Assembly: GCA_016617855.1 (NCBI GenBank)
Contig: JAECUM010011066.1
Coordinates: forward strand, 97,503-161,502
DNA: 64,000 bases
Direction of reading: 5' to 3'
Origin: Megalonaias nervosa
Lineage: Eukaryota > Mollusca > Bivalvia > Unionida > Unionidae
Shown here one piece after another: positions 1-64,000 of the stretch. The position numbers and the translations under genes are program-made. Under the pieces are notes generated by a model. It was not told where the DNA came from. It was given only the letters and a program-made list of their open reading frames with translations, and made no database searches. Positions within the stretch are counted from its first letter, which is position 1. Each line of letters opens with the position of its first letter.

Positions 1-1400
1 TAAGAGTAGAAAAAAAAATTGATTTAAGACAGACAGAACTTTAAATAATTGATTTAAGTAAATCATTACTAGTGATACCTAGGAAAGCTGACCATTCCTA
101 TATTAAGGAATAATTTCATTTGTCTCATTATTGATTCTGCATGCATAATACTGAGAATTATAGTGAGATTTATTTGTATTAAATTTAGGACTTCTGAAAG
201 AAAGTGCTCAAAGTATGACAAAAGACTTGTATATTAACATTATGTGCCAGCAAGCAAGTTAATGGAGAAAATCTATTTTAAGAAGGGAGATGTAACGTAA
301 TGCATACGTACATGTATTAGTCCTGATCAATGTAAGGTCATACGAGTTATTTCTCTTATTACTGTTGTACTCTCTTTTTGAAAACATAGAATGGTGCAAC
401 ATGGGCTAGAGTGGCGTGATTAAACGTGATTGAGTACATCCCTGTCTTACATATTGTCTTAGAAAGATGATACATGGGAGACAAATCCAATAGCGTCTAG
501 GATCAGCAGGTTAGGATGCAGGGCTAGCCCACTGTGCACGCGATGCTGCGGAAATGCTCTGACAACTAAGATGAACTGGTGGCAGTTTGAGCTTCTAATT
601 AATGAAACAAAAGGCTTTTAACTTTCAATTAAAAATATATTGTAATTGGCTATAACGCTTTATAATGTTATATTTACTTTCACATAATTGGTTTGACAAC
701 AGAGAGATAAGCAAGAAAGCAGTTTGAGCTTGTGATGATTAAAAGGAAAGACTGACATCTTATTAATTAGTAAAGTGTTTAATTTATGGCAGCGTTGAAT
801 AGTCATGGGATTCAGACAATACTGGATGTGTATTTTTTTTAATTAGACATACAGTTATTGGCTTTAACGTTTAATAACATCATGTCTGCTGTTACATATC
901 TGAATGAGTTGCAGAACGGGGGACAAATAAGCCAAAGTGAATATGGGATTGTGCTGCAGTTACTACTTGTGAGTGGTGTTAATCAGTTAATCAGCCAGTG
1001 AAGACCACATAACCAGCTCCAGATTAACAACCAGTTTCGACCTTATAAAGAATTTCAGTTTTGGAGAATGCACACCAGGATAAAGATATGACAGCTGACG
1101 AATGCCTCAATATGTTTCTTGCCGAAGAGGTTCAGCCAGCAGATCAAGAGTGAGAATGAAGAAAAGAGAAAAGCGGGGCCAATAACCAAAGGCAACTGCT
1201 AGCTTTTGTAGAGGTAAAAGGACTGCCCAGGAAATATAACATCGTGTAAGACTATCGCACTACTGTACCAGAAAAGGACACCCTTGAAGCTGACGCTACT
1301 ATATTCCTCAATGCTAGGACACTTAGCTTAAAATTTGTATTTCTCTTCTCATCTTTCCTTGGCACAGATTGTCTTTATGTTCACCAATTCCTCCTCTATG
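1..1400. other. AT-rich non-coding DNA, no gene recognised
   Basis: No coding region is supported. A weak direct repetition is visible: the stretch near 578-690 (GCAGTTTGAGCTTCTAAT, then TTGGCTATAACG) resembles 716-900 (GCAGTTTGAGCTTGTGAT, then TTGGCTTTAACG). This suggests an old repeat or duplicated transposon debris. The recognisable decayed Polinton copy begins only at about 1400. Confidence 0.5.
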
Positions 1401-3540
1401 ACTTTTTGTTTTTACCAGGCTCTTTGCAAAATTTCTTAGATTTTAACAAGCGGTAACCCAGATACAGGAAGGAGGAAAGACTTGGCATTTGATTAAGCCT
1501 TCGCATTGACGAATGTGTTCCACGTCGATGTGTTCTGTCAACATTTGAGGGTGTCATGCAGGAAAGCGACAATATCTGAACACCCAAGGATACAGAGAAC
1601 ACATGTCAATGCATCTGATTTCTTCTCTTTGAGGTTCGTTTGCGTTGTACAGTTAACGCGTGGCAACTGTTCGTCCTCCAAATAAACTATCCCTGGTGTC
1701 CAGAGGTTCCACGTCCACTACGTCGTTACTTTCAACAATGCGAATAAACTTTATATCAGTTTTGAAACTTCAATTGTAGTCATGCTCCCACATTTCTAGT
1801 ACTCGGCATCCATGTTCTTCTAACTTCAGAGGTCACTGGCATGTGTTCACGTAAAATTCTTCGTTTGTGTAGTCTAAAAAATGCTTTTCCCATGTGTTGT
1901 TGAGGGTGACAGGACATCAGTGAAATAAGCATCCATTAAATTCATAGACAGTCTTAGGGCTCTAAATCCCAGCCATCCACAGAATGATTTCCAATTTTCT
2001 TTGACTCCTCTGTAATGGTACAAAATTTTGAAGAATAATATCATTAGTATAAATTTCACAACACATTCCCTAGTAGTGCATTTTGTCGGGGTCAGCGCAG
2101 TGTGACATGTAAACATTAAGTCGGATGTATTGGCTAGGATCGCTATTGCTTGTCAACTTGTAATAATTAATATTGGCCTGTTTGTGGCATGAATTGAGTT
2201 TTAATTAGGGGTCGCTTGTTTAACAGTTTGTAACAGAAAAGAGTGTAATGGTAACCTGAGGTCACTGTGGTAAGGTGTCCAGAACTGATATAAACTATGA
2301 GGGAATATGTTAGGAAGTTGTGGTCCTTTTGAAACAGGTGTCACAAAATGATATTTTCTAAAATAGTTATTAATACAGTCGGACTTGGAGGAATTTTCTG
2401 ACTGCTGTGGGATTGATAAGAATTTAGGCGGGTAAAGTAGTAGTCCTGATTGGCTAAGCTAAACATGTCCATGTTGCCAGACGAATTTCAGGGGTTCTAA
2501 AATAGTCCCATCAGAATTAAGCAGTCCATGTTTTTCTGCGAAAGGGGAAGTCTGACTCTGGGGAATAGCAAGTGTTTCGCATTATTAAATTGTCCATAGC
2601 ACATGGGGGGTGGTGGGGTGGTGGGGGTCTATGATAAGCGAGTGAGGGCTTGGATAAAGCACAAGGAAAACCCGAAATAGTTTCACACCTGGCTGCAAAG
2701 TGGAAAAGAAAGCACATTACGCAACTTAGATTTGATGACCCGAAGATTCTAGAAGAGAGGGAGAGAAGTAAAAGAGATACGGAAACGTCTACCAATCACC
2801 AGCAGTGATTTTGAAGAACCAGGTGATGCTGTCATGCCGGCAATTTGAGTTCGATCTGTCACTCGATCATACGATGAATTTTTTCCTATCAGTACGAGAA
2901 TGGTTAAATGAATTTCGCATAATTTTGTAACTCTATGAGAGAAAGCGAATCGTTCACATGCCATTTTGTTTATGTAATTGATTTACTTGTTGCATTTTAC
3001 ATACGGGGGTCGTGTTGTTTTAAAATCCTATATCTCTGCCAGTTCCCTGTTATTCCATCACTTATTTTTATATATTATTGTATTGTTTACTCGATCAGGA
3101 CGACAACACCGTGGTCGATCATCTCCTAGATAACGATAACCGAAAACTTAAGGAGCGGGGAAGATGTCTCTCATTATCCCACCACTACCGCACCACATCC
3201 TCCGTTTCTGGCATGTTGGATCTATTTGTCTTCTTTGACGCACAAGTAATGTGACCAACGCAAAGTTTTTGACGTGTATCGACGACTGATGGACTGGGAG
3301 GTTTGAGAGCGTATCATGGCCAGTGTGTTCTTGGGCATGCATTGGTTGCAGTACACTAAGAAGAAAACTTTGGCGATGGTAAAGGCTTCCTTCAAAGGAT
3401 CGATTCATCCGCACTCCACAGACAATTGTCTAAATTTTCCACAGCAACGGCGTAAAATGTCGACTTACGATCGGCAATAATTTAACATTTTTCCTAGAAG
3501 TCAAAGGGGTTCAAACCATGAGAGTGGTACCGACCGCAGG
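1400..3540 (-). pseudogene. PolB fragment of the decayed Polinton copy
   Basis: On the minus strand, about 1400-2000 and 3150-3480 match 24.8-25.7 kb of the complete element, the polymerase motif A and exonuclease III side of protein-primed family B DNA polymerase. Around 1595-1610 a motif A-like string with an intact catalytic aspartate can be read (DMCSLYP), whereas the complete element has histidine at this position. About 1.1 kb of unrelated sequence (2000-3140) interrupts the gene, and frames shift repeatedly. This is a relic with no coding capacity. Confidence 0.75.
2000..3140. other. Insertion of unknown origin inside the PolB relic
   Basis: Sequence on both sides matches adjacent parts of the PolB gene in the complete Polinton (near 25360), so these about 1.1 kb were inserted. 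No terminal repeats, target duplication or coding region could be recognised. Confidence 0.5.
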
Positions 3541-3790
3541 CTTCTCTTTGTTCGTATACCGTGATTCTACATTTTCTGGACGTGCGTTTTTGCGTCTTTC
3601 GATTGTGGTAATAATTTTCGGAAGCTACTGACTGATTTTCGCTGAAGGAAGACTGTCTTGGTCTTGGGGTAGAAGTAGAGGGTGTTGTTCGCTCACGTCT
3701 TCTTTGAAATCGCTCGCGTGAATTTGAGCCAACACTTCGTTTCCTTTCTCACTGAAGTGGTGCAATCGTTTCATCTTGATTGCAGAATTT
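3540..3790 (-). pseudogene. PolB N-terminal relic of the decayed copy
   Basis: On the minus strand this matches 27.7-27.95 kb of the complete element, the low-complexity acidic N-terminus of PolB and its leader. It lies directly next to exonuclease-region sequence, so about 2 kb of the polymerase gene was deleted from this copy. Confidence 0.6.
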
Positions 3791-3818
3791 CATTTCACTA
3801 GGTTCTACACGCAACGAA

Positions 3819-3821
<3 letters not shown>

Positions 3822-3881
<60 letters not shown>
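3822..3881. repeat. (TA)n microsatellite at a former TATA box
   Basis: About 58 bp of pure TA. In the complete element the corresponding position holds the TATATATAAAAGAG promoter of the zinc-knuckle gene (28003-28017). The microsatellite therefore appears to have grown out of the promoter's TATA element in the decayed copy. Confidence 0.85.
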
Positions 3882-3884
<3 letters not shown>

Positions 3885-3929
3885 CAACACCTTAGGTTAA
3901 AGTATTCATTCAGCTCTCAAACAGTCAAG

Positions 3930-4368
3930 ATGGACGAGTCAACACAGCTTTACCCTTCTGGTCAGAGCTTTGAGAAGGGTCATACGAAAGTATCCTTCAA
4001 AGAAGACGACGGACTCTTCCTCCTCTTGAGATGAAAGTCAAGATACTTGCTATATCTGTCACGAGAAAAGACATTGAGCTCCAGAATTCCCACATCGTTA
4101 AAGCAAAGGAATGACTGAGAAAAGAGAGATAAAGGTCCAGAAACATGTTATCATTGTTAGGAGAAAGGTAATTGGTCTTCAGAGTGCTCAAAGAAAAAGG
4201 GAACAAGCAAAAGAAACAAGAGGAGGAAGAGGAGAGGTCTCCCGAAAATGAAGAACCCTTTCCCGTCAATAAATGTAAGAAATCCCAACGACGAGAAGAA
4301 CGTGAAGACAAAGAAGAAGCCATGCCAATAAAGAAATTTAAAATGAGAGACAAACAGTTAAAGGAGTA
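3930..4368 (+). pseudogene. Zinc-knuckle gene relic (decayed copy)
   Basis: Begins with an ATG in the same context as the intact gene at 28070 and shares its first third at the DNA level, including the GTCAAGATACTTGCTATATC stretch that encodes a zinc knuckle. The second knuckle and the Lys/Glu-rich tail are recognisable near 4150-4368 but in shifted frames. It is non-functional. Confidence 0.75.
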
Positions 4369-4588
4369 GAAAATGTAATTTAATGTGTTGTAAAATATTT
4401 ATTGTGTTTTCAGAAAAATAATATACCCAAAGACAACGTAAGGGTCTCTATGTCTTGATTTTTATACTATGGATAAAAAACGCACGCATTCACACACGCA
4501 CACCTTTCAAACATGATGAGAAACGGGATTTAAGTCTATACTGGATTCGGCAATTTTTGAGTAGCATCTCTTTTTTAGAGAGGTGGGT

Positions 4589-4604
4589 GGTCCTGAAAAG
4601 GAAC
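4589..4604 (-). terminator. Histone-type 3' hairpin, decayed copy (left gene)
   Basis: On the minus strand: GTTCCT-TTTC-AGGACC, a 6-bp stem with one mismatch and a TTTC loop, followed by ACCCACC. A purine-rich element, CTCTAAAAAAGAGATG, lies downstream at about 4565-4582. It matches the hairpin at 28756-28771 of the complete element. The arms have drifted but most pairs are kept. Confidence 0.65.
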
Positions 4605-4619
4605 GTTGGGTATTTATTC

Positions 4620-5228
4620 TTTTGGGCAACTCATGGACTTGAAATGAAGAGCTCTGTCTTAAGCCCTTACCATGACAAAATCCTACTTTTTCTGCTTTGG
4701 TAGTGGTCGCTGCTGCTGATGGTATCTCAGTGCTAGTGAGCGTTGATGTATTGACGGCTGGATTAGAGCGCTTAGCACGTGAATGTCTCTTTCTCTTGGG
4801 TCGAGATAAAGAAGTCTAATACATTTGCATCAGATACCTTAACTCTATCAAAATGTCTTGAGCAAACACAACGTTTAGTTTTCACCGTCATTCTTCTGTC
4901 CTACACCTTCGCAATTCCTCTTTTCTTCTCGTTTTCTTCATTCCTCTTCTTGCTGTTGTCGAATCACAACGATTTGTTCTGCTTCATTCTACTGATGTAA
5001 GGCTTTCCCCAATTCTTTCTTCTGCCTCTGTCTAAAATCTTCTACACAAGGGAAGGAAGGAGAAGACGGTGAAGATATGGTGCCGGTAAAAATTCTTGCG
5101 AAGGCTAAATAAAATCCATTAAATTAAAATCACCCTCTGCTGGAAGCATGACCGTAGCTTAAGTAGCCGTCATACTATCACTCCTCATCTCCACCACAGT
5201 CTCACAACAATACATCGTCTTCCTTTTA
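4620..5228 (-). pseudogene. Relic of the acidic coiled-coil terminal gene
   Basis: The minus strand matches 28806-29423 of the complete element, for example around 5020-5230. It holds multiple stops and frameshifts. It ends upstream of the hairpin at 4589-4604, as in the complete copy. Confidence 0.65.
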
Positions 5229-6147
5229 TTGGTGTGGTTAACATCATTTGAGGAACCCCCTAGTGCCAAAAATCAATGGTTTTTATGTATTCATGTTTCC
5301 CCATAGTATATAGATGTTGTTTTGTACTTTTTTAAAAAATTAAATTTCCATTTTTATAATTTTGATTATAAGGTTTGTACACCTTCCTATTCTAGTGTTT
5401 AAAATGACTCCTCTACCCTGGCTGGTTTTGGAGTTTATTTATCGAAAATGATCCTTGCCAGGAATTAGTATTGTCCTGTGTTTGCTATGTGTTGTTGCTA
5501 TTTGTATTGTACGATATCTTGTGTTTATGTTAGGACTGGCAATATAGGTCATATACTTCGAATTATTTATTTTTATTTGCCCATTTTGACTCGAGAGACT
5601 CGGTTTGGACTTACCCTATCTCTCGGTCTGTTAGGGCCTTTGATAATTTAGTGTATGCTGAAAGAAGTGGATAGATAGTTAAGAAAGTGATAAATAAGAT
5701 TGTAGAGTGCATACATGTATTTTATTGTGTTAATTCTGTAAATGTATGAAACGTATTTTTGTTTTCGTAATGTTCTTGAATAGCTGCCTTTTGGTGAGAT
5801 CCGGTGCGAGCCGAACTACCTCACGTTAGTCACGTAGCATTGGCCTCGCACCATTGGATCTCACCACGTGTAAGACAGTTCATTTGTTTTGTGTTTGTGT
5901 TTCTGTATATACAGGACATAGAATTTCACAGGTTTGCTAAAAAGTTTCCGAATATTAGTTAATTATTATAGTCTATTTTTGTTTTCATAATATTGTTAAT
6001 ATAAAGGGTTATGTCATTGTAAATTTCCTTATCATTTATATCATTAGTATATAATAAATTTTTATCATCTGAATTATCATATTTAATTTGCATTTTATTT
6101 CTTATTGTTTGTCTCTCCGACTCATTTTTGGAGCAATATAGTATTAG
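5229..6147. mobile_element. About 0.9-kb insertion in the decayed copy, with a long hairpin
   Basis: Sequence on each side (TCGTCTTCC at about 5220 and ATGTCTTCC at about 6148) corresponds to one site in the complete element (near 29400). This leaves a short target-duplication-like repeat, GTCTTCC. The insert carries a strong imperfect palindrome: 5793-5810 pairs with 5845-5865 (18 bp, 3-nt bulge, 34-nt loop). No terminal inverted repeats or ORF are evident, and the superfamily is not recognised. Confidence 0.5.
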
Positions 6148-6401
6148 ATGTCTTCCAAGTTGCAGTCATACTCAAACTAAGTCGCATCAATTCACTGCGC
6201 ATAAACACCGGAGCACCTATATATATTGCATGTGACGTCACGCGGTGCTATCTTCTGATTGGAAGAGAGACTCCCGCTCTGCGTGAATTTTGTAACGCGA
6301 CTTTGGATTGGTGAATCATTTCAATCCGTTTGGATCCGATCTTAGACTATAAATACCAGCGACTCGTCTCATAATTTCACATGTTCTCAACTACGATCAA
6401 G

Positions 6402-6640
6402 ATGTATAGATGTTGACCATATCAGCAAGCGTGGAGGCATCCACATTCATATCGGAGATATTGTTGAAACCGAACAATCTGATGTATATGAAATTATCAT
6501 GGGCTATCAACATGACGATGGACACGGCTAATTGGACGAGAATGATTAATGTTGAGAGGCCCCGCAGTGAGACGAAGTTTGAAGAAGAGAAGATCGGTGA
6601 GATACATCGTATGTTCACTCACTTTGGCAAACACACCCCA
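6402..6640 (+). pseudogene. Relic of the right-terminal small gene
   Basis: The sequence and its promoter (TATA box, CCAAT-like motifs, TGACGTCA at 6233-6240) match the gene at 29656-29889. A shared core of about 50 codons is readable from 6410 (leucine-rich start, then LSWAI and a MINVER-type motif). It is followed by the hairpin at 6643. The initiation region is shifted, so it is probably dead. Confidence 0.65.
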
Positions 6641-6642
6641 AC

Positions 6643-6658
6643 GGTCCTTTCCAGGGCC
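6643..6658 (+). terminator. Histone-type 3' hairpin, decayed copy (right gene)
   Basis: GGTCCT-TTCC-AGGGCC with an upstream CCCCAAC and downstream ACTCA. A TATAAAAGATTTTC downstream element lies at about 6669-6683. All six pairs form, one as a G-U wobble. It is the counterpart of the hairpin at 29917. Confidence 0.7.
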
Positions 6659-6716
6659 ACTCAAATGTCTATAAAAGATTTTCTTCCACTACTGACAAAA
6701 ATTTGAGTTTTGTCTG

Positions 6717-6721
6717 CGCGC

Positions 6722-6752
<31 letters not shown>

Positions 6753-6757
6753 TGTGT
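6717..6757 (+). repeat. (CG)n(TG)n microsatellite
   Basis: Alternating CG followed by TG dinucleotides at the point where the decayed copy loses similarity to the complete element. Confidence 0.9.
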
Positions 6758-7048
6758 TCAACTCAAACTTAAAACCCTTACAAATTCCATTCCCCTTCGT
6801 CCTTAGAAAATCCTTGCCCCCATGTCACCAATGGGCTCTACAATGTAAAATTTCCATTGTCCCCCTAGAGTTTCTTCTATCCCTGAAGTGCAACACAAGG
6901 TCAACTACAACATTCTTTCTAAGCCAACCCGTTGAGGTCAGCCACTTGTAACACTATTACTGTTTTGTCCCCAGCTTGTAACACTGTTACCATTTATCCC
7001 CCAAGTGCATAGTAAATTTCCGTTGTCCCTCGACAATTTTAGCTATCC

Positions 7049-7545
7049 AAGGTTCCGATATGATAACCTTATCTACACCTTGGCGTATCGAGCAGATATG
7101 TCTGTGCTTCGGGTCTGTGAATTTCATTGGATGCGGCGGCAGGCCACTGCATCCAATCAAAATTAAGTTGTTCAAATTTGAACACTGTTCCTATATGATC
7201 GAGACAATGGGAGCACACAGCTTGAATTAACTGATAAATAAGCATTTTTCCACTGCCGGTCCGTGTTTCTACAAATACCTTTCACTCAAATACACCTGCA
7301 ATGGCTTCTCTCTGGTAAGTAGTCATACTTTCGATGGTAAACTTACAATGTATCCTTTTGAAGCCAATTAACTGCACCATTTTCGACCGATGTACAATGC
7401 ACCGCTGTCATACGAAATTGGTTAGTTGTTATTACATACTAAGGGAGACAACTCATGAAATCCAATAGATGTCGCTTGGACAAAGCACTGAAATATCTGC
7501 TCGATCAGCTAAGGTGAAGACAGGATTATCATATCGGAACCTTGG
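7049..7545. mobile_element. Inverted-repeat MITE-like element
   Basis: The ends are long inverted repeats: 7049-7104 (CCAAGGTTCCGATATGATAA onward) and 7491-7545 read in reverse complement share about 55 bp with few mismatches. The interior has no ORF of interest. No convincing target duplication was found, so the exact ends are tentative. It directly abuts the older PolB pseudogene. Confidence 0.6.
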
Positions 7546-8923
7546 CTAGCGATGTTCCTCGATAGGCTCTCCTGTCTTTCGAATGGCTCATATTACTACT
7601 CATGTGGAAGACATTTGGGTTCAAAAATATGGACAGCTATCATAACATCTACATCAAGACCGATGTGCTTCTGCTGGCGGATGAGTTTGAAACCTTCCTA
7701 GACACCTCGCTAACACACTACGGCTTTGACCCAACCCATTACTACAACTCACAATAAATGAGCTGGGACCGTCCATTTAAAGATTATAGGTATCAAGCTC
7801 GATCTTCTAATGGACATCAACATGCGCCTTTTTACTGAGTATGGTAGAATCTCAGTACCCTGATCACGACTGCATAAAGTCAAACTGGATATGGTTTGAC
7901 TACTATGCAGTGTCTACCAACTGACTGATTTAAGTGTTTTGACCTTCCTTCATTAAAACAATAAGCACTTGTGCGGCACACTTCCCCAAGAGCTACATAT
8001 TTGACCCCAGCAACGAGTATCCCGAGGAACTTCATGATGTGCACAGCAAATATCTGTTGACTCCTGAAACCATAAGCGTTTTTGATGGTTGGTTTAACGA
8101 CTATCAGCCTAATTTGGTGAGCAAACATTTTTTTTTTTTTTTGGGGGGGGGAATAACTTCACAAAAGATATTAAACGAGTCGCAAGCCTATGAAAAAAAC
8201 GACCATTATGTGGTGCATTACAAATTGATCAAGCACTACATCAGGCTTTGGATGTGAATCACAAAGTTCACCATATGCAGGAGTTTGACCAAAGCCGCGT
8301 AACCAAGTTCACCGTGTGGTGATGTTTGACCAAAGCTCATTGATGGTGCGGTACATACAGCTGAACGCAGACATGCGGACTAAGGCAACGTCAGAGTTTG
8401 AAAAACTCTTCTTCTACCTGAAGAATAAAACCGTCTTTTGGGAGAACACGAGAAAACCAAAGGAAGCGCATTCAAGTGTTTATAGTATGACCCGAAGGCG
8501 AGGAGAACAACCTGCTTCGTCTGATTTCCGACCCGCATTTAAGACGTGAAAGATTTTTAACTGCAACCTTGTGTCTGTCTATTTCACAAAGACCACCCTA
8601 AACCCCAACCATCCAATTTATGTAGGGCTGGCTGTAGTCGACGTGAGCAAGTGCCTTATGTACGACTTCTATTACAATCAGATTTAAACAAGCTACTGGA
8701 ACAATGCACACCTGTTGTATAAGGACACTGACAGTTTGCCGCTGAGCATCGATTCAGACGATATCTACTGAGATATTGTCGACGATGCTCACCTCTCTGA
8801 CATTAGCGACTATTTCAACGCGTATACACTCTACAGCATAACAATAGAAAGGTAGTAGGAAAATTGGTCATAGCTGAGACTGTCACCCTGTGTGCCAAAA
8901 TGTACTCCATACCAGTTGTAAAT

Positions 8924-9158
8924 GGGGCCCCGAGTGGCCGAGTGGTCTAAAACGCTCACCGTTAAATATCACTGCCATCTCACCTCTGTCTGCTTGGGTT
9001 CGAATCTCGGGTTCGGCCAATGTGGGTATGTGAGAAAGCTTGCCAGTAGCTTCTCGTGGGTCGGTGGTTCTTTCCGGGGTTTTCCCGGGTTCTTTCTCCA
9101 CTATTTATACTGGCCGCCATGCATTGCCCATCTTGTGCTGAAAATGGCGTTAAACCCT

Positions 9159-9198
<40 letters not shown>

Positions 9199-9200
9199 AA
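8924..9200 (+). mobile_element. tRNA-headed SINE, copy 1, with 13-bp target duplication
   Basis: The head has pol III A-box-like (GTGGCCGAGTGGTCTAAA) and B-box (GGTTCGAATC) sequences typical of Leu/Ser tRNA-derived SINEs. A central body and a (CAA)n tail at 9160-9197 follow. The direct repeat ACCAGTTGTAAAT occurs at 8911-8923 and 9201-9213, a perfect 13-bp duplication produced by LINE-driven insertion. The target is the older PolB pseudogene. Confidence 0.92.
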
Positions 9201-9329
9201 ACCAGTTGTAAATAGCAGAGAGATACGTAAGGCCGAAGGCATATCAAAATCTTTCATAAGCGCCGACCCCAGGCATATCCTCTACATCGAGTACCTCCAA
9301 GAGAAAAAAAGAGTTTCAACACTCCATGA

Positions 9330-9335
9330 CCCGCC
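9330..9335 (+). repeat. Left target-site duplication of the Polinton
   Basis: CCCGCC, identical to 30404-30409 immediately outside the right terminus. Six base pairs is the duplication length known for Polinton integrases. Confidence 0.93.
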
Positions 9336-9814
9336 AGTAGTATAGTGGGGCGATAGGGGGCATATGAGGCTAAAGAAGGAAAAACAGCCTGGGCCTGTAT
9401 GGGGCACATATTTATAGGGACAAAAAATCACCCTGGGCCTGTATGGGGCATATGGGAATTTTGTATAGCGACAAGAGGAATGGAACAGGTAGGGTGACGT
9501 CACGGTACTGGACACTTGCAGCAATGTAGCAAGTACCATGACGTCATGCCACCTGTTTCATTTCTATACAAAGTTTGAATCATTCGCGTTCGCGTCTGTG
9601 GATAGTATAGTATGTTTTATGCATTTGCGTTCGTGTCTGTGGATATTATAATATTATACCCAAATTATACAACTGACTAAAAAAAAATTTTAGGTAAGAG
9701 AATAATGTTTTTGGGAGTTAAACATAAATTATACAATCGAATAAATTTTTTTTTTTGGCAAGAAAAAATAAATATCTTTTCGAGGCATATGAAGTGGCCC
9801 TGAAAAGGGCCTTT
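9336..9814 (+). repeat. Left terminal inverted repeat of the Polinton
   Basis: Pairs in reverse complement with 29914-30403. It contains two tandem CCTGGGCCTGTATGGGGCA motifs, two CRE-type palindromes TGACGTCA (9495-9502 and 9539-9546) embedded in a larger about 26-bp-arm imperfect palindrome, the ATCCACA-type motif also found in the internal array, and the 3' hairpin of the first gene at its inner edge. Confidence 0.95.
9796..9811 (-). terminator. Histone-type 3' hairpin 1
   Basis: Minus strand: GGCCCT-TTTC-AGGGCC, a perfect 6-bp stem and 4-nt loop, preceded by CAAAA and followed by ACTTC. It lies 14 nt after the stop of the preceding gene. A purine-rich CTCGAAAAGATA element follows at 9773-9784. 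This fits the replication-dependent histone mRNA processing signal (stem-loop plus U7-binding downstream element). It lies within the terminal repeat. Confidence 0.85.
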
Positions 9815-9825
9815 TGTTTTTTCTT

Positions 9826-10412
9826 CTATTTTCTCCAGTTCTTCCACCAGCTATTCACTTTTCCCATAATTCCTTTTTTCTTCTCCTTCTTTTCTTCTTC
9901 AGCTATCCAGTCTGGATGTCCCATTGCTCTAAACTTTTTCTGTACCTTCATCCAGTTTTGATTTAGTCTTTCAAACTCTTCTTTTCTCATTCTGTTTTCT
10001 TTCTCCTTTCTCTCTTTTGTCCAGATGTCTTTTATTTTCTTTACCTCTTCTTCCATTACGTTTTGCACTTTGTCTTCTTCTTTTTTTAATTGTTGCAATC
10101 CCCACAAGACAAAAGACCACTCAGTAAAATTTGCTTGGTCTTCTAAAAACACCTCACTTTGATGACGTTATCAAGTGCTTCCTTCAATGTCCCCACTCTT
10201 ACATACTTTGGCTTTATAAATCCTCTTATTTTTTCCACCTCCTCTTCTATCATTCCTGCCACCTGATCCCTGGCTACCTTCAGGCTAGTGACTTGACTGG
10301 TCACAAAGTCTTGGCTGACTGGGAACCTCCATTCTTTTTCAAGCCTTTCCACCACGTAGGCTGCATCCATCATCCAAAAATAACTGTGCCTTAACTGGTT
10401 AAACAATTCCAT
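9826..10412 (-). CDS. Terminal gene 1: coiled-coil, lysine-rich protein (frameshifted)
   Basis: Function unknown. The start is placed at the ATG at 10412, which follows the promoter block (TATA 10462-10468, TTGACTAGTCAA 10419-10430). An upstream in-frame ATG at 10496 overlaps promoter elements and is less likely. The product would be about 190-195 residues. The N-terminal half has aromatic-rich helices. The C-terminal half is a charged coiled coil (KEEDKVQNVMEEE, KERKEKENRMRKEEF) ending in a basic, Trp-rich tail. A one-base shift near 10145 in a T run separates the two halves, and it may be a mutation or a sequencing error. The stop is 14 nt before a histone-type hairpin. There is no similarity to histones. 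Confidence 0.65.
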
Positions 10413-10418
10413 CTTGTG

Positions 10419-10500
10419 TTGACTAGTCAACGCGGGTAGCCAGACTGACGAGCGTTCCGCGTTATATACGTCAAGCACGGACGTGAACAAAAACATCCCT
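10419..10500 (-). promoter_or_regulatory. Promoter of terminal gene 1
   Basis: Minus-strand order: AGGGATGTTTT (10490-10500), TATA box (10462-10468), an initiator-like GTCAGTCT (about 10442-10449), and the palindrome TTGACTAGTCAA (10419-10430) just before the ATG. The spacing from the upstream element to the TATA box is 28 nt, the same as in terminal genes 2 and 3. Confidence 0.75.
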
Positions 10501-10520
10501 TACACTCACTTCACATATTA

Positions 10521-10790
10521 TCTACTATCCACACAAACGAACGCGAATGCATAAAACATACCATATTTACTATCCACACAAACGAAGGAAGAGAACAAAA
10601 ATACACACCCATATCTACTATCTACACAAATGAACGAGAACGCATTAAACATACCATATATACTATCCACACAAACGAAGGAAGAGCAGAAAAAACACAC
10701 CCATATCTACTATCCACACAAACGGACGCTAACGCATAAACATACCATATATACTATCCACACAAACGAAGGAAGAGAAGAAACACACAC
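10521..10790 (+). repeat. Iteron-like array of CTATCCACACAAACGAA motifs
   Basis: Six iterations start at about 10525, 10570, 10618, 10663, 10710 and 10754 (44-48 bp apart). Two alternating half-types make three 93-bp units. A related string occurs once or twice in each terminal repeat (minus strand of about 9575-9645 and + strand at about 30128-30155). The array lies directly upstream of the gene 1 promoter, so it could be an enhancer, a replication or a packaging signal. This is inference. Confidence 0.85.
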
Positions 10791-10891
10791 ACATACACAA
10801 CAGTAAAGGAGTGAGTGTTTTTATAGTCACACTACTCTACATTCATACAAATTGGCAACTTGAATAGTCTCTCTTTTCTAGAGATTTGGTT

Positions 10892-10907
10892 AGCCCTGAG
10901 AAGGGCT
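10892..10907 (-). terminator. Histone-type 3' hairpin 2
   Basis: Minus strand: AGCCCT-TCTC-AGGGCT, a perfect 6-bp stem, preceded by AAAAAC and followed by AACCA. The loop TCTC differs slightly from the usual TTYN. The downstream purine-rich CTCTAGAAAAGAGA at 10869-10883 resembles a U7-snRNA-binding histone downstream element. Confidence 0.82.
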
Positions 10908-10919
10908 GTTTTTCTTGGA

Positions 10920-11477
10920 ACTCCAATTGCACCTGGCCAATGGTGGCACCTACCAGGTCTGGCCCCACAGACGCAACGTCGGCTCCAGTCCTGCTCCCAA
11001 TTGATGCGTGTGGCTGGGAGCGCAGAGGGAGCTTGACTGGCTTCATTATTCCAGTCTTCAGTCTGAGGGATAGTGAACACTTGTTCCCTCCTTCTTCTAT
11101 TCCACACCCTGGGATGATGTTGCTGAAGCTGCGGCTCCCACTCTTGCCGCTGTCTCTCCAACTCCTTCAAGGCCTCCTCCTCCCAATTTTCAATTTGAGG
11201 GACAGCGGCTCTCGGTCGTTCTGGTGCTGGTAGTGGCTGCGGTGTTGATAGTGGTTGTGTAGGCGTCTTCACCTCAGGCTTGACCTCACAGACAAATCTT
11301 AGCATGAGGTGAGGCAGGATCCCTCTCTTCTTTTCTTCTTCTTCTTCCTTCTTTTTTTTCCTCCTCCTCTTTTAACCTGGCTTCCTCCTGTACCGCCTCC
11401 ATAGCCAACTCATCTAGAAGGCGTCTGGCATGCTCCAGGTGCATCTGGAGTTCCAACAGGTTTTGTAGTCTGCTCAT
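10920..11477 (-). CDS. Terminal gene 2: coiled-coil/proline-rich protein (frameshifted)
   Basis: Function unknown. It starts at ATG 11477, 11 nt after the TTGACTAGTCAA palindrome. The first about 50 residues are a helix-rich leucine zipper-like stretch and a Glu/Arg coiled coil (EEARLKEEEEKKEGRRRRKEE). After a frame change near 11310 the sequence continues as a Pro-rich linker and two related segments (PQIENWEEEA and PQTEDWNNEA), each followed by tryptophan. The true stop cannot be fixed because open frames run into the 3' hairpin at 10892, so the 3' end is also damaged. Confidence 0.55.
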
Positions 11478-11488
11478 CTTCTTTTAAG

Positions 11489-11570
11489 TTGACTAGTCAA
11501 GAATGGTAGCAAGACTGACGAGTGCTCTGCTTTATATTCCTGGAGCACGAACGTGAAGGAAAACATCCCT
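11489..11570 (-). promoter_or_regulatory. Promoter of terminal gene 2
   Basis: Same architecture as gene 1: AGGGATGTTTT at 11560-11570, TATA-like AATATAAA at 11532-11538, GTCAGTCT at about 11512-11519, and TTGACTAGTCAA at 11489-11500. The 28-nt spacing between upstream element and TATA box is preserved. Confidence 0.75.
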
Positions 11571-11728
11571 TTCACAAAAACTTACCATAACCAAAAACAA
11601 AACATCAAACGCGCGGACCTAAAAGAGACACTTACGTTGACTTTTTTACTTACAAACACAGACATACATTATCTGACAAGACAGAGAAAGTAAGTGCTTA
11701 TAGACACACTTCTTTTTTTTTAAACATA

Positions 11729-11730
<2 letters not shown>

Positions 11731-11763
<33 letters not shown>
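11731..11763 (+). repeat. (CA)n microsatellite
   Basis: A CA-dinucleotide run in the spacer between terminal genes 2 and 3. The rest of the spacer (11571-11790) shows nothing recognisable. Confidence 0.85.
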
Positions 11764-11767
<4 letters not shown>

Positions 11768-11815
11768 TTTGTTTTTGCAATTTTAATTAGTATGTCTTTT
11801 CTAGAGTATTGGGGT

Positions 11816-11831
11816 AGCCCTGAAAAGGGGT
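11816..11831 (-). terminator. Histone-type 3' hairpin 3
   Basis: Minus strand: ACCCCT-TTTC-AGGGCT, a stem with one mismatch, preceded by AAAAAC and followed by ACCCCA. It lies 36 nt after the stop of terminal gene 3. The downstream element CTCTAGAAAAGACATA lies at 11791-11806. Confidence 0.8.
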
Positions 11832-11867
11832 GTTTTTGTTATTGACGGGAGTGATGTCAATCTTTTT

Positions 11868-12251
11868 TTACTGTCTAAGATTGCGTCCCCGTCTGGCAGC
11901 AGGATTTCCTATACGATATGGCCTGCTTCTGCGGAAAGAGAAGGAGAACTCTTTGATGTCCACACGGCAGTCGACAAAACCTCTGTCTGATTCTTGCTGC
12001 TGCTGCTGCTGCTGCTGTTGCTGCTGCTGTTGTTGTTGCTGTTCTCTCTGCTTCTGAAGTCTGTACTTTTCTGCCCATTCTTCTTGTTCTCTCTTGATTT
12101 CCTCTCTGAAGACCTCTTCTATCAGGTCGTGGGCTACTGCTAACATCCTGGCATTCTCTATCTCTTCAGGCTTAGGTATCAGGTTCAGCCTGACACGATG
12201 TAAATTGACGTAAGCTTCGTTCAGCTGGGCTAGTCTGGAAGGTATATTCAT
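11868..12251 (-). CDS. Terminal gene 3: glutamine-tract protein
   Basis: An open frame of 127 residues from ATG 12251, chosen because it follows the TATA box (about 12299) and a TTGACGAGTCAG palindrome variant. An in-frame ATG at 12311 overlaps the TATA box. The protein has a helical N-terminus, a Glu/Arg-rich stretch, an uninterrupted polyglutamine tract encoded by mixed CAG/CAA codons (about 11997-12045), and an Arg-rich C-terminus. The family is not recognised. It is the most intact of the three left-end genes, and its polyQ length could vary among copies. Confidence 0.7.
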   Translation of the reverse strand: MNIPSRLAQLNEAYVNLHRVRLNLIPKPEEIENARMLAVAHDLIEEVFREEIKREQEEWAEKYRLQKQREQQQQQQQQQQQQQQQQESDRGFVDCRVDIKEFSFSFRRSRPYRIGNPAARRGRNLRQ

Positions 12252-12254
12252 AGG

Positions 12255-12337
12255 TTGACGAGTCAGCAGTAGATGGCCAGACTGGAGACCAACCCGCTTT
12301 ATATGGTTCAAACGCGGACGCGATAGAAAACATCCCT
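12255..12337 (-). promoter_or_regulatory. Promoter of terminal gene 3
   Basis: AGGGATGTTTT at 12327-12337, TATA-like CATATAAAG at about 12299-12305, TCCAGTCT at about 12277-12284, and TTGACGAGTCAG-type palindrome at 12255-12266. The distance from upstream element to TATA box is again 28 nt. Confidence 0.72.
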
Positions 12338-12464
12338 ACTAGGGTTTTTTGTTTGGGCCGGAACGCTATGATAGCGTATATCATGGTGAGGGATAGAGAG
12401 AAATTCGAACAGCATATATTCACAGTCTTTTTTTGAAAACAAACGACAGACACATTTTTTTCAA

Positions 12465-12480
12465 AACAACATTTTTATTC
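12465..12480 (-). terminator. AATAAA poly(A) signal after the protease gene
   Basis: The minus strand reads TTTGAATAAAAATGTTG about 55 nt after the protease stop. The internal virion genes therefore seem to use ordinary polyadenylation, in contrast to the hairpin ends of the terminal genes. Confidence 0.6.
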
Positions 12481-12532
12481 AAACAAACAATCAACTATCA
12501 ACAATTAACAAATAACAATAACAACAAACAAA

Positions 12533-13092
12533 TTATTTTTGACAAGGTTGACAACGTTGTGAAACCATGTGAGATTTCAAGTGATGGAAGTCATGAGGCC
12601 ATTGATGTACACTACGTTTCCTAGCTAAAGACAAAAAATAGCCATAATGGTCACAAAACCATCGATCTACTTTCTCATCGTTTTTAGAAGAGTTACGATC
12701 AAAATAAGTCACTAAATGTTCTAAAGGATATCCACGACTGCGATGATGAAGAAAATACACACAATATTGTACACACACCATAGAATCTGTGCCTTGTAAT
12801 TTCACGTTATTGTATCGTGTCGTCTGGGCATTTCTTCTCATAAAGTCAATGATATCGTCTTCCAAAGGGGGGTAATCCATACGAATCAAAATATTCCACA
12901 CAATCCTCTTGAGGGAAGTAGACGGCAAGTTCAGTGAGTTCCTATGAGATGACTTTCGTCCGTGTTGATGACATAAGCTTGATGGTCTTGAGGTTTGCGA
13001 TGAGGTAGTTCATCTTTAGCGTACACGACAGGATTCCAAGAACCAGTATACGAACTATTGTTCAAATAGTAATAAAGTTCCCAGGTATCCAT
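12533..13092 (-). pseudogene. Adenain-like cysteine protease (PRO), frameshifted
   Basis: Homologous to adenovirus-type maturation proteases (C5 family), which cleave capsid and core precursors in the virion. From ATG 13092 (MDTWELYYYLNNSS) the N-terminal half reaches the catalytic histidine (GTH). A frame break with a TGA follows at about 12944. The YFDSYGLPP segment, characteristic of the family, is in a second frame, and a third frame from about 12880 (in a C6 run) holds the nucleophile region (CVQYCVYFL). The usual CG before the second cysteine appears as CV. With two frameshifts and an altered active-site neighbour it is unlikely to work. Expected length is about 185 residues. Confidence 0.85.
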
Positions 13093-13114
13093 TTTTTGTT
13101 TTCTTGTTTCTTTT

Positions 13115-13621
13115 TCACAGGTAATGATAAGTCATCAATTCAATTCTGACTTTTTGTTTGAAACGCTCTGTCAAGTAACCGTTTCTTCGCCTTGTCTCCC
13201 AACTCTGGGCTAAGAGAGCTTTGATGCGATAGATCTCCAGAGTAGTCACTGGTGGGCAGGAATGATCACGCAGCCCTTTATACCACTCATGCAACACTGC
13301 TTCTTCCGAGATGAGACTCCAAGCCTCGTTCAGATACTCGACCAATTTTTCTTCTTGACTCATTACCAGACATTTATCGTGTTGAATTTGACTGGGATGA
13401 TCGTTTTGACATCCATAGCAATCTCTCTTGGTCAGTTCTGTAATTTTATCCGCCAGGTGTTTAGCAAAACAGGACACTAAATGTTGTACTTGTTCTGGCC
13501 ATCTGGACTTGACCACTACCTCGTCCTCTTTGTCTTGGTTTTGGGGTTCTGTTTTAACGCTGTCCTCCCATTCCATTTCCAAAGATTCTCTACCGTTCAG
13601 TGAGGGATAAGAGTCTTCCAT
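13115..13621 (-). CDS. Conserved Polinton protein with CxxC-H-H-C motif
   Basis: An intact 168-residue ORF from ATG 13621, five bases after the capsid stop and 22 nt before the protease ATG. The N-terminus is acidic. The centre has CYGCQNDHPSQIQHDKC, a likely zinc-binding C-x2-C-x4-H-x4-H-x2-C arrangement. The C-terminus is helical. I do not recognise a function. Its position between the capsid and protease genes suggests a virion or assembly role, which is inference. Confidence 0.75.
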   Translation of the reverse strand: MEDSYPSLNGRESLEMEWEDSVKTEPQNQDKEDEVVVKSRWPEQVQHLVSCFAKHLADKITELTKRDCYGCQNDHPSQIQHDKCLVMSQEEKLVEYLNEAWSLISEEAVLHEWYKGLRDHSCPPVTTLEIYRIKALLAQSWETRRRNGYLTERFKQKVRIELMTYHYL

Positions 13622-13626
13622 TGTTT

Positions 13627-14946
13627 CTAATAGTCTAGAATGACTTCTCTCAAACTGTTCATTTCGATGGTATTATCGAATTCGACATACAAGATGACGT
13701 TGACCGTCTCGGTAACAGCTTCTGCAAACTGAAGTTCCACACGCAGTTGACCAGATTTTATAGAGTGGAAATGTCCCTCTTGGCTGCTTTGGTCTGGAGT
13801 GAAATCAAAGGCCCACAAAGTGTAACCTTCTACATAATCTTCGTACGAAATACCGTGACTGGTGTTGGTTCCATGTTGTCCGGTAGCTTCGTACAGGGAC
13901 AAGTACGATCTCAAGTAATTCTTCTGGGCAAAGTTAGGTTCCAAGGGTCTGGTACGCAAGGTCTTGCCATCGCGACTGACTTCGATCTTGGACACTCTGT
14001 AGTGCTTAAACTGGAAAGGATTTTGATCGTGGGCTCCGTTGAGGGTTGAATTATTGACGATGCCAACGATTAAACGCTTGGGTAACTGTCCTTGGAACAG
14101 ATGATCTTCGATCTTGGATCGGAGTCCAGCAGCAATGGTGAATGTTTTCACTTCTACACGTCGTATCGGATACGTAGCGGTCGATCTGCTCAGTGCTTGA
14201 CTGATGTCGTTTCCCGCTTTAGGTAACACTTCTACGCGACGCACGTAAAGTCTGGCTTCTTGGGCGATGGTTTTGTACTCGTTGGCATGAGCCATCAAAT
14301 GGAAAGCGACACTGCTGCGATTGAGTCACAGGCGAATATCCACTCCGTTGAGGAAATACTTGTCTTGTAACCACATGTCCAAATGCAAGCGATCCATCAG
14401 TTCTAAACTACGACCTTGTAGGATTTTCCTTCGACGGTCGTTAAAACTCACATTGTGAGGATCGTCATCGACTGTCAGGGCTGTGTCGTTAAACGCGTCC
14501 TCACCTGCGGTGTCAGGTTTCCATACCACGCAAGCATCCAGATGAGTGTTCTTGGCCTCTTTTCCATACGTCAAGAGATTTTCCAGGTACGCTCAGTAAG
14601 GGTAAGTATCCATACTGCTGCTGACCAGTTTGTTATTCAAGTACAAATCCACTTCGCTGAACAAGGAATGCATGAAATTGTTGACGGGAGCTACTCTGGC
14701 ATCGGCTCCCGGATTGGTGTTGTTCGTTTTGATCACTTTGAGTTTCAGATACAAGTAACTGCTATTCAGATCGATGTAATCTTCGGGTTGTCCTTTGATT
14801 TAAAACTCGATGGGAGCTGAATCCGTCAAAGAGGAGACGGGATGAAATTCGACCCATTGGAATTCTTGCATCGTCATCATGGTGGGTGGCATGGCAAACA
14901 GATCCAGTTCCGACTTGGAACAAGCGCAAGACTCTCGGTGCATCAT
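13627..14946 (-). pseudogene. Major capsid protein (double jelly-roll), three in-frame stops
   Basis: Polinton hexon-like capsid protein, expected to form trimeric capsomers. One frame of 440 codons runs from ATG 14946 (MMHRESCACSKSELDLF) to TAG at 13627, but is interrupted by TAA at 14800-14802, TGA at 14593-14595 and TGA at 14326-14328. The last 223 codons are open and carry typical C-terminal features: GAHDQNPFQFKHY, an acidic DFTPDQ segment, and the terminal VEFDNTIEMNSLREVILDY. The frame is otherwise kept throughout, so the gene decayed by point mutation. Both TGA codons could come from CGA by C-to-T change at CpG. Confidence 0.92.
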
Positions 14947-15064
14947 TTTCTCTGATTTAATAATCAAAAACGTCTGACTCTCGGACGGTTTTTCTTTTCT
15001 TAGTCTTTCTAGCTCTAGGGGTGTGAAGTCCTCTGAAGGAGTGTTTTCGTCGTCTTTTTCTGCC

Positions 15065-15397
15065 TTATCCTTGCTGTGGCGTCAGGGAAGCAGGAATGTC
15101 TGACTCGGCATCGCCCAGGGCATTTATAGGAGTTTCTCGCCGGCCCAAAATGTCTTTATCCGTTTGAAGTAAGACATTTTTGCCTGCTCTCAAGAAATCG
15201 CCTTTGGGATTTTGTTTGTCAATGATGACATTTTGGAGAAATTCTTTACCTTGCGTCCACGCGGCATCTTTCAAGGCGTGCAATCCCCGTGTCACCATCG
15301 GTTTCAAAACGGGAGCCGCTGTACGAAAGGCTGATTTTAGCATATCACCTAAACCATGTCCTCGCTGTCGAGCGACTCCTTGGTACACAGGATACAT
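15065..15397 (-). CDS. Small virion core-like protein (adenovirus pX/mu-like, tentative)
   Basis: About 110 residues from ATG 15397, starting MYPVYQGVARQRGHGLGDML. The Arg/Gly-rich start followed by an amphipathic helix resembles small minor virion proteins of Polintons that have been compared with adenovirus pX. That assignment is tentative. Its ATG overlaps the penton stop as TAATG. Between its stop and the capsid ATG (14947-15064) a coding-like acidic stretch is open in the capsid frame, so the original C-terminus may have been longer before a frameshift. Confidence 0.6.
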   Translation of the reverse strand: MYPVYQGVARQRGHGLGDMLKSAFRTAAPVLKPMVTRGLHALKDAAWTQGKEFLQNVIIDKQNPKGDFLRAGKNVLLQTDKDILGRRETPINALGDAESDIPASLTPQQG

Positions 15398-16323
15398 TAC
15401 TGACAAAAGGTTAGAGTAATCGTTTTCGAAAAATGGAGTTTCACTGTGACTTTCCCTTTGGTGAATGGAATATTTTGTCCAAGATCTCCTTTTATAGTAA
15501 TGTTGACAGTGTCGAAATACGACTTACTGACGGGCAAATAGTGAGGATGTACAAATTCGCGGTGAACGTGATAGGTGTTTCCACCTTCCTCGTCAGCGTT
15601 CGTGGCAGAATCCACTTTGAAAGGAATGACACGCAGTAACGGTACGGAGGTGTGTCCCACCACGTTGTACTCCGCCACATCGGAGTACACAAAAATCAAA
15701 TTCAGTCCTTGGTTGATTTCTAGAGGGAATCTAAAATATTTCGCAAAATCTGAGTTACCGGTCACGGCTGGTATTTCGTTTGCAATCTTGATCAACTTGT
15801 GGTCTCCACCCAAAATGTCGTACAATTCAGGACAAAATGTAATGGCCAATACTTTGTCCTCTGAAAATTTCATCATCAGGCGACGAGCTATTTTTTGGTA
15901 ATCGATCGTGACACTTTTTCTGGTTTTCTCCAAGGCTTTACCAAACACGTTATTGAACCTGTCAGCAATAGCGTTCACCAAATGTTGACCACTAAAATAA
16001 TAGCCTGAGAGAATTTTCAACCGATAAGTGGTACGTTTAATTTTGGGGTCTTGTGATTTCATAGAGTTAGCTGGACTGCTACGTTCATCCAAGTGTTGTT
16101 GCACTTGTTCGTCATAAACTTCTAACGTAAAAGTGTTTTGATTTTCAATGATGTTTTTGATTTGTGTAGGGTGAATCATTTCCACTAAAGCCACTTCCCA
16201 ATGGGCTTCGTGATCCAGCTGAATGGCCTGAGTTAATTTGGCCGTGTAACAGCACAAAGTGTTATTGGGAAACACCTCCATGGAACTGTCACTGGGTAAC
16301 GTTAAGTAAAATTGGTTGTTCAT
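15397..16323 (-). CDS. Minor capsid/penton protein
   Basis: An intact 308-residue ORF. It starts MNNQFYLTLPSDSSMEVFPNN and ends with a KGKVTVKLHF segment, the signature of the Polinton penton-like single jelly-roll protein that occupies the vertices of the capsid. The middle contains a KIKRTTYRLKI strand and a long helical region. There is no frameshift, unlike most neighbours. The ATG overlaps the stop of the upstream membrane-protein gene (ATGA at 16320-16323), and its own TAA overlaps the next ATG (TAATG at 15395-15399). Confidence 0.9.
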   Translation of the reverse strand: MNNQFYLTLPSDSSMEVFPNNTLCCYTAKLTQAIQLDHEAHWEVALVEMIHPTQIKNIIENQNTFTLEVYDEQVQQHLDERSSPANSMKSQDPKIKRTTYRLKILSGYYFSGQHLVNAIADRFNNVFGKALEKTRKSVTIDYQKIARRLMMKFSEDKVLAITFCPELYDILGGDHKLIKIANEIPAVTGNSDFAKYFRFPLEINQGLNLIFVYSDVAEYNVVGHTSVPLLRVIPFKVDSATNADEEGGNTYHVHREFVHPHYLPVSKSYFDTVNITIKGDLGQNIPFTKGKVTVKLHFSKTITLTFCQ

Positions 16324-16727
16324 AATTCCAGAGTTCTAGTGTCTGAGGAGTCACTGGAAGTCAGAGGAGTGTCTAAAAGAGGATGGTTAGGGTGACTGTA
16401 GGATGTGGGACTAACGTTGGACGCAAGGCTACTGCTGTTCTTGTTTCCGTTAGAGGAATATTTCAAAGACGGATTGGTAAAAAGGTAACCAATGCAACTG
16501 CTGAGTAAAATGGTCCACAATTGTTTGTCTCCTTGTTGCAAACTCAAATTGGCAATGGCAGCACCGATGACACAATACACCACAAAGATTTGGCAGAAAA
16601 AGACGATTTGCGTTTTAGGCACACGTTCTCTACACCACAACCACAAGGGTTGCTTTTGTTAATCTTGCAGAGAAGAACTGGGCGACGGAGTGGTCACTGC
16701 AGTAGCTGAGGCTGTGTTGAAGGGCAT
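16320..16727 (-). pseudogene. Small two-helix membrane protein with a premature stop
   Basis: One frame runs from ATG 16727 (MPFNTASATA) to TGA 16320, about 135 codons, with an in-frame TAA at 16659-16661. Two hydrophobic helices are visible: IVFFCQIFVVYCVIGAAIANL and LWTILLSSCIGYLF. A Ser/Thr/Pro-rich tail follows. Small proteins with the motif RVPKTQ-helix-NLSL-helix-NPS are common next to penton genes in Polinton-like viruses, and their role is unknown. Six bases separate it from the integrase stop. Confidence 0.75.
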
Positions 16728-16732
16728 GATGG

Positions 16733-17824
16733 TCACTTCTTGTTATAGTCGATGATTTGCGAAGTTTCGATCCAAGAGTCAAAACTGGGAGGATATCCTT
16801 TCCAACGTACTTTGACTTCTTTTACACGTCGTTTTCCCACTTTTTGGGTTCTTCGATCGAGAATGCTTTCGATCTCGTACACGTCGTCTTCTTTTTTGGT
16901 CACACGTTGTAACTCGGGCAAGTTAAACGTTCTTTTTAACACTTCCCCGTTCATGTTTTCCAATTTAGAGACGGGAGGATGGCGACCACGCACACGTTCG
17001 GTGACACGAAACAATTCAGTGGTCCAATTGGGTAAGTAACCTTTGTCGAAAGTGCGTTTGGTTTTGCCACTGCGCACCCAATCTCCTTCTGCCAACACTT
17101 CACCTTTCTTGGGGACGGACCAAACAGGCGTTCAAAGATGGTCACTTCGTTGTCGGGAGTCACTTCTTGGGGGGCACGTCCGATGCTTCTATGGTAAGAT
17201 TGGTTGTACGATTGGACGAGGTGTAGCAAGACATCGATGTACTTGAGAGTGTGTTCATGTGTAAAATATTTCCACATGCGTTCTTTCAAGGTGCGTTGAG
17301 AACGTTCCCCGATGCTGGCTTTGGTTTCGGGATTCTCGATGGTGAAAAAATGTGTCACGTTTCTTCAATTCTTTCTGGAAAGCTTGGTTCAGAAATTCGG
17401 TGCCTTTGTCAGTTTGCCATCGAAGAGGGTGACGCCCACATTGTTTCAACACCAGTTTGAGGGCTCTCACTAACTCACTGCTCGATTTGGAAGTCAATGG
17501 TACGACCCAAGCAAGTTTGGAAAAGACGTCGATGACACAAAATAAATATTTGCAACCACGATTGTAGGTGGCCAAATGAGAGACATCGGCTAATTCAACT
17601 TGCCAATGATGATCGATACCCTCCGCTCGGGTGCGACTTCTGGAAAATTTTCGTCGAATGGGTTTGTGTAAGGTGTAAGTGGCTTGTTCTTGTAACCAAC
17701 GTTGCACTTGAGGTAAACGAACACTTTTCAGTCGAGTTTTGGCAGCACGATACAATTTCTGAACTCCTACGTAACCTGCAGGATGGGATGGATCGTAGTA
17801 AATGCTGGTTAACACTTTCTCCAT
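16733..17824 (-). pseudogene. DDE integrase with chromodomain (INT), two frameshifts
   Basis: Retroviral-type rve integrase of Polintons, which inserts the element and makes 6-bp target duplications. From ATG 17824 the first frame has the catalytic-core aspartates (VELADV and WQTDKGTEF). After a frameshift near 17353 the glutamate segment NPETKASIGERSQRTLK follows. After a second shift near 17105 comes the C-terminal SH3-like part and a chromodomain (YEIESILDRR to VRWKGYPPSFDSWIE). An HHCC-like N-terminal zinc domain is not obvious. All three catalytic residues remain in the DNA, but the frame is broken. Confidence 0.93.
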
Positions 17825-18591
17825 TTTTTAAATAAGTGATCCACTCTTCGCTGATGGTACTCTGAAGTGGTTTAAAAACGGCTTTACGTGTCCGATGTGC
17901 CACAGGAGTAGAAGTCGAAGGTAGTTTTGGTGGTAGTGGCGGTGGTGGTGGTAATGGAATGGATTTCGTCTTCTTTTCTTTTTTCACTTCTGCTTTCCCT
18001 TCTTTCTTTTTCACTTCTGTCGAAGGTGGATTGGACATGATCGTTTTAACCCAAGCTTTAAGTTCTTCTCGTTGGGGTGTAGGGGAAGGGGTCAACAAGG
18101 ACGCTGCAATCTTGCTAGGGATGGGAGCTGCTGACGGTGTTTGAAAGACTTCTCTTGCCTCTTCTTCCTCAGGCAACCGTAGGGCTGCATCTGCCTTTAC
18201 CACTGGAAGTGGTAGTGGTGGTGGTGGTGGTGAACTTTTCATCAAGGCCTTAAAATCTTTCAGAGTGGGTAGAGCTGTTTCGTCTAAAGCTTTCTGGTGA
18301 AAGAGTTGCAGTCGTTGCAACAAATGACCGTACCGTTGAGATTTTTCCGTTTCTGACAAATCGCTGCGATCCATCAATGATTGCAATTCGTGTTGTAACT
18401 GGGACATCTCGGTCAAATGAGGATTGGGAGGTAAATGTGGGGTTCGTTGTTCTTGCCAACGATGGTATTCCATCCATCGTTTGTAAGGCACTAAAGCCAG
18501 TTTTCGTCCTTAGATCGGATTTCAAGGATCGCATCTGAGATCTTTTGACTCCAACGGTCCCTTTTATCTTCTTGGACCTTTTTATCTTCAT
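17825..18591 (-). pseudogene. Conserved Polinton protein with proline-rich linkers
   Basis: Starts at ATG 18591 with a basic leader (MKIKRSKKIKGTVGVKRSQ), shifts frame at about 18495, then continues with a helical segment (LMDRSDLSETEKSQRYGHLLQRL) typical of an uncharacterised Polinton/adintovirus protein. Two runs of prolines and a Lys/Arg-rich tail follow. It may be a core or scaffold component, but no function is established. The ATG overlaps the stop of the preceding gene (ATGA at 18588-18591). The C-terminus runs into the integrase start, so its exact end is uncertain. Confidence 0.65.
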
Positions 18592-19015
18592 CCTCCTAGG
18601 ATGTTTCCCATCGTTCCCAATAGTCCTTTCAGCAAGGGTCCTCCTATTGTTCCCATTACTCCTTTCAGCAACATAGGCAAAAAGGTCAAAATTCCTCCGC
18701 GTTGCACCAACATCTTTTTCTTTTGACCAATGGGTATTTTCTTTTGGACCATTTGGCGAACAACGTGTCGATATTTAGCTAAGCATATTTTCTGATGTTT
18801 AGTCAAAGGTATCGTGCCTTTGAAGACATTCAGACAACATTCCCACACGGTATCGATGACGTCTTTGGAGGCAGTTTGAATGAGTTTTTTTTTCGCATGG
18901 GTGGAGGAGCTTCGGACAGGACGGACAACATGTCCCAATGTTTGGCTAAACGAGGTGGCAGTCCTTTCCTTTTCTTTCCTTTAGGTGTTGAAGAGGAATG
19001 TCTTTTTTGGGGTGA
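18588..19015 (-). pseudogene. Conserved small basic Polinton protein, frameshifted at A9 run
   Basis: The likely start is ATG 19015 (MSPQKRHSS). The first part (LPPRLAKHWDMLSVLSEAPPPMRKK) and the second part (WECCLNVFKGTIPLTKHQ, then KKKMLVQRGGILTFLP) are both typical of a small basic protein found in nearly all Polintons and related viruses. They lie in different frames, joined at a run of nine A residues (18885-18893). The C-terminus is Gly-rich and hydrophobic. The function is unknown; a virion core role is often suspected. The homopolymer position makes a sequencing error a real alternative. Confidence 0.8.
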
Positions 19016-19760
19016 CATCTTTCTCGGTTGGTTCATTAGTTCTTTGGCACACAGCAAGAAATACACTAACGTCGATGGCTTGTCACACAGTCTTTTATCC
19101 TTTTTTGGGGGACAGTCGTTTCGTCATAAAGGTGACGATGTGTTTTCCAAAATCGCTATGGAATCCTCCTCTTTGGTGGCTCCTCTTTTTCTTTGGACGA
19201 GTGTGTCTTTTCTGGGGGTAACGTATATGTTTGACTAAGCGTTTTTTCGGACGACGAAACTGTTATTTTCTATTTCCTTTTTCTTTCTGGACAGGAGAAC
19301 GACAAGGAGGAGACATCTTTTGGTGTACAACATACACTGACATCCATGGCTCGACATACGTTCTTTTATCTTTTTTTCAGGGTTAAATCTTGTAAAATCA
19401 ATCCCTTTGAGAAGTACCTTAGCATATCTTCCCCTTTGGTTGCTCCTTTTTTTCTTTGGACGATTGTGTCTTTTCTGGGGGTGTCGTCTATGTTTGACAA
19501 TGCGTTTTTTCGGATCACGAAACTGTCTTTTTCTTTTTCGTTTTTCTTTCTGGACAGGAGAACGACAATGAGGAGACATCTTTTGGTGTACAACATACAG
19601 TGACATCCATGGCTCGACATACGTCCTTTTATCTTTTTTTAGGGTTAAATCTTGTAAAATCAATCCCTTTGAGAAGTACCGTAGCATATCTTCCCCTTTG
19701 GTTGCTCCTTTTTTTCTTTGGACGAGTGTGTTTCTTCTGGGGGTGACCTCGATGTTTGGC
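18985..19760 (-). repeat. Three tandem repeats of about 255 bp in basic core-like coding DNA
   Basis: Units end/begin at about 19240 and 19500. The two right units are nearly identical (for example both contain AAAATCAATCCCTTTGAGAA). The left unit is diverged. Each unit encodes an MSP start-like motif and a Lys/Arg-rich segment with a MLRYFSKGL-type helix. Confidence 0.85.
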
Positions 19761-19858
19761 TTTTTAGGATGCCGTGACTGTCTTTTTCGTTTTCCTTTTC
19801 CTTTTTGGACCGAAGAAGGAACACGATGGTAATGGTGTGCACTTCTTGCAGGGGACAT
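19235..19858 (-). CDS. Repetitive lysine/arginine-rich core-like protein
   Basis: An open frame of 207 codons from ATG 19858 (MSPARSAHHYHRV). It is very basic (KGKGKRKRQSRHPKKP). The same DNA unit is repeated but translated in two different frames (KGEDMLRYFSKGLILQDL and then GRYAKVLLKGIDFTRF), so the long ORF results from tandem duplication with a frame change. The ancestral product was probably a shorter basic protein joined to the small conserved basic protein below it. A DNA-condensing virion core role is likely by analogy, not shown. Confidence 0.5.
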   Translation of the reverse strand: MSPARSAHHYHRVPSSVQKGKGKRKRQSRHPKKPNIEVTPRRNTLVQRKKGATKGEDMLRYFSKGLILQDLTLKKDKRTYVEPWMSLYVVHQKMSPHCRSPVQKEKRKRKRQFRDPKKRIVKHRRHPQKRHNRPKKKRSNQRGRYAKVLLKGIDFTRFNPEKKIKERMSSHGCQCMLYTKRCLLLVVLLSRKKKEIENNSFVVRKNA

Positions 19859-19915
19859 CTTTGGGCGTTTACCAGCAGAAAAACACTGATCCGTATTGTT
19901 TGCCTCAGGTCTTTT

Positions 19916-20648
19916 TTATACTGGAATGCGTCGCCACTGATTGTCTTTACGTCGTATCAACTTGATGACAGGCAACACACGTCGTGGAGGACTTCGCAAC
20001 GGACTAAATCGGGACAGTTCTTGCTTGGACAAATCCAGTAAACTCTGTAACACACTCGTTCTCTCTTGGACTTTCATTTTGGGGGCAAGTACTTTGTGAG
20101 CAGCGGCCACTGCCGCTAAACTGGAAGAGGGTGTCACCGCTGGAGGAGAAGTTTTTGGAGACACTCTCTTGTGGGTAGAAGATGTTTTCTGTGGACTTTT
20201 CTTTTTCTTTTTCTGAGGCTGTGACCTGGTCTTGACACCGTTGCTCTTTTTCGTTTTCTTCTGGGTACGTTTGGGCGTGGCCTTTTTTCTTGGAGACGAC
20301 TTTGGGAGCATTAGGATCCCATTTTGAGAGGGAACGAACGATGACACCTCCTAGAGAACCGCTTCCTCCAGGTTTCAAAATTATTTGCTTTTTGGTTTGA
20401 GTGTCAATGCGAGGATCTGCTAGCTGCGTCAAGGCTACTTTGTTTCTCTCAAAAAAAAAAACGTTTGGTTTGATGTGGAATCTGAATGATGCCTTGCAGT
20501 AATTGACGTGCTGTCACCGTAAACCATCGTAAGACTTCTTTGAGACTAGCTTCTAAGACACGAGTACGTATTTGTGGATTTTTTCGCGACTGATACTGTA
20601 CAAGGCACGAATCAGTTTAATGGGAAGATGAGACTGAAGGGACGTCAT
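19916..20648 (-). pseudogene. Basic core-like protein gene, three frameshifts
   Basis: From ATG 20648 (MTSLQSHLPIKLIRALY) the reading frame is broken at an A6 run (about 20586), at an A10 run (20451-20460), and near 20290. Segments include a helical EASLKEVLRW domain, a Gly-rich PGGSGSLGGVIVRSLSKWDPNAPK segment and a long Lys/Ser/Pro-rich nuclear-type tail (KKATPKRTQKKTKK). A TATA box (TATAAAAAC at about 20686-20694) lies 40 nt upstream. It resembles a virion DNA-binding core protein. Confidence 0.6.
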
Positions 20649-20720
20649 GTTGACGATGTGTGAGACAGAGCCAAAGTGACCGAGGTTTTTATAGACCTTT
20701 TTTGGTGATTGTGATTGTTG

Positions 20721-21437
20721 TTAAGTCAACGAAGGGGACGTGTAAACGACAGGCCCTCCGTCTTGGCACCAGTGGTGAAACAGATGGGTATGAAATCGCA
20801 AATAATCGGGAGTGGTGGGTTTTAAATCCACGAGTAAACAAGCGTGTAGGGTTTGAGTGGCATCGTCGTACGCATGAGTCAGTCAAGACGTTCCTAACTG
20901 TTTGGCTTGCGATTTATCTCTAGGGCTTTTAAACAACACCACGTACTGAGCATTGAGACTGATGGTACGATGGGCTTTACTTTGTTGAAACAAATTTTGG
21001 GTGATGTAAATGACACTGGCATTACGATGATGCCTTTTGCGCGTAAACCAGAGTTTAATTTCTTCTTCGTCTTCTCCTAACATGTGGTCAAAAATAACCA
21101 AATGAGTCTGACTAGGGTCAGACACGATCTCGTCGTCCTCGCCAGGAATGACTTCCACAAAGACGATGGAATCGCCTTGACTTTCTCGCAGAAGGCTGTA
21201 CGCCGATTGCCACTCTTTGTAACACCACACGATTCGTTGAGGTGGACGATCGATCAAATGATGTTTGTGTTCGATCAAACGTTTGACAAATTCGGTTTTG
21301 CCTGAACCGCTAGGTCCGGCAATGAGCATGTTAAAGGGATGGCGAAGATACAAGACCTCCCAACTAGTCCCATCTACGTGTTCGTCAATGACTTTGACAG
21401 TGGAGAAAGAGGGAGCAGAGACAGTAAAGGCAGCCAT
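20721..21437 (-). pseudogene. FtsK/HerA-type packaging ATPase (ATP), in-frame stop
   Basis: Polinton A32-like DNA-packaging ATPase. From ATG 21437 it has a Walker A motif (GPSGSGKTEF, about residues 40-50), a Walker B-like LVIFDHMLGEDEEE, a sensor-like ITQNLFQQ and NAQYVVLFKSPRDKSQAKQL. A TGA at 20883-20885 then interrupts the frame. The same frame continues afterwards with the usual C-terminus (CLLVDLKPTTPDYLRF) to TAA at 20721. The region around the stop is shorter than I would expect, so a small in-frame deletion may accompany it. A TATA-like sequence lies about 70 nt upstream. Confidence 0.9.
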
Positions 21438-21524
21438 AGTAGTGTAAGAAATGTCACTTTTGACACGAAGACAGACAAGACAGGAGTTTCTATACTTTTT
21501 TTCAGGACACGTTTATTTTCATCT

Positions 21525-21809
21525 TTAATTGTGAACAACACGAAAGACAAAAATACATAAAAGCCAAATGGTTAAGTACATGAATAAAAAACACATCAAA
21601 ACGATCATAGTGGAATATAAACAAGTCTCTGTACAACATTTGTGGTGATCAAGAGGTGAAATCGTAGGCGTAGTGTGTAATGTTCTTAGAGTCTCTACAC
21701 TCCTTGGCACAGTCACACAAGAGGACTCTCGGAATGGCCTTTCGGGGATGTTGATAACGGTCCTGTCCTGAAGAGAGTCTTCTTCTTCTTCTGGCACTGT
21801 CACTAACAC
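21525..21809 (-). CDS. Small tail-anchored membrane protein (tentative)
   Basis: About 94 codons with no ATG at the 5' end (the open frame begins at a GTG), so the start is lost or spliced. The N-terminal part is polar and Thr/Arg-rich. The C-terminus is a single strong hydrophobic helix (MIVLMCFLFMYLTIWLLCIF) with cysteines before it, consistent with a tail-anchored protein. An AATAAA motif follows on the minus strand at about 21512. It is not recognised. Confidence 0.45.
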   Translation of the reverse strand: MLVTVPEEEEDSLQDRTVINIPERPFRESSCVTVPRSVETLRTLHTTPTISPLDHHKCCTETCLYSTMIVLMCFLFMYLTIWLLCIFVFRVVHN

Positions 21810-21856
21810 TAGTTTAAAAGTTACTTTTTTTCAGTGAACGTTTTAATTTTTTAGGA

Positions 21857-22320
21857 TTACAAATCTTGGGCATAGTGTGCCACTTCTTTTGTCCAAGCCT
21901 CAAAACCCCAACTTTTCCAGTCACGTACATCTTTCCAGTGAGGGTGTAAGTCACAAGCTACACACACGTCGTCGTACACATCTTCAGTGCCTAAACGTTG
22001 ACGAATCTTCTGTTTTCGTAGAGGCTGAGAAGTATCAAGATGAAAGCGCAAAGCTTTGAGCAGAATGAGTCTCTCGTGTACATTTAAAGGGACCACTTTC
22101 ATGTTTTGGGTGGTATGTACTGTTCGTAAAGAGCCCACAAGGAATCTACTGGTAAACGAAATCCTAGAAAGCAAGTCACTAAGACACACACTACACGGCG
22201 ACCTCAATTCAATGGACACAGTTCTCGTAATAGGCGATCGTAATCCTACACCGTTTGAATAGTGTCATTGATTTCCTTCCACGGAATCTGTTGTATCACA
22301 AATGATAAAGGTCGTGGCAT
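21857..22320 (-). pseudogene. Unrecognised Polinton gene, broken
   Basis: ATG at 22320 (MPRPLSFVIQQIPWKEINDTIQ) follows a TATA box (GTATAAAAAC, about 22332-22341), but stops occur after about 24 and 45 codons. A further open stretch encodes a Leu-rich helix and CVACDLHPHWKDVRDWKSW, which looks like genuine protein (Trp/His/Cys-rich). The family is unknown. Confidence 0.5.
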
Positions 22321-22593
22321 GGTAGTCCGTTTTTATACCCTGTTAGGTGTAAGGTAATAAGAATCAGGAATCACTGGGTCGTGGCCAATAGCCTCGTTTA
22401 TATTTGTGACTGAAGTAGTGTCCTCCCATAATCAGTCTTCGCTTGCTTTGGAAAAGAGCATAGTTTAAAAATGGAGATATGATTTTGAGTTTGCGTTTGA
22501 CTTGTATTTTAACCAACTCGCGTTAAATGTGTTCTCTCAACTCCACAGGCTAACGACGAATGTTCTCTTGCAAAGTATCCATGGCCATGTCAG

Positions 22594-22983
22594 TCAAACA
22601 CTTCTCCTAGAGCGAAAGTAACGGACAAAGTGAGTAATTTCTGGCCACTGCCATTCCAGGAAACGGTCAAGAATGTCATTAAAATCTTGTAATGTAAATG
22701 GTCTAAAGCGGAATATTAGGAAGAACGCACCCTTGATCCAGAGAAATCTGACTTGTTTGTTGACTTTTGTCAATTTCCTCTTGTGAATTTCTCGATACAA
22801 AAGTTCTACAGTCACTAATTGAGATTTGGCTCTGGCAAGTCCCTGCCAAATGTCCTTGTAGATCTTCTCTTGCAATTTGTTTGGTAATGTTTGAAGATTA
22901 TTTTTCCAATGGGGTTTAAATACTTGTCTAGGGGTTGTCCAACGTTTGACTCCAAGCCAAGGAGCTGGTTTCTTAAACGACAT
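22594..22983 (-). CDS. Unknown Polinton protein, intact ORF
   Basis: 129 residues from ATG 22983 (MSFKKPAPWLGVKRWTTPRQ). It is basic and helix-rich, with many Trp/Phe residues in the second half (FRFRPFTLQDFNDILDRF). No motif is recognised. It lies 12 nt downstream of the BIR gene stop, so the two may share a transcript. The 22321-22593 gap upstream of the next gene holds only a TATA-like element. Confidence 0.6.
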   Translation of the reverse strand: MSFKKPAPWLGVKRWTTPRQVFKPHWKNNLQTLPNKLQEKIYKDIWQGLARAKSQLVTVELLYREIHKRKLTKVNKQVRFLWIKGAFFLIFRFRPFTLQDFNDILDRFLEWQWPEITHFVRYFRSRRSV

Positions 22984-22995
22984 GGTATACCCACT

Positions 22996-23472
22996 TCAAT
23001 GACGAGGTCCCACTAAAGGTAGGTAGTGACAATCTGGAAACCATCGAGCATGTTCCAGGTAAGCGCAATCTTTCTTCTCCCACTCGTGAAGTGACACAAC
23101 GCAACTGAAGCACTTGACTTTATCCCCATCGCCCATGTAGATAAACCCGGCTCTAGCTACTTCTTTGGGGGTAGGTCCTCCCAGATATTTTGGCCATTTT
23201 CCTCGGAAGGTTTGGATCCAACTTTCAAAGTCGCAGCATTCAGGCAAATGCACAGGGAACGAATATTCGTCTTTCACAGGTTCATTTCGATGAGGGTATG
23301 GTGAAATATGTAGGAGTTTGCTCAGTTTTACATGACATCCGTAGGGTGGTAGCCGCATGGTTTCATAATGATGACATCCACCATGAAAACCAGTAAAGTG
23401 AAAAGGTGTACGATAACGAGTGGCATCGCTTTCGCATCCGTCAGGTTTGACAGGCACAGCATCACTTTCCAT
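22996..23472 (-). CDS. BIR-domain (inhibitor-of-apoptosis-like) protein
   Basis: A BIR zinc-binding module in the C-terminal half: FESWIQTFRGKWP, ARAGFIYMGDGDKVKCFSC, then WEKKDCAYLEHARWFPDC. This gives the C-x2-C-x16-H-x6-C ligand set. No RING or CARD domain follows; the protein ends right after the BIR. The start is put at the in-frame ATG 23472 (158 residues), although the open frame extends further up without an ATG. A TATA box (about 23676-23685) lies upstream, and a short upstream ORF precedes it. IAP genes are repeatedly captured by insect and mollusc DNA viruses, where they block host cell death. That role here is inferred from the domain only. Confidence 0.88.
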   Translation of the reverse strand: MESDAVPVKPDGCESDATRYRTPFHFTGFHGGCHHYETMRLPPYGCHVKLSKLLHISPYPHRNEPVKDEYSFPVHLPECCDFESWIQTFRGKWPKYLGGPTPKEVARAGFIYMGDGDKVKCFSCVVSLHEWEKKDCAYLEHARWFPDCHYLPLVGPRH

Positions 23473-23654
23473 GGCAGGTATGGTAGTAGTAGTTATAGCA
23501 AAGTTCCCATGATGTGGTACTGAATCGCTGAGGTCATAGCGTACGGCATCCCTACCATCGCAAGGCACAGCATCGCACTCGAGTTTGCTCTTGCTCGATA
23601 CTTGCTGTTTGAAAGGATTCAGCTTTCTCGCTTGGTAATGGTAGTGACAATGAA

Positions 23655-26600
23655 CTATCGGTCTTGAATGTTGTCCCTTTTTATATGCTGGCCAATATCG
23701 GCGAGACCGTACAGTAAGGTGAAGTGATTGGGAAGCCGTACTCGTTTCTGGTACACGATTTGATAGACTTTTTCCAAGGGCCGGCTGACGATTTGGTGTG
23801 TGGGTAAACGTACAATCTTGTGCGGTTCGTAGGTGGTCACTTTAAAATTTCCATCCTGTCCAGACTGCAAGGCTTCTTTCAAGACGTCAAAGTTCACCAG
23901 TGGACTGGTGCGATAATTGAGAGTCAATCCTTTCACTTTTCACTCCGTGTGCACTTTTCCTTGTGGGTCCCGGTATTCGTAGCCGTAATTTTTGGGACCG
24001 CCACTTGCAAAACTTAGAATCTTGTCGTCGGGATGCTCGTCCGTCCAGGCTCTTAAACGGTCTCCTTCGATGACAGGGTGAGTTTGACCCAGGCGATCGA
24101 TGTAGATGCAACTGTCCGTGTCAAAATACAGCACACGATCTCCTAACAGTTCTAAAGCTTCGTACAGTATTAAACGAGCATGGGCTGTCACGTAAGCCGC
24201 AATGATGACATTTCCAAATTTGTCGGCTTCTACAAAGTCCAGTTCTTCTTCGTAATTGACTAAGATCAAGTCCACGAATGACGTCCATGTGTTTCATGTA
24301 TTTAGTTTTGTCGCAAATCATCTGGAAATAGCGAGAAGGTTCTGTCAAATACTCCGTCTTGGGTAAACACGGTCGTTGTGCCATTTTGCCCCGCAAGCAA
24401 TTTAACATCACTTTGGCAAACGATCGCCTTCCTTCGTTTTTCTCATTGTGGCCTAAAGTGATGCATTCCTTCTCCCAGTATTTCTCTCTGAATTTCTTTT
24501 GGTCTTTGGGAGTGTGGCAGCAGGAAGGATAGCTACTAGCTTCTTGCTTCAGTTTCAAAAAAGCATTCACGTAGTCTGCGAAAATGCCTTTTTGAGTCTC
24601 GTCACACTTGTGGTATTTTTGTGTCTTGCGAAAGTGGTAAATTTCGTACACTTCTAACAGTTGGTATCCCAAGTCCAGAGCTTTAAACAATTCCAAGCTA
24701 ACCCACGTTCCCGTCAAGGCGCGTTCTTCCTGAGTGTGCTGACAAGGTCGGTCTTGGTTGCACGTTTCGGCACAAGTACGGCACAAGAGAAACACCAGTT
24801 TTCCTTGGCAATGGTGAGGTAAAACGGGATGGTAGAAGTACGTGGGAGGCAAAACTTTACATTTGATCAATCCTTCCTATTGTCGATTGTTGTCCAGGTC
24901 ATTGTGTTCCGTCAGCAATTGCGGGTGCCCTGCGGAAAAGTGACAATATTTGCACACGTACGGATACAGAGAACACACATGCAAGTATTTGATTTCCTCT
25001 CCTTTCTTTTCGTTGGCTTGGTACAGCAAACAGGTGGCATTAGTCCATCCTCCGTACAAACTGTCCCCGGGGGATCAGTGGGTCCACCAGCTTGTATCTT
25101 TCCACGATGCGCTTAAACTCGGGATCGGTTTTCAATCGGTGATCGTACTCGTGTTCCCACATTTCTACCACTTGGTATCCTTGCTCTTCTAACTTCAAGC
25201 GTCGCTTACAAGTGACCTGGTACAAGTCTTCCATGGTCCGTTATAAAAACTGAGTTGTCGTGTTACGTTGAGGGTAGCAGAAGGGACATCCGTGAAATAA
25301 GCATCCGTTAAACTCGTACACGATGTTGGGGTTTTCTAAGTCCCAGCCATCCACCGATTACCTTCCGATGGTCTTTTCGCCTCCTCCGTTGCGAGCATGT
25401 TGGATCCATTTGTCTTCCTTGTCGCACAAATAATGTAACCAGCGTAGGGCTTTGACCGAGTATTGATGTTTGACAAAGTTGGTCGTTTGAGGACTGATGA
25501 CAGCTAGGGTGTTTTCGGGCATGAATCGTTGGCGGTACACTAAGGAACACGCTTTGGCAATGGTGCAAGCTTCTTTCAAATAATCGATCCCTCCGTGTTC
25601 CATGAACAGTTCTCGAAATTTTCCACAGCAACGCCATAAAATGTCCACGTCGGAACGACAATATTTTAACATTTCTTCCTGAAAGTCGATGGGGTCCGAG
25701 GCGTGAATTTGGTACCATGCGTAGAAAGCTTCTCGTTGTTCGGTACGCATGTTATCGGGGTCGTAGTAGTGAGCCTCAGGCAAATTGGGTAGAACGGCGT
25801 GTTTATTGGTTTCGGTATTGAAAAAGTGTGGAAAAAAGCCTTTGGCCATTTCTGTCATTGCAAACGTTTTAGGCATGCGAGTCAAAGGCATGGTCAAATA
25901 ACTCATCGAATCTTTAAACTGCACTTGACCCACTTGCATGGAAATGATTTTGGCTCCGTTCAAAGTCACTTTAGGACGTTCGGTACTTTGTTCCATATAG
26001 TATCTGAGGAGAAATTACCCATCGTATCCCGAGAAATTGTGAGCCATCACCGTGGCATAGCGATGACAATCTCCGTAACGTTCGATGTCTTCTTGGCTCC
26101 ACGTTTCGTCGATAGGGTCTAGGATCCATTGGGCAAAATCGGCCAACGTGTTCGGTCCCCGAAAGATTTTTTAAGATAGGCTCTTGGATGCACTTCTTGC
26201 ACGCAGAAATTAGGAATGTGAATGCCAGTCTCTTGCATGCATTCGAAATCGAAAAAGATGAAATTGCCTTTCTTCTGGTTATCTTCTTCTTCTTCTTCGT
26301 GTTTGGAATGGTATTTTTGAATGTAGCATTAGTGTTCCAAGTCCACGATTTGGCGACAAATGTGACATCGCTTCTTTCCTGAACAGACGTTCGCTTTGGC
26401 ATTATTGGTACGTATGCCTTGTCCACAAGTAGGGCACAATCTCAGGAGTTGACAAGCACATTTCGGCTGTGAATCTTGCGTCTTTAGATGTTGTTGGTAA
26501 CAAACGTGCGCGGGGCCCCGAGTGGCCGAGTGGTCTAAAGCGCTCTCCGTTACGAATCACTGCCATCTCACCTCTGTCTGCGTGGGTTCGAGTCTAAGAT

Positions 26601-27848
26601 TCGGCGAATGTGGATATGTGAGAAAGCTTGCAAGTAGCTTCTCGTGGGTCAGTGGTTCTTTCCGGGGATTTCACGGTTTCTTCCTCCACCATTAATACTG
26701 GCCGCCATGTATAGCCTATCGTGTGTTGAAAAATGGTGTTCAGCCCCACAACAACAACAACAACAACAAACGTGCGCTGACAAGCAGAGCAATGCACTCG
26801 TTTTTGTCCTTGGTCTAGATAGGGTTTAGAGGCTAAACATCACTCACATTTCCTTCCAGAATGCTTGTGTTGCTCTCGATTGTTATAGCCAGTCACATTT
26901 CTCACAGTAATAACTGTATCCCAGAAATGCAGTGATACTGGTAATGGCATCAAAATGTTCATCGTGATAATAGACGTGAATGTATTTTCCGTCTTTGAAA
27001 TTTTTACCTCGAAACAACAGTGGTCCGCGCACTTCTTGAGGGTGTACTTTCAAGGTGTAGCATGGAGCCAAGACGTCTTGCAACTTTTGCATTTCAGGAA
27101 TGCCACAGGGTGTGTCTTTGGATATTCCCGCTTGCTGTAACAGGAGTTCTGCTTCTCCTTGTTGTTTGGTTCGGCTAGATTTTCGAATAGTTTGCCAGGC
27201 TCGTTTCCATTCTGCCGTGTCGTTCTTGTCGGCATACGTTCGTCCAACCACGATAACACGGGCTAAACACATCTTGTCTTGAGTGTTGTTAATCTGAACG
27301 AGACTGCGCTTGATGCTGCGAAGATTGTCTACGAATAACACCTTTTTTGCGTTGTCCTGTCCCTTGGGGAGGAGACACGTGGGTCATGAACAGTGTTGCT
27401 TTTCCGTCGGTGATGTGAAACTTGTCGTTGGATTGTTGCACGTGTTGAATCTTGTCGATGACTTTGGAAGGTGTCAATTCTGCTGGGCTACTAAACTCGA
27501 TCCAAACGGGGGGCTTCAAACTGTCGTGATGAATGGCAAGTCTCAAGCGATCGTCTTCTTTGGCTTCACATTGCTGTTTCAGTGCGGTTAACAAAGAATC
27601 CCACACATCGGTGATGAGCCCTTCTGCTTTCTCCAACGGTTCGTCGGACTTGAAATCTTTAAACTTCACTGTGTACGTGTAAGCTGTAGTTCTAAATTTC
27701 TAGAGGAGCGTTTGTCCGTTTCTCGAATGTGAAAGTACTTTTCAGGGTTTACTGGTGGTGACGGACTTTGACTGGGTGTAGACTCTCTGGGTCTGGATTC
27801 TGGCTCACTCATCTCGTCTTCAAAATCGCTGGCATGAATTTGAGTCAA
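23655..27848 (-). pseudogene. Protein-primed family B DNA polymerase (PolB), heavily broken
   Basis: The element's replicative polymerase. Visible landmarks on the minus strand: acidic N-terminus (27666-27848), N-terminal domain (26883-27669), Cys/His zinc-like region (about 26280-26880), exonuclease I DFE (26242-26250), exonuclease II NFSGYDG (about 26021-26041), exonuclease III YCRSDVD (about 25645-25668), a GCLFHGC motif (about 25280), motif A (about 24966-24995), motif B KVMLNCLRG (about 24385-24412) and motif C YFDTDS (about 24112-24130). At least eight frame breaks or stops are present, including stops at 25358 and 24877. A SINE sits at 26512-26766. The motif A catalytic aspartate is changed to His (codon at 24979-24981). 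Confidence 0.93.
26512..26766 (+). mobile_element. tRNA-headed SINE, copy 2, inserted in the Polinton PolB
   Basis: Same family as 8924-9200: GGGGCCCCGAGTGGCCGAG head, B-box GGTTCGAGTC, common body and (CAA)n tail. The target duplication CAAACGTGCGC lies at 26501-26511 and 26767-26777. It separates Cys-rich segments of the polymerase and shows that the SINE was active after the Polinton arrived. Confidence 0.92.
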
Positions 27849-27984
27849 GACTTCAGCTACTGTGTGAGGCGATAAATCACGTTTCTGCTCTTACTTTCTT
27901 CTCCTTTCTTTACGAAATAATGCGATCGTTCCATCTTGACTGCAAAAAGTCAAAATGACTACATTTGAAGTCATAAACCCCTAT

Positions 27985-28069
27985 ATATCCATGTCAGGCT
28001 CAGTGTATATATAAAAGAGCTGGTGCCTTCCCTCTCAGTATTCATTTCACTCTCAAGCCGACCAGCACG
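27985..28069 (+). promoter_or_regulatory. Promoter of the zinc-knuckle gene, divergent from PolB
   Basis: TATATATAAAAGAG at 28003-28017 lies about 55 nt before the ATG, with an initiator-like CTCAGTATTCATT at about 28034-28046. PolB is transcribed in the opposite direction from the same about 200-bp interval. Confidence 0.65.
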
Positions 28070-28603
28070 ATGGAAGAGCCCACCCAAATCGAACTTCTGA
28101 TCAGAGCTTTGCGAGGTGTCATACGAAAGTTTTCTTCAGACAAGCCGATGGACTACTCCCCCTCCTTTCGAGATAAAAGTCAAGATACTTGCTATATCTG
28201 TCAGAAGAAAGGGCATTGGGCTACAGAATGTGCAGACCATCAAAAAAGCAAAACCAGTGTCAGAAGAGACAAAAGTCAAGATACTTGTTATCCTTGTCAA
28301 GAGAAAGGACATTGGTCTTCAGACTGCCCTAAGAAACAACAGGAGCATGAGGAAGAAGAAGAGGTACCCTCGGCAAAGGAAGAACCCCGACACATTCAGA
28401 AAGAGAAGACAGAAAGGAAAAGAAGACGAGAAAAAAGTCAGGAAGAAGAGGAGGAAAAAAATGTGAAAGTGAAGAAATTAAAAAAAACAGAGAGAGTAAA
28501 GAAAAAAGACACAGAAGAAGTCTATGAACTTTTTAAAAGTGATGTGTTATGTTGTGTTGTGACACTGAATTGTAAATGTTTGTACCAGAATAGACCAGAC
28601 TGA
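28070..28603 (+). CDS. Two-zinc-knuckle (CCHC) basic protein
   Basis: An intact 177-residue ORF. Two CCHC zinc knuckles are near residues 41-54 (CYICQKKGHWATEC) and 72-85 (CYPCQEKGHWSSDC), each with C-x2-C-x4-H-x4-C spacing and preceded by the same DKSQDT sequence, a duplicated module. The rest is a Lys/Glu-rich, probably coiled-coil tail and a short Cys-containing hydrophobic end. Zinc knuckles of this kind bind single-stranded nucleic acid in retroviral nucleocapsids and cellular CNBP-like proteins. A role in genome handling is inference. It is one of the few open genes of the element, and a relic copy exists at 3930-4368. No 3' hairpin follows it. Confidence 0.85.
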   Translation: MEEPTQIELLIRALRGVIRKFSSDKPMDYSPSFRDKSQDTCYICQKKGHWATECADHQKSKTSVRRDKSQDTCYPCQEKGHWSSDCPKKQQEHEEEEEVPSAKEEPRHIQKEKTERKRRREKSQEEEEEKNVKVKKLKKTERVKKKDTEEVYELFKSDVLCCVVTLNCKCLYQNRPD

Positions 28604-28755
28604 AAAAACGTAAGTGTCTCTTGGTTTTAATTGTTTAGAATAATAAGGACCTACACTCATGCACTCACATATGTACATCATTGAACAAACATGGGATTTT
28701 GAGTTTTAATTGATTTTGGCAAAATGAATACTATCTCTTTTCGAAAGAAGTGAGT

Positions 28756-28771
28756 GGCCCTGAAAAGGTCC
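28756..28771 (-). terminator. Histone-type 3' hairpin 4
   Basis: Minus strand: GGACCT-TTTC-AGGGCC, a stem with one mismatch, preceded by CCCAAA and followed by ACTCAC. It lies 34 nt after the stop of terminal gene 4. The downstream element TTCGAAAAGAGATAG is at about 28731-28746. Confidence 0.8.
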
Positions 28772-28805
28772 TTTGGGTGTTTGTTTTTTTAAAAAACAGA
28801 CAAAC

Positions 28806-29423
28806 TCAGGAACGAGAAGCAATCCGCTTTAACTGCCTTAAGCCTTTGCCACGGCCAAGGCCTACTTCTGGACTTGCTCCTATCAATGATTTGGTAGAAA
28901 TCACTAGGGGTGGTATTTCCGGTGTAATAACAGGGTTAGACTGTGGCTCGGGAAGGTCTTTTTCTCTTGGGTCGTAATAAAAAGGTCTTATACATTTGTT
29001 TCAGACTTCTTAAGGCGGCCAAAATGTCCAAGAACACCGTTACCGTTTGAGGTTCACTGTTCTCGTTCTCTCCTAGACCTTGTTTCTTCTCTGCTGCTTC
29101 TACCTGTCGTTTCCTTCTTGCCTCTTCTTCTTCTCGCTGTTGCTGTTCAAGGAGAAATGCTTGTTCTGCCTCTTTCTGCTGCTGTAAAAATTTCTCCAAT
29201 TCTTCTTTCTGTCTCAGTTTAAAATCCTCGACGTGTGGTAAAGAAGGAGAAGGTACTGGTACTGGACAAATTCTTGCGAAGAGAGAAAATCTACTAAATC
29301 CCAATTGAAATCGGTCTCTTCTGGAAGTAGCGCTGTGTTAACTTTGGTAGCCACTGCTGTGCCATCGCCTCTCGTCTCCACAGCCGGTACACCCCAATTC
29401 ATCGTCTTCTTAGTTTCAGTCAT
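28806..29423 (-). pseudogene. Terminal gene 4: acidic/Gln-rich coiled-coil protein (frameshifted)
   Basis: Starts at ATG 29423 (MTETKKTMNWGVPAVE). The N-terminal part ends in an acidic segment (TDFNWDLVDFL). A frame change near 29255 leads to a long Gln/Glu coiled coil (KQKEELEKFLQQQK-like, then EEEEARRKRQVEAAEKK), and a second shift near 28955 leads to a Pro/Gly tail ending at TGA 28806. The stop is then 34 nt before hairpin 4, as expected for a histone-like transcript, which supports this reading of the 3' end. Function unknown. Confidence 0.55.
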
Positions 29424-29655
29424 GTTTCACAAAACAATGTCGCATCGATTCACTGCGCACAGACGCTAGCGCACCTATATAAGGAATGTGACGTCACAAG
29501 TAGCTCTCTTCGGATTGGAAGACAGACTCCGCGAAGTGACTGAATTTTGTAACGCGTATTGGGATTGGTGAACAATTTCAATCCGTTTCGATCCGATCTT
29601 TCACTATAAATAAACGCGGTTCACTTCATTCCCTTCACCTGTTCCTCGTCACAAG
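29424..29655. promoter_or_regulatory. Bidirectional promoter with CRE site between terminal genes 4 and 5
   Basis: It carries TATA elements for both directions (CCTTATATAGG at about 29473-29483 for the minus gene and CACTATAAATA at about 29600-29610 for the plus gene). A perfect CRE/ATF palindrome TGACGTCA lies at 29489-29496, with two CCAAT-type motifs (ATTGG at about 29514 and 29562). The same layout, including TGACGTCA at 6233-6240, is kept in the decayed copy. Confidence 0.75.
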
Positions 29656-29889
29656 ATGTGGACCAACGTTGAATCGTCTATCATCCTATCGTCGATGCTG
29701 TTCAACCCGGACTATCCAATGTATGTCAGATCATCATGGGCAATTACCCAGATCACTGATACAGCCCTTTGGAAACGAAGGATCTATGTGGAGAGACAAG
29801 GCTGTCTGAAGCGAGTCCCCATTTACGGTCCAGAGGTTAGAGAACGTTTGAGAAAGAGAAGAAGATCAGTGAGATGTTCTCCATGTTAA
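29656..29889 (+). CDS. Terminal gene 5: small basic protein
   Basis: An intact 77-residue ORF from ATG 29656 (MWTNVESSIILSSMLFNPDY), rich in Trp/Met at the start and in Arg at the end (RERLRKRRRSVRC). There is a relic copy in the decayed element (about 6402-6640). The stop is 27 nt before hairpin 5. The family is unknown; a nuclear or nucleic acid-binding role is possible from composition only. Confidence 0.7.
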   Translation: MWTNVESSIILSSMLFNPDYPMYVRSSWAITQITDTALWKRRIYVERQGCLKRVPIYGPEVRERLRKRRRSVRCSPC

Positions 29890-29913
29890 CAAACTGGTTT
29901 TAATATAAACCCC

Positions 29914-30403
29914 AAAGGCCCTTTTCAGGGTCACTTCATATGCTTCGAAAAGATATTTATTCTTTGTTGCCTAAAATTTTTTTTTATTCGATTTTATAAT
30001 TTATGTTTAACTCCCCAAAACATTATTCTCTTGCCTAAATTTTTTTTTTAAGTCGATTTTTATAATTTGTGTATGATAGATTGACGTTCATCAATCTATG
30101 GAAAAAAAGCGAATATATAGAACATACTATACTATCCACAGACACGAACGCAAATGATTCAAACTTTGTATAGAAATGAAACAGGTGGCATGACGTCACA
30201 GTACTTGCTACATTGTTGCAAGTGTCCAGTACCGTGATATCACCCTACCTGTTCCATTCCTCTTGTCGCTATACAAAATTCCCATATGCCCCATACAGGC
30301 CCAGGGTGATTTTTTTTGTCCCTATAAATCTGTGCCCCATACAGGCCCAGGCTGTTTTTCCTTCTTTGGCCTCATATGCCCCCTATCGCCCCACTATACT
30401 ACT
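29914..30403 (-). repeat. Right terminal inverted repeat of the Polinton
   Basis: Reverse complement of 9336-9814 with scattered differences. The outer CRE palindrome is kept (TGACGTCA at 30191-30198), while the inner one reads TGATATCA at 30235-30242. A small perfect hairpin TAGATTGA/TCAATCTA (about 30084-30105) occurs only on this side. Confidence 0.94.
29917..29932 (+). terminator. Histone-type 3' hairpin 5
   Basis: GGCCCT-TTTC-AGGGTC, all six pairs forming with one G-U wobble. It is preceded by CCCAAA and followed by ACTTC, and a downstream CTTCGAAAAGATATT lies at 29943-29957. It is in the right terminal repeat and is the mirror copy of hairpin 1. Confidence 0.85.
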
Positions 30404-30409
30404 CCCGCC
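30404..30409 (+). repeat. Right target-site duplication of the Polinton
   Basis: CCCGCC, identical to 9330-9335. Confidence 0.93.
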
Positions 30410-30543
30410 ATACTCAACCACCACCACAAAATGGAGATGTACCGCATAAACGAGACAAGCTATGGTCCGCTAAGCACCAGAAGGTGGATTGCCCTGGACG
30501 GCATTACAATGTGTGCATATGACCACAACCACAGCATACAATG
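30410..30543 (+). pseudogene. Older PolB pseudogene, C-terminal end
   Basis: Continuation of the polymerase relic of 7549-9335 beyond the inserted Polinton, in the same reading frame on either side of the duplicated CCCGCC. It encodes the C-terminal motif of this PolB lineage (a PLSTRRWIALDGI string followed by a DHNH-like end) and stops at TGA 30541-30543. Confidence 0.85.
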
Positions 30544-30544
30544 A

Positions 30545-31340
30545 GCTCTCGTCGGATAAAGATGTCCTTGGGTGGTAGCAGAGTGTCTTCAGGCGCAATT
30601 TGTACTTCCTCGCGAACGAAGCCTCTGCGGGAGAACCGCTACTGGATGCATGGTATACAGACGGCTGGCGTGCAATATAAAACCTCACAACCAGGATGAG
30701 CAGCTTGAATCACTATATTTGGCCGGTAGCACAGCTCTGCCTGCCTTCCAGCACTCATGGCGCAAATAGGTAGCCCACCAAGGCATTTGAAGAGAGGTGT
30801 TGATCTTCCAGAATACACGATGCATCACCGACGCTGCAGACACCGTTTCACGAATGGCAGTGGTGTCACTGGGGGTGGGGTGGGGTGCGGACCGCACCGG
30901 GTGATACCATCATAGGGGATGACACCAAAATTACTGTCTATACAGTTTTTGAATTTTTGTGCAGGAGGGAGGTTCATGGGGGTGACAGTCTGTACAATTT
31001 TTGAATTTCTGTGCAGGAAGGGGGTCTATGGGGGTGACACCATGAGTTACCGCACATGATTTATATAAAAGTTTTGAATTTTTGTGCAGGAAGGAAATCC
31101 ATGGAGGTGACACCAACCCTAGTGACACCACTGACGAATGGCATCAATATGCTTCATACCTGTGAGCCGCGTTGCTTGTCTGTTTACGGATCCAAAACGT
31201 CCAGCAGCAGCCAAGCTCAGTGTTATGTGCGCTTGTCGTCTCGCTCTAAAAATGCGCACTTGTACTCAAAGAGCCGTTCATCTAGGATATGGTTGCAGGG
31301 CCGTAGAGAGCGATTACTGGCCCTGGGGTAAGAAACACTC
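30545..31340 (-). pseudogene. Unrecognised gene relic of the older Polinton
   Basis: On the minus strand, protein-like stretches flank the hAT MITE: 31142-31330 and 30690-30850 (AIRETVSAASVMHRVFWKIN, WWATYLRHECWKAG). Stops and a frame change are present. Its place between PolB and the integrase relic, convergent to PolB, suggests a gene of the older element. The family is not identified. Confidence 0.4.
30858..31133. mobile_element. hAT-type MITE, 276 bp, with 8-bp target duplication
   Basis: Terminal inverted repeats CAGTGGTGTCACT (30858-30870 and 31121-31133) and the duplication ACGAATGG (30850-30857 and 31134-31141). CAG-starting ends and 8-bp duplications are typical of hAT transposons. 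The interior holds three imperfect copies of a TTTTTGAATTTYTGTGCAGG unit and no ORF. Confidence 0.92.
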
Positions 31341-31399
31341 AGGCCTCTCCTATTTCTTGTTCAAACAAAAATTTTCTTTTATAAAATTAAAAAGTGTTG

Positions 31400-31450
31400 T
31401 CCGGCCTGGGCCCCCTTACGGGTCCGGGCCCCGGGGATATATCCCCGGTT
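31400..31450. other. GC-rich tract with an 18-bp perfect palindrome
   Basis: A short GC-rich island in AT-rich surroundings. CCGGGGATATATCCCCGG at 31431-31448 is a perfect palindrome. No function is assigned. Confidence 0.6.
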
Positions 31451-31469
31451 GCCTGACCTCTTGTCGGCC

Positions 31470-31800
31470 CTGTATGGTTGAATCGTTGGACACTGCCCTG
31501 TGCACAGTGGTTTCCGGCCTGACCCCGATTCACACGCACGCCGTGTTTGTCCAAAAGTTGTGAGATGACGCCCACAGATTTAGGGTTATGGTCAATGAGC
31601 AGAGTGGGCCACTTTAGCGACACCACTTATAGATACTTGCCAGAGCATGGGATACTTTTTTAAAGCCTCTTTTGTTGTTAAAGGCTCAGCTTTCTTGCAA
31701 CAGCTGGCGACGTCAACCACGGTCGACGCATACTTGTACGGGTATCGACCAAACTTATACGGCAGAAAAAGAGGTCGGACTGGTGTACTTCTTTAGGGGT
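31470..31800 (-). pseudogene. Integrase fossil of the older Polinton
   Basis: The minus strand preserves two rve-integrase segments in different frames: a YKYASTVVDVASCCKKAEPLT region (second strand with the first catalytic Asp, about 31715-31760) and a QLLDKHGVRVNRGQ-HCAQGSVQRFN region (about 31500-31570) around the position of the catalytic glutamate. Many substitutions are seen. With the PolB relic it defines an older Polinton of a different lineage. Confidence 0.7.
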
Positions 31801-34800
31801 TGAAAAAAAAATAATGTAAACCGGGTGTTTGAATAATAACGATTCATTTCCTAGCCAATTCAGATTTATTTACTGACGCATGTAGCAATTAAACCGACAA
31901 TATATAAAATAATCATTCAAGTGTAAGTACAAGCAAGAATTACAATAGAGAATATGCAATACAAAATTCACATGATTCATACGCGACGCAAATGTCATCC
32001 ATAATTATAAACTATTTAGAATCCTTACCAGACCTAACACTTCTATGCAGTATTTAACTTAAAATTATACGTATATTCTACAAGCGCTACATCCTAGAGA
32101 GAGTTTTACAATTGCTCTCTATGACGACTTCTGACTCACTGTGGTGAGAGAACAGAGGATAGGGCGGGGTTAGTATTGCGCGCGAACTTGCAATGCACGT
32201 GCTATTATGGTGAACACTTTTAATCTTTCACTCACTCTACTGATATACCTACTTATATATACATGTTACATGAGACGATATCTACAAACATATCCTACTA
32301 CACATAGTAATGCACAGTCTAGCAGGCTGTACAATGTAAACATATAATGGACAACACATACAACAGATATGACATTTATGCTCAAAATAACACTGGCTAC
32401 ATCCTCCCCCTGTTAGAAAGATATCTCCAGACATTTAAAATATCTTGTACTGAAATTCTAAAAATATGAACATCGTACAAGAACAATTTTAAATTAATAT
32501 ATACCTTTCTTACCTACCGTAGTGATACTACCCTGGCTGATCTAGTAGGTCAGCCCCAGTGGGATTCGAACCCACCTGATTTTGCCCGGAAGATCACTAT
32601 ACCGATCAAAACCTTGAAGGGCAGAATTCCTGTAATTAGGTAGAATAACCAACTGACTTACTTGTTGACCGTCAATGTGAGAGTTTCGATAAAGAATGTC
32701 ATCCTCCATAGAGAGATGTTTCCATTCTTTAAGATTTTTCCGGACTTAAGGGGATTAGTTTCCCTGACTCCTTCTCTGCGCCGGAAGGTTAACTACTCTA
32801 GCAATAGTCCTTTCTTTGCTTGCTCCTTACTTCAATCTATATAATGGAGTTGGTCAGATTTTTGAATATCCTCACCTGCAGAATGAGGATAGACAGCGGA
32901 CAGATGGTCGCAGGCCTTCCGTAGTACTCACCGCTATGCGGCCTCCAACAGAAGCGTCTAGAAATATGGGTCCTGATAGTAACCTTTGGATTTGACGTTC
33001 TGTTATTCTGATTTTGCCACGTTGCTCGCTTCTTAAGCCACGACCTGGTAACATCTATTGAGACTTTGGCAGCTTCTGGCGTCAAGCCTATTTTAGCCCG
33101 TATGTAGAAATTGTCAATACTATTTTTTCGATTGAAATGCGAAAAACAATATCGAACAAATGACAATACGATTTTATACATATTTCTATTTTAAGTATAT
33201 GTTTGGTTTAAGAAGTGGCTTCAGTTTTCAATATTCAAGTCCAGCAATCAATTTTATATTTTAAACTGAGGCAAGATTCTGTGAGGGTTCCTAAAACCTT
33301 ATCCGGGTACCCCAGATACCTAAAACCGAGACACTACTGTAATTCAGACGCTTAATTCAAGCATCTTTCTGATCCCATGAGCGCGCAATTTTCAATTTGG
33401 TCGCATGAAACTACAAAAGAGCAACAGCGGTTCTATCTCATTGTCACTACAGTTAAATTTGATGCCTTTGTGAAATTATATTAATGGAAGAAACCGAAAT
33501 CTATTCAGGTAAATTGCAAATACAGAATATATAGAGGAAAACCCCACCACCAAAACCAAAAACAAAACCCAACAACAAACAAGAAGAAGCAGCAGTACCC
33601 CAATACATTTTCAGTTTATTTTAATGTTTTCTGTACGATTACTGTTCTCATACATCTCTGCAAGCCATTGGTAGACCTATTAAGGGTCGGAACTCGCTGT
33701 ACTTATATTGCTGTCGGTACGTTTTAAAACCAATTTGTTGTTGCTTCATGGTAAAAGTTTCTTTGACATTGGTTCAGTTTATTCATATTTTTAAAAAAAT
33801 CGCCGTCAATTGATGCGTGTAAATGTAAACAAAACTGCAAATGGTGGATGACCCCCTTTCTACAGTATGGGAAACAACTCTAAATTATCGCCGCATTTGC
33901 CTAAGTTAAATATGGTAGGTAGTACGCATGATACGCCACAGGGGCTCGCATCATTGCTTACACTGTACCCACAAATCATATATGTAGTTTATAATCCTAG
34001 GATTATAATATGATTCATGTATAATTTGTAGTTAAATTTTAAGCAATTATACTAGCCCCGTGAATACACTTACATTTCAATGTACCGTTAAGACACAAAA
34101 TAAGGATGGTACTTTAGAAAAGTACTAAAAGAGTTCGCAAGAGAAATTATTTTGTATATGTAGGTTGGAAAAGTCGTGTATTTGATATCCCATACAACAA
34201 AGTTTTATAATCAGAAAAACTCAAGCATTATTGAAGCAAAAGTAAAAGGACAAATGTAATTACAGAAGGGATAGGTTACTGTTACCTATGTTGTGTTGTA
34301 AGTGTATTCATATTCCATAAAGAACACAGCAATGAAATAAAGCTAATTGGGAGAGCTGGACATATGTACATAAGCACAAATAATAATAAGAGACAAGATT
34401 AAGTATAAGTATGTTTATTAAGTCTGAAAAATGTAGCTAAAGTGTAGGACATGATAGTTCTGACATCAGATTTCACAGCATGTTTTTTAATACTAAGTGA
34501 TATAAGGTTGTTAGATGTTTAAAAGTCATGGTTCATCAACTAAATATAATCAGGGTTGTTTGATTTAAATCAGATGATTTAACTCATTTCAAAATACTTA
34601 AATTATTAAAGCAGACTCCATGATTTAAATGACTTTAAAAACCATTCAAATGAATTATTGATTTTTTTTTTACATATGATGTTAAACTACACAGATTTTG
34701 TGACCTAAGTCACTTTTAAATAGCATTACAGTATCTTTGACAAGGAATGCTGAAGAGTGCAGGGTAACAGCTGCATCATCAATGAGGCTGTTGTCATATG

Positions 34801-36669
34801 GCACAAGCTTAACATGGCTCAGCAGCTTCGCAACATAAGTTGTGTCCTAATGCTGAAAATAACCTGGCTAATTAATATTTGCTAGTTAATATGAAACTCT
34901 GGATTACAGAGAAGACATTCTCCATTCTTTGCAAATTAAAGTGATTCAAGGGGAATTCTGGATCTGAAAACTATTAAGAACCTTGTGAAAGTTAATAATC
35001 ACAGTTAATGTTATCAGTGGTTACCAGTGATCTTGTGATGGAAACTAACAATGCTTGTAACTTTTATATCTGTAAAAAAAATAATCTTTGCAATGAACTA
35101 CAAGGTATACACCTCTTCCTTTCTTTTTGAATTGTCATACACTGGCTCATATTAAAAGATTAATGACAATGGATTAAAGAAGTACATTTTCTTTTTTGTC
35201 TTGTGCTCAGAAATGACTGCCAGTAATAATCAATTTGACCCACAGGTTTCAAGAAACAAAAAGTTAGTAAAGATTTAGAGGAGAAGGAGAATACATCTAA
35301 AGTTGTAAGAAATCTTGAGCATTAGTTTGCTCCACAAATAAGGAACAACCACAGCTATAGACTCATGACTCAAAAACAAATAACTCGTGAGATTTTCATT
35401 TTGACTCTTGAGAGTTTGGTTTCAAGGGTCAAATGACTCTTCAGTTTTGAATTCTATTGAGAACCCTGTGTATTTCTTCCCATTCCTATGCAGGTTATAT
35501 TTCATTAGTGAAGGTAAAATGGCATTGTTTTTCTTTTTAGTTGCAAAAGTATGAAGTTTAATTCTGAGCATTTTTCCCGGTATGAGTTGACAGAATTACA
35601 TATACTTAATACCATTTAATATGTAACATTGGAAAATACTAGTGCATGAAATTCAAATTGACAATGCAAGCTGTGGTTATTATTGAATGCACAAGTAGCA
35701 GACAATTTTAAGTTAATCTATGCATCAAATGATAAATATTTGTTTTGCATGTTAAGTATAGCTGCAGTTGATACTATTTATACATTGCTCATATTTTTTG
35801 AAAGATGCCCGCATATAAAATATACTTAAAAAATTAACAAAGAAATCAGATTTATAGATTTATAATTTTTTATTCTTAAATTGCTTCTTGTACTTGCAAC
35901 TACTTCATTCACGGAATAACTTTGAGAGCTGAGTTTGGAACTTCATCATAGTTATATAGTTATCTTAAATTTAAAAAAAAAATACTTGAAGTTAAGAAAA
36001 AGATGAAGTGAATTTTGTTTTCATGTTGCGTTTTGTGAGTATGCTTCTCCTTTTCTACTGTCTTGCACTTTCGCATATAAATGTTTGAAATTCATAAATT
36101 TCATTGATTGCTTGGTCAGGTCTTTTAAATATATATGTAGCAGAATGGGGTTATAGTTTTCTTATATTACAATCTGACTTGACCCTATTAAGTGCAGAAC
36201 AACTGAAATCAAACCAAAATGAAAAAATAGCCATTGGAAAAGAAGAATATATGAATATGCCCAGAAGAACTGCATAGCCAAGATACTGTGTTTAGGTACC
36301 CTGCACGTGTACACACCATTGATCAATTCATTCCATTTACAATGTTCCAGTCTTTATTACATTATCTAACACAAGTTGGTTTTGTATCATGTATCAAATA
36401 TCAACACTAGAATTACTTATGACTTGAATACCAACACACCAATTGCTTTTAACTCATATGTCAACACAGGGATTACTTACAACTTGAATATTAACATAGG
36501 GATTATTTATGACTTATCAAAGCAGGGATTAGTTGTGACTTGAATATCATGTTTATGTGATTGCTTTTCTTTACAGCGTTAAATTACTTTCCAGTTAAAT
36601 ATATATAATCTTCAAAATGTGTTAGAGAAATTTGTCCAAAAGCAATTAAAAAGTGATTGCATTAAAAAT
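31801..36669. other. Host non-coding DNA
   Basis: No gene supported. At 32530-32625 the minus strand has a tRNA-like box B (GGTTCGAATCC) with an A-box-like GGTATAGTGATC about 45 nt upstream, perhaps a SINE remnant. The rest is AT-rich sequence without recognisable repeats. Confidence 0.45.
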
Positions 36670-36905
36670 GTGATTTTATGAGTTATAAAGGGTGGAGGTG
36701 GGGCTTATAATCATATGTTAGTTGGGTCCAACTGCGGAAACACAGACCCTGATCTGATAGCACATTATGCAATGGCAGATAAGGGTCTAAACTGTTCTGC
36801 TGATTAGTTTTAGCAAACTATATAGACCCAGATCTGCTGGTGCATTATGTAACAACAGATCTGGGTCTGTGCAGTTTGCAGTTGGACTAATAAGTGAGTA
36901 TATAA
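36670..36905. mobile_element. MITE family copy A
   Basis: Ends in imperfect inverted repeats (GCTTATAATC...TTGGGTCCAACTG and CAGTTGGACTAATAAGTGAGTA), with an internal CACAGACCCTGATCTG motif. Related to 39391-39605 and 49665-49832. Confidence 0.65.
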
Positions 36906-38474
36906 AGTAGATTTGTCAATATTGTGTGGTCAATTTATTATCAGAGAAGATATCTTAATTTGCAAAAATGTGGCTCAACTAAACATAAAGCCAGGGGTCA
37001 CAATACCAGGTGAAGTGGGAAACTAAGTTGCCTAATAAATGAAAACTTCACCGTTTTCTGTTTGGAAAGTGAAAATGAATTCACCTTGTGATTTTTAAGA
37101 TGTACATTGAGTGATCATAACTTTTAAGATTCTCCCTCATCTTTTCCAGTTATTTCCGGTGTTGAGTTGTAGCTCATGGCAAAATGTAGGCATGAAACCA
37201 TCAAATAACAGGCATTGATTTCAGTTGAGTTGTCAAACAAACTCTTGCACATTCACAGGCATGTGTTTTGATAGCTGATTGACCATTAACCCTTTCCTAA
37301 GTTACAGCAGGGATGTGTTATATGTCTCTGGTTATAGCGAACATTATTGACTGATTTCTGCATAAAACCATAAAAATTTGTGTTTCAAAACTTAAGCAAT
37401 AGTATATAAATACCAGTTTGTGTTTTAAGATTAGAATTGGTGTTTGGAAGATTTCACTTGCTGCTTGTACATTATTTTCTTCATAAAATCAGTTTGAAAC
37501 CAAAAGTTAACCTGTTAGGGACAATTAATGGCAGACATCGCTGTGTTTGTGAAGTTCCACCCTGTTAGATTGTCTGTTTTCATAAGTATGTGGGCAAATA
37601 TGCTAAGGAAAATGTTCAGTTCATAGAAAGCAAAGTTTAAATATTATGTTATTGAAGATTTAGCATAAAACTGCTATTATCTTGGTCCCAGATTTATGGG
37701 ACAAAGCTATGTTGTAGAATTCAAGAAGCACCATAATGTCAAGGTTATTTTCATTAATCTTATTGAAAATATGGGGAAAGAGCAGCAAACTAAATACTAT
37801 TAGCAAATGCCCAACGCTACTGCACATATGTAGACAAATAATAAAACCATAAATTTGCAATCCTATCAATGGACTATTGTAATGAAGCTAGAATGTGAGT
37901 GGCTACATTAAGGAAGCCCCTCTTTCTAAAAATAAATGCACTCACAAGCTGGGTGTTTCAGTTCGGTTGGAAAGAAGGTTTTAGTTCATTCATATAAGAT
38001 TATAATGCTTCATTGTGTTAATTATGAATAGTTACTTTAATGTTTTATCAGAAATAAAGACATTGAGATGAACAGACATGATATAAAGACACCTGTGCAT
38101 TTGCTCTCATGTACATATTACAGGAGTTGTTTCAAACAAGTTTACAAATGTTTTTCTACTGCCATTTTATAGTGAACTTTCATAATGTAAATACATTCTT
38201 GTTTAAGGGTAGTTGGTTAAGCACTTTACCTAACTTGTACTTACAATACTGTAATCTAGTTACTCCTGTCAGTTATAATTTATTACAATGTATTGTTTCT
38301 ACAGTTCTCTTAAGGCATATGCCCAAAATGCACAGCATATGAATATGATAATTTTTATGTGTATGAAAATGTATTTATAATATACATATAACTCTGAAAC
38401 CATTGTTAAATGCAGATATACATACTGAGAAACAGATGGCATAATTCAAATAAGTAACAAAAACACATGTACAT

Positions 38475-38547
<73 letters not shown>

Positions 38548-39390
38548 CGTATCTTGCTTTGTGTCTACTACTCCCTAAATGTCATGTCTAGCTTGACTCT
38601 TGTAAAGCATGGTCTTATCAGTGGAAATATTTCCATTGTCTGCAGGAATGTGAGTATTCAAAAATGCAATAAAACTTTGCTAATTGTAATTGTAATATAA
38701 CTAATTGCCATTAAAAGTAACCAATTCCAGGTCAGCTCATTTTAATCCCCATAATCCCCTATATAATCAATGGTATCTTCTCCAATATGGTTATTGATGG
38801 TACCATTTAAAAATGGTCTACATTTACACAAGTCCCCGTAATAGTACAAAATTGTTGAAATCTTACAGATTTCCAGTTGTGGTGATTTATCTCATTAAAT
38901 TGTATTCCTGTTGATCTATTTTCCACTGAGCATGATTGCACCATTTCTAGTCACCTGCTAAAGATAATGTCTTGGATCGGTGACTACTCTCCTGTGAATG
39001 TAATGAAAAGGAATATCATGATATTAATCTGTGCAATACAATTGGATTCATCACAAAACCATCCAGGTAAAAATTACTTGCCAGTTTGTCCAGCATATTT
39101 TTAAAAAATTACTTTTAATTATTAATCATGAAATATTTAATCTATTTCAGCTGCAGTAGCTTGGTGAGTAAACTAAGACATACATGTATTTGGATAAGTT
39201 TTTGCCAAAAGTTCTGTAATTTGATAGGCATCTCTTTGATATTTCACTCACCATTAATAAAGCCCTGACATTTGAAAATATTTAAGATGCTGTAATTTAA
39301 AAATATACATCTGTTATTCTGTCTTACAAAAACATTCCTTGATCATATATCTGAATGTCAGCAACTTGAGAAATTATGTGTACCATTTGT
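36906..39390. other. Host non-coding DNA with a (TA)n tract
   Basis: No gene supported. A TA microsatellite occupies about 38479-38546. It may include the promoter and first exon(s) of the ATPase gene, but I could not locate them. Confidence 0.45.
38479..38546. repeat. (TA)n microsatellite
   Basis: About 34 TA dinucleotides. Confidence 0.95.
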
Positions 39391-39605
39391 ACTTGCTTAT
39401 AAGTCTGGTCCACCTGTAAATAACATAGACCCAGATTTACCAGCACATTATGTTCCAGCAGATCAGGATCTGTGTTGTTTGTTGTTCTGATTACTTCTGA
39501 CAAATTGCTTTGACCCAGATTTGCCAGTGTGTCATGTTACACAGATATGGGTGTATACATTTTGCAGTTGGATCCAACTTAAAAGCAAGTACATGTATAT
39601 ATAGT
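39391..39605. mobile_element. MITE family copy B
   Basis: GCTTATAAGTCTGGTCCACCTG at the left and CAGTTGGATCCAACTTAAAAGC at the right are imperfect inverted repeats. The interior shares the GACCCAGATTTRCCAG motif with copy A. Confidence 0.68.
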
Positions 39606-39914
39606 ATGTGCTTATTATTAGCACATATGTATCATAATATATGATATATTGCATAATGATTTTATTGCAAACTTTACTTCTTGAAATTTGACAAAGCTTG
39701 ACCTTTTTAAAATTTCTTTCAAACAGTTTAGTATTTCTGAATGATCATGACTAATTTATCAACAAATTCACATCTTTTGTATTCACCTCATTCTCTTTCT
39801 GTATTAAGTTTGCTACTTTAACATTTTAAGTAAATTATCAAGTTTCTTCACCAGTTTATAAAAATGTGTGCATTAGTTTTATTTATTTATAATAAAAGTC
39901 TTGACAATTTGCAG

Positions 39915-40044
39915 CCTGCAGAATACATTGGCCGAAGGAAACAAAACGTCTAATGTGGACATTCAGTTTATGCTTGGAAACCTACAAAAGTGCCAGGGGC
40001 TGGTGCAAGAGCTGGTCTCCCAAGAACGAGATTCTTTGTACTCC
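39915..40044 (+). CDS. VPS4-like gene, exon a
   Basis: Acceptor GCAG at 39911-39914 (an alternative AG at 39920-39921 also keeps the frame), donor GTAAGA. It encodes a hydrophilic helix ([20 protein letters not shown]). Confidence 0.65.
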
Positions 40045-43000
40045 GTAAGAACAATTTAAAGATTGTTATGGCTTTAGTCACAGCATGGAACATCCCCCCC
40101 CCCCTTTGCTTTCTTTTCACTTATTCATTAATCCATCTATCTTTGTAGCAGTCCATTTATTTGTCCATCTCTCTAGTAAACCAACCATGTATCTATGGAT
40201 CCTTATTCCATTTATCCATGTGTGCATCTATCCATATGGTTCAGTTCATCCTGTCATCCATCCATCTCTGGAAGGAAATAATTTTATATCTATTAATATC
40301 ATGCCTAGTTTGATACTGTTTAATGAATGCTTTGTCTTGATCTGCAAGGTAGGTAGTGATAAATATTTATGTTGTCTTAATCAGCAAGGTAGGTAGTGAT
40401 AGATATTTACGTTGCCTTAATCTGCAAGGTAGGTAGTAATGGATATTTACTTTGTCTTAATCTGCAAGGTAGATAGTGATAGATATTTATCACTTCTTTC
40501 CACTGATTAATCTACAATATTTAATATATTATTTCATTGTTCTATTTGTATAAGTTATATCTTTTATACTTTCGTAATCCAATAGTCAATTTTTTGTTTT
40601 TTATTGGAGACCTGAAATATGTGGTGTTGTATGCTCAATGAGCAGTGCTCAAAGTTGCAGCTACATTGGTTACATCTGTGACTAAAAATTCAGAATTGGA
40701 AAGTGAGATTGTCAGCAGGTCTGTCAGATGATAATGCATCGACTAGAAAATTACATTGCACTTTCTAAATACACAAATGTATACCATGTTTTATGCTCTA
40801 AATAATTGACAGCTGTAATTTAATTCACAGAATAATCTCATAACTGTCTGTTCTATATTAAGTCACCATATTTACATGTGACTAGTGTGGAATGAAGTTT
40901 ATATTGAGGGACTAAACTTATACATCCAAACTAGCTAATGATATCAATATAGAACATGATGCAGACATGGAGACAAATGCAGAAAATTTAGTCGTTAGTA
41001 AAACTACTCCTAGATGAACTTAAAATAAATGCAGATATGATGAAGGCTTTTTTAATATAAGCTATATTTAGAAGAAAATGAAGGTAAAAGATGTTCGTCA
41101 GTGAATTTGAGGCAAGGCACTATGTAGAGTTATGTCCCTTTATCAGTGAATTTGTATATGGCAACAGGTTCACAGATAATTTTGAGTGCTCCATATTGTG
41201 AATTTTGAGGTTGAAGCAGATGTTGACTGATATTTCTGTCAGATCTAGATATACTAAAAAAGTAACTTTGTTCTTTATAATTACTCTTTAATTTGCAGTA
41301 ACTAAACATTTCACATTTTACCATGATCTTCAACCATTAATTACCTACTCGGTAGATTTCTGCTGTCAGTGTTTAAGGTGATCAAATTAGTATAGTTTGG
41401 CCACCATTTTTCAAGATATAGGTACTTGAAGTACTGATACGTGGAATGTTTGACAAAAATTTTAACTATGAATGTGTCTTACTAAATTGTGTTTGCTGCT
41501 GTAAATGAGACAATATACAGCCCGTTTGAATCTGCAGGTTTGCTAAAGTGAAACATAATTTTTGCATTAAATAAAATTGTAATACAATTCAAACAAAGCA
41601 GTTCTGTGTCTTTTCAGAAAGCATTGCTATACCTGAATGAGGGCTTGGTGTCCCAAGTGAATATATTGGAGGCCAAGATTGGGCAATTAAATGATGACAA
41701 AGCACAGCAAGTGCCCAAATGCCCCACAGATAGCAGAGCAGGTCTGTGTGTCTTTGGAGGAGGTACCTTCAGTTTCTCAACTTGAAAAATTACGAAAACT
41801 ACTTGAGTTGACAATACTTATTGACCTAGGAGCCACTTATTAAACCCTGCCTCTGTTGGTGGTGCTATATAGTAATCCATATGTCCATCTGTCCTTCTTT
41901 CATGCACTAATTAGCACAACTAGTAGTATTTGATGGATTGCAACAATACTTGGTAAATATCATGGGCAGGACTGGGATATTTATGTATCCACAAACCACT
42001 TAGCTCTGCATATTTTGTTTTTGCCCATTTTGTTTGTAGCTTATTGCAGTGTATAACACAATCTTATTAGTGCAATTAGACCTGCAATTATTGATGGATC
42101 CCTGTCGAACTTAGTAAATATTATGGTCATCATATGGAGATGAACATATTAATGAATATTTTGCTCACACAATTTTTGCTAAAGTTACTGCCCTTTTTGT
42201 TTTGTAACCTAATGCAGTGTTATGACACATATATCATTTTGCAACTAGTTCCAAAGTTTTGGATGGATTGTTGTGAAGTTTGGAAGCATAGTATCTCATC
42301 ACCAAAAGATGCACATGTTGACTAATCTTTGTGCACTATGATGTTTGTAAGAGTTATTGTCCTTTTTGACTTGGGTCTGGATGCAGTGTATGACATAGTT
42401 TGGGGACTGCAACTACTGTTGCAGGTTATAGTGAAATTGTTGTGAAACTTAGCACATGTTATCACAGTTCCAGATGGAAAGAAATAAAGAAGTACTCAAT
42501 CCTGCCTCTAAAAACATAAACCTCTCTGACCCCACCCTATTTACCCCAACCTTCTTGAATTTGAAATTTAGCATCTTTCAAAAAATATAAAGTTTTTCCC
42601 ATATGACTTGATAGTTCAAAATGTTGTTTTAGTAGTTTCAAAAACTTTTGTTAACATGCTAAATTTAATGCAAACCACATTTCTGTTCAGATTAATCCAA
42701 GTTGCATGTCTATGTTCTGATTAATTTATGAGTGAATTATAGTATGGAAGCTAGTGATTTATGAGTGAATTACAGTATGGAAGCTATGCTTATTCTATTT
42801 TGGATTGATACTGTACGTGAATAACTGTGCTTATTCTATTTGGATTGATACTTTCTGTAATACTGCTTATTCTGTTGGATTGATACTTTATGTCAATGTC
42901 AATACCTCTTTATTCTGTTTGTATTGTGTGAATAAATGTGCTTATGATTGGATTTAAAATGGATATCAGTTTGTTATTTCTTTTATTAGATGCATTTTAA

Positions 43001-46000
43001 TTGCTAAAGTGTTTCACATATTGTGGCATGACTCAAACGTTGATCATCATATGTAACTTATGCTTTGTACTGGGAGACAAAATATTTAATTGACAAAAAT
43101 AACTTGAAATTTACTCTTATACTTAGAAGTGGTACATATGGTTCTTTAATTTAAAAAAAACATAAAACTTTTGAACATTAGGAAGCTTTGACCTGTTTTG
43201 CAAATGAAGTTTAATCATGTGATTGTTCCCCAAGTGACTGAGATTTTTTGTGATGTTAAATTACTGTAAGTTTGATGACATTACAGCAGTAGACCAGGAT
43301 TGAAAAGTATGCAGGTATTACATCATTGTTTTAATGTTATTCATATGGTCTGATTATGACAATAATGGTTATTACATCATTGTTTTAATATTATTCATGA
43401 CTATCAGTTGTTACGTCATTGTTTTTATGTTATTCATATGGTCTGGGTATGACAATGTCAGTTGTTACATCATTGTTTTAATGTTACTCATGGTCTGATA
43501 ACGACACTATCAGTTGAAAGAAAATAACTTGAAGCTTAGTATTATATCTTTATTTCCATTTTAACACATTATTATTTGATGATCTTAAATGTACAAATAT
43601 CATGAAGTGAAAAAATATATTTTTTAATTTACTTAAAATGAAGTGGACTGCCAGTTTGTCTCATTCCTGCTGATGCAAAAAAAATGCATTCATCAAATTT
43701 TCAATCATTTTTTCTGTATGCAGTTTGATTGGGGACACTAATGATCCATAGTTACTGCCTATTAATGAGTGAGAGCCATAATTTGAACTTTCTAGAAGTA
43801 CCAAAATTACTTTATGGTTATTGGTAATAGGTACAAAAATATTTAATAAACAGCCACTAGAATAAACAATTTATGTTTTTTGTTCTTTTCTAAAACTTCA
43901 CTCACAATTGACCAAGGTTGAAATGTTTAAAAGTTGTTTTGAAACAGCCCCAGTAAATGTCAAGAGAGTACATGCACACATGTCCTCACACCAATATGGT
44001 CATTTATTGATTAGGGTTTAGCTGCATATAAGTACAATATTGGCTACATGTTGCTGATTTAAGGTATGTCTGCATACAGCTGGGTAAAGGCAAAGTCCTA
44101 AAAATGTAAATATAAAGAATTGCAGTAGAAAACGTTAGGAAAATAAACCATTCGAATAAACATAAACATAAAATTCTTCAAGATAAAAAATTGAAAATAT
44201 ATGTAAATATAAAGAATTGCAACAGAATTTTGGAAGATAAACCCTTACAAATAAATGTAAACGTTAAGTACAGCTAAATAAAAGATAAAATGTGAAGGTA
44301 TAAAAATTCTGTAAAATTTATATAAATATAGTTAAAGGTAAAAATAATGGTCTTTGATGATTGGGTTGAGTAATCTGAACTTTACAACTTTATGTTTTAG
44401 GGGTCAGTTAAAAAATAATGTGAATGTGTTAGACTTATTTGATTTTTAGTGAAGATTTAAAAGCTAAATAAGATTGTGTATTCCAGAGGCAGTAGATTAA
44501 ATGTTTATACCTATTTTTGTTACCATAATGATAGATAGATATAGCACGTAACAGTTAGAATTAATATTACATTAAATAATTTTGGCTGAACTTATTTGAA
44601 GTAATATGACCCAAAACACATAATGCAATGACAAGGGCTGTCACAGTAACTCATGTAAAATGACATCATTTCATGCTTATTATGTACATGTGTACAAAAA
44701 ATATTCCATTTAAAGATTAGCATGTGACCAGTGACATTTAAAAAATGTGGAACACTGATAAAATCATGATGGCTGACAAAAATGAATAATCTGAAGTTTG
44801 CAGATATTTTACAGTGGTAGAAGATGGACCTAGTGATTTAAAAAAGTGCTTGAATTTCACGATGAAATATCTGTGAGAGCCATGTTTGCAGTAGTAGTGT
44901 TATAGAGCCATAAACTTTTTGACATGGACAAAATCAAATTTAGAATATACAAGTGGAATAAATAACAGTTGTCTTTTCCTTCTCTTAGAGCATCATAATG
45001 AAGGCGACAAACAACAAGCCAGCCGCCGTTCTGCGATTGATGACACTATCATCCAAAAAGGAGGTCTGACATTCATTGACATTGCTGGACTAGGAGAAGC
45101 AAAACAGGCACTGACGGAAGCCATTGTTATGCCGTTACATTATCCACAGCTTTTTACAGGTGTCAGTTATCATTTAATGAATACACTGCAAAAAAAATGC
45201 TCTAAAATCATCTTAACATGTATTAAATTGTGAATATTATCTTTGTTATTTTTTTAATGATGTTTAATGATGTTTCTAGACACAATCAGTTGTTTCAAGG
45301 ATAGTGAAAAGTTAATTTTAATTCATTAAGTGAATATACTGTACCTTTGCTTCTATTAGTTGGGTATTATATTTTTTGGATTTGTATTTCCTTGAGACGA
45401 CAGATGTGAAGATGAAAGGTTTTTAACCATTAAAGAAACAAAACATCACAGACATGTCAAAGAATTAAAGTTGTTGTTTTTAGGCTTAATGCCATTTCTT
45501 AGCACAAGTTAGGCTATACATGGTGGCCAGTATAACTGGTGGAGGAAGAACCCAGGAAAACCCCAGTAAGAACCACCAACCCACAAGAAGCTAATGGCAG
45601 CTTTCTCACATAACCACATTGGTTGAGCCCAAAAACCCAAACAGACAGAAGTGAGATGGCAGTGATCAGTGAAAACTAATGCTTTAGATCAATCAGCTCC
45701 CCCGGCCCTCAAGGAATTAAAGTACTTTCACATCAGTATGGTACATAAGTATGAGGCAAGAGTATAGTCATGAAAGCTGTTTCATATACAGTGGTAATAT
45801 TAAGTATAAAACAGCTTAATAAAAGGTGAACTCATCCTTAAGGTGTGCTACTTTAAATTTATGGCTACCATGAACGTCAGTATAGTGAGGAAGTACTGTA
45901 TCTGTAGATAGGTCTTTTTTATAAAATGTAATACAAATGTTAAAACAAGAATGTAATGCCTTTAAAGTATTGATTCCAAAATGTGTCTTGGTAGCCTTTG

Positions 46001-49000
46001 CATCTTGTTTTTATTTTGAAATATTTATGCTTCAGGTTGTAAGAATCTTGTACAGTACTCCCTCATTATCATGCTGTCCATTGGAGCTATGGAGTATAGT
46101 GTCTTATAGTGAGATTGCCTTATAATGTAATACATTGTGCATAAAATTTTACTTTCACTTAATGGTATCCATGACGATAACAGCCTTATAAAACAAAACT
46201 GTTATAATGGTGAGGGATGGGTGTACCTCTATGGCCACAGTTCTTTTCTTGTTTCCTAACTTTATGTCATGAAATTGATTCAGTACTAATACAAGTTTTT
46301 AGCTGAAATCGTGGCTTTTTCCTCCGAGATGAATATTCTTAAAGATTATTACAGTAGGGGTTGTCCTGGATCAGAAATTGTATGGGCCCTCTCAGTGGAT
46401 AATTTCTTGTAAGCAGGGTTCCCATGCCACTGGGAAATCAGGAAAAAGTCAGGAGAAATGATGTTTTTTCCCGACCGTGAAAAGTCCTTGAATTTTGCAA
46501 ATATTGATGAAAGTCGGGAAAAACCTGGGAATTTTCAGCCAGCACTTGACGCCCAAATCAGTTACATAATTGAGTCATAACTGAACTGATCATGAGTTAA
46601 ATTTAACGAGTTCTGAGCAGAATATTTGGAGGTTGCAGTATGGATCATTTGGGTGCTTGCCATAAACATATTTGCTGAGTCAATCCAAATACTCAGTAGA
46701 TTAGATTCCTCTAGTGGCCTTCTTTTTCCCCCACAGACAGCTTTATATCTGTTTCTTTTCTTACATGGAAGACATGAAAACCAGTCTAGTATCACAAGAG
46801 GCCAACATGGCGGCAGCAAAACGTAACCGTTTTCCAGATGGCCTAGCAAACTTAAACGTTAAATTGAGTCATACATGCATGAAATCGATATGAAAATTAT
46901 TTATTTTCTCAGAAATTGTGAGTATTAAAATCGTTATGTCTTTAATCCGCTGAAAGACATGATAAAACTAGGGCGTCGATGAAATTTGACCTGGCACTTG
47001 TGATTTGCATTGGTTGTCGCACAAGTACACAAATCTCACAATCCACATGACATCATAGATCCAGTAGTAACGTGATATCAGTAATAACCCATTTCAAATG
47101 TTGTAGAAAAAAATAAAAAAATATTAAATGAAAGTCATATACTGTACTGGTTGTAATAAAAATTCGAAAACAAAAGGACCCAAAATTCTCTACATTTATT
47201 CTGAGAACAACTACTGGGGTTTTGTTGTTTCATATGACAACCGTGTTGACATGTGCTCTCTGCTTTATGAATCTGACTGGCTAGATTGATGCAACAGCGA
47301 CATGTTTCTTGTTGTTGTTCTTGAAATAAATATGTTGAGAATTATATGCTCTTTCTGGTTTTTACAAAAGGTATTTGACTTTCATTTAATATAATTGAAT
47401 TTTTGTAAACAATATTAAAAAGTAGTTTGTTGTTGATATCGCGTGACTATTGAAATTTGTGAAGTGACTAGTAATGCAAATGGCGAGTACCAGGTCAGGT
47501 TTCATCTATGCTGTAGTTTTGTCTTGTCTGTCAGCGGATTAAAGACAACGATTATAATACTTTCCATTTCTGAGAAAATAAATCAATTTCCTATTGATTT
47601 CATGCAGATATTAGTCAATATAACATTGTTTAAGTTTGCTAGGCTCGCTGGTAAGCAACTAACATATGCAGCTACTGCACAGTGGCAGCAAATTCCAAAT
47701 TTTCGATATGCAATTTCTCTAAGACATCCCAACCTAAAAGTCCAAATGTGAAAAATGGGGTGGAAATATGTGGAGGAATCCCAATTAGAAAATGGACTGC
47801 TGTTTGGTTTAAGCCAAATTTGTTGTCCAAAATGTCAGATCTCGGAGCTGAACTTTGGCGTGAAATTATTACACAGTGACATGTAACTTGAAACATTGGT
47901 TTCAGATCTTCAATAGAATGCCAGAGAAATGGAAAATTGTATTATATATTTTTAAAAAAAATGATATGAACTCCTGTATCAATACAGGTTTGGGAACTAG
48001 TTTATTGAATTGCAAGTTGATTTAACAGAAAATTCAGTCCTTGTGTATACAGCAGTTATAATTTTTGAAGGTTTTTTTGTCAAATTTAAATCACCCCTTT
48101 TGTAAATGTTTTTGAATGATGGATTTTTAATCAAATCATCTTAAGTAGTTTAGGTTGTTTGAAAAATCTTGTTTGGGATTTTATTAGCACAGATAAATTC
48201 AGGAATAAACTTTTTTTTGTTAAAAGACAAGATTCTAATACTTTGCATTTATCATTTTTTCTTACTGTGATAGGAAATGTTTACGTTATATAACATGCAT
48301 ATACATTGTTGTAGAATTCTTTAGAATTAACGGTTTGAAAGGAAACAAAACTAATTTATATTCATTATGTTGTTTCCACATAGCAACATAATGTAGGTCA
48401 GGAAAGTAAAGTTAGAATTTTTATTTTGTACATTGAAATGACTTGACATGCCAATTTACAGGAATATAGTCAAACTTGTTTTGTGTGATACATTTTGTGG
48501 TTTTGTACATGATCATCTTTTTTGACTTAAATGTTTTGGAGAGTCTTGAAAGAGAAACATTTTTAGATTTAGAAAATGCATGTTTTATCATCTAAAATGT
48601 TCTATAATTCCATTCAGTAATGGTCATATATGAACCTTGAAAACTTGAATTTCATCCTGGAAAAACCCTGGAAATGACCTGAAAATTTATCTTTAGAAAA
48701 GTGTGGGAACCATGTGTAAGAGGCAGTGAAATGTAAAACACCTCAACCCCACCCAAAAAATCAACCAGGGAGCAGTTTGAACATTTTAAGAGCAACCAAA
48801 TAATTTTAACTCTTAATAATATATTTTGAACAAATGTGTTATATTTAAATAGGTCATAGAGGGGTCCTATTAAAATTTAATTCAGTTTTAACTATCTGTT
48901 AAACTTTCCTTGCAAATGGACAATGACCTGTTCCTGGGATATCCAAGTCCTTTATTGCCACACTTTCTATGACAAAAAAAGTTGAATTCATTTTCTGTTT

Positions 49001-52000
49001 GTAGGCAAAAATGATGGAGTTGAATTTATTTTTTGCTGGGAGGATATCTTTATTTTCGAACCTATTAAATAAGCCTGGTATTAGAAGTTACATATGGGAC
49101 ACCATGTGGGAAACTCTTTAATTAACAGTCTCTCGCTTAATGAATGAATTTGGGTCTATATGAGTCATTTGATTAGGTGTTCATTATAACAAAGTACAGT
49201 ACTGTGAATTTTTGTTTCATGAAGCACCAGTTTTTGTAGACATTGTAGTTGCTACAATCCATGAAAGTAAAGAACCAATGAATAATTTTTGTTCTGTGGA
49301 GACAATATGTTCACAAATGTAAATATTAATGAAAATATGATTTTTTGAAAAGCATGAACATTGGTACCCATGAAAAGAGTGAATTCATGTTACACAGGCT
49401 TTCTGGGTTCACTCTGGGTGTTTGTTATTGCAAGGAATTCATAATAGGAAGGTTTGTTGTTGCCAAGATTCACTGTATGTTGTAACTGTGACCATGAATA
49501 ACTCAATATGTGTTCATTTGTTTTTGTCCAAATTTGAAAGTTGTCTACATAAGCCTGTATGATTGTGTAAATGTTGTTGAGTTGGAAAAGATCAGTTTGT
49601 GTAAAAGAAGTTTGGAAAGGCCTATAAGGACATGATTAGTTTGGTTAATAGATGTGCAGTACTACCATGTATATTTGCTTATAAGTCGAGTCCAACTGAG
49701 TCTGTGCAGTTTGTTAGGAGTAATCAGTAGAACAAGCATTGTATACACTGGTCAGCATGCACATTATGCTAGGGCAGATCAGGATCTTTGTTGTTTTTAG
49801 TTTGACTCAACTTATAAGCGAGGATAGAAAGTATAAATTATGTGCCATCACATCTCTTCACTGCTGGCTGATATTGTATAGGTTGTATCAAGCCATGGAG
49901 AAGAATTTTGCTGTATGGTCCCCCGGGGACAGGCAAATCAAGACTAGCACAGGCTGTGTCTGGAGAAATCAATTCCAGCTTCTACAGTGTCTCCAGCTCT
50001 GATCTAATTTCCAGCTGGGTTGGAGAAAGTGAGAAGTAAGTATTAAATGGTAAAAAAAAATAATTAGGGTTCTTCATCATTTTCACTAAACTAGATTTGG
50101 GCTTTACAGTTTCAACACTGAATTTAGGACCACTAAGTCTGTACAGTCTTAACATCTCTGCATAATTCATGGAACTTGGCATCCTGCACAATGATTCAGA
50201 TGGAGATTTATTGGCTTGATTTGTGCTCCTGCAACTATTTGGCCTATCATTTACAAGTTATCTAGTTGCGATATAAGATCAGTTTAAAACATACATGAAA
50301 TACATTGGTATTTTGATAAGGACAGCAGTGTTGTCAATCTAAAGATTCACAGCATGTCCAGGAAAACAAAAAGTTAATTATCATTACAATATTTATAAAG
50401 ATTTATGTTATGCAAAGGTTGTTCTGAGACAGCAATCTCATTTTCTCTGGGTTTTACCAGTTTGCAAAGTCTGTTTTTTTTGTTTTAATAGATCTTTAAG
50501 TACACTTATGATTCACTTTCTTTCCTAGTAGTTACAAATCCATCCCCTTGTCACTGAATCCTTACATAGAGTCACACAACACAACTGGATACACTTTAGT
50601 TTATCCCCAACGAATTTACTGAGCAAGCAGAAAAATTTGGCAGACATTTGCCTTAAGATAACAAAACTACCCCATCAATGACTGACAGCAGATTTACATG
50701 GGTATCATCATCTTTAATCTGTTATCTGTCATTTTGGCAGAGTGGCATTGTAATTGACCATCTAAAATCCTCCAGCTTTGGTGCAAAAGCCTAACTTACT
50801 TTGGGGCTCCTGATTTTACAACCTTTCATCTGGCAGTTGGGCACCAATATACAAAACCATCCAGGATGAAATGATGTATTGTAAACATCAAACCAATTCA
50901 TTTTCAGACACCATAGACAGTCATTCCATATAAGGTTGCAAACACTTGATATTGCCTACAAGCAGCACCATGACGTGTGTTAATTAACTTGGATTCGTCA
51001 TTTATCAGTTTTCTTAGATTTTGTGGCAGTGTATTATCATTATGTTCTTAAATGATCAGTTACTGGATACTATAGTTTGTATATTACCTACAGAAAGGGT
51101 TTTTTAGTACAGAAAACCCAGTACTTCAAGTGTTTTCTGCAGGATGCAATGTTGCACCTTTCAATGCAGTAAAATTTTAATGGTCATGCATAGACATCTG
51201 CAGTGTATTGTAAAAGGTGAAAAACAAAAAAACTACTGTCTATATCACTTGCAAGCTTTGTGTGTGTGTGTGTATGTAAACTATTTGGCAAGTTCTTTAC
51301 ATTGACAGGCTTGATTCTAACACACTGACATTGCAGCAGAGTTTTCATTGACCAAGACTACCTTGGGTTTTGGCAGTCCTCTGAACAAGCAAATCATGAG
51401 GAATTGAAGATTAACAGACCTTGTCAAGATGAATCCTTTGGTCAATGAAGGTGGCAATTGCTGATGGTCTAATATAAATAGTTTTTAGCTCTACTGCTTT
51501 TGGTCCAGAAGAACTTTTGGGAAGGTCTATTGCCTGTCCATTGTTTAGCTTCATCCATTGTGTAGCATAAGTTTGTTATTGCTACTCCTACTACACTGCT
51601 TGGAGGATTGCTTTGAAACTTTATGCACACATTCATCGCATGGTATAGTTGGTCCTAAATAAAAATGATGCTGCTCTGATGTCCAATATGGCTGCCACAA
51701 TGACCATTTAAAATCTTGTTATCACTACTGCTCCTGAATGGATGGTCATGTAAACATGGGGCTTTCATTAAAAGACTTTTTATGATGTCTAGTTGTCGCA
51801 AATGAAAATGGTGCTGATATGACATCCAATATGGCCTCCATGGCAGCCATCATCAAATTCTTGCTACTACTCCTCCTGAATGGATGGTCATATCAGCATG
51901 AGATTTTCATTAAACGACTTTTGATGATGATGATCTGATGTCCAGTATGGCTGCCATTGCAACCATTTTGAAAATCTTGTTACAGCTACTCATCCTGAAT

Positions 52001-55000
52001 GGATGGTCATATCAACATGGGTTTTTCACTGAATGAGTTCTAATGATATGTTGCTGGTCCTAAATACCAATGATGCTGATCTGACAGCAGTGCTTTTTGT
52101 TGCTTGAATGAGAAGTCATATCTTGAAATATTGTCCTATCCAGATGGATGTTTATATCAAGATAGCATTGTCATTAATATACATCTTATGATAATTTCTA
52201 AATGAAAATAGTGCCAGTTGTACATCCAATATGTCTGCCACAGTGACTTTGCTAAAAATTTTGCCACTACTCCCCCTGAATGGATGATCATTATGACAAG
52301 GATGTTTCAACAAGTCCAAAATGAAAAATGGTGCCAGTCATGCATGCAACAGGGCTGCCATGATGACTGTCTTAAAAGTCTTGTTGTCACTACTCTGCTG
52401 AATGGATGGTCATTATGATGGGTGTTTCATTGAGTCCTAACTTAAAATGGTGCCCATTTTATATCCAACATGGGTGCCATGATGACTGTCTTAAATCTTG
52501 TGACTATTCCCGCTGAATGGATGATCATTATGACAGGGGTGTTTCAACAAGTCCTAAATGAAAATGGTGCCAGTCGTACATCCAGTATGGCTGCTATGAC
52601 ATCTGTTGTAAAACTCTTGTCACTACACCCCTGAATGGATGAGCAATATAGTATGTCTTTTTACTAAAAGACTTCTGATGATGTCTACTTCGTCTTCAAT
52701 GAAAATGGTGCTAAGCTGACAACCAGTATGTGTAACACAGCAGGTAATTTGAAAATCTGGTTATTGGTGTAGAATATCACAGATGGTTTCAGCGCTTGAG
52801 AGTTGAAAAGAAGAAATGGTCTTATCTTGGATTCCTGGAAATTCTTTTCATCCAGTAGTGCATCAGTCCTTTTAAGCAGCTCTTGTTATGCACTTAGGGG
52901 CAGTAGGAAATTACAGCCATGATAATGGAGACATTATCTGACACCTGTATGGACATTAATCACTGTCCAGCAAATAGAATGCATGTGAAAACACTGTTAA
53001 TACACCACTCCCTTGATAACTCGCGCCTGGATAACTCGCGAACCCGCTTATAACGCGTTGTCTGGCATGGCTCCCGATTTTTTTTTTAAAGAAAATATAT
53101 TTTAAAATGTGCTGAACATTAAAAAAAATCGCAATAAGAATTGGTAAATTGGTAAATTGGACCTTGATACATAGCTCGTTTTATCATCGAAAATGGTGAT
53201 TATAGCCTTTAAAGATAGAATCCATATTGTGAAATTTGCAAGTTCTAATAAGATATCACATATTATGTTAATTTTTTTGAGAGAAATAGTTGTCAGTACA
53301 CTGTAAATAAACAGTCTAGTGAAACAGCGATCAACGAAAAATTCTGGTAAATGCTAACAGGTGGCAACAGAGAATGAAATAAACACCAATTAAATGTCTT
53401 GCTATGTGAAATTCACATTCTAATCCTTTAATTTTGCTTCAGTGTAAACACTATAATCACAACATATTCTCTTCTATGAAAACATGAAAAGAGTCAACTG
53501 ACCGTCACATCGAAACCCGTGAGTACTTCTGTGGGAACCTAATTACATGACGGCTTTGTTTTGATTGACAACTTGGGGAAGTGTTTGTTGCATTAAAAAA
53601 ATCAGTTAAAAGAGACCTGTGTTGTTTTATCACTTTGATTATGTCTTTTTTATTAAATCAAGCAAGGGAAGTACAATAAAAAAAAATTCAACGGCATGCC
53701 AATAGGAACGTAAGTTCTTGTGGTCATTACCGTTCTCAAAATTCATTTTATTTGACCAATCGAAAATGGTTTCACATTTTTATGTACTTAACATCATTAA
53801 AGTATATAATATCAATAATGTGTCCTAATCATTTCTAAATGTGACCATGGAGAGCAAAGGAAGTAAGCGAAAGGTGTACTCAGTGACTGAAAAGCTGTGC
53901 ATCATAGATATGGTTCATAATGGCGAAACGAGATCCGACGTTTGCAATGAACAAAAAATTGCTGAGTCGACATTTAGAGGATGGCTTAAGGTTGAGCAGA
54001 AACTTCGGGATTACTTGCATGATGTTGATTGAGATGATGGGATCAAACGAAACGAGCACGGACTGCAAACGATACCGAATTAGATGATGCTGTGTACGCA
54101 TGGTTCACACAGCAACGTGAACAAGGTGTCCCCATCTCTGGAACAATTCTCAAGGCCCAAGCAGAAAAAATGGCAAAAATTATGGAGAATGAATCTCATT
54201 TTAGGGCAAGCCATGGATGGCTTTGGAGATTCCAGCGCCGACATGGAATTAAACAAAATTCATTGTCGGGAGAGATACACTCAGCGAATCAGGAAGCTGC
54301 ATGTAATTATCCATACCAGCTCAGAGAGATAATCATCCGTGAAAATAGACAGAGGCGGCAGAGAAATCAAAGAGTAACACAAAAAAAATTAACAGATTTT
54401 TTCAAAATGTGAAGTGATATTTGTCAAATGTGTCACAAACTGCAAGTATTATCATGTTCTAATTTACGTTGTTTTAAATTTGTAAACCCATTAAATTCAT
54501 GTTGATAATGGTTAACCCTTGTGAATTTATTTATTTTTTTATTTTACTTCTTCCGCAATCAAATCTACCTTTTGTTTGATCGACATTGTTTTCTCAAAAT
54601 GAGTGTCGATCTTTTGTATAAAAAAAGTCTACTTTCGATCAAACAATAAAACTAGAATGTAACCAATTCAACACAAAAATTAGTGACGTAGTACACAATG
54701 TGTGAAGTTGTACATGTGTTAAGCGAACGGAAACCATGCGGAATAATGTTTTGATGATCTCCTCAATATACTGTAAGTTATCCTGAAATTAATATTACTC
54801 TGTGAGGAAAAAAATAAACAAAGTACACCGCTATGAAGAGATATTTATTCACAGTTAATCTTAGCATGATTATTAATTGAGTATTCAACACTGTAACATG
54901 CCAACCCACCCCCACCCCCCTTTTGCCTCTACGGCGATCCCTTTGTTAGTTTTGTTGTTTGTTATAGGTCCCTCGATAACTCGCGCCCTCGCTTATAACG

Positions 55001-58000
55001 CAGTCGATGTTTTTGGACCCCGTTGTGCGCGAGTTATCGAGGGAGTGGTGTAAATCCAAAATAAAATGGCTCAAAATAAATAAAATGAAAAATGTCACAT
55101 GTGCTGCAGTTCATAAGAAACAACCCATGATCGAGTTATATGTAGGCACAAAGTTATTTAAATTCTTATTTGTATACAGTCTTATCTTGAATAAGAACAT
55201 GAGACAAAAACAATGATTTAGTATGGAAGAGAAATACTAGAACTGGGGTTGGAAATTCACTTCTCAAACTTGAATAGGCGAGTGAAATTTCCCACGTTGG
55301 AACACACTTTCCAGTCACTCATTGGGGCAAGTGCTGATTCATGGCAAACCAATATTTCTTATTTTTCTGTAATGAAAATGTTGTTCTGCTGAAATTATAT
55401 TGCTGATTTTGTTATCGATTGTCCATAATTTTTACCAGAAGTTTGTTTTCCATTTTTTTTCTTCCAAGCTCATACAAGTGCTTTGCTTTCTCATTGTCTT
55501 CAGTACTAATTAACCAGACTTACAACTACACATTAGAGGGATAACAGAATAAATTCTGGAGTACAGCTGATGCAAAAAAGTGCATGACATCAGAGAAGCC
55601 AGAATTGGTGCAGTTATGTAAGAATGGATTGAAGAAACAGATTGTTGTGCAGCATTATTTTATGGATACATTTATATTGTCAGTTGTAAGATATTGTTGG
55701 CAGTATTTTGGTGTGGGTTTGGATTTGGTAGTGAAACTTTTCATTGGAACCAAGATATACATAGGTTTTGACAAAATTGTTTTATTGTGTGAGTTTGAAT
55801 TTCCCAGTCTTTTCTAAAGCTTTGGAGATATATACTGTTCTATGATACATTTTTTGTACACCCATCTTACCTTTGGTATATTGTATTAGGGCTATTCCAT
55901 TTCAATATAATGGTACCTCTGGAAGGCATAAAAAAAAGATAATGCAAGTGAATTCTAATCATGCAAAGAGTTATTATAAAATTATACAGACTGTAAAAAT
56001 TGCATTAATTGGTGAATATTTCATGTTGAAAGTTCCTTCTGGCGGTCCCAAGTATGTTTTACTGGAATGGCTGTTATGGCATTTCCAGATTTATGCTAAA
56101 GTTTACCCTTTTGGCTGGATGTATCAATCTTTCCTTTACCATAGATAATGTCATATCTAAATTCTTTTTAATTCAAACTTGAAGTGTGACTGTTCCTTTT
56201 TAAAAGGTAAGGTTACATGTAACCTGATGTCAATTTTAGCAGATGATCTTTTGGTCTCCAGTCAAATGAATGCCCGCATAAATGCAACTTTTCTTGTACA
56301 GGTAGCCGAATATTGCAAAATAATGATTTGCAGTGGGCCATAAACATTATAAGTCTTCCTTATGTTAAAGAACACAAAAAAGAAACCCTCCAGCACATGA
56401 ATTGGACTTTTCTATCCATCCTGAACACTGGAAAAATTGCAATAGTCCTATTTGTTACACTACTTCATTATTTTGATAATAGATAACCAAGGAGCCTAAG
56501 ATTACCTTATTGCTTTATTCACTGTAGCACCAATTAAATAAGAGTTCCATTGGCTGGAAAAGAAGTGTGTGTGTGTGTGTGTGTGTGTGTTGATGGCTAT
56601 GGATTGGAATAGATGAGTGAAAGGCCAATATACTGTTTCTTTTTAGTTTCTTTTTTTGTAGAATAGGATGCGTTCAGCAATATATTTGATCAGCTTCCAG
56701 ATCTTGAAGGTTTTCAAGGTTTTTATGTCTATTTTAGAATGCAGTAACAAGCTTTTTATCTTCATGTTTTGCAGACTTATCAAGGAGTTATTCCAACATG
56801 CAACGAGTCAGATGGGTAGATCTGTGATTTTTATTGATGAGATAGATAGCATTTGTCGTCAGCGGAGTGCAAGGGAAGAGGAGCACACTCGCAGGATGAA
56901 GACTGAGCTCCTTAAACAGATGGAAGGGGCAGATAATTCTGAGCAGGCAGACAAGATTTTCCTTTTATGTGCAACTAACTGTCCATGGGAGCTGGACTCA
57001 GCCTTCCTAAGGCGATTCCAGAAGAGGATTTTCATTCCACTCCCAGACAAGTATTATTCTCAATCATTTATGTTGATTAATGTCTATTTTCATTTTTACA
57101 TGGAAGAAATAATAAATTTCTCAGGATTCAGGGCTGTCCATTTTCTTCTGGCTCCACGAGAAGATTTTAATAAAATTGCACAAAGATACCAGATTTTCTA
57201 CTCCATTGTGGATAGGCAATTTTAAAGACAGTTGCCTGGCAAATTTGTAAACTTGTCTCTTCTAATCCAGTCCCGGGGGTTAACATGATTGTAACAACCT
57301 TGGGTATGAGTCACTGTTGAGATGTTTGTAAGTGATTCAGGAAATCCAGTCATGGGCTTTTCTCCATGTCTGGGATTAATTTGTTTGTAAAAACCTTGAG
57401 TTCTAACTGAGTCACAACTGTTGAGATGACTTTTTTCCATCCCAGGGATTCATTTTTACGTAACAGTCTTGGATTCTAACTGAGTCACTTATCAGCTGAT
57501 GAGATGATTGTTGAAGTTAACAGATGCAAAAATAATCAATGAATATTGCTATGGGGTTAACTTCTCAACTATGTTTGTTTGCTTTTTCATTGCTTGACTT
57601 ATGTATATGATATTTCATCTGTGGGAAGCAGACCATTTAATGAACGAAAGGATTAATTGTGAAGTCTAATCTTTGGTTAATCAAAAGTTTACTGAATGCC
57701 TGTTTGGTTAATTCAGGGGATGAATTGTATGCTCTTAGACAATAAACTCCAGAATTGCCTTTGCCAGAACTGGTCTATTGAATGTTCAGACTCACCAGTA
57801 CTTGTCTGTTTTATGCCCCCCTTGTAATTAGCGTAAATAACCAGACATTCCAATATTATACGCTGTCTTTTCGAAAATTTTAATAATTTTTAAATAATAT
57901 AAGAAGCTTTCAATACTAAGCAATTTATTTTAGGCTGACAAAGAGGGAAAAAATTAATGTTGGGACATACATTGAGGAATGTTTTACCTTTGATAAAAAA

Positions 58001-61000
58001 AAATGGCGATTGATGAGTCAGCAATTTGGTGGTGAAACAGCTTTGATTGCCCTAATCATCATGAGCGTTAAATGAAGTGTTGTTAATAAACAGCAATAAA
58101 AACAGCTGACATGCTCCACGACTCATGATCAAGCAGTTTGCTAAGCAAAGTGAGTCATGAGGTTGTTAAAGGCTATGACAAGGGAAAAACAACCTTTCAT
58201 TGTGAGATAGTTGGCAGAATTAATGAGTTACTTTGATACTTGTGGTGGTGATCAATATTACATTGAGAAAATGAGATTGAAGGCTTTTGTTACCTTTACT
58301 GCTGGAGAGCATACAAATGAGACAAACCAGTAGCACACATCAGTTCCTATTATCACTAAAGTGCATTGACTTCGGTGATATAAAAAAGTTTTTAAATATG
58401 TTTGCAGGCTATAATTTTCGTTTTCACTTTTCCACTAAACTAAACTTAGTTTACACTTATTTCTCATAAAGAGGTGAATGTCTTTGACAGAAAGAAAAGT
58501 GATGAACATTTCAGATGCACAAGTTTTATAAGTTCTTGTTGTCTCACTTTTATTCAATGGCATATTTCCCATTGATGTCCTCACTTTAGATACAGTTGGT
58601 TTGGTCTTCATTTCTACAGTTGAGTACAAGTAATGGTATTCCAGAATTTAATTCCTGAACCAGACTAAGTGATTGGCTGCATTATATATGTAGGGCAGTG
58701 ATTACCATATTTGGAATTTTAGAGTCGAGATCTCTTCAAGCATTTTTAAAAGAAAATATGGATTTTCCTTAATCTGAGTAATGTGAATAGATATACCATA
58801 TATACTCGCGTATAAGCCAAATAATTTAGGAAAAATAAAGGCCTGGAAGAAGGGGGTTCAGCTTATCCACTGGGCCAAGGTCTGAACTTGAAAGTTTTTA
58901 AGATTATTTTTGTTCACTACCATAATGGCTGTAAATCTTGGGACACGAAAACATAATATTTCCATGTCCTAAGATGTATATGCACATGAAAAAAATACAT
59001 TCTTCGGTGTCCCAACACTTATTAAACTGTTATGAACTACTGTGACTGCTTTTGTTATTATTTTGCATGTGCATATTTTCTGATTTCTCCAACACAAAAT
59101 TAAGTAAAAATAAATAATAGACGTCATAATTCACTGGCTGGTTCAAGTTTACCTGGGAGACCAGGCTGTACTATAATGTACAGTACTTGCACAGTGCAAA
59201 TCATGCCAAGTGTCACTTTAATCCTTGTTTATTCCCAAACATATTAGATGCAGATTTTGCTTTATTCATTTTTCGACCAAATCGCATTCTTCCAGATAAC
59301 ACTTCAGCTAGTCGGTAATAGCTGTTTCATTTACGTTGATCCACGCACTCATGAGTTACTCTTTTTCACTGATATAAGCAATGCTACAAATTGAGGTAAT
59401 CTTTATGGAAAGGTACACATGTGCAGTTGTGCAAGGCACAGCCAGCATAACTGTTATATGTTCATGAAATAATGGTAATAATAATGGCTAACATTCTGAA
59501 TATAGATCAACTAAGATCATCATCAATCTATTTTACTTTTGTGTCTTGGCCAAACAAAATCATAATTTTCCACACAATGGAAAGCTGGATGTATAGGTGT
59601 CTCATGCACTTTTTAGTGTTTATACCTATTCATTTTGAGGGGTTGGCTTATGCATGAATGGGTTTATACACGAGTATATACGGTATATTATTTCAGTGAC
59701 ACTTTCTGTTTGCAAAGACCTACTTTACATCATGAAACAAATTTGATATTAGAACTGGGTCCCATTCTAAAACATTGTTTTTGTTAGACTTATTACCAAT
59801 GGCAGTACAAGTAATTGAACAGACTCTTGTGCAAACCAAAGAAAAGCAAATACAAGAAATGCAACCTGAATTCTTTATTTGTAGAAGAACACTAAATATT
59901 ATCATAAAAGTCTTTTTTATTAGCGAGCTAGTAGATAAAGAAGCCTGGTTTTCCATCATTGTACTAGTCATTTGCAATCATGACAATACAGGTATTAATT
60001 TTCCAGACAAAATATTTGGGGAAAATTGCTTAGTTCATTTGTAATTTTTTATTCAGTGAAAATAATTTGTATCCATAATGCTGCAACATTCCATTAGATT
60101 TTTGTGCACAGTAACATTTTTCTTTGGTTTTTTACTTTCTTAGCCTGTAATATTGCATACATACAATTTAAGAATCAAATACTTAAATATTAGTGTCTTT
60201 AAAATTGAGATCTAATAAATGGCAGAAAACAATATAACAGATGAAACATATAGTTTTGTCTTCTTTCCCTGTAATACATTCAGGATTTCAAACATGAAAA
60301 TTAGATGTATATTTGTGATCACTTGTTTTTATATGCCTTTTATAAGGCATAGCATATTATGGTGAGATGTCCATAAATTGACCTATCTGTCTGTTGCCAA
60401 TTTAATTTTTGTACAATAGCTCATGTCCATCATCTATAGTTACCAAACCATGTGGATGGTTTGCATTTATAGTGAGGAAGAATTTTATCAGTTTTGGGTT
60501 CAAAAGGTCAAAGGTGAAAGTCAGTATCACTGAAAGAAGAAAAATGGTTTTTACACAATAACTTGAGTTATCCATCATCCACAGTTACCAAACCATGTGG
60601 ATGGTTTGCATTTATAGTGAGGAAGAATTTTATCAGTTTTGGGTTCAAAAGGTCAAAGGTGAAAGTCAGTATCACTGAAAGAAGAAAAATGGTTTTTACA
60701 CAATAACTTGAGTTATCCATCATCCACAGTTACCAAACCATGTGGATGGTTTGCATTTATAGTGAGGAAGAATTTTATCAGTTTTGGGTTCAAAAGGTCA
60801 AAGGTGAAAGTCAGTATCACTGAAAGAAGAAAAATGGTTTTTACACAATAACTTGAGTTATCCATCATCCACAGTTGCCAAACCATGTGGATGGTTTGCA
60901 TTTATAGTGAGGAAGAATTTTATCAGTTTTGGGTTCAAAAGGTCAAAAGTGAAAGTCAGTATCACTGAAAGAAGAAAAATGGTTTTTACACAATAACTTG

Positions 61001-62978
61001 AGTTATCCATCATCCACAGTTAACAAACATGGATGGTTTACAATTGTAACCTGACTGATTTTGGTCTGGGTCAGTGTGACTGAAAGAAGGAACATAGTTT
61101 CTGCACAATAACATTAGTTTTACATCACAGACATATATCAGACATTGTGGATGGATTATTCTTTGGGTAAGAAGGAAACTTATTGATTTGGGGCTTAAAA
61201 GGTCAAAGGTCAAGGTTGCAGTGACGGCAAAAAAATTGTTTCTGCACAGTAGCATTAGTTCTGCATCAGAGACCTGTACTAAACTTTGTTTTGTTTCACA
61301 TAGTTTTATAAAATCCTTGAATTTGAAGAATTACCTTGAAAACTGCTTGAATTAAATAAAAGCATATTTGTATCCTTTAAAAGTCCTTGAATTTGTTGAA
61401 AATCTCCTTGAATTTTGCTCAAAATTGATTGAATTTATCTGAGAGAATACACAGTATTTATACTGAATAAAATACCACACTTTTTATATTAGAAATTATT
61501 GTTATAATTAATTATTGTAAAAATATAATGAATAAATCAATAAAATAGAATAAAATATTGTGGGTCAAATGACACAACACAAGCAGTTTAACAAAGGAAC
61601 TTGTGGAGAAGGTCTACATTCCATAAGACAAAATACTTCTTAAAAATCTGTGGAAGTCCTTGAAAACTCCTAGAAAAGAACTTGGAAAATTATATAATCC
61701 TCCAGTGCAGTAAAAACTGAGTTTGTGGATGGTTTGCACTTTGGATAAGAAAGAGGCTTATTAAATCAATAGAAGAAGAAAATTGTTTTCCACACAAAAT
61801 TTTGCTTATCTACTGTGTACCTTTACCAAATGTTGTGGATGACTTACACATTGGGTATGAAAGAAGCCTGTCAAAGAAAAACAATATCAAAAGTCAAGGT
61901 TACTGTGAGTGGAAAAAATAGTTTTCTTTGTATAATAACTTGAGTTCAATACTATGTATCATAACAAAAGTTTCTGAAGAGCTTGCTTTAGGTATGGAAG
62001 AGGCCTTATTGATTTGGGGGTCAAAGTCACTGGCTGAAAAAAGTTTTGCAGAATAACTCATTTTAAAGTAACTTCCTTGACCAAAATTTGTGGATGGTTT
62101 GCACTTAGGGTAATAAGGAAACCGAAAGATTCTTAGTCTAAAGATCAGAAGTCATAAATAATAAGAAACAAATGGTTTCTGCAGATTAAGTTTGGTTCAA
62201 GACAGACCCTGACCAAAAGTGATGGTCGTTCAGATGAATTAATTTTGATCCTCATGGATAGAGGACTTTTAAAAGACTGGTGTATAATGTGCCATTCTCA
62301 GTTCTTTTGTTTTGGCCTTTAGGGATTTAATTCTGTAAAGTCTATGTCATTTTGTGTACTGTCTGTTACTAAGATTTCTGTTTTTCTAATAATAATAAGG
62401 CACTTTGTATATCTGTCTCTACTGGCCTTTTGAAAGGCCAGTCAAGATTTATAAAGGGACATAACTCAATTTTAATCCTGAAGAAAGGATTAGAGTGGTT
62501 ACCTCCTTTGAAAGGTTTGATAGGATCCACAAAGTACATCTAACAATAGACAACCATTTAGGTTGCAAATGCTCATATATACTTAAATTTTTCTGTCGAA
62601 ATATCTATTATTTTTAATAAAAAAGTCTTATTAAATAAAGAGAAGAAAGACTTTAAATGTAGAATTCAGATTAGATCAGATTTTGATTTCATTTATTCTA
62701 ATTTTATCAGAACACACTAAACCATCAGAATTCTCAATACTTTGATTTTTTTAAAAAACTAATTGAACTTTATATCTATATCTATAGGGAGGCCAGGATT
62801 CAATTGATCAAGATCCATACAAAAGACAACAACCTTCAACTGAGTGAGGAGGACTGGAATTTATTGGCACTTAAGACTGAGGGCTACTCCGGGAGCGATA
62901 TTGCGACTATGACCCTTGGAGCTCTCTTTCAACCAATCAGAGATTTACAGGCAGCTTGCTACTGGAAATGTCTCCCAG
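39915..62978 (+). CDS. VPS4-like AAA ATPase gene (six exons seen, partial at both ends)
   Basis: Exons with GT-AG sites and matching phases: 39915-40044, 41618-41741, 44989-45159, 49882-50035, 56775-57050 and 62788-62978. The first two encode a helical, coiled-coil-like region. Exon three starts the AAA module ([12 protein letters not shown]). Exon four has Walker A GPPGTGKS. Exon five has Walker B VIFIDEID, sensor 1 LCATN and the arginine-finger region LRRF. Exon six has sensor 2 GYSGSDI and a following helix. The order and spacing fit the meiotic clade (VPS4, katanin, spastin, fidgetin) and are closest to VPS4, which disassembles ESCRT-III. The N-terminal part does not show a clear MIT domain, so this may be a divergent VPS4 paralogue. 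The 5' exons and the 3' end (beyond 64000) are missing. Confidence 0.82.
40328..40500 (+). repeat. 40-bp tandem repeat, four copies
   Basis: CAAGGTAGGTAGTGATARAT units start at 40345, 40385, 40425 and 40465, in an intron. Confidence 0.9.
41618..41741 (+). CDS. VPS4-like gene, exon b
   Basis: Acceptor TTTTCAG, donor GTCTGTGT. Phase 0 in, phase 1 out. It encodes a coiled-coil-like helix ([18 protein letters not shown]). Confidence 0.65.
42719..42910 (+). repeat. Imperfect tandem repeats
   Basis: Two copies of a GATTTATGAGTGAATTAYAG unit, then three of TGCTTATTCTRTTTGGATTG, in an intron. Confidence 0.7.
43313..43515 (+). repeat. About 50-bp tandem repeat, four copies
   Basis: Units contain TTACATCATTGTTTTAATGT followed by TATTCATATGGTCTG with indels, in an intron. 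Confidence 0.85.
44989..45159 (+). CDS. VPS4-like gene, exon c
   Basis: Acceptor TCTCTTAG, donor GTGTCAG. It encodes the start of the AAA domain ([18 protein letters not shown], then [12 protein letters not shown]). Confidence 0.88.
45480..45712 (-). mobile_element. tRNA-headed SINE, copy 3 (diverged)
   Basis: Reverse-complement relative of the SINEs at 8924 and 26512. The head is near 45700 (GGGCCGGGGGAGCTGATTGA-like, degraded A box) and the body has AAGCTGCCATTAGCTTCTTG. The tail is lost. It lies in an intron. Confidence 0.8.
46414..48714. mobile_element. 2.3-kb TIR DNA transposon, non-autonomous
   Basis: Ends CAGGGTTCCCATG (46414) and TGGGAACCATG (48704-48714) are inverted. TGTAAG flanks both sides (46408-46413 and 48715-48720). 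Inside, 46832-47060 and 47440-47665 form a second, about 220-bp imperfect inverted repeat, either a nested element or a fold-back. No transposase is seen, and the superfamily is not assigned. Confidence 0.6.
49665..49832. mobile_element. MITE family copy C
   Basis: TTTGCTTATAAGTCGAGTCC at the left and GACTCAACTTATAAGCGAGG at the right are inverted repeats. It is the best-preserved ends of the family also seen at 36670 and 39391. It lies about 50 bp upstream of exon d. Confidence 0.72.
49882..50035 (+). CDS. VPS4-like gene, exon d (Walker A)
   Basis: Acceptor TTGTATAG, donor GTAAGT. It encodes [20 protein letters not shown] and the pore-loop/second-region segment [14 protein letters not shown]. 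Confidence 0.92.
51650..52740 (+). repeat. Diverged tandem repeats of about 150 bp
   Basis: Recurring blocks CCTGAATGGATGGTCAT and ATGAAAATGGTGCYRRT, then TCCARTATGGCTGCCATG, six or seven times with drift, in an intron. Confidence 0.75.
53003..55050. mobile_element. Tigger/pogo-type DNA transposon with TA target duplication
   Basis: Inverted ends beginning CACCACTCCCTYGATAACTC, the right one read in reverse complement. TA lies on both sides (53001-53002 and 55051-55052). The outer about 20 bp are repeated internally on both sides (GATAACTCGCG). It holds a CENP-B-like helix-turn-helix coding region but no catalytic domain. Confidence 0.85.
53841..54412 (+). pseudogene. Truncated Tigger-like transposase (DNA-binding part only)
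   Basis: From ATG 53847 ([23 protein letters not shown]) it shows a psq/CENP-B N-terminal HTH (ESTFRGWL). After a frameshift near 54030 the second HTH domain follows ([20 protein letters not shown], then [17 protein letters not shown]), and finally a basic tail ending in KLTDFFKM. The DDE catalytic domain that normally lies between is absent, so it cannot transpose itself. Confidence 0.82.
55051..56560. other. Intron sequence without recognised features
   Basis: No coding region supported. ORFs here are AT-rich chance frames. Confidence 0.5.
56564..56591 (+). repeat. (GT)n microsatellite
   Basis: About 13 GT dinucleotides in an intron. Confidence 0.9.
56775..57050 (+). CDS. VPS4-like gene, exon e (Walker B)
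   Basis: Acceptor TTTTGCAG, donor GTATTATT (weak but in phase). It encodes [20 protein letters not shown], a second-region [12 protein letters not shown] loop, sensor 1 [12 protein letters not shown] and the arginine-finger [15 protein letters not shown]. Confidence 0.92.
58790..59692. mobile_element. About 0.9-kb TIR element (TATACTCG termini)
   Basis: TACCATATATACTCGCGTAT at about 58797 and its inverted partner around 59660-59690 (CACGAGTATATACGGTATA) bound AT-rich sequence with no ORF of interest. The subterminal AAGCC/GGCTTAT motifs match as well. Confidence 0.7.
60410..61020 (+). repeat. 145-bp tandem repeat, about four near-identical copies
   Basis: Units begin (TGTGGATGGTTTGCATTTAT) at 60451, 60596, 60741 and 60886, exactly 145 bp apart and nearly identical. 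Diverged relatives of the unit continue to about 62260, in an intron. Confidence 0.95.
61030..62260 (+). repeat. Diverged relatives of the 145-bp unit
   Basis: The blocks GTGGATGGTTTGCACTT and GGTCAAAGGTCAAGG and CACAATAACTTGAGTT recur at irregular spacing. A CTTGAATTTG-rich segment at about 61310-61440 may be a separate repeat. Confidence 0.6.
62788..62978 (+). CDS. VPS4-like gene, exon f (sensor 2)
   Basis: Acceptor TCTATAG, donor GTTCGTC (weak). It encodes the helical subdomain: [20 protein letters not shown], then [17 protein letters not shown]. The phase-1 exit implies further 3' exons beyond the window. Confidence 0.88.
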
Positions 62979-63279
62979 GTTCGTCATAGTATTTCAATTA
63001 TCATGTTTATTTATGTATAATACCTAATCAGCAACAGTGTAAAATCTGATCTGCCATTGCATTTTGTGTGGAGACATATAGGCTTAAGCTGTTTGTAGAT
63101 ATATGTTTTACAGTAATATCAAGTTCAGTCTGGTAGCATTTTGTTTTGTAGGTACAGTACAAAACTTGCAGGTTGTTAGCTCATCAGGCTATGTCATATG
63201 GCCAAGCGAGCACGTAGTATGGCCCAACTTCTATGGTGTGTTGTCTTTTATGTGTTGCATGCCTATCAACATTGCTATT

Positions 63280-63880
63280 TTCAGCTTTCAGAAATTACTG
63301 GACCAGTTTCAACCAAATTTTACAGATCATTTTGGCATAATTCTTTTCATCAGTTATGGCCACCATTGCTAAAGTCAATAAATCTTTTTGAATTCTTCTT
63401 CACTAAAACTTCTTGACAGAATTTGACAAGATTGTACAGAAAGTACCATGGCATAAAGTCCTTTTAGGTTGGAGCAAATCATGCTCTCCTGTCATAAAAT
63501 ATAGCTGCTGTTACTCAAAAAGGAAAACCCTTTAATTAACATACTATCACAACAAGCCAAGCAAAACTGGATCAAAATATTACAGAAAATATCCTGTAAT
63601 GATTTTAAGTTTTAAAGATGATAATCAGCCTTCAGATATGGCCACGATTACAGAAATATAAAAAACGTTTCAAACAAATTTGTAAAAACTGTTACACATA
63701 ATTTGCCTAATTTGACAGAAAACATCTTTCTTAGTAAAAGGCCTTTCAAATTCGCAACTGATGCAGAACCATCATCAGATATGGCTGCCTTTACTTAAAA
63801 CAGGAAAACCTTTAAATGATTTTTTGTTAAAACTTGCTCAACAGAATTTGACAAAAGTTGGCAGAAAGCATTTTGGCGTA
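63280..63880 (+). repeat. Tandem diverged intronic repeat
   Basis: The block ACAGAATTTGACAA followed by CAGAAAG and a GGCATAA/GGCGTAA motif occurs near 63416 and 63840, with ATGGCCAC/ATATGGCTGCC blocks between. This is a unit style common in bivalve introns. Confidence 0.55.
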
Positions 63881-64000
63881 AGAAGCATGCTTCCTCACAT
63901 ACCTACATTGGCTGAATCCAAGACTCGAACCCATGCAGACAGATGAGATGGCAATGATCCATAACAGTGAGCGCTTTAGACCACTCGCCCACTTGGGGCC
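63880..64000 (-). mobile_element. tRNA-headed SINE, copy 4, cut by the window end
   Basis: Reverse complement of the SINE head and body. The head GGCCCCAAGTGGGCGAGTGG reads from 64000 leftwards, then the B-box GGTTCGAGTC near 63931. The window stops within the first bases of the element. Confidence 0.85.

Follow-up and report, generated by a model that had tools for sequence, protein, structure and literature searches.

Histone-type hairpins and downstream elements behind the end genes of a Polinton in Megalonaias nervosa

Introduction

Can the signals that end histone mRNAs also serve genes of a mobile element that do not encode histones? This question is raised by a stretch of 64,000 nucleotides from the bivalve Megalonaias nervosa (GCA_016617855.1, contig JAECUM010011066.1, positions 97,503 to 161,502 of the forward strand), which is referred to as the window. 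The layout of replication-dependent histone mRNAs consists of a stem-loop bound by SLBP and a downstream element bound by U7. The second pair of the stem is the G-C pair that SLBP reads, and U at positions 1 and 3 of the loop are SLBP contacts.

In a 2007 paper, replication-dependent histone genes are given as the sole known source of hairpin-ended mRNAs without poly(A) tails, and the animal hairpin is tied to the S-phase expression of histone mRNAs (PMC1924863). According to the same paper, C. elegans histone mRNAs end 3-6 nt past the hairpin, a conserved downstream element follows, and a poly(A) signal is located directly after this element (PMC1924863). For Polintons, no description of histone-type 3′ ends was found in the open-access literature searched.

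The element and its architecture

Positions 9336-30403 are occupied by a Polinton, as the first-pass annotation had proposed. It shares with known Maverick/Polinton elements a 6-bp target duplication (CCCGCC at 9330-9335 and 30404-30409), inverted repeats, an integrase (Pfam rve, 4e-11), PolB in pieces (DNA_pol_B_2, 5.6e-11 and 2.5e-09) and an A32-type packaging ATPase (Pox_A32, 7.9e-06), and it differs from them in the histone-type 3′ ends borne by its end genes. As to capsid proteins, the ORFs at 15397-16323 and 13627-14295 have no match in Pfam or NCBIfam. The small genes on the left side are crowded and run head-to-tail, and copies of the Polinton are numerous in the 2.19-Gb host genome.

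9336..30403, no strand assigned: Polinton insertion (30-nt identical ends, duplication, inverted repeats, Polinton gene matches)
9336..9821, no strand assigned: left inverted-repeat arm, bearing the L1 hairpin (inverted pairs I1-I3, 88-98% complementary)
29907..30403, no strand assigned: right inverted-repeat arm, bearing the R1 hairpin (inverted pairs I1-I3)

Hairpins and downstream elements

Five 16-nt hairpins had been noted within the Polinton, and their positions and strands were all borne out in the sequence. Each of the five is matched by the covariance model of the Rfam histone 3′ stem-loop family, RF00032 (gathering score 34), window matches being taken at E<=10 over all families.

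9796..9811, minus: L1 hairpin, 6/6 pairs; RF00032 match 9770-9816 (minus), 38.4 bits
9775..9780, minus: L1 downstream element AAAAGA, 16 nt past the stem
10892..10907, minus: L2 hairpin, loop TCTC, 6/6 pairs; RF00032 match 10868-10912 (minus), 23.0 bits
10872..10877, minus: L2 downstream element AAAAGA, 15 nt past the stem
11816..11831, minus: L3 hairpin, 5/6 pairs; RF00032 match 11792-11836 (minus), 17.2 bits
11795..11800, minus: L3 downstream element AAAAGA, 16 nt past the stem
28756..28771, minus: R2 hairpin, 5/6 pairs; RF00032 match 28731-28776 (minus), 27.0 bits
28736..28741, minus: R2 downstream element AAAAGA, 15 nt past the stem
29917..29932, plus: R1 hairpin, 6/6 pairs, one of them G-U; RF00032 match 29912-29958 (plus), 31.0 bits
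29948..29953, plus: R1 downstream element AAAAGA, 16 nt past the stem

Since the L1 and R1 hairpins sit in the two inverted-repeat arms, they are to be counted as one repeat-borne unit and not as two independent ones. Two further RF00032 matches fall outside 9336-30403, in an older copy on the left; in the left neighbour stretches L006 and L007 the hairpin was not found.

1471..6700, no strand assigned: older, broken, collinear Polinton copy in scattered blocks (blastn blocks of 64-80% identity; alignments)
4589..4604, minus: R2-type hairpin of the older copy, 5/6 pairs; RF00032 match 4565-4609 (minus), 25.4 bits
6643..6658, plus: R1-type hairpin of the older copy, 6/6 pairs; RF00032 match 6638-6684 (plus), 24.8 bits

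Only L1 passes the gathering score, and the other six of the seven window sites lie below it. The printed Rfam E-values span 4227 families, and the weakest site, with E 8.8 over all families, comes by our own division to about 0.002 for RF00032 alone, compared with seven matches observed. Four of the seven stems have 6/6 pairs and three have 5/6, the older copy included. The mismatch affects pair 2 in L3 and pair 3 in R2, both of which fold weakly, and the pair-2 mismatch is common to L3 and the R2-type hairpin of the older copy. U occupies loop position 1 at all seven sites and position 3 at six, the exception being the older R1-type hairpin (TTCC).

The U7-type element AAAAGA begins 15-16 nt past the stem at all seven sites, five in the Polinton and two in the older copy, which falls within the 10-20 nt reported for a purine-rich AAAAGA by the first-pass annotation. 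The match of the Polinton hairpins reaches into the flanks and this element. The likeness to a replication-dependent animal histone 3′ end comprises the 16-nt hairpin, the A-rich 5′ flank, the AC-type 3′ flank, the purine-rich downstream element, the site just past the stop and the small size of the genes. In contrast to animal histone genes, the end genes are carried by a Polinton and have no histone match in Pfam; the loop reads TCTC in L2, and ACTTC or ACTCA frequently forms the 3′ flank. The C. elegans histone 3′ ends likewise have a hairpin and, after it, a conserved downstream element; the Polinton copies differ from them in that AATAAA is rare and in the core of the element, AAAAGA instead of the worm AATCC (PMC1924863).

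The stem-loop plus AAAAGA pattern has five matches in the window and none in 100 shuffles. A looser rule that includes AAAAGA gives nine window matches (the seven sites and two in a tandem repeat) versus a shuffle mean of 0.29 and a maximum of 3 (n=200); without AAAAGA, the same rule gives 38 versus a shuffle mean of 19. A search for the host U7 family, which scored 65 of 657,865 candidates, recovered no control either, and its result cannot show absence. As a side observation, the word TTGCC follows AAAAGA at five of the seven sites; over the window TTGCCWAAA occurs 5 times versus 3.06 expected and is not rarer than chance.

The end genes and their stops

10143..10496, minus: gene L1, first ORF piece, 117 aa; frame broken beyond; no Pfam family at cut-off
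10832..11305, minus: gene L2, ORF piece, 157 aa; overruns the gene end, in the window copy only
11868..12251, minus: gene L3, 127 aa; no Pfam family at cut-off
28936..29337, minus: gene R2, ORF piece, 133 aa stop to stop; no Pfam match
29656..29889, plus: gene R1, 77 aa; three database relatives; no Pfam match

That none of these genes encodes a histone, as claimed before, agrees with a Pfam search (E<=0.1), in which neither the pieces of L1, L3, R1 and R2 nor two relatives of L2 gave a histone match. A promoter block and the hairpin/AAAAGA 3′ unit are common to three unrelated coding parts. In the window copy the hairpin follows the stop by 14 nt in L1, 29 nt in L2, 36 nt in L3, 34 nt in R2 and 27 nt in R1, the same 14-36 nt as initially reported, with the stops of L1 and R2 being tentative because both frames are broken in this copy. 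The description of the hairpins as lying behind separate small genes is supported, with the correction that the L2 frame of the window copy reads through its hairpin. In the database relatives of L2 the C-terminus is present in 11 of 12, and all 11 end ahead of the hairpin. Of the 29 genomic copies examined for each gene, the motif was located in 27 for L2 and 24 for R1, and the stop lies ahead of the hairpin in 26 and 24 of these, respectively; the distance between stop and hairpin is nearly constant. A role of the hairpin as coding sequence was rejected on the basis of the L2 relatives and the 24 R1 copies.

The poly(A) signal AATAAA is scarce past the hairpins. It occurs within 150 nt in 1/29 copies each of R1 and R2, 0/29 of L2 and 0/27 of L3, and the weaker signal ATTAAA is present within this distance in 9/29 R1 and 10/29 R2 copies.

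Recurrence in other copies and searches outside the host

The expectation that the hairpins recur in many copies was confirmed by RF00032 and by scanning. RF00032 recovers the R1 hairpin in 29/29 and the R2 hairpin in 22/29 other copies; among 20 left-end copies it recovers L2 in 15, L3 in 16 and L1 in 13, and scanning of 29 left-end copies finds L2 in 29, L3 in 26 and L1 in 18. Across 49 other loci, 35 matches exceed the gathering score (16 + 16 + 3). All six stem pairs are present in 23/29 other copies for each of R2, R1, L2 and L3, and the mismatch of the window L3 occurs in 0/29. The best genomic copies are 90-97% identical. At four sites AAAAGA agrees with the window to 96-99%, and at L1 to 87%; at L1 its distance is fixed though the spacers differ. 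The R2 hairpin resembles the window no more than its own flanks do (89% versus 90%).

Among 38 diverged copies, the hairpin/AAAAGA unit is kept in 27 and absent in 11; a score of at least 18 is reached by 23 of the 38 compared with 0 of 80 controls. For this test, stretches L074 and L104 were extended toward a second block of alignment, and the hairpin was examined afterwards. Compensatory stem changes in the 38 copies show no excess over shuffles. Related elements lacking the hairpins, named at the outset as evidence against the reading, exist as 11 diverged, decayed copies, but the 27 others keep the unit and the rest of the reading is not overturned.

No relatives were found in IMG/VR by the ATPase, the PolB piece, the ATPase alignment or the L2 alignment, and the ATPase had no match in a phage collection. 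The stem-loop plus AAAAGA pattern has a single match in IMG/VR (L002), on a contig that is phage-like by its ORFs; RF00032 matches none of the hairpin-pattern loci L002 and L003-L005, and all four were rejected. L001, a MAG contig of 4.6 kb that carries the middle part of a distant Polinton and is without element ends, has no RF00032 match, nor has the genome to which it belongs.

Probable histone-type processing and its alternatives

The data suggest that the Polinton borrows the S-phase message-processing machinery of the cell for non-histone genes. Judged from sequence, L1, L2, L3, R2 and R1 very probably use the animal histone pathway to form their mRNA 3′ ends (SLBP/U7, no poly(A)), in line with the histone-type stem-loop and U7-type element first proposed behind small genes and supported by RF00032 and the AAAAGA spacing. 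The transcript of each end gene would fold the hairpin and be bound by host SLBP, the host U7 snRNP would pair with AAAAGA, and the nuclease thereby recruited would cut a few nucleotides past the stem, so that the mRNA would lack poly(A). Expression might in consequence depend on S phase, or on the SLBP that eggs and early embryos store, a timing that would suit an element that must replicate alongside the host DNA of germ cells. Directly visible in the sequence are the stem, the loop, the flanks, the downstream element, the stop spacing, the scarcity of AATAAA and the recurrence, diverged subfamilies included. Against this reading stand the six sub-gathering scores, the three mismatched stems, the 11 copies without the unit, the lack of excess covariation, ATTAAA in R1 and R2 copies, the R2 hairpin being no closer to the window than its flanks, and the lower AAAAGA identity at L1.

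A chance origin of the hairpins in A/T-rich DNA is of negligible probability, since the roughly 19 matches per shuffled window that a loose stem-loop rule yields drop to 0.29 once the downstream element is required, and the RF00032 E-values and the recurrence in copies speak against it as well. A function of the hairpins at the DNA level, or as binding sites for a protein encoded by the element, e.g., in replication, packaging or repeat pairing, with a convergent histone likeness, is highly improbable: two of the five lie inside inverted-repeat arms, but three are internal, each following a gene on its sense strand, and the match also covers the flanks and the downstream element. The unit might also stem from a single capture from host histone genes and persist, unused, as a relic through recent ancestry and repeat copying. 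The near identity of the best copies, the location of L1 and R1 in repeat arms and the covariation result in diverged copies would fit such relics, but this explanation is improbable given that AAAAGA keeps a fixed distance in old and young copies, even at L1 with its differing spacers, that the unit sits behind unrelated coding parts and that stops lie at a nearly constant distance.

Finally, histone-type cleavage might merely serve as a compact terminator between crowded genes, with mRNAs that are not limited to S phase due to persisting SLBP or absent decay control. The head-to-tail crowding on the left and the rarity of AATAAA past the hairpins are in agreement with this rather unlikely alternative, and its anatomy is identical to that of the SLBP/U7 reading. 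Nothing separates the two; the animal hairpin is tied to S-phase histone expression (PMC1924863).

Two possible classes of transcripts

The first-pass annotation proposed that the virion genes use poly(A), for which the evidence is weak, as AATAAA follows within 600 nt at only 3 of 17 other ORF ends of the window copy. From the sequence, there is about an even chance that this represents a large animal-Polinton lineage with two transcript classes, i.e., tail-less, SLBP/U7-processed end genes, expressed only in S phase or with stored embryo SLBP, and inner virion genes whose 3′ ends are of another kind, the early programme being gated by host replication. If the histone-pathway reading is true, a virus-like mobile element in which several unrelated genes are followed by a histone signal would violate the histone-only rule of the 2007 paper (PMC1924863). 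Moreover, it would show a way for a DNA transposon to time itself to host replication, and poly(A)-selected RNA data would miss the transcripts of the end genes.

The Polinton and Its Surroundings

The Polinton that the first-pass annotation placed at 9336-30403 is borne out by a target duplication, by inverted repeats, of which the terminal 30 bases are identical as inverted copies at both ends, and by ORF pieces matching rve integrase, DNA_pol_B_2 (two pieces) and Pox_A32, as well as BIR and CCHC zinc knuckles. Several reading frames are broken in this copy. Mavericks were described in molluscs (PMC10294476). Among ATPase relatives, one bears the name of a Candidatus Thiodiazotropha taylori MAG; this symbiont lives in lucinid clams, which would hint at a mollusc host. 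The boundaries are:

9330-9335 and 30404-30409: perfect 6-bp target duplication CCCGCC, flanking the Polinton
most of 9336-9821 and of 29907-30403: inverted-repeat arms

To the left lies an older, broken copy, for which blastn blocks align 1471-6355 with 24845-29612 of the main element at 64-80% identity and in which the R1 and R2 hairpin regions are alignable. Within the Polinton, a BIR (inhibitor of apoptosis) ORF is found at 22996-23472 (-) (E 1.3e-20), a gene encoding two CCHC zinc knuckles at 28070-28603 (+), convergent with R2, and tandem copies of ~263 nt at 19109-19758 within a basic ORF. Read by eye, another broken PolB-like gene seems to host the Polinton and to continue on both sides (7600-9335, 30404-30600). 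A SINE-like repeat recurs at 8924-9144, 26512-26732, 45470-45666 and 63885-64000, one copy lying in the PolB region of the Polinton; by eye, it appears to have a tRNA-like start. The right flank encodes a Tc5 transposase DNA-binding domain (54038-54412, +) and an AAA ATPase domain (56662-57225, +).

Histone-Type Units Behind the End Genes

Behind each of the small end genes, L1, L2 and L3 on the left and R2 and R1 on the right, a histone-type hairpin and a U7-type downstream element had been proposed, and both were recovered at all five: the Rfam histone 3' stem-loop model RF00032 matches every site at E<=10, L1 above the gathering score, and AAAAGA is present at each. At this threshold the model yields seven matches in the 64 kb, namely these five plus two in the older copy, at its R2 and R1 sites. 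AAAAGA starts 15 or 16 nt past the stem in 7/7 sites. Three of the seven (L3, R2 and old R2) show one stem mismatch and weak folding; two of the six stem pairs change on both sides among the seven. A model built from the seven sites, and therefore circular for them, revealed no eighth site in the window, the next score being 13.1 bits vs. at least 63. TTGCC follows ~10-15 nt past AAAAGA in 5/7 sites, e.g., 9753-9761 (-) and 29967-29975 (+); the word itself is not rare across the window.

The hairpins were said to follow the stop codons by 14-36 nt. These distances were reproduced (L1 14, L2 29, L3 36, R2 34 and R1 27 nt), those of L1 and R2 being tentative because their frames are broken; however, the L2 frame of this copy reads through the hairpin. 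Among the 12 database relatives of the L2 protein, all 11 having the C-terminus terminate before the hairpin. Moreover, the L2 C-terminal motif is found in 27/29 genomic copies, with a stop immediately after it in 26 of the 27, 28-31 nt before the hairpin, and the R1 motif in 24/29, each with a stop at a spacing of 27 nt (21 copies) or 31 nt (three). The L2 family C-terminus is strongly conserved with clustered Cys (RRCVCGARPGRC.H; window 10930-11020 (-), relatives P0125-P0135), and the family matches no Pfam family at its cut-off.

L1, L2 and L3 resemble one another in a promoter block and in the 3' unit of hairpin and AAAAGA, with no clear likeness in the stretch between them; unrelated coding parts therefore occupy one expression cassette. 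The promoter-like blocks (-), at approx. 10410-10510, 11485-11560 and 12255-12340, contain a TATA-like stretch and palindrome-like TTGACTAGTCAAC.

Retention in Other Genomic Copies

The genome (2,190,679,487 bases in 54,709 contigs) gave 4827 first-look candidates for the R1 end and 4175 for the L2 end, not all of them confirmed; 40 were scored per query and the best 29 other copies examined per end. At E<=1, RF00032 matches the R1 site in 29/29 and the R2 site in 22/29 of these; for the 20 of 29 left-end copies run, the counts are 15 (L2), 16 (L3) and 13 (L1, one match clipped by the end of its stretch). A sequence scan of all 29 left-end copies found 29 L2, 26 L3 and 18 L1 sites, L1 being assigned by position in stretches that partly stop early. 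Full 6/6 stem pairing was observed in 23/29 copies at each of R2, R1, L2 and L3 and in 15/27 alignable copies at L1, although the aligned extraction took a sister site in some L1 and L3 rows. The window's L3 mismatch occurs in 0/29 other copies, and its R2 form is absent among the variants listed, which cover 26/29. One stretch, L014, carries a second repeat-type histone hairpin next to its R1 site (2724-2770, +), perhaps the end of an adjoining element.

Retention alone is weak evidence, since the best copies are 90-97% identical to the window over the queried ends. Identity of AAAAGA to the window is 96-99% at R1, R2, L2 and L3, compared with 76-96% for the flanks (60 nt after AAAAGA, 100 nt before the hairpin); at L1 it is only 87%. 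Hairpin identity (89-98%) exceeds both flanks at R1, L1, L2 and L3 and is no higher than the flanks at R2 (89% vs. 90%). The spacer between hairpin and AAAAGA is 75% identical at L1 and 89-98% elsewhere; among L1 copies, two distinct spacers separate the recurring hairpin from AAAAGA.

The older copy, used as query, brought up 1110 candidates, of which 40 were scored; the other copies are 68-90% identical. From these diverged copies, 38 were chosen by promoter-side match (69-90%), blind to the hairpin, and inspected downstream. The model search (E<=0.01) found the unit in 27/38, a simple score of >=18 was reached in 23/38 vs. 0/80 right-flank control stretches, and RF00032 (E<=1) matched 9 of 20 run. 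The unit is missing in 11/38 diverged copies (model search, E<=0.01). Compensatory changes in decayed diverged copies show no excess over shuffles.

Putative 3' End Formation

U7 5' ends have a UCUUUU-type core, which is complementary to AAAAGA. A search of the host genome recovered no U7 among the 65 of 657,865 candidates scored, which does not speak for its absence. In animals, the U7 snRNP, whose RNA base-pairs with the downstream element, cleaves 4-5 nt past the stem (PMC7026596), and the hairpin is bound by SLBP, which aids processing and controls translation (PMC1924863). The anatomy of the Polinton end genes fits this machinery, and for this reason the units most likely serve SLBP/U7-directed processing of non-histone mRNA 3' ends. 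Expression of replication-dependent histone genes falls in S phase (PMC1924863), and transcripts of the end genes might be restricted likewise. In the open-access literature, nothing was found that pairs Polintons with the histone stem-loop or histone mRNA, nor the histone stem-loop with both transposable element and virus, and the matches listed otherwise contain no such report.

The end genes had also been suggested to make non-polyadenylated mRNAs, and the virion genes polyadenylated ones. The window contains no AATAAA within 600 nt past L1, L2, L3 and R1. Since AATAAA follows only 3/17 other ORF ends tested at this distance, some of them guessed, no clean split is established. Among the genomic copies, AATAAA occurs <=150 nt past the hairpin in 1/29 (R1), 1/29 (R2), 0/29 (L2) and 0/27 (L3), and ATTAAA in 9, 10, 0 and 0 of the same copies, whereby some counts may use a sister site because hairpins were located with up to 3-4 mismatches.

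Of the three database relatives of R1, P0122 terminates where R1 does, P0123 is truncated and P0121, from a 523-base contig, reads on beyond that point with ...QKPFSGPLTLLENIYYVNCQT. Back-translated by hand from the protein letters, this extension would fit the same stem-loop in the same position, with a single mismatch at the base of the stem, followed ~15 nt further by an AAAA-type stretch.
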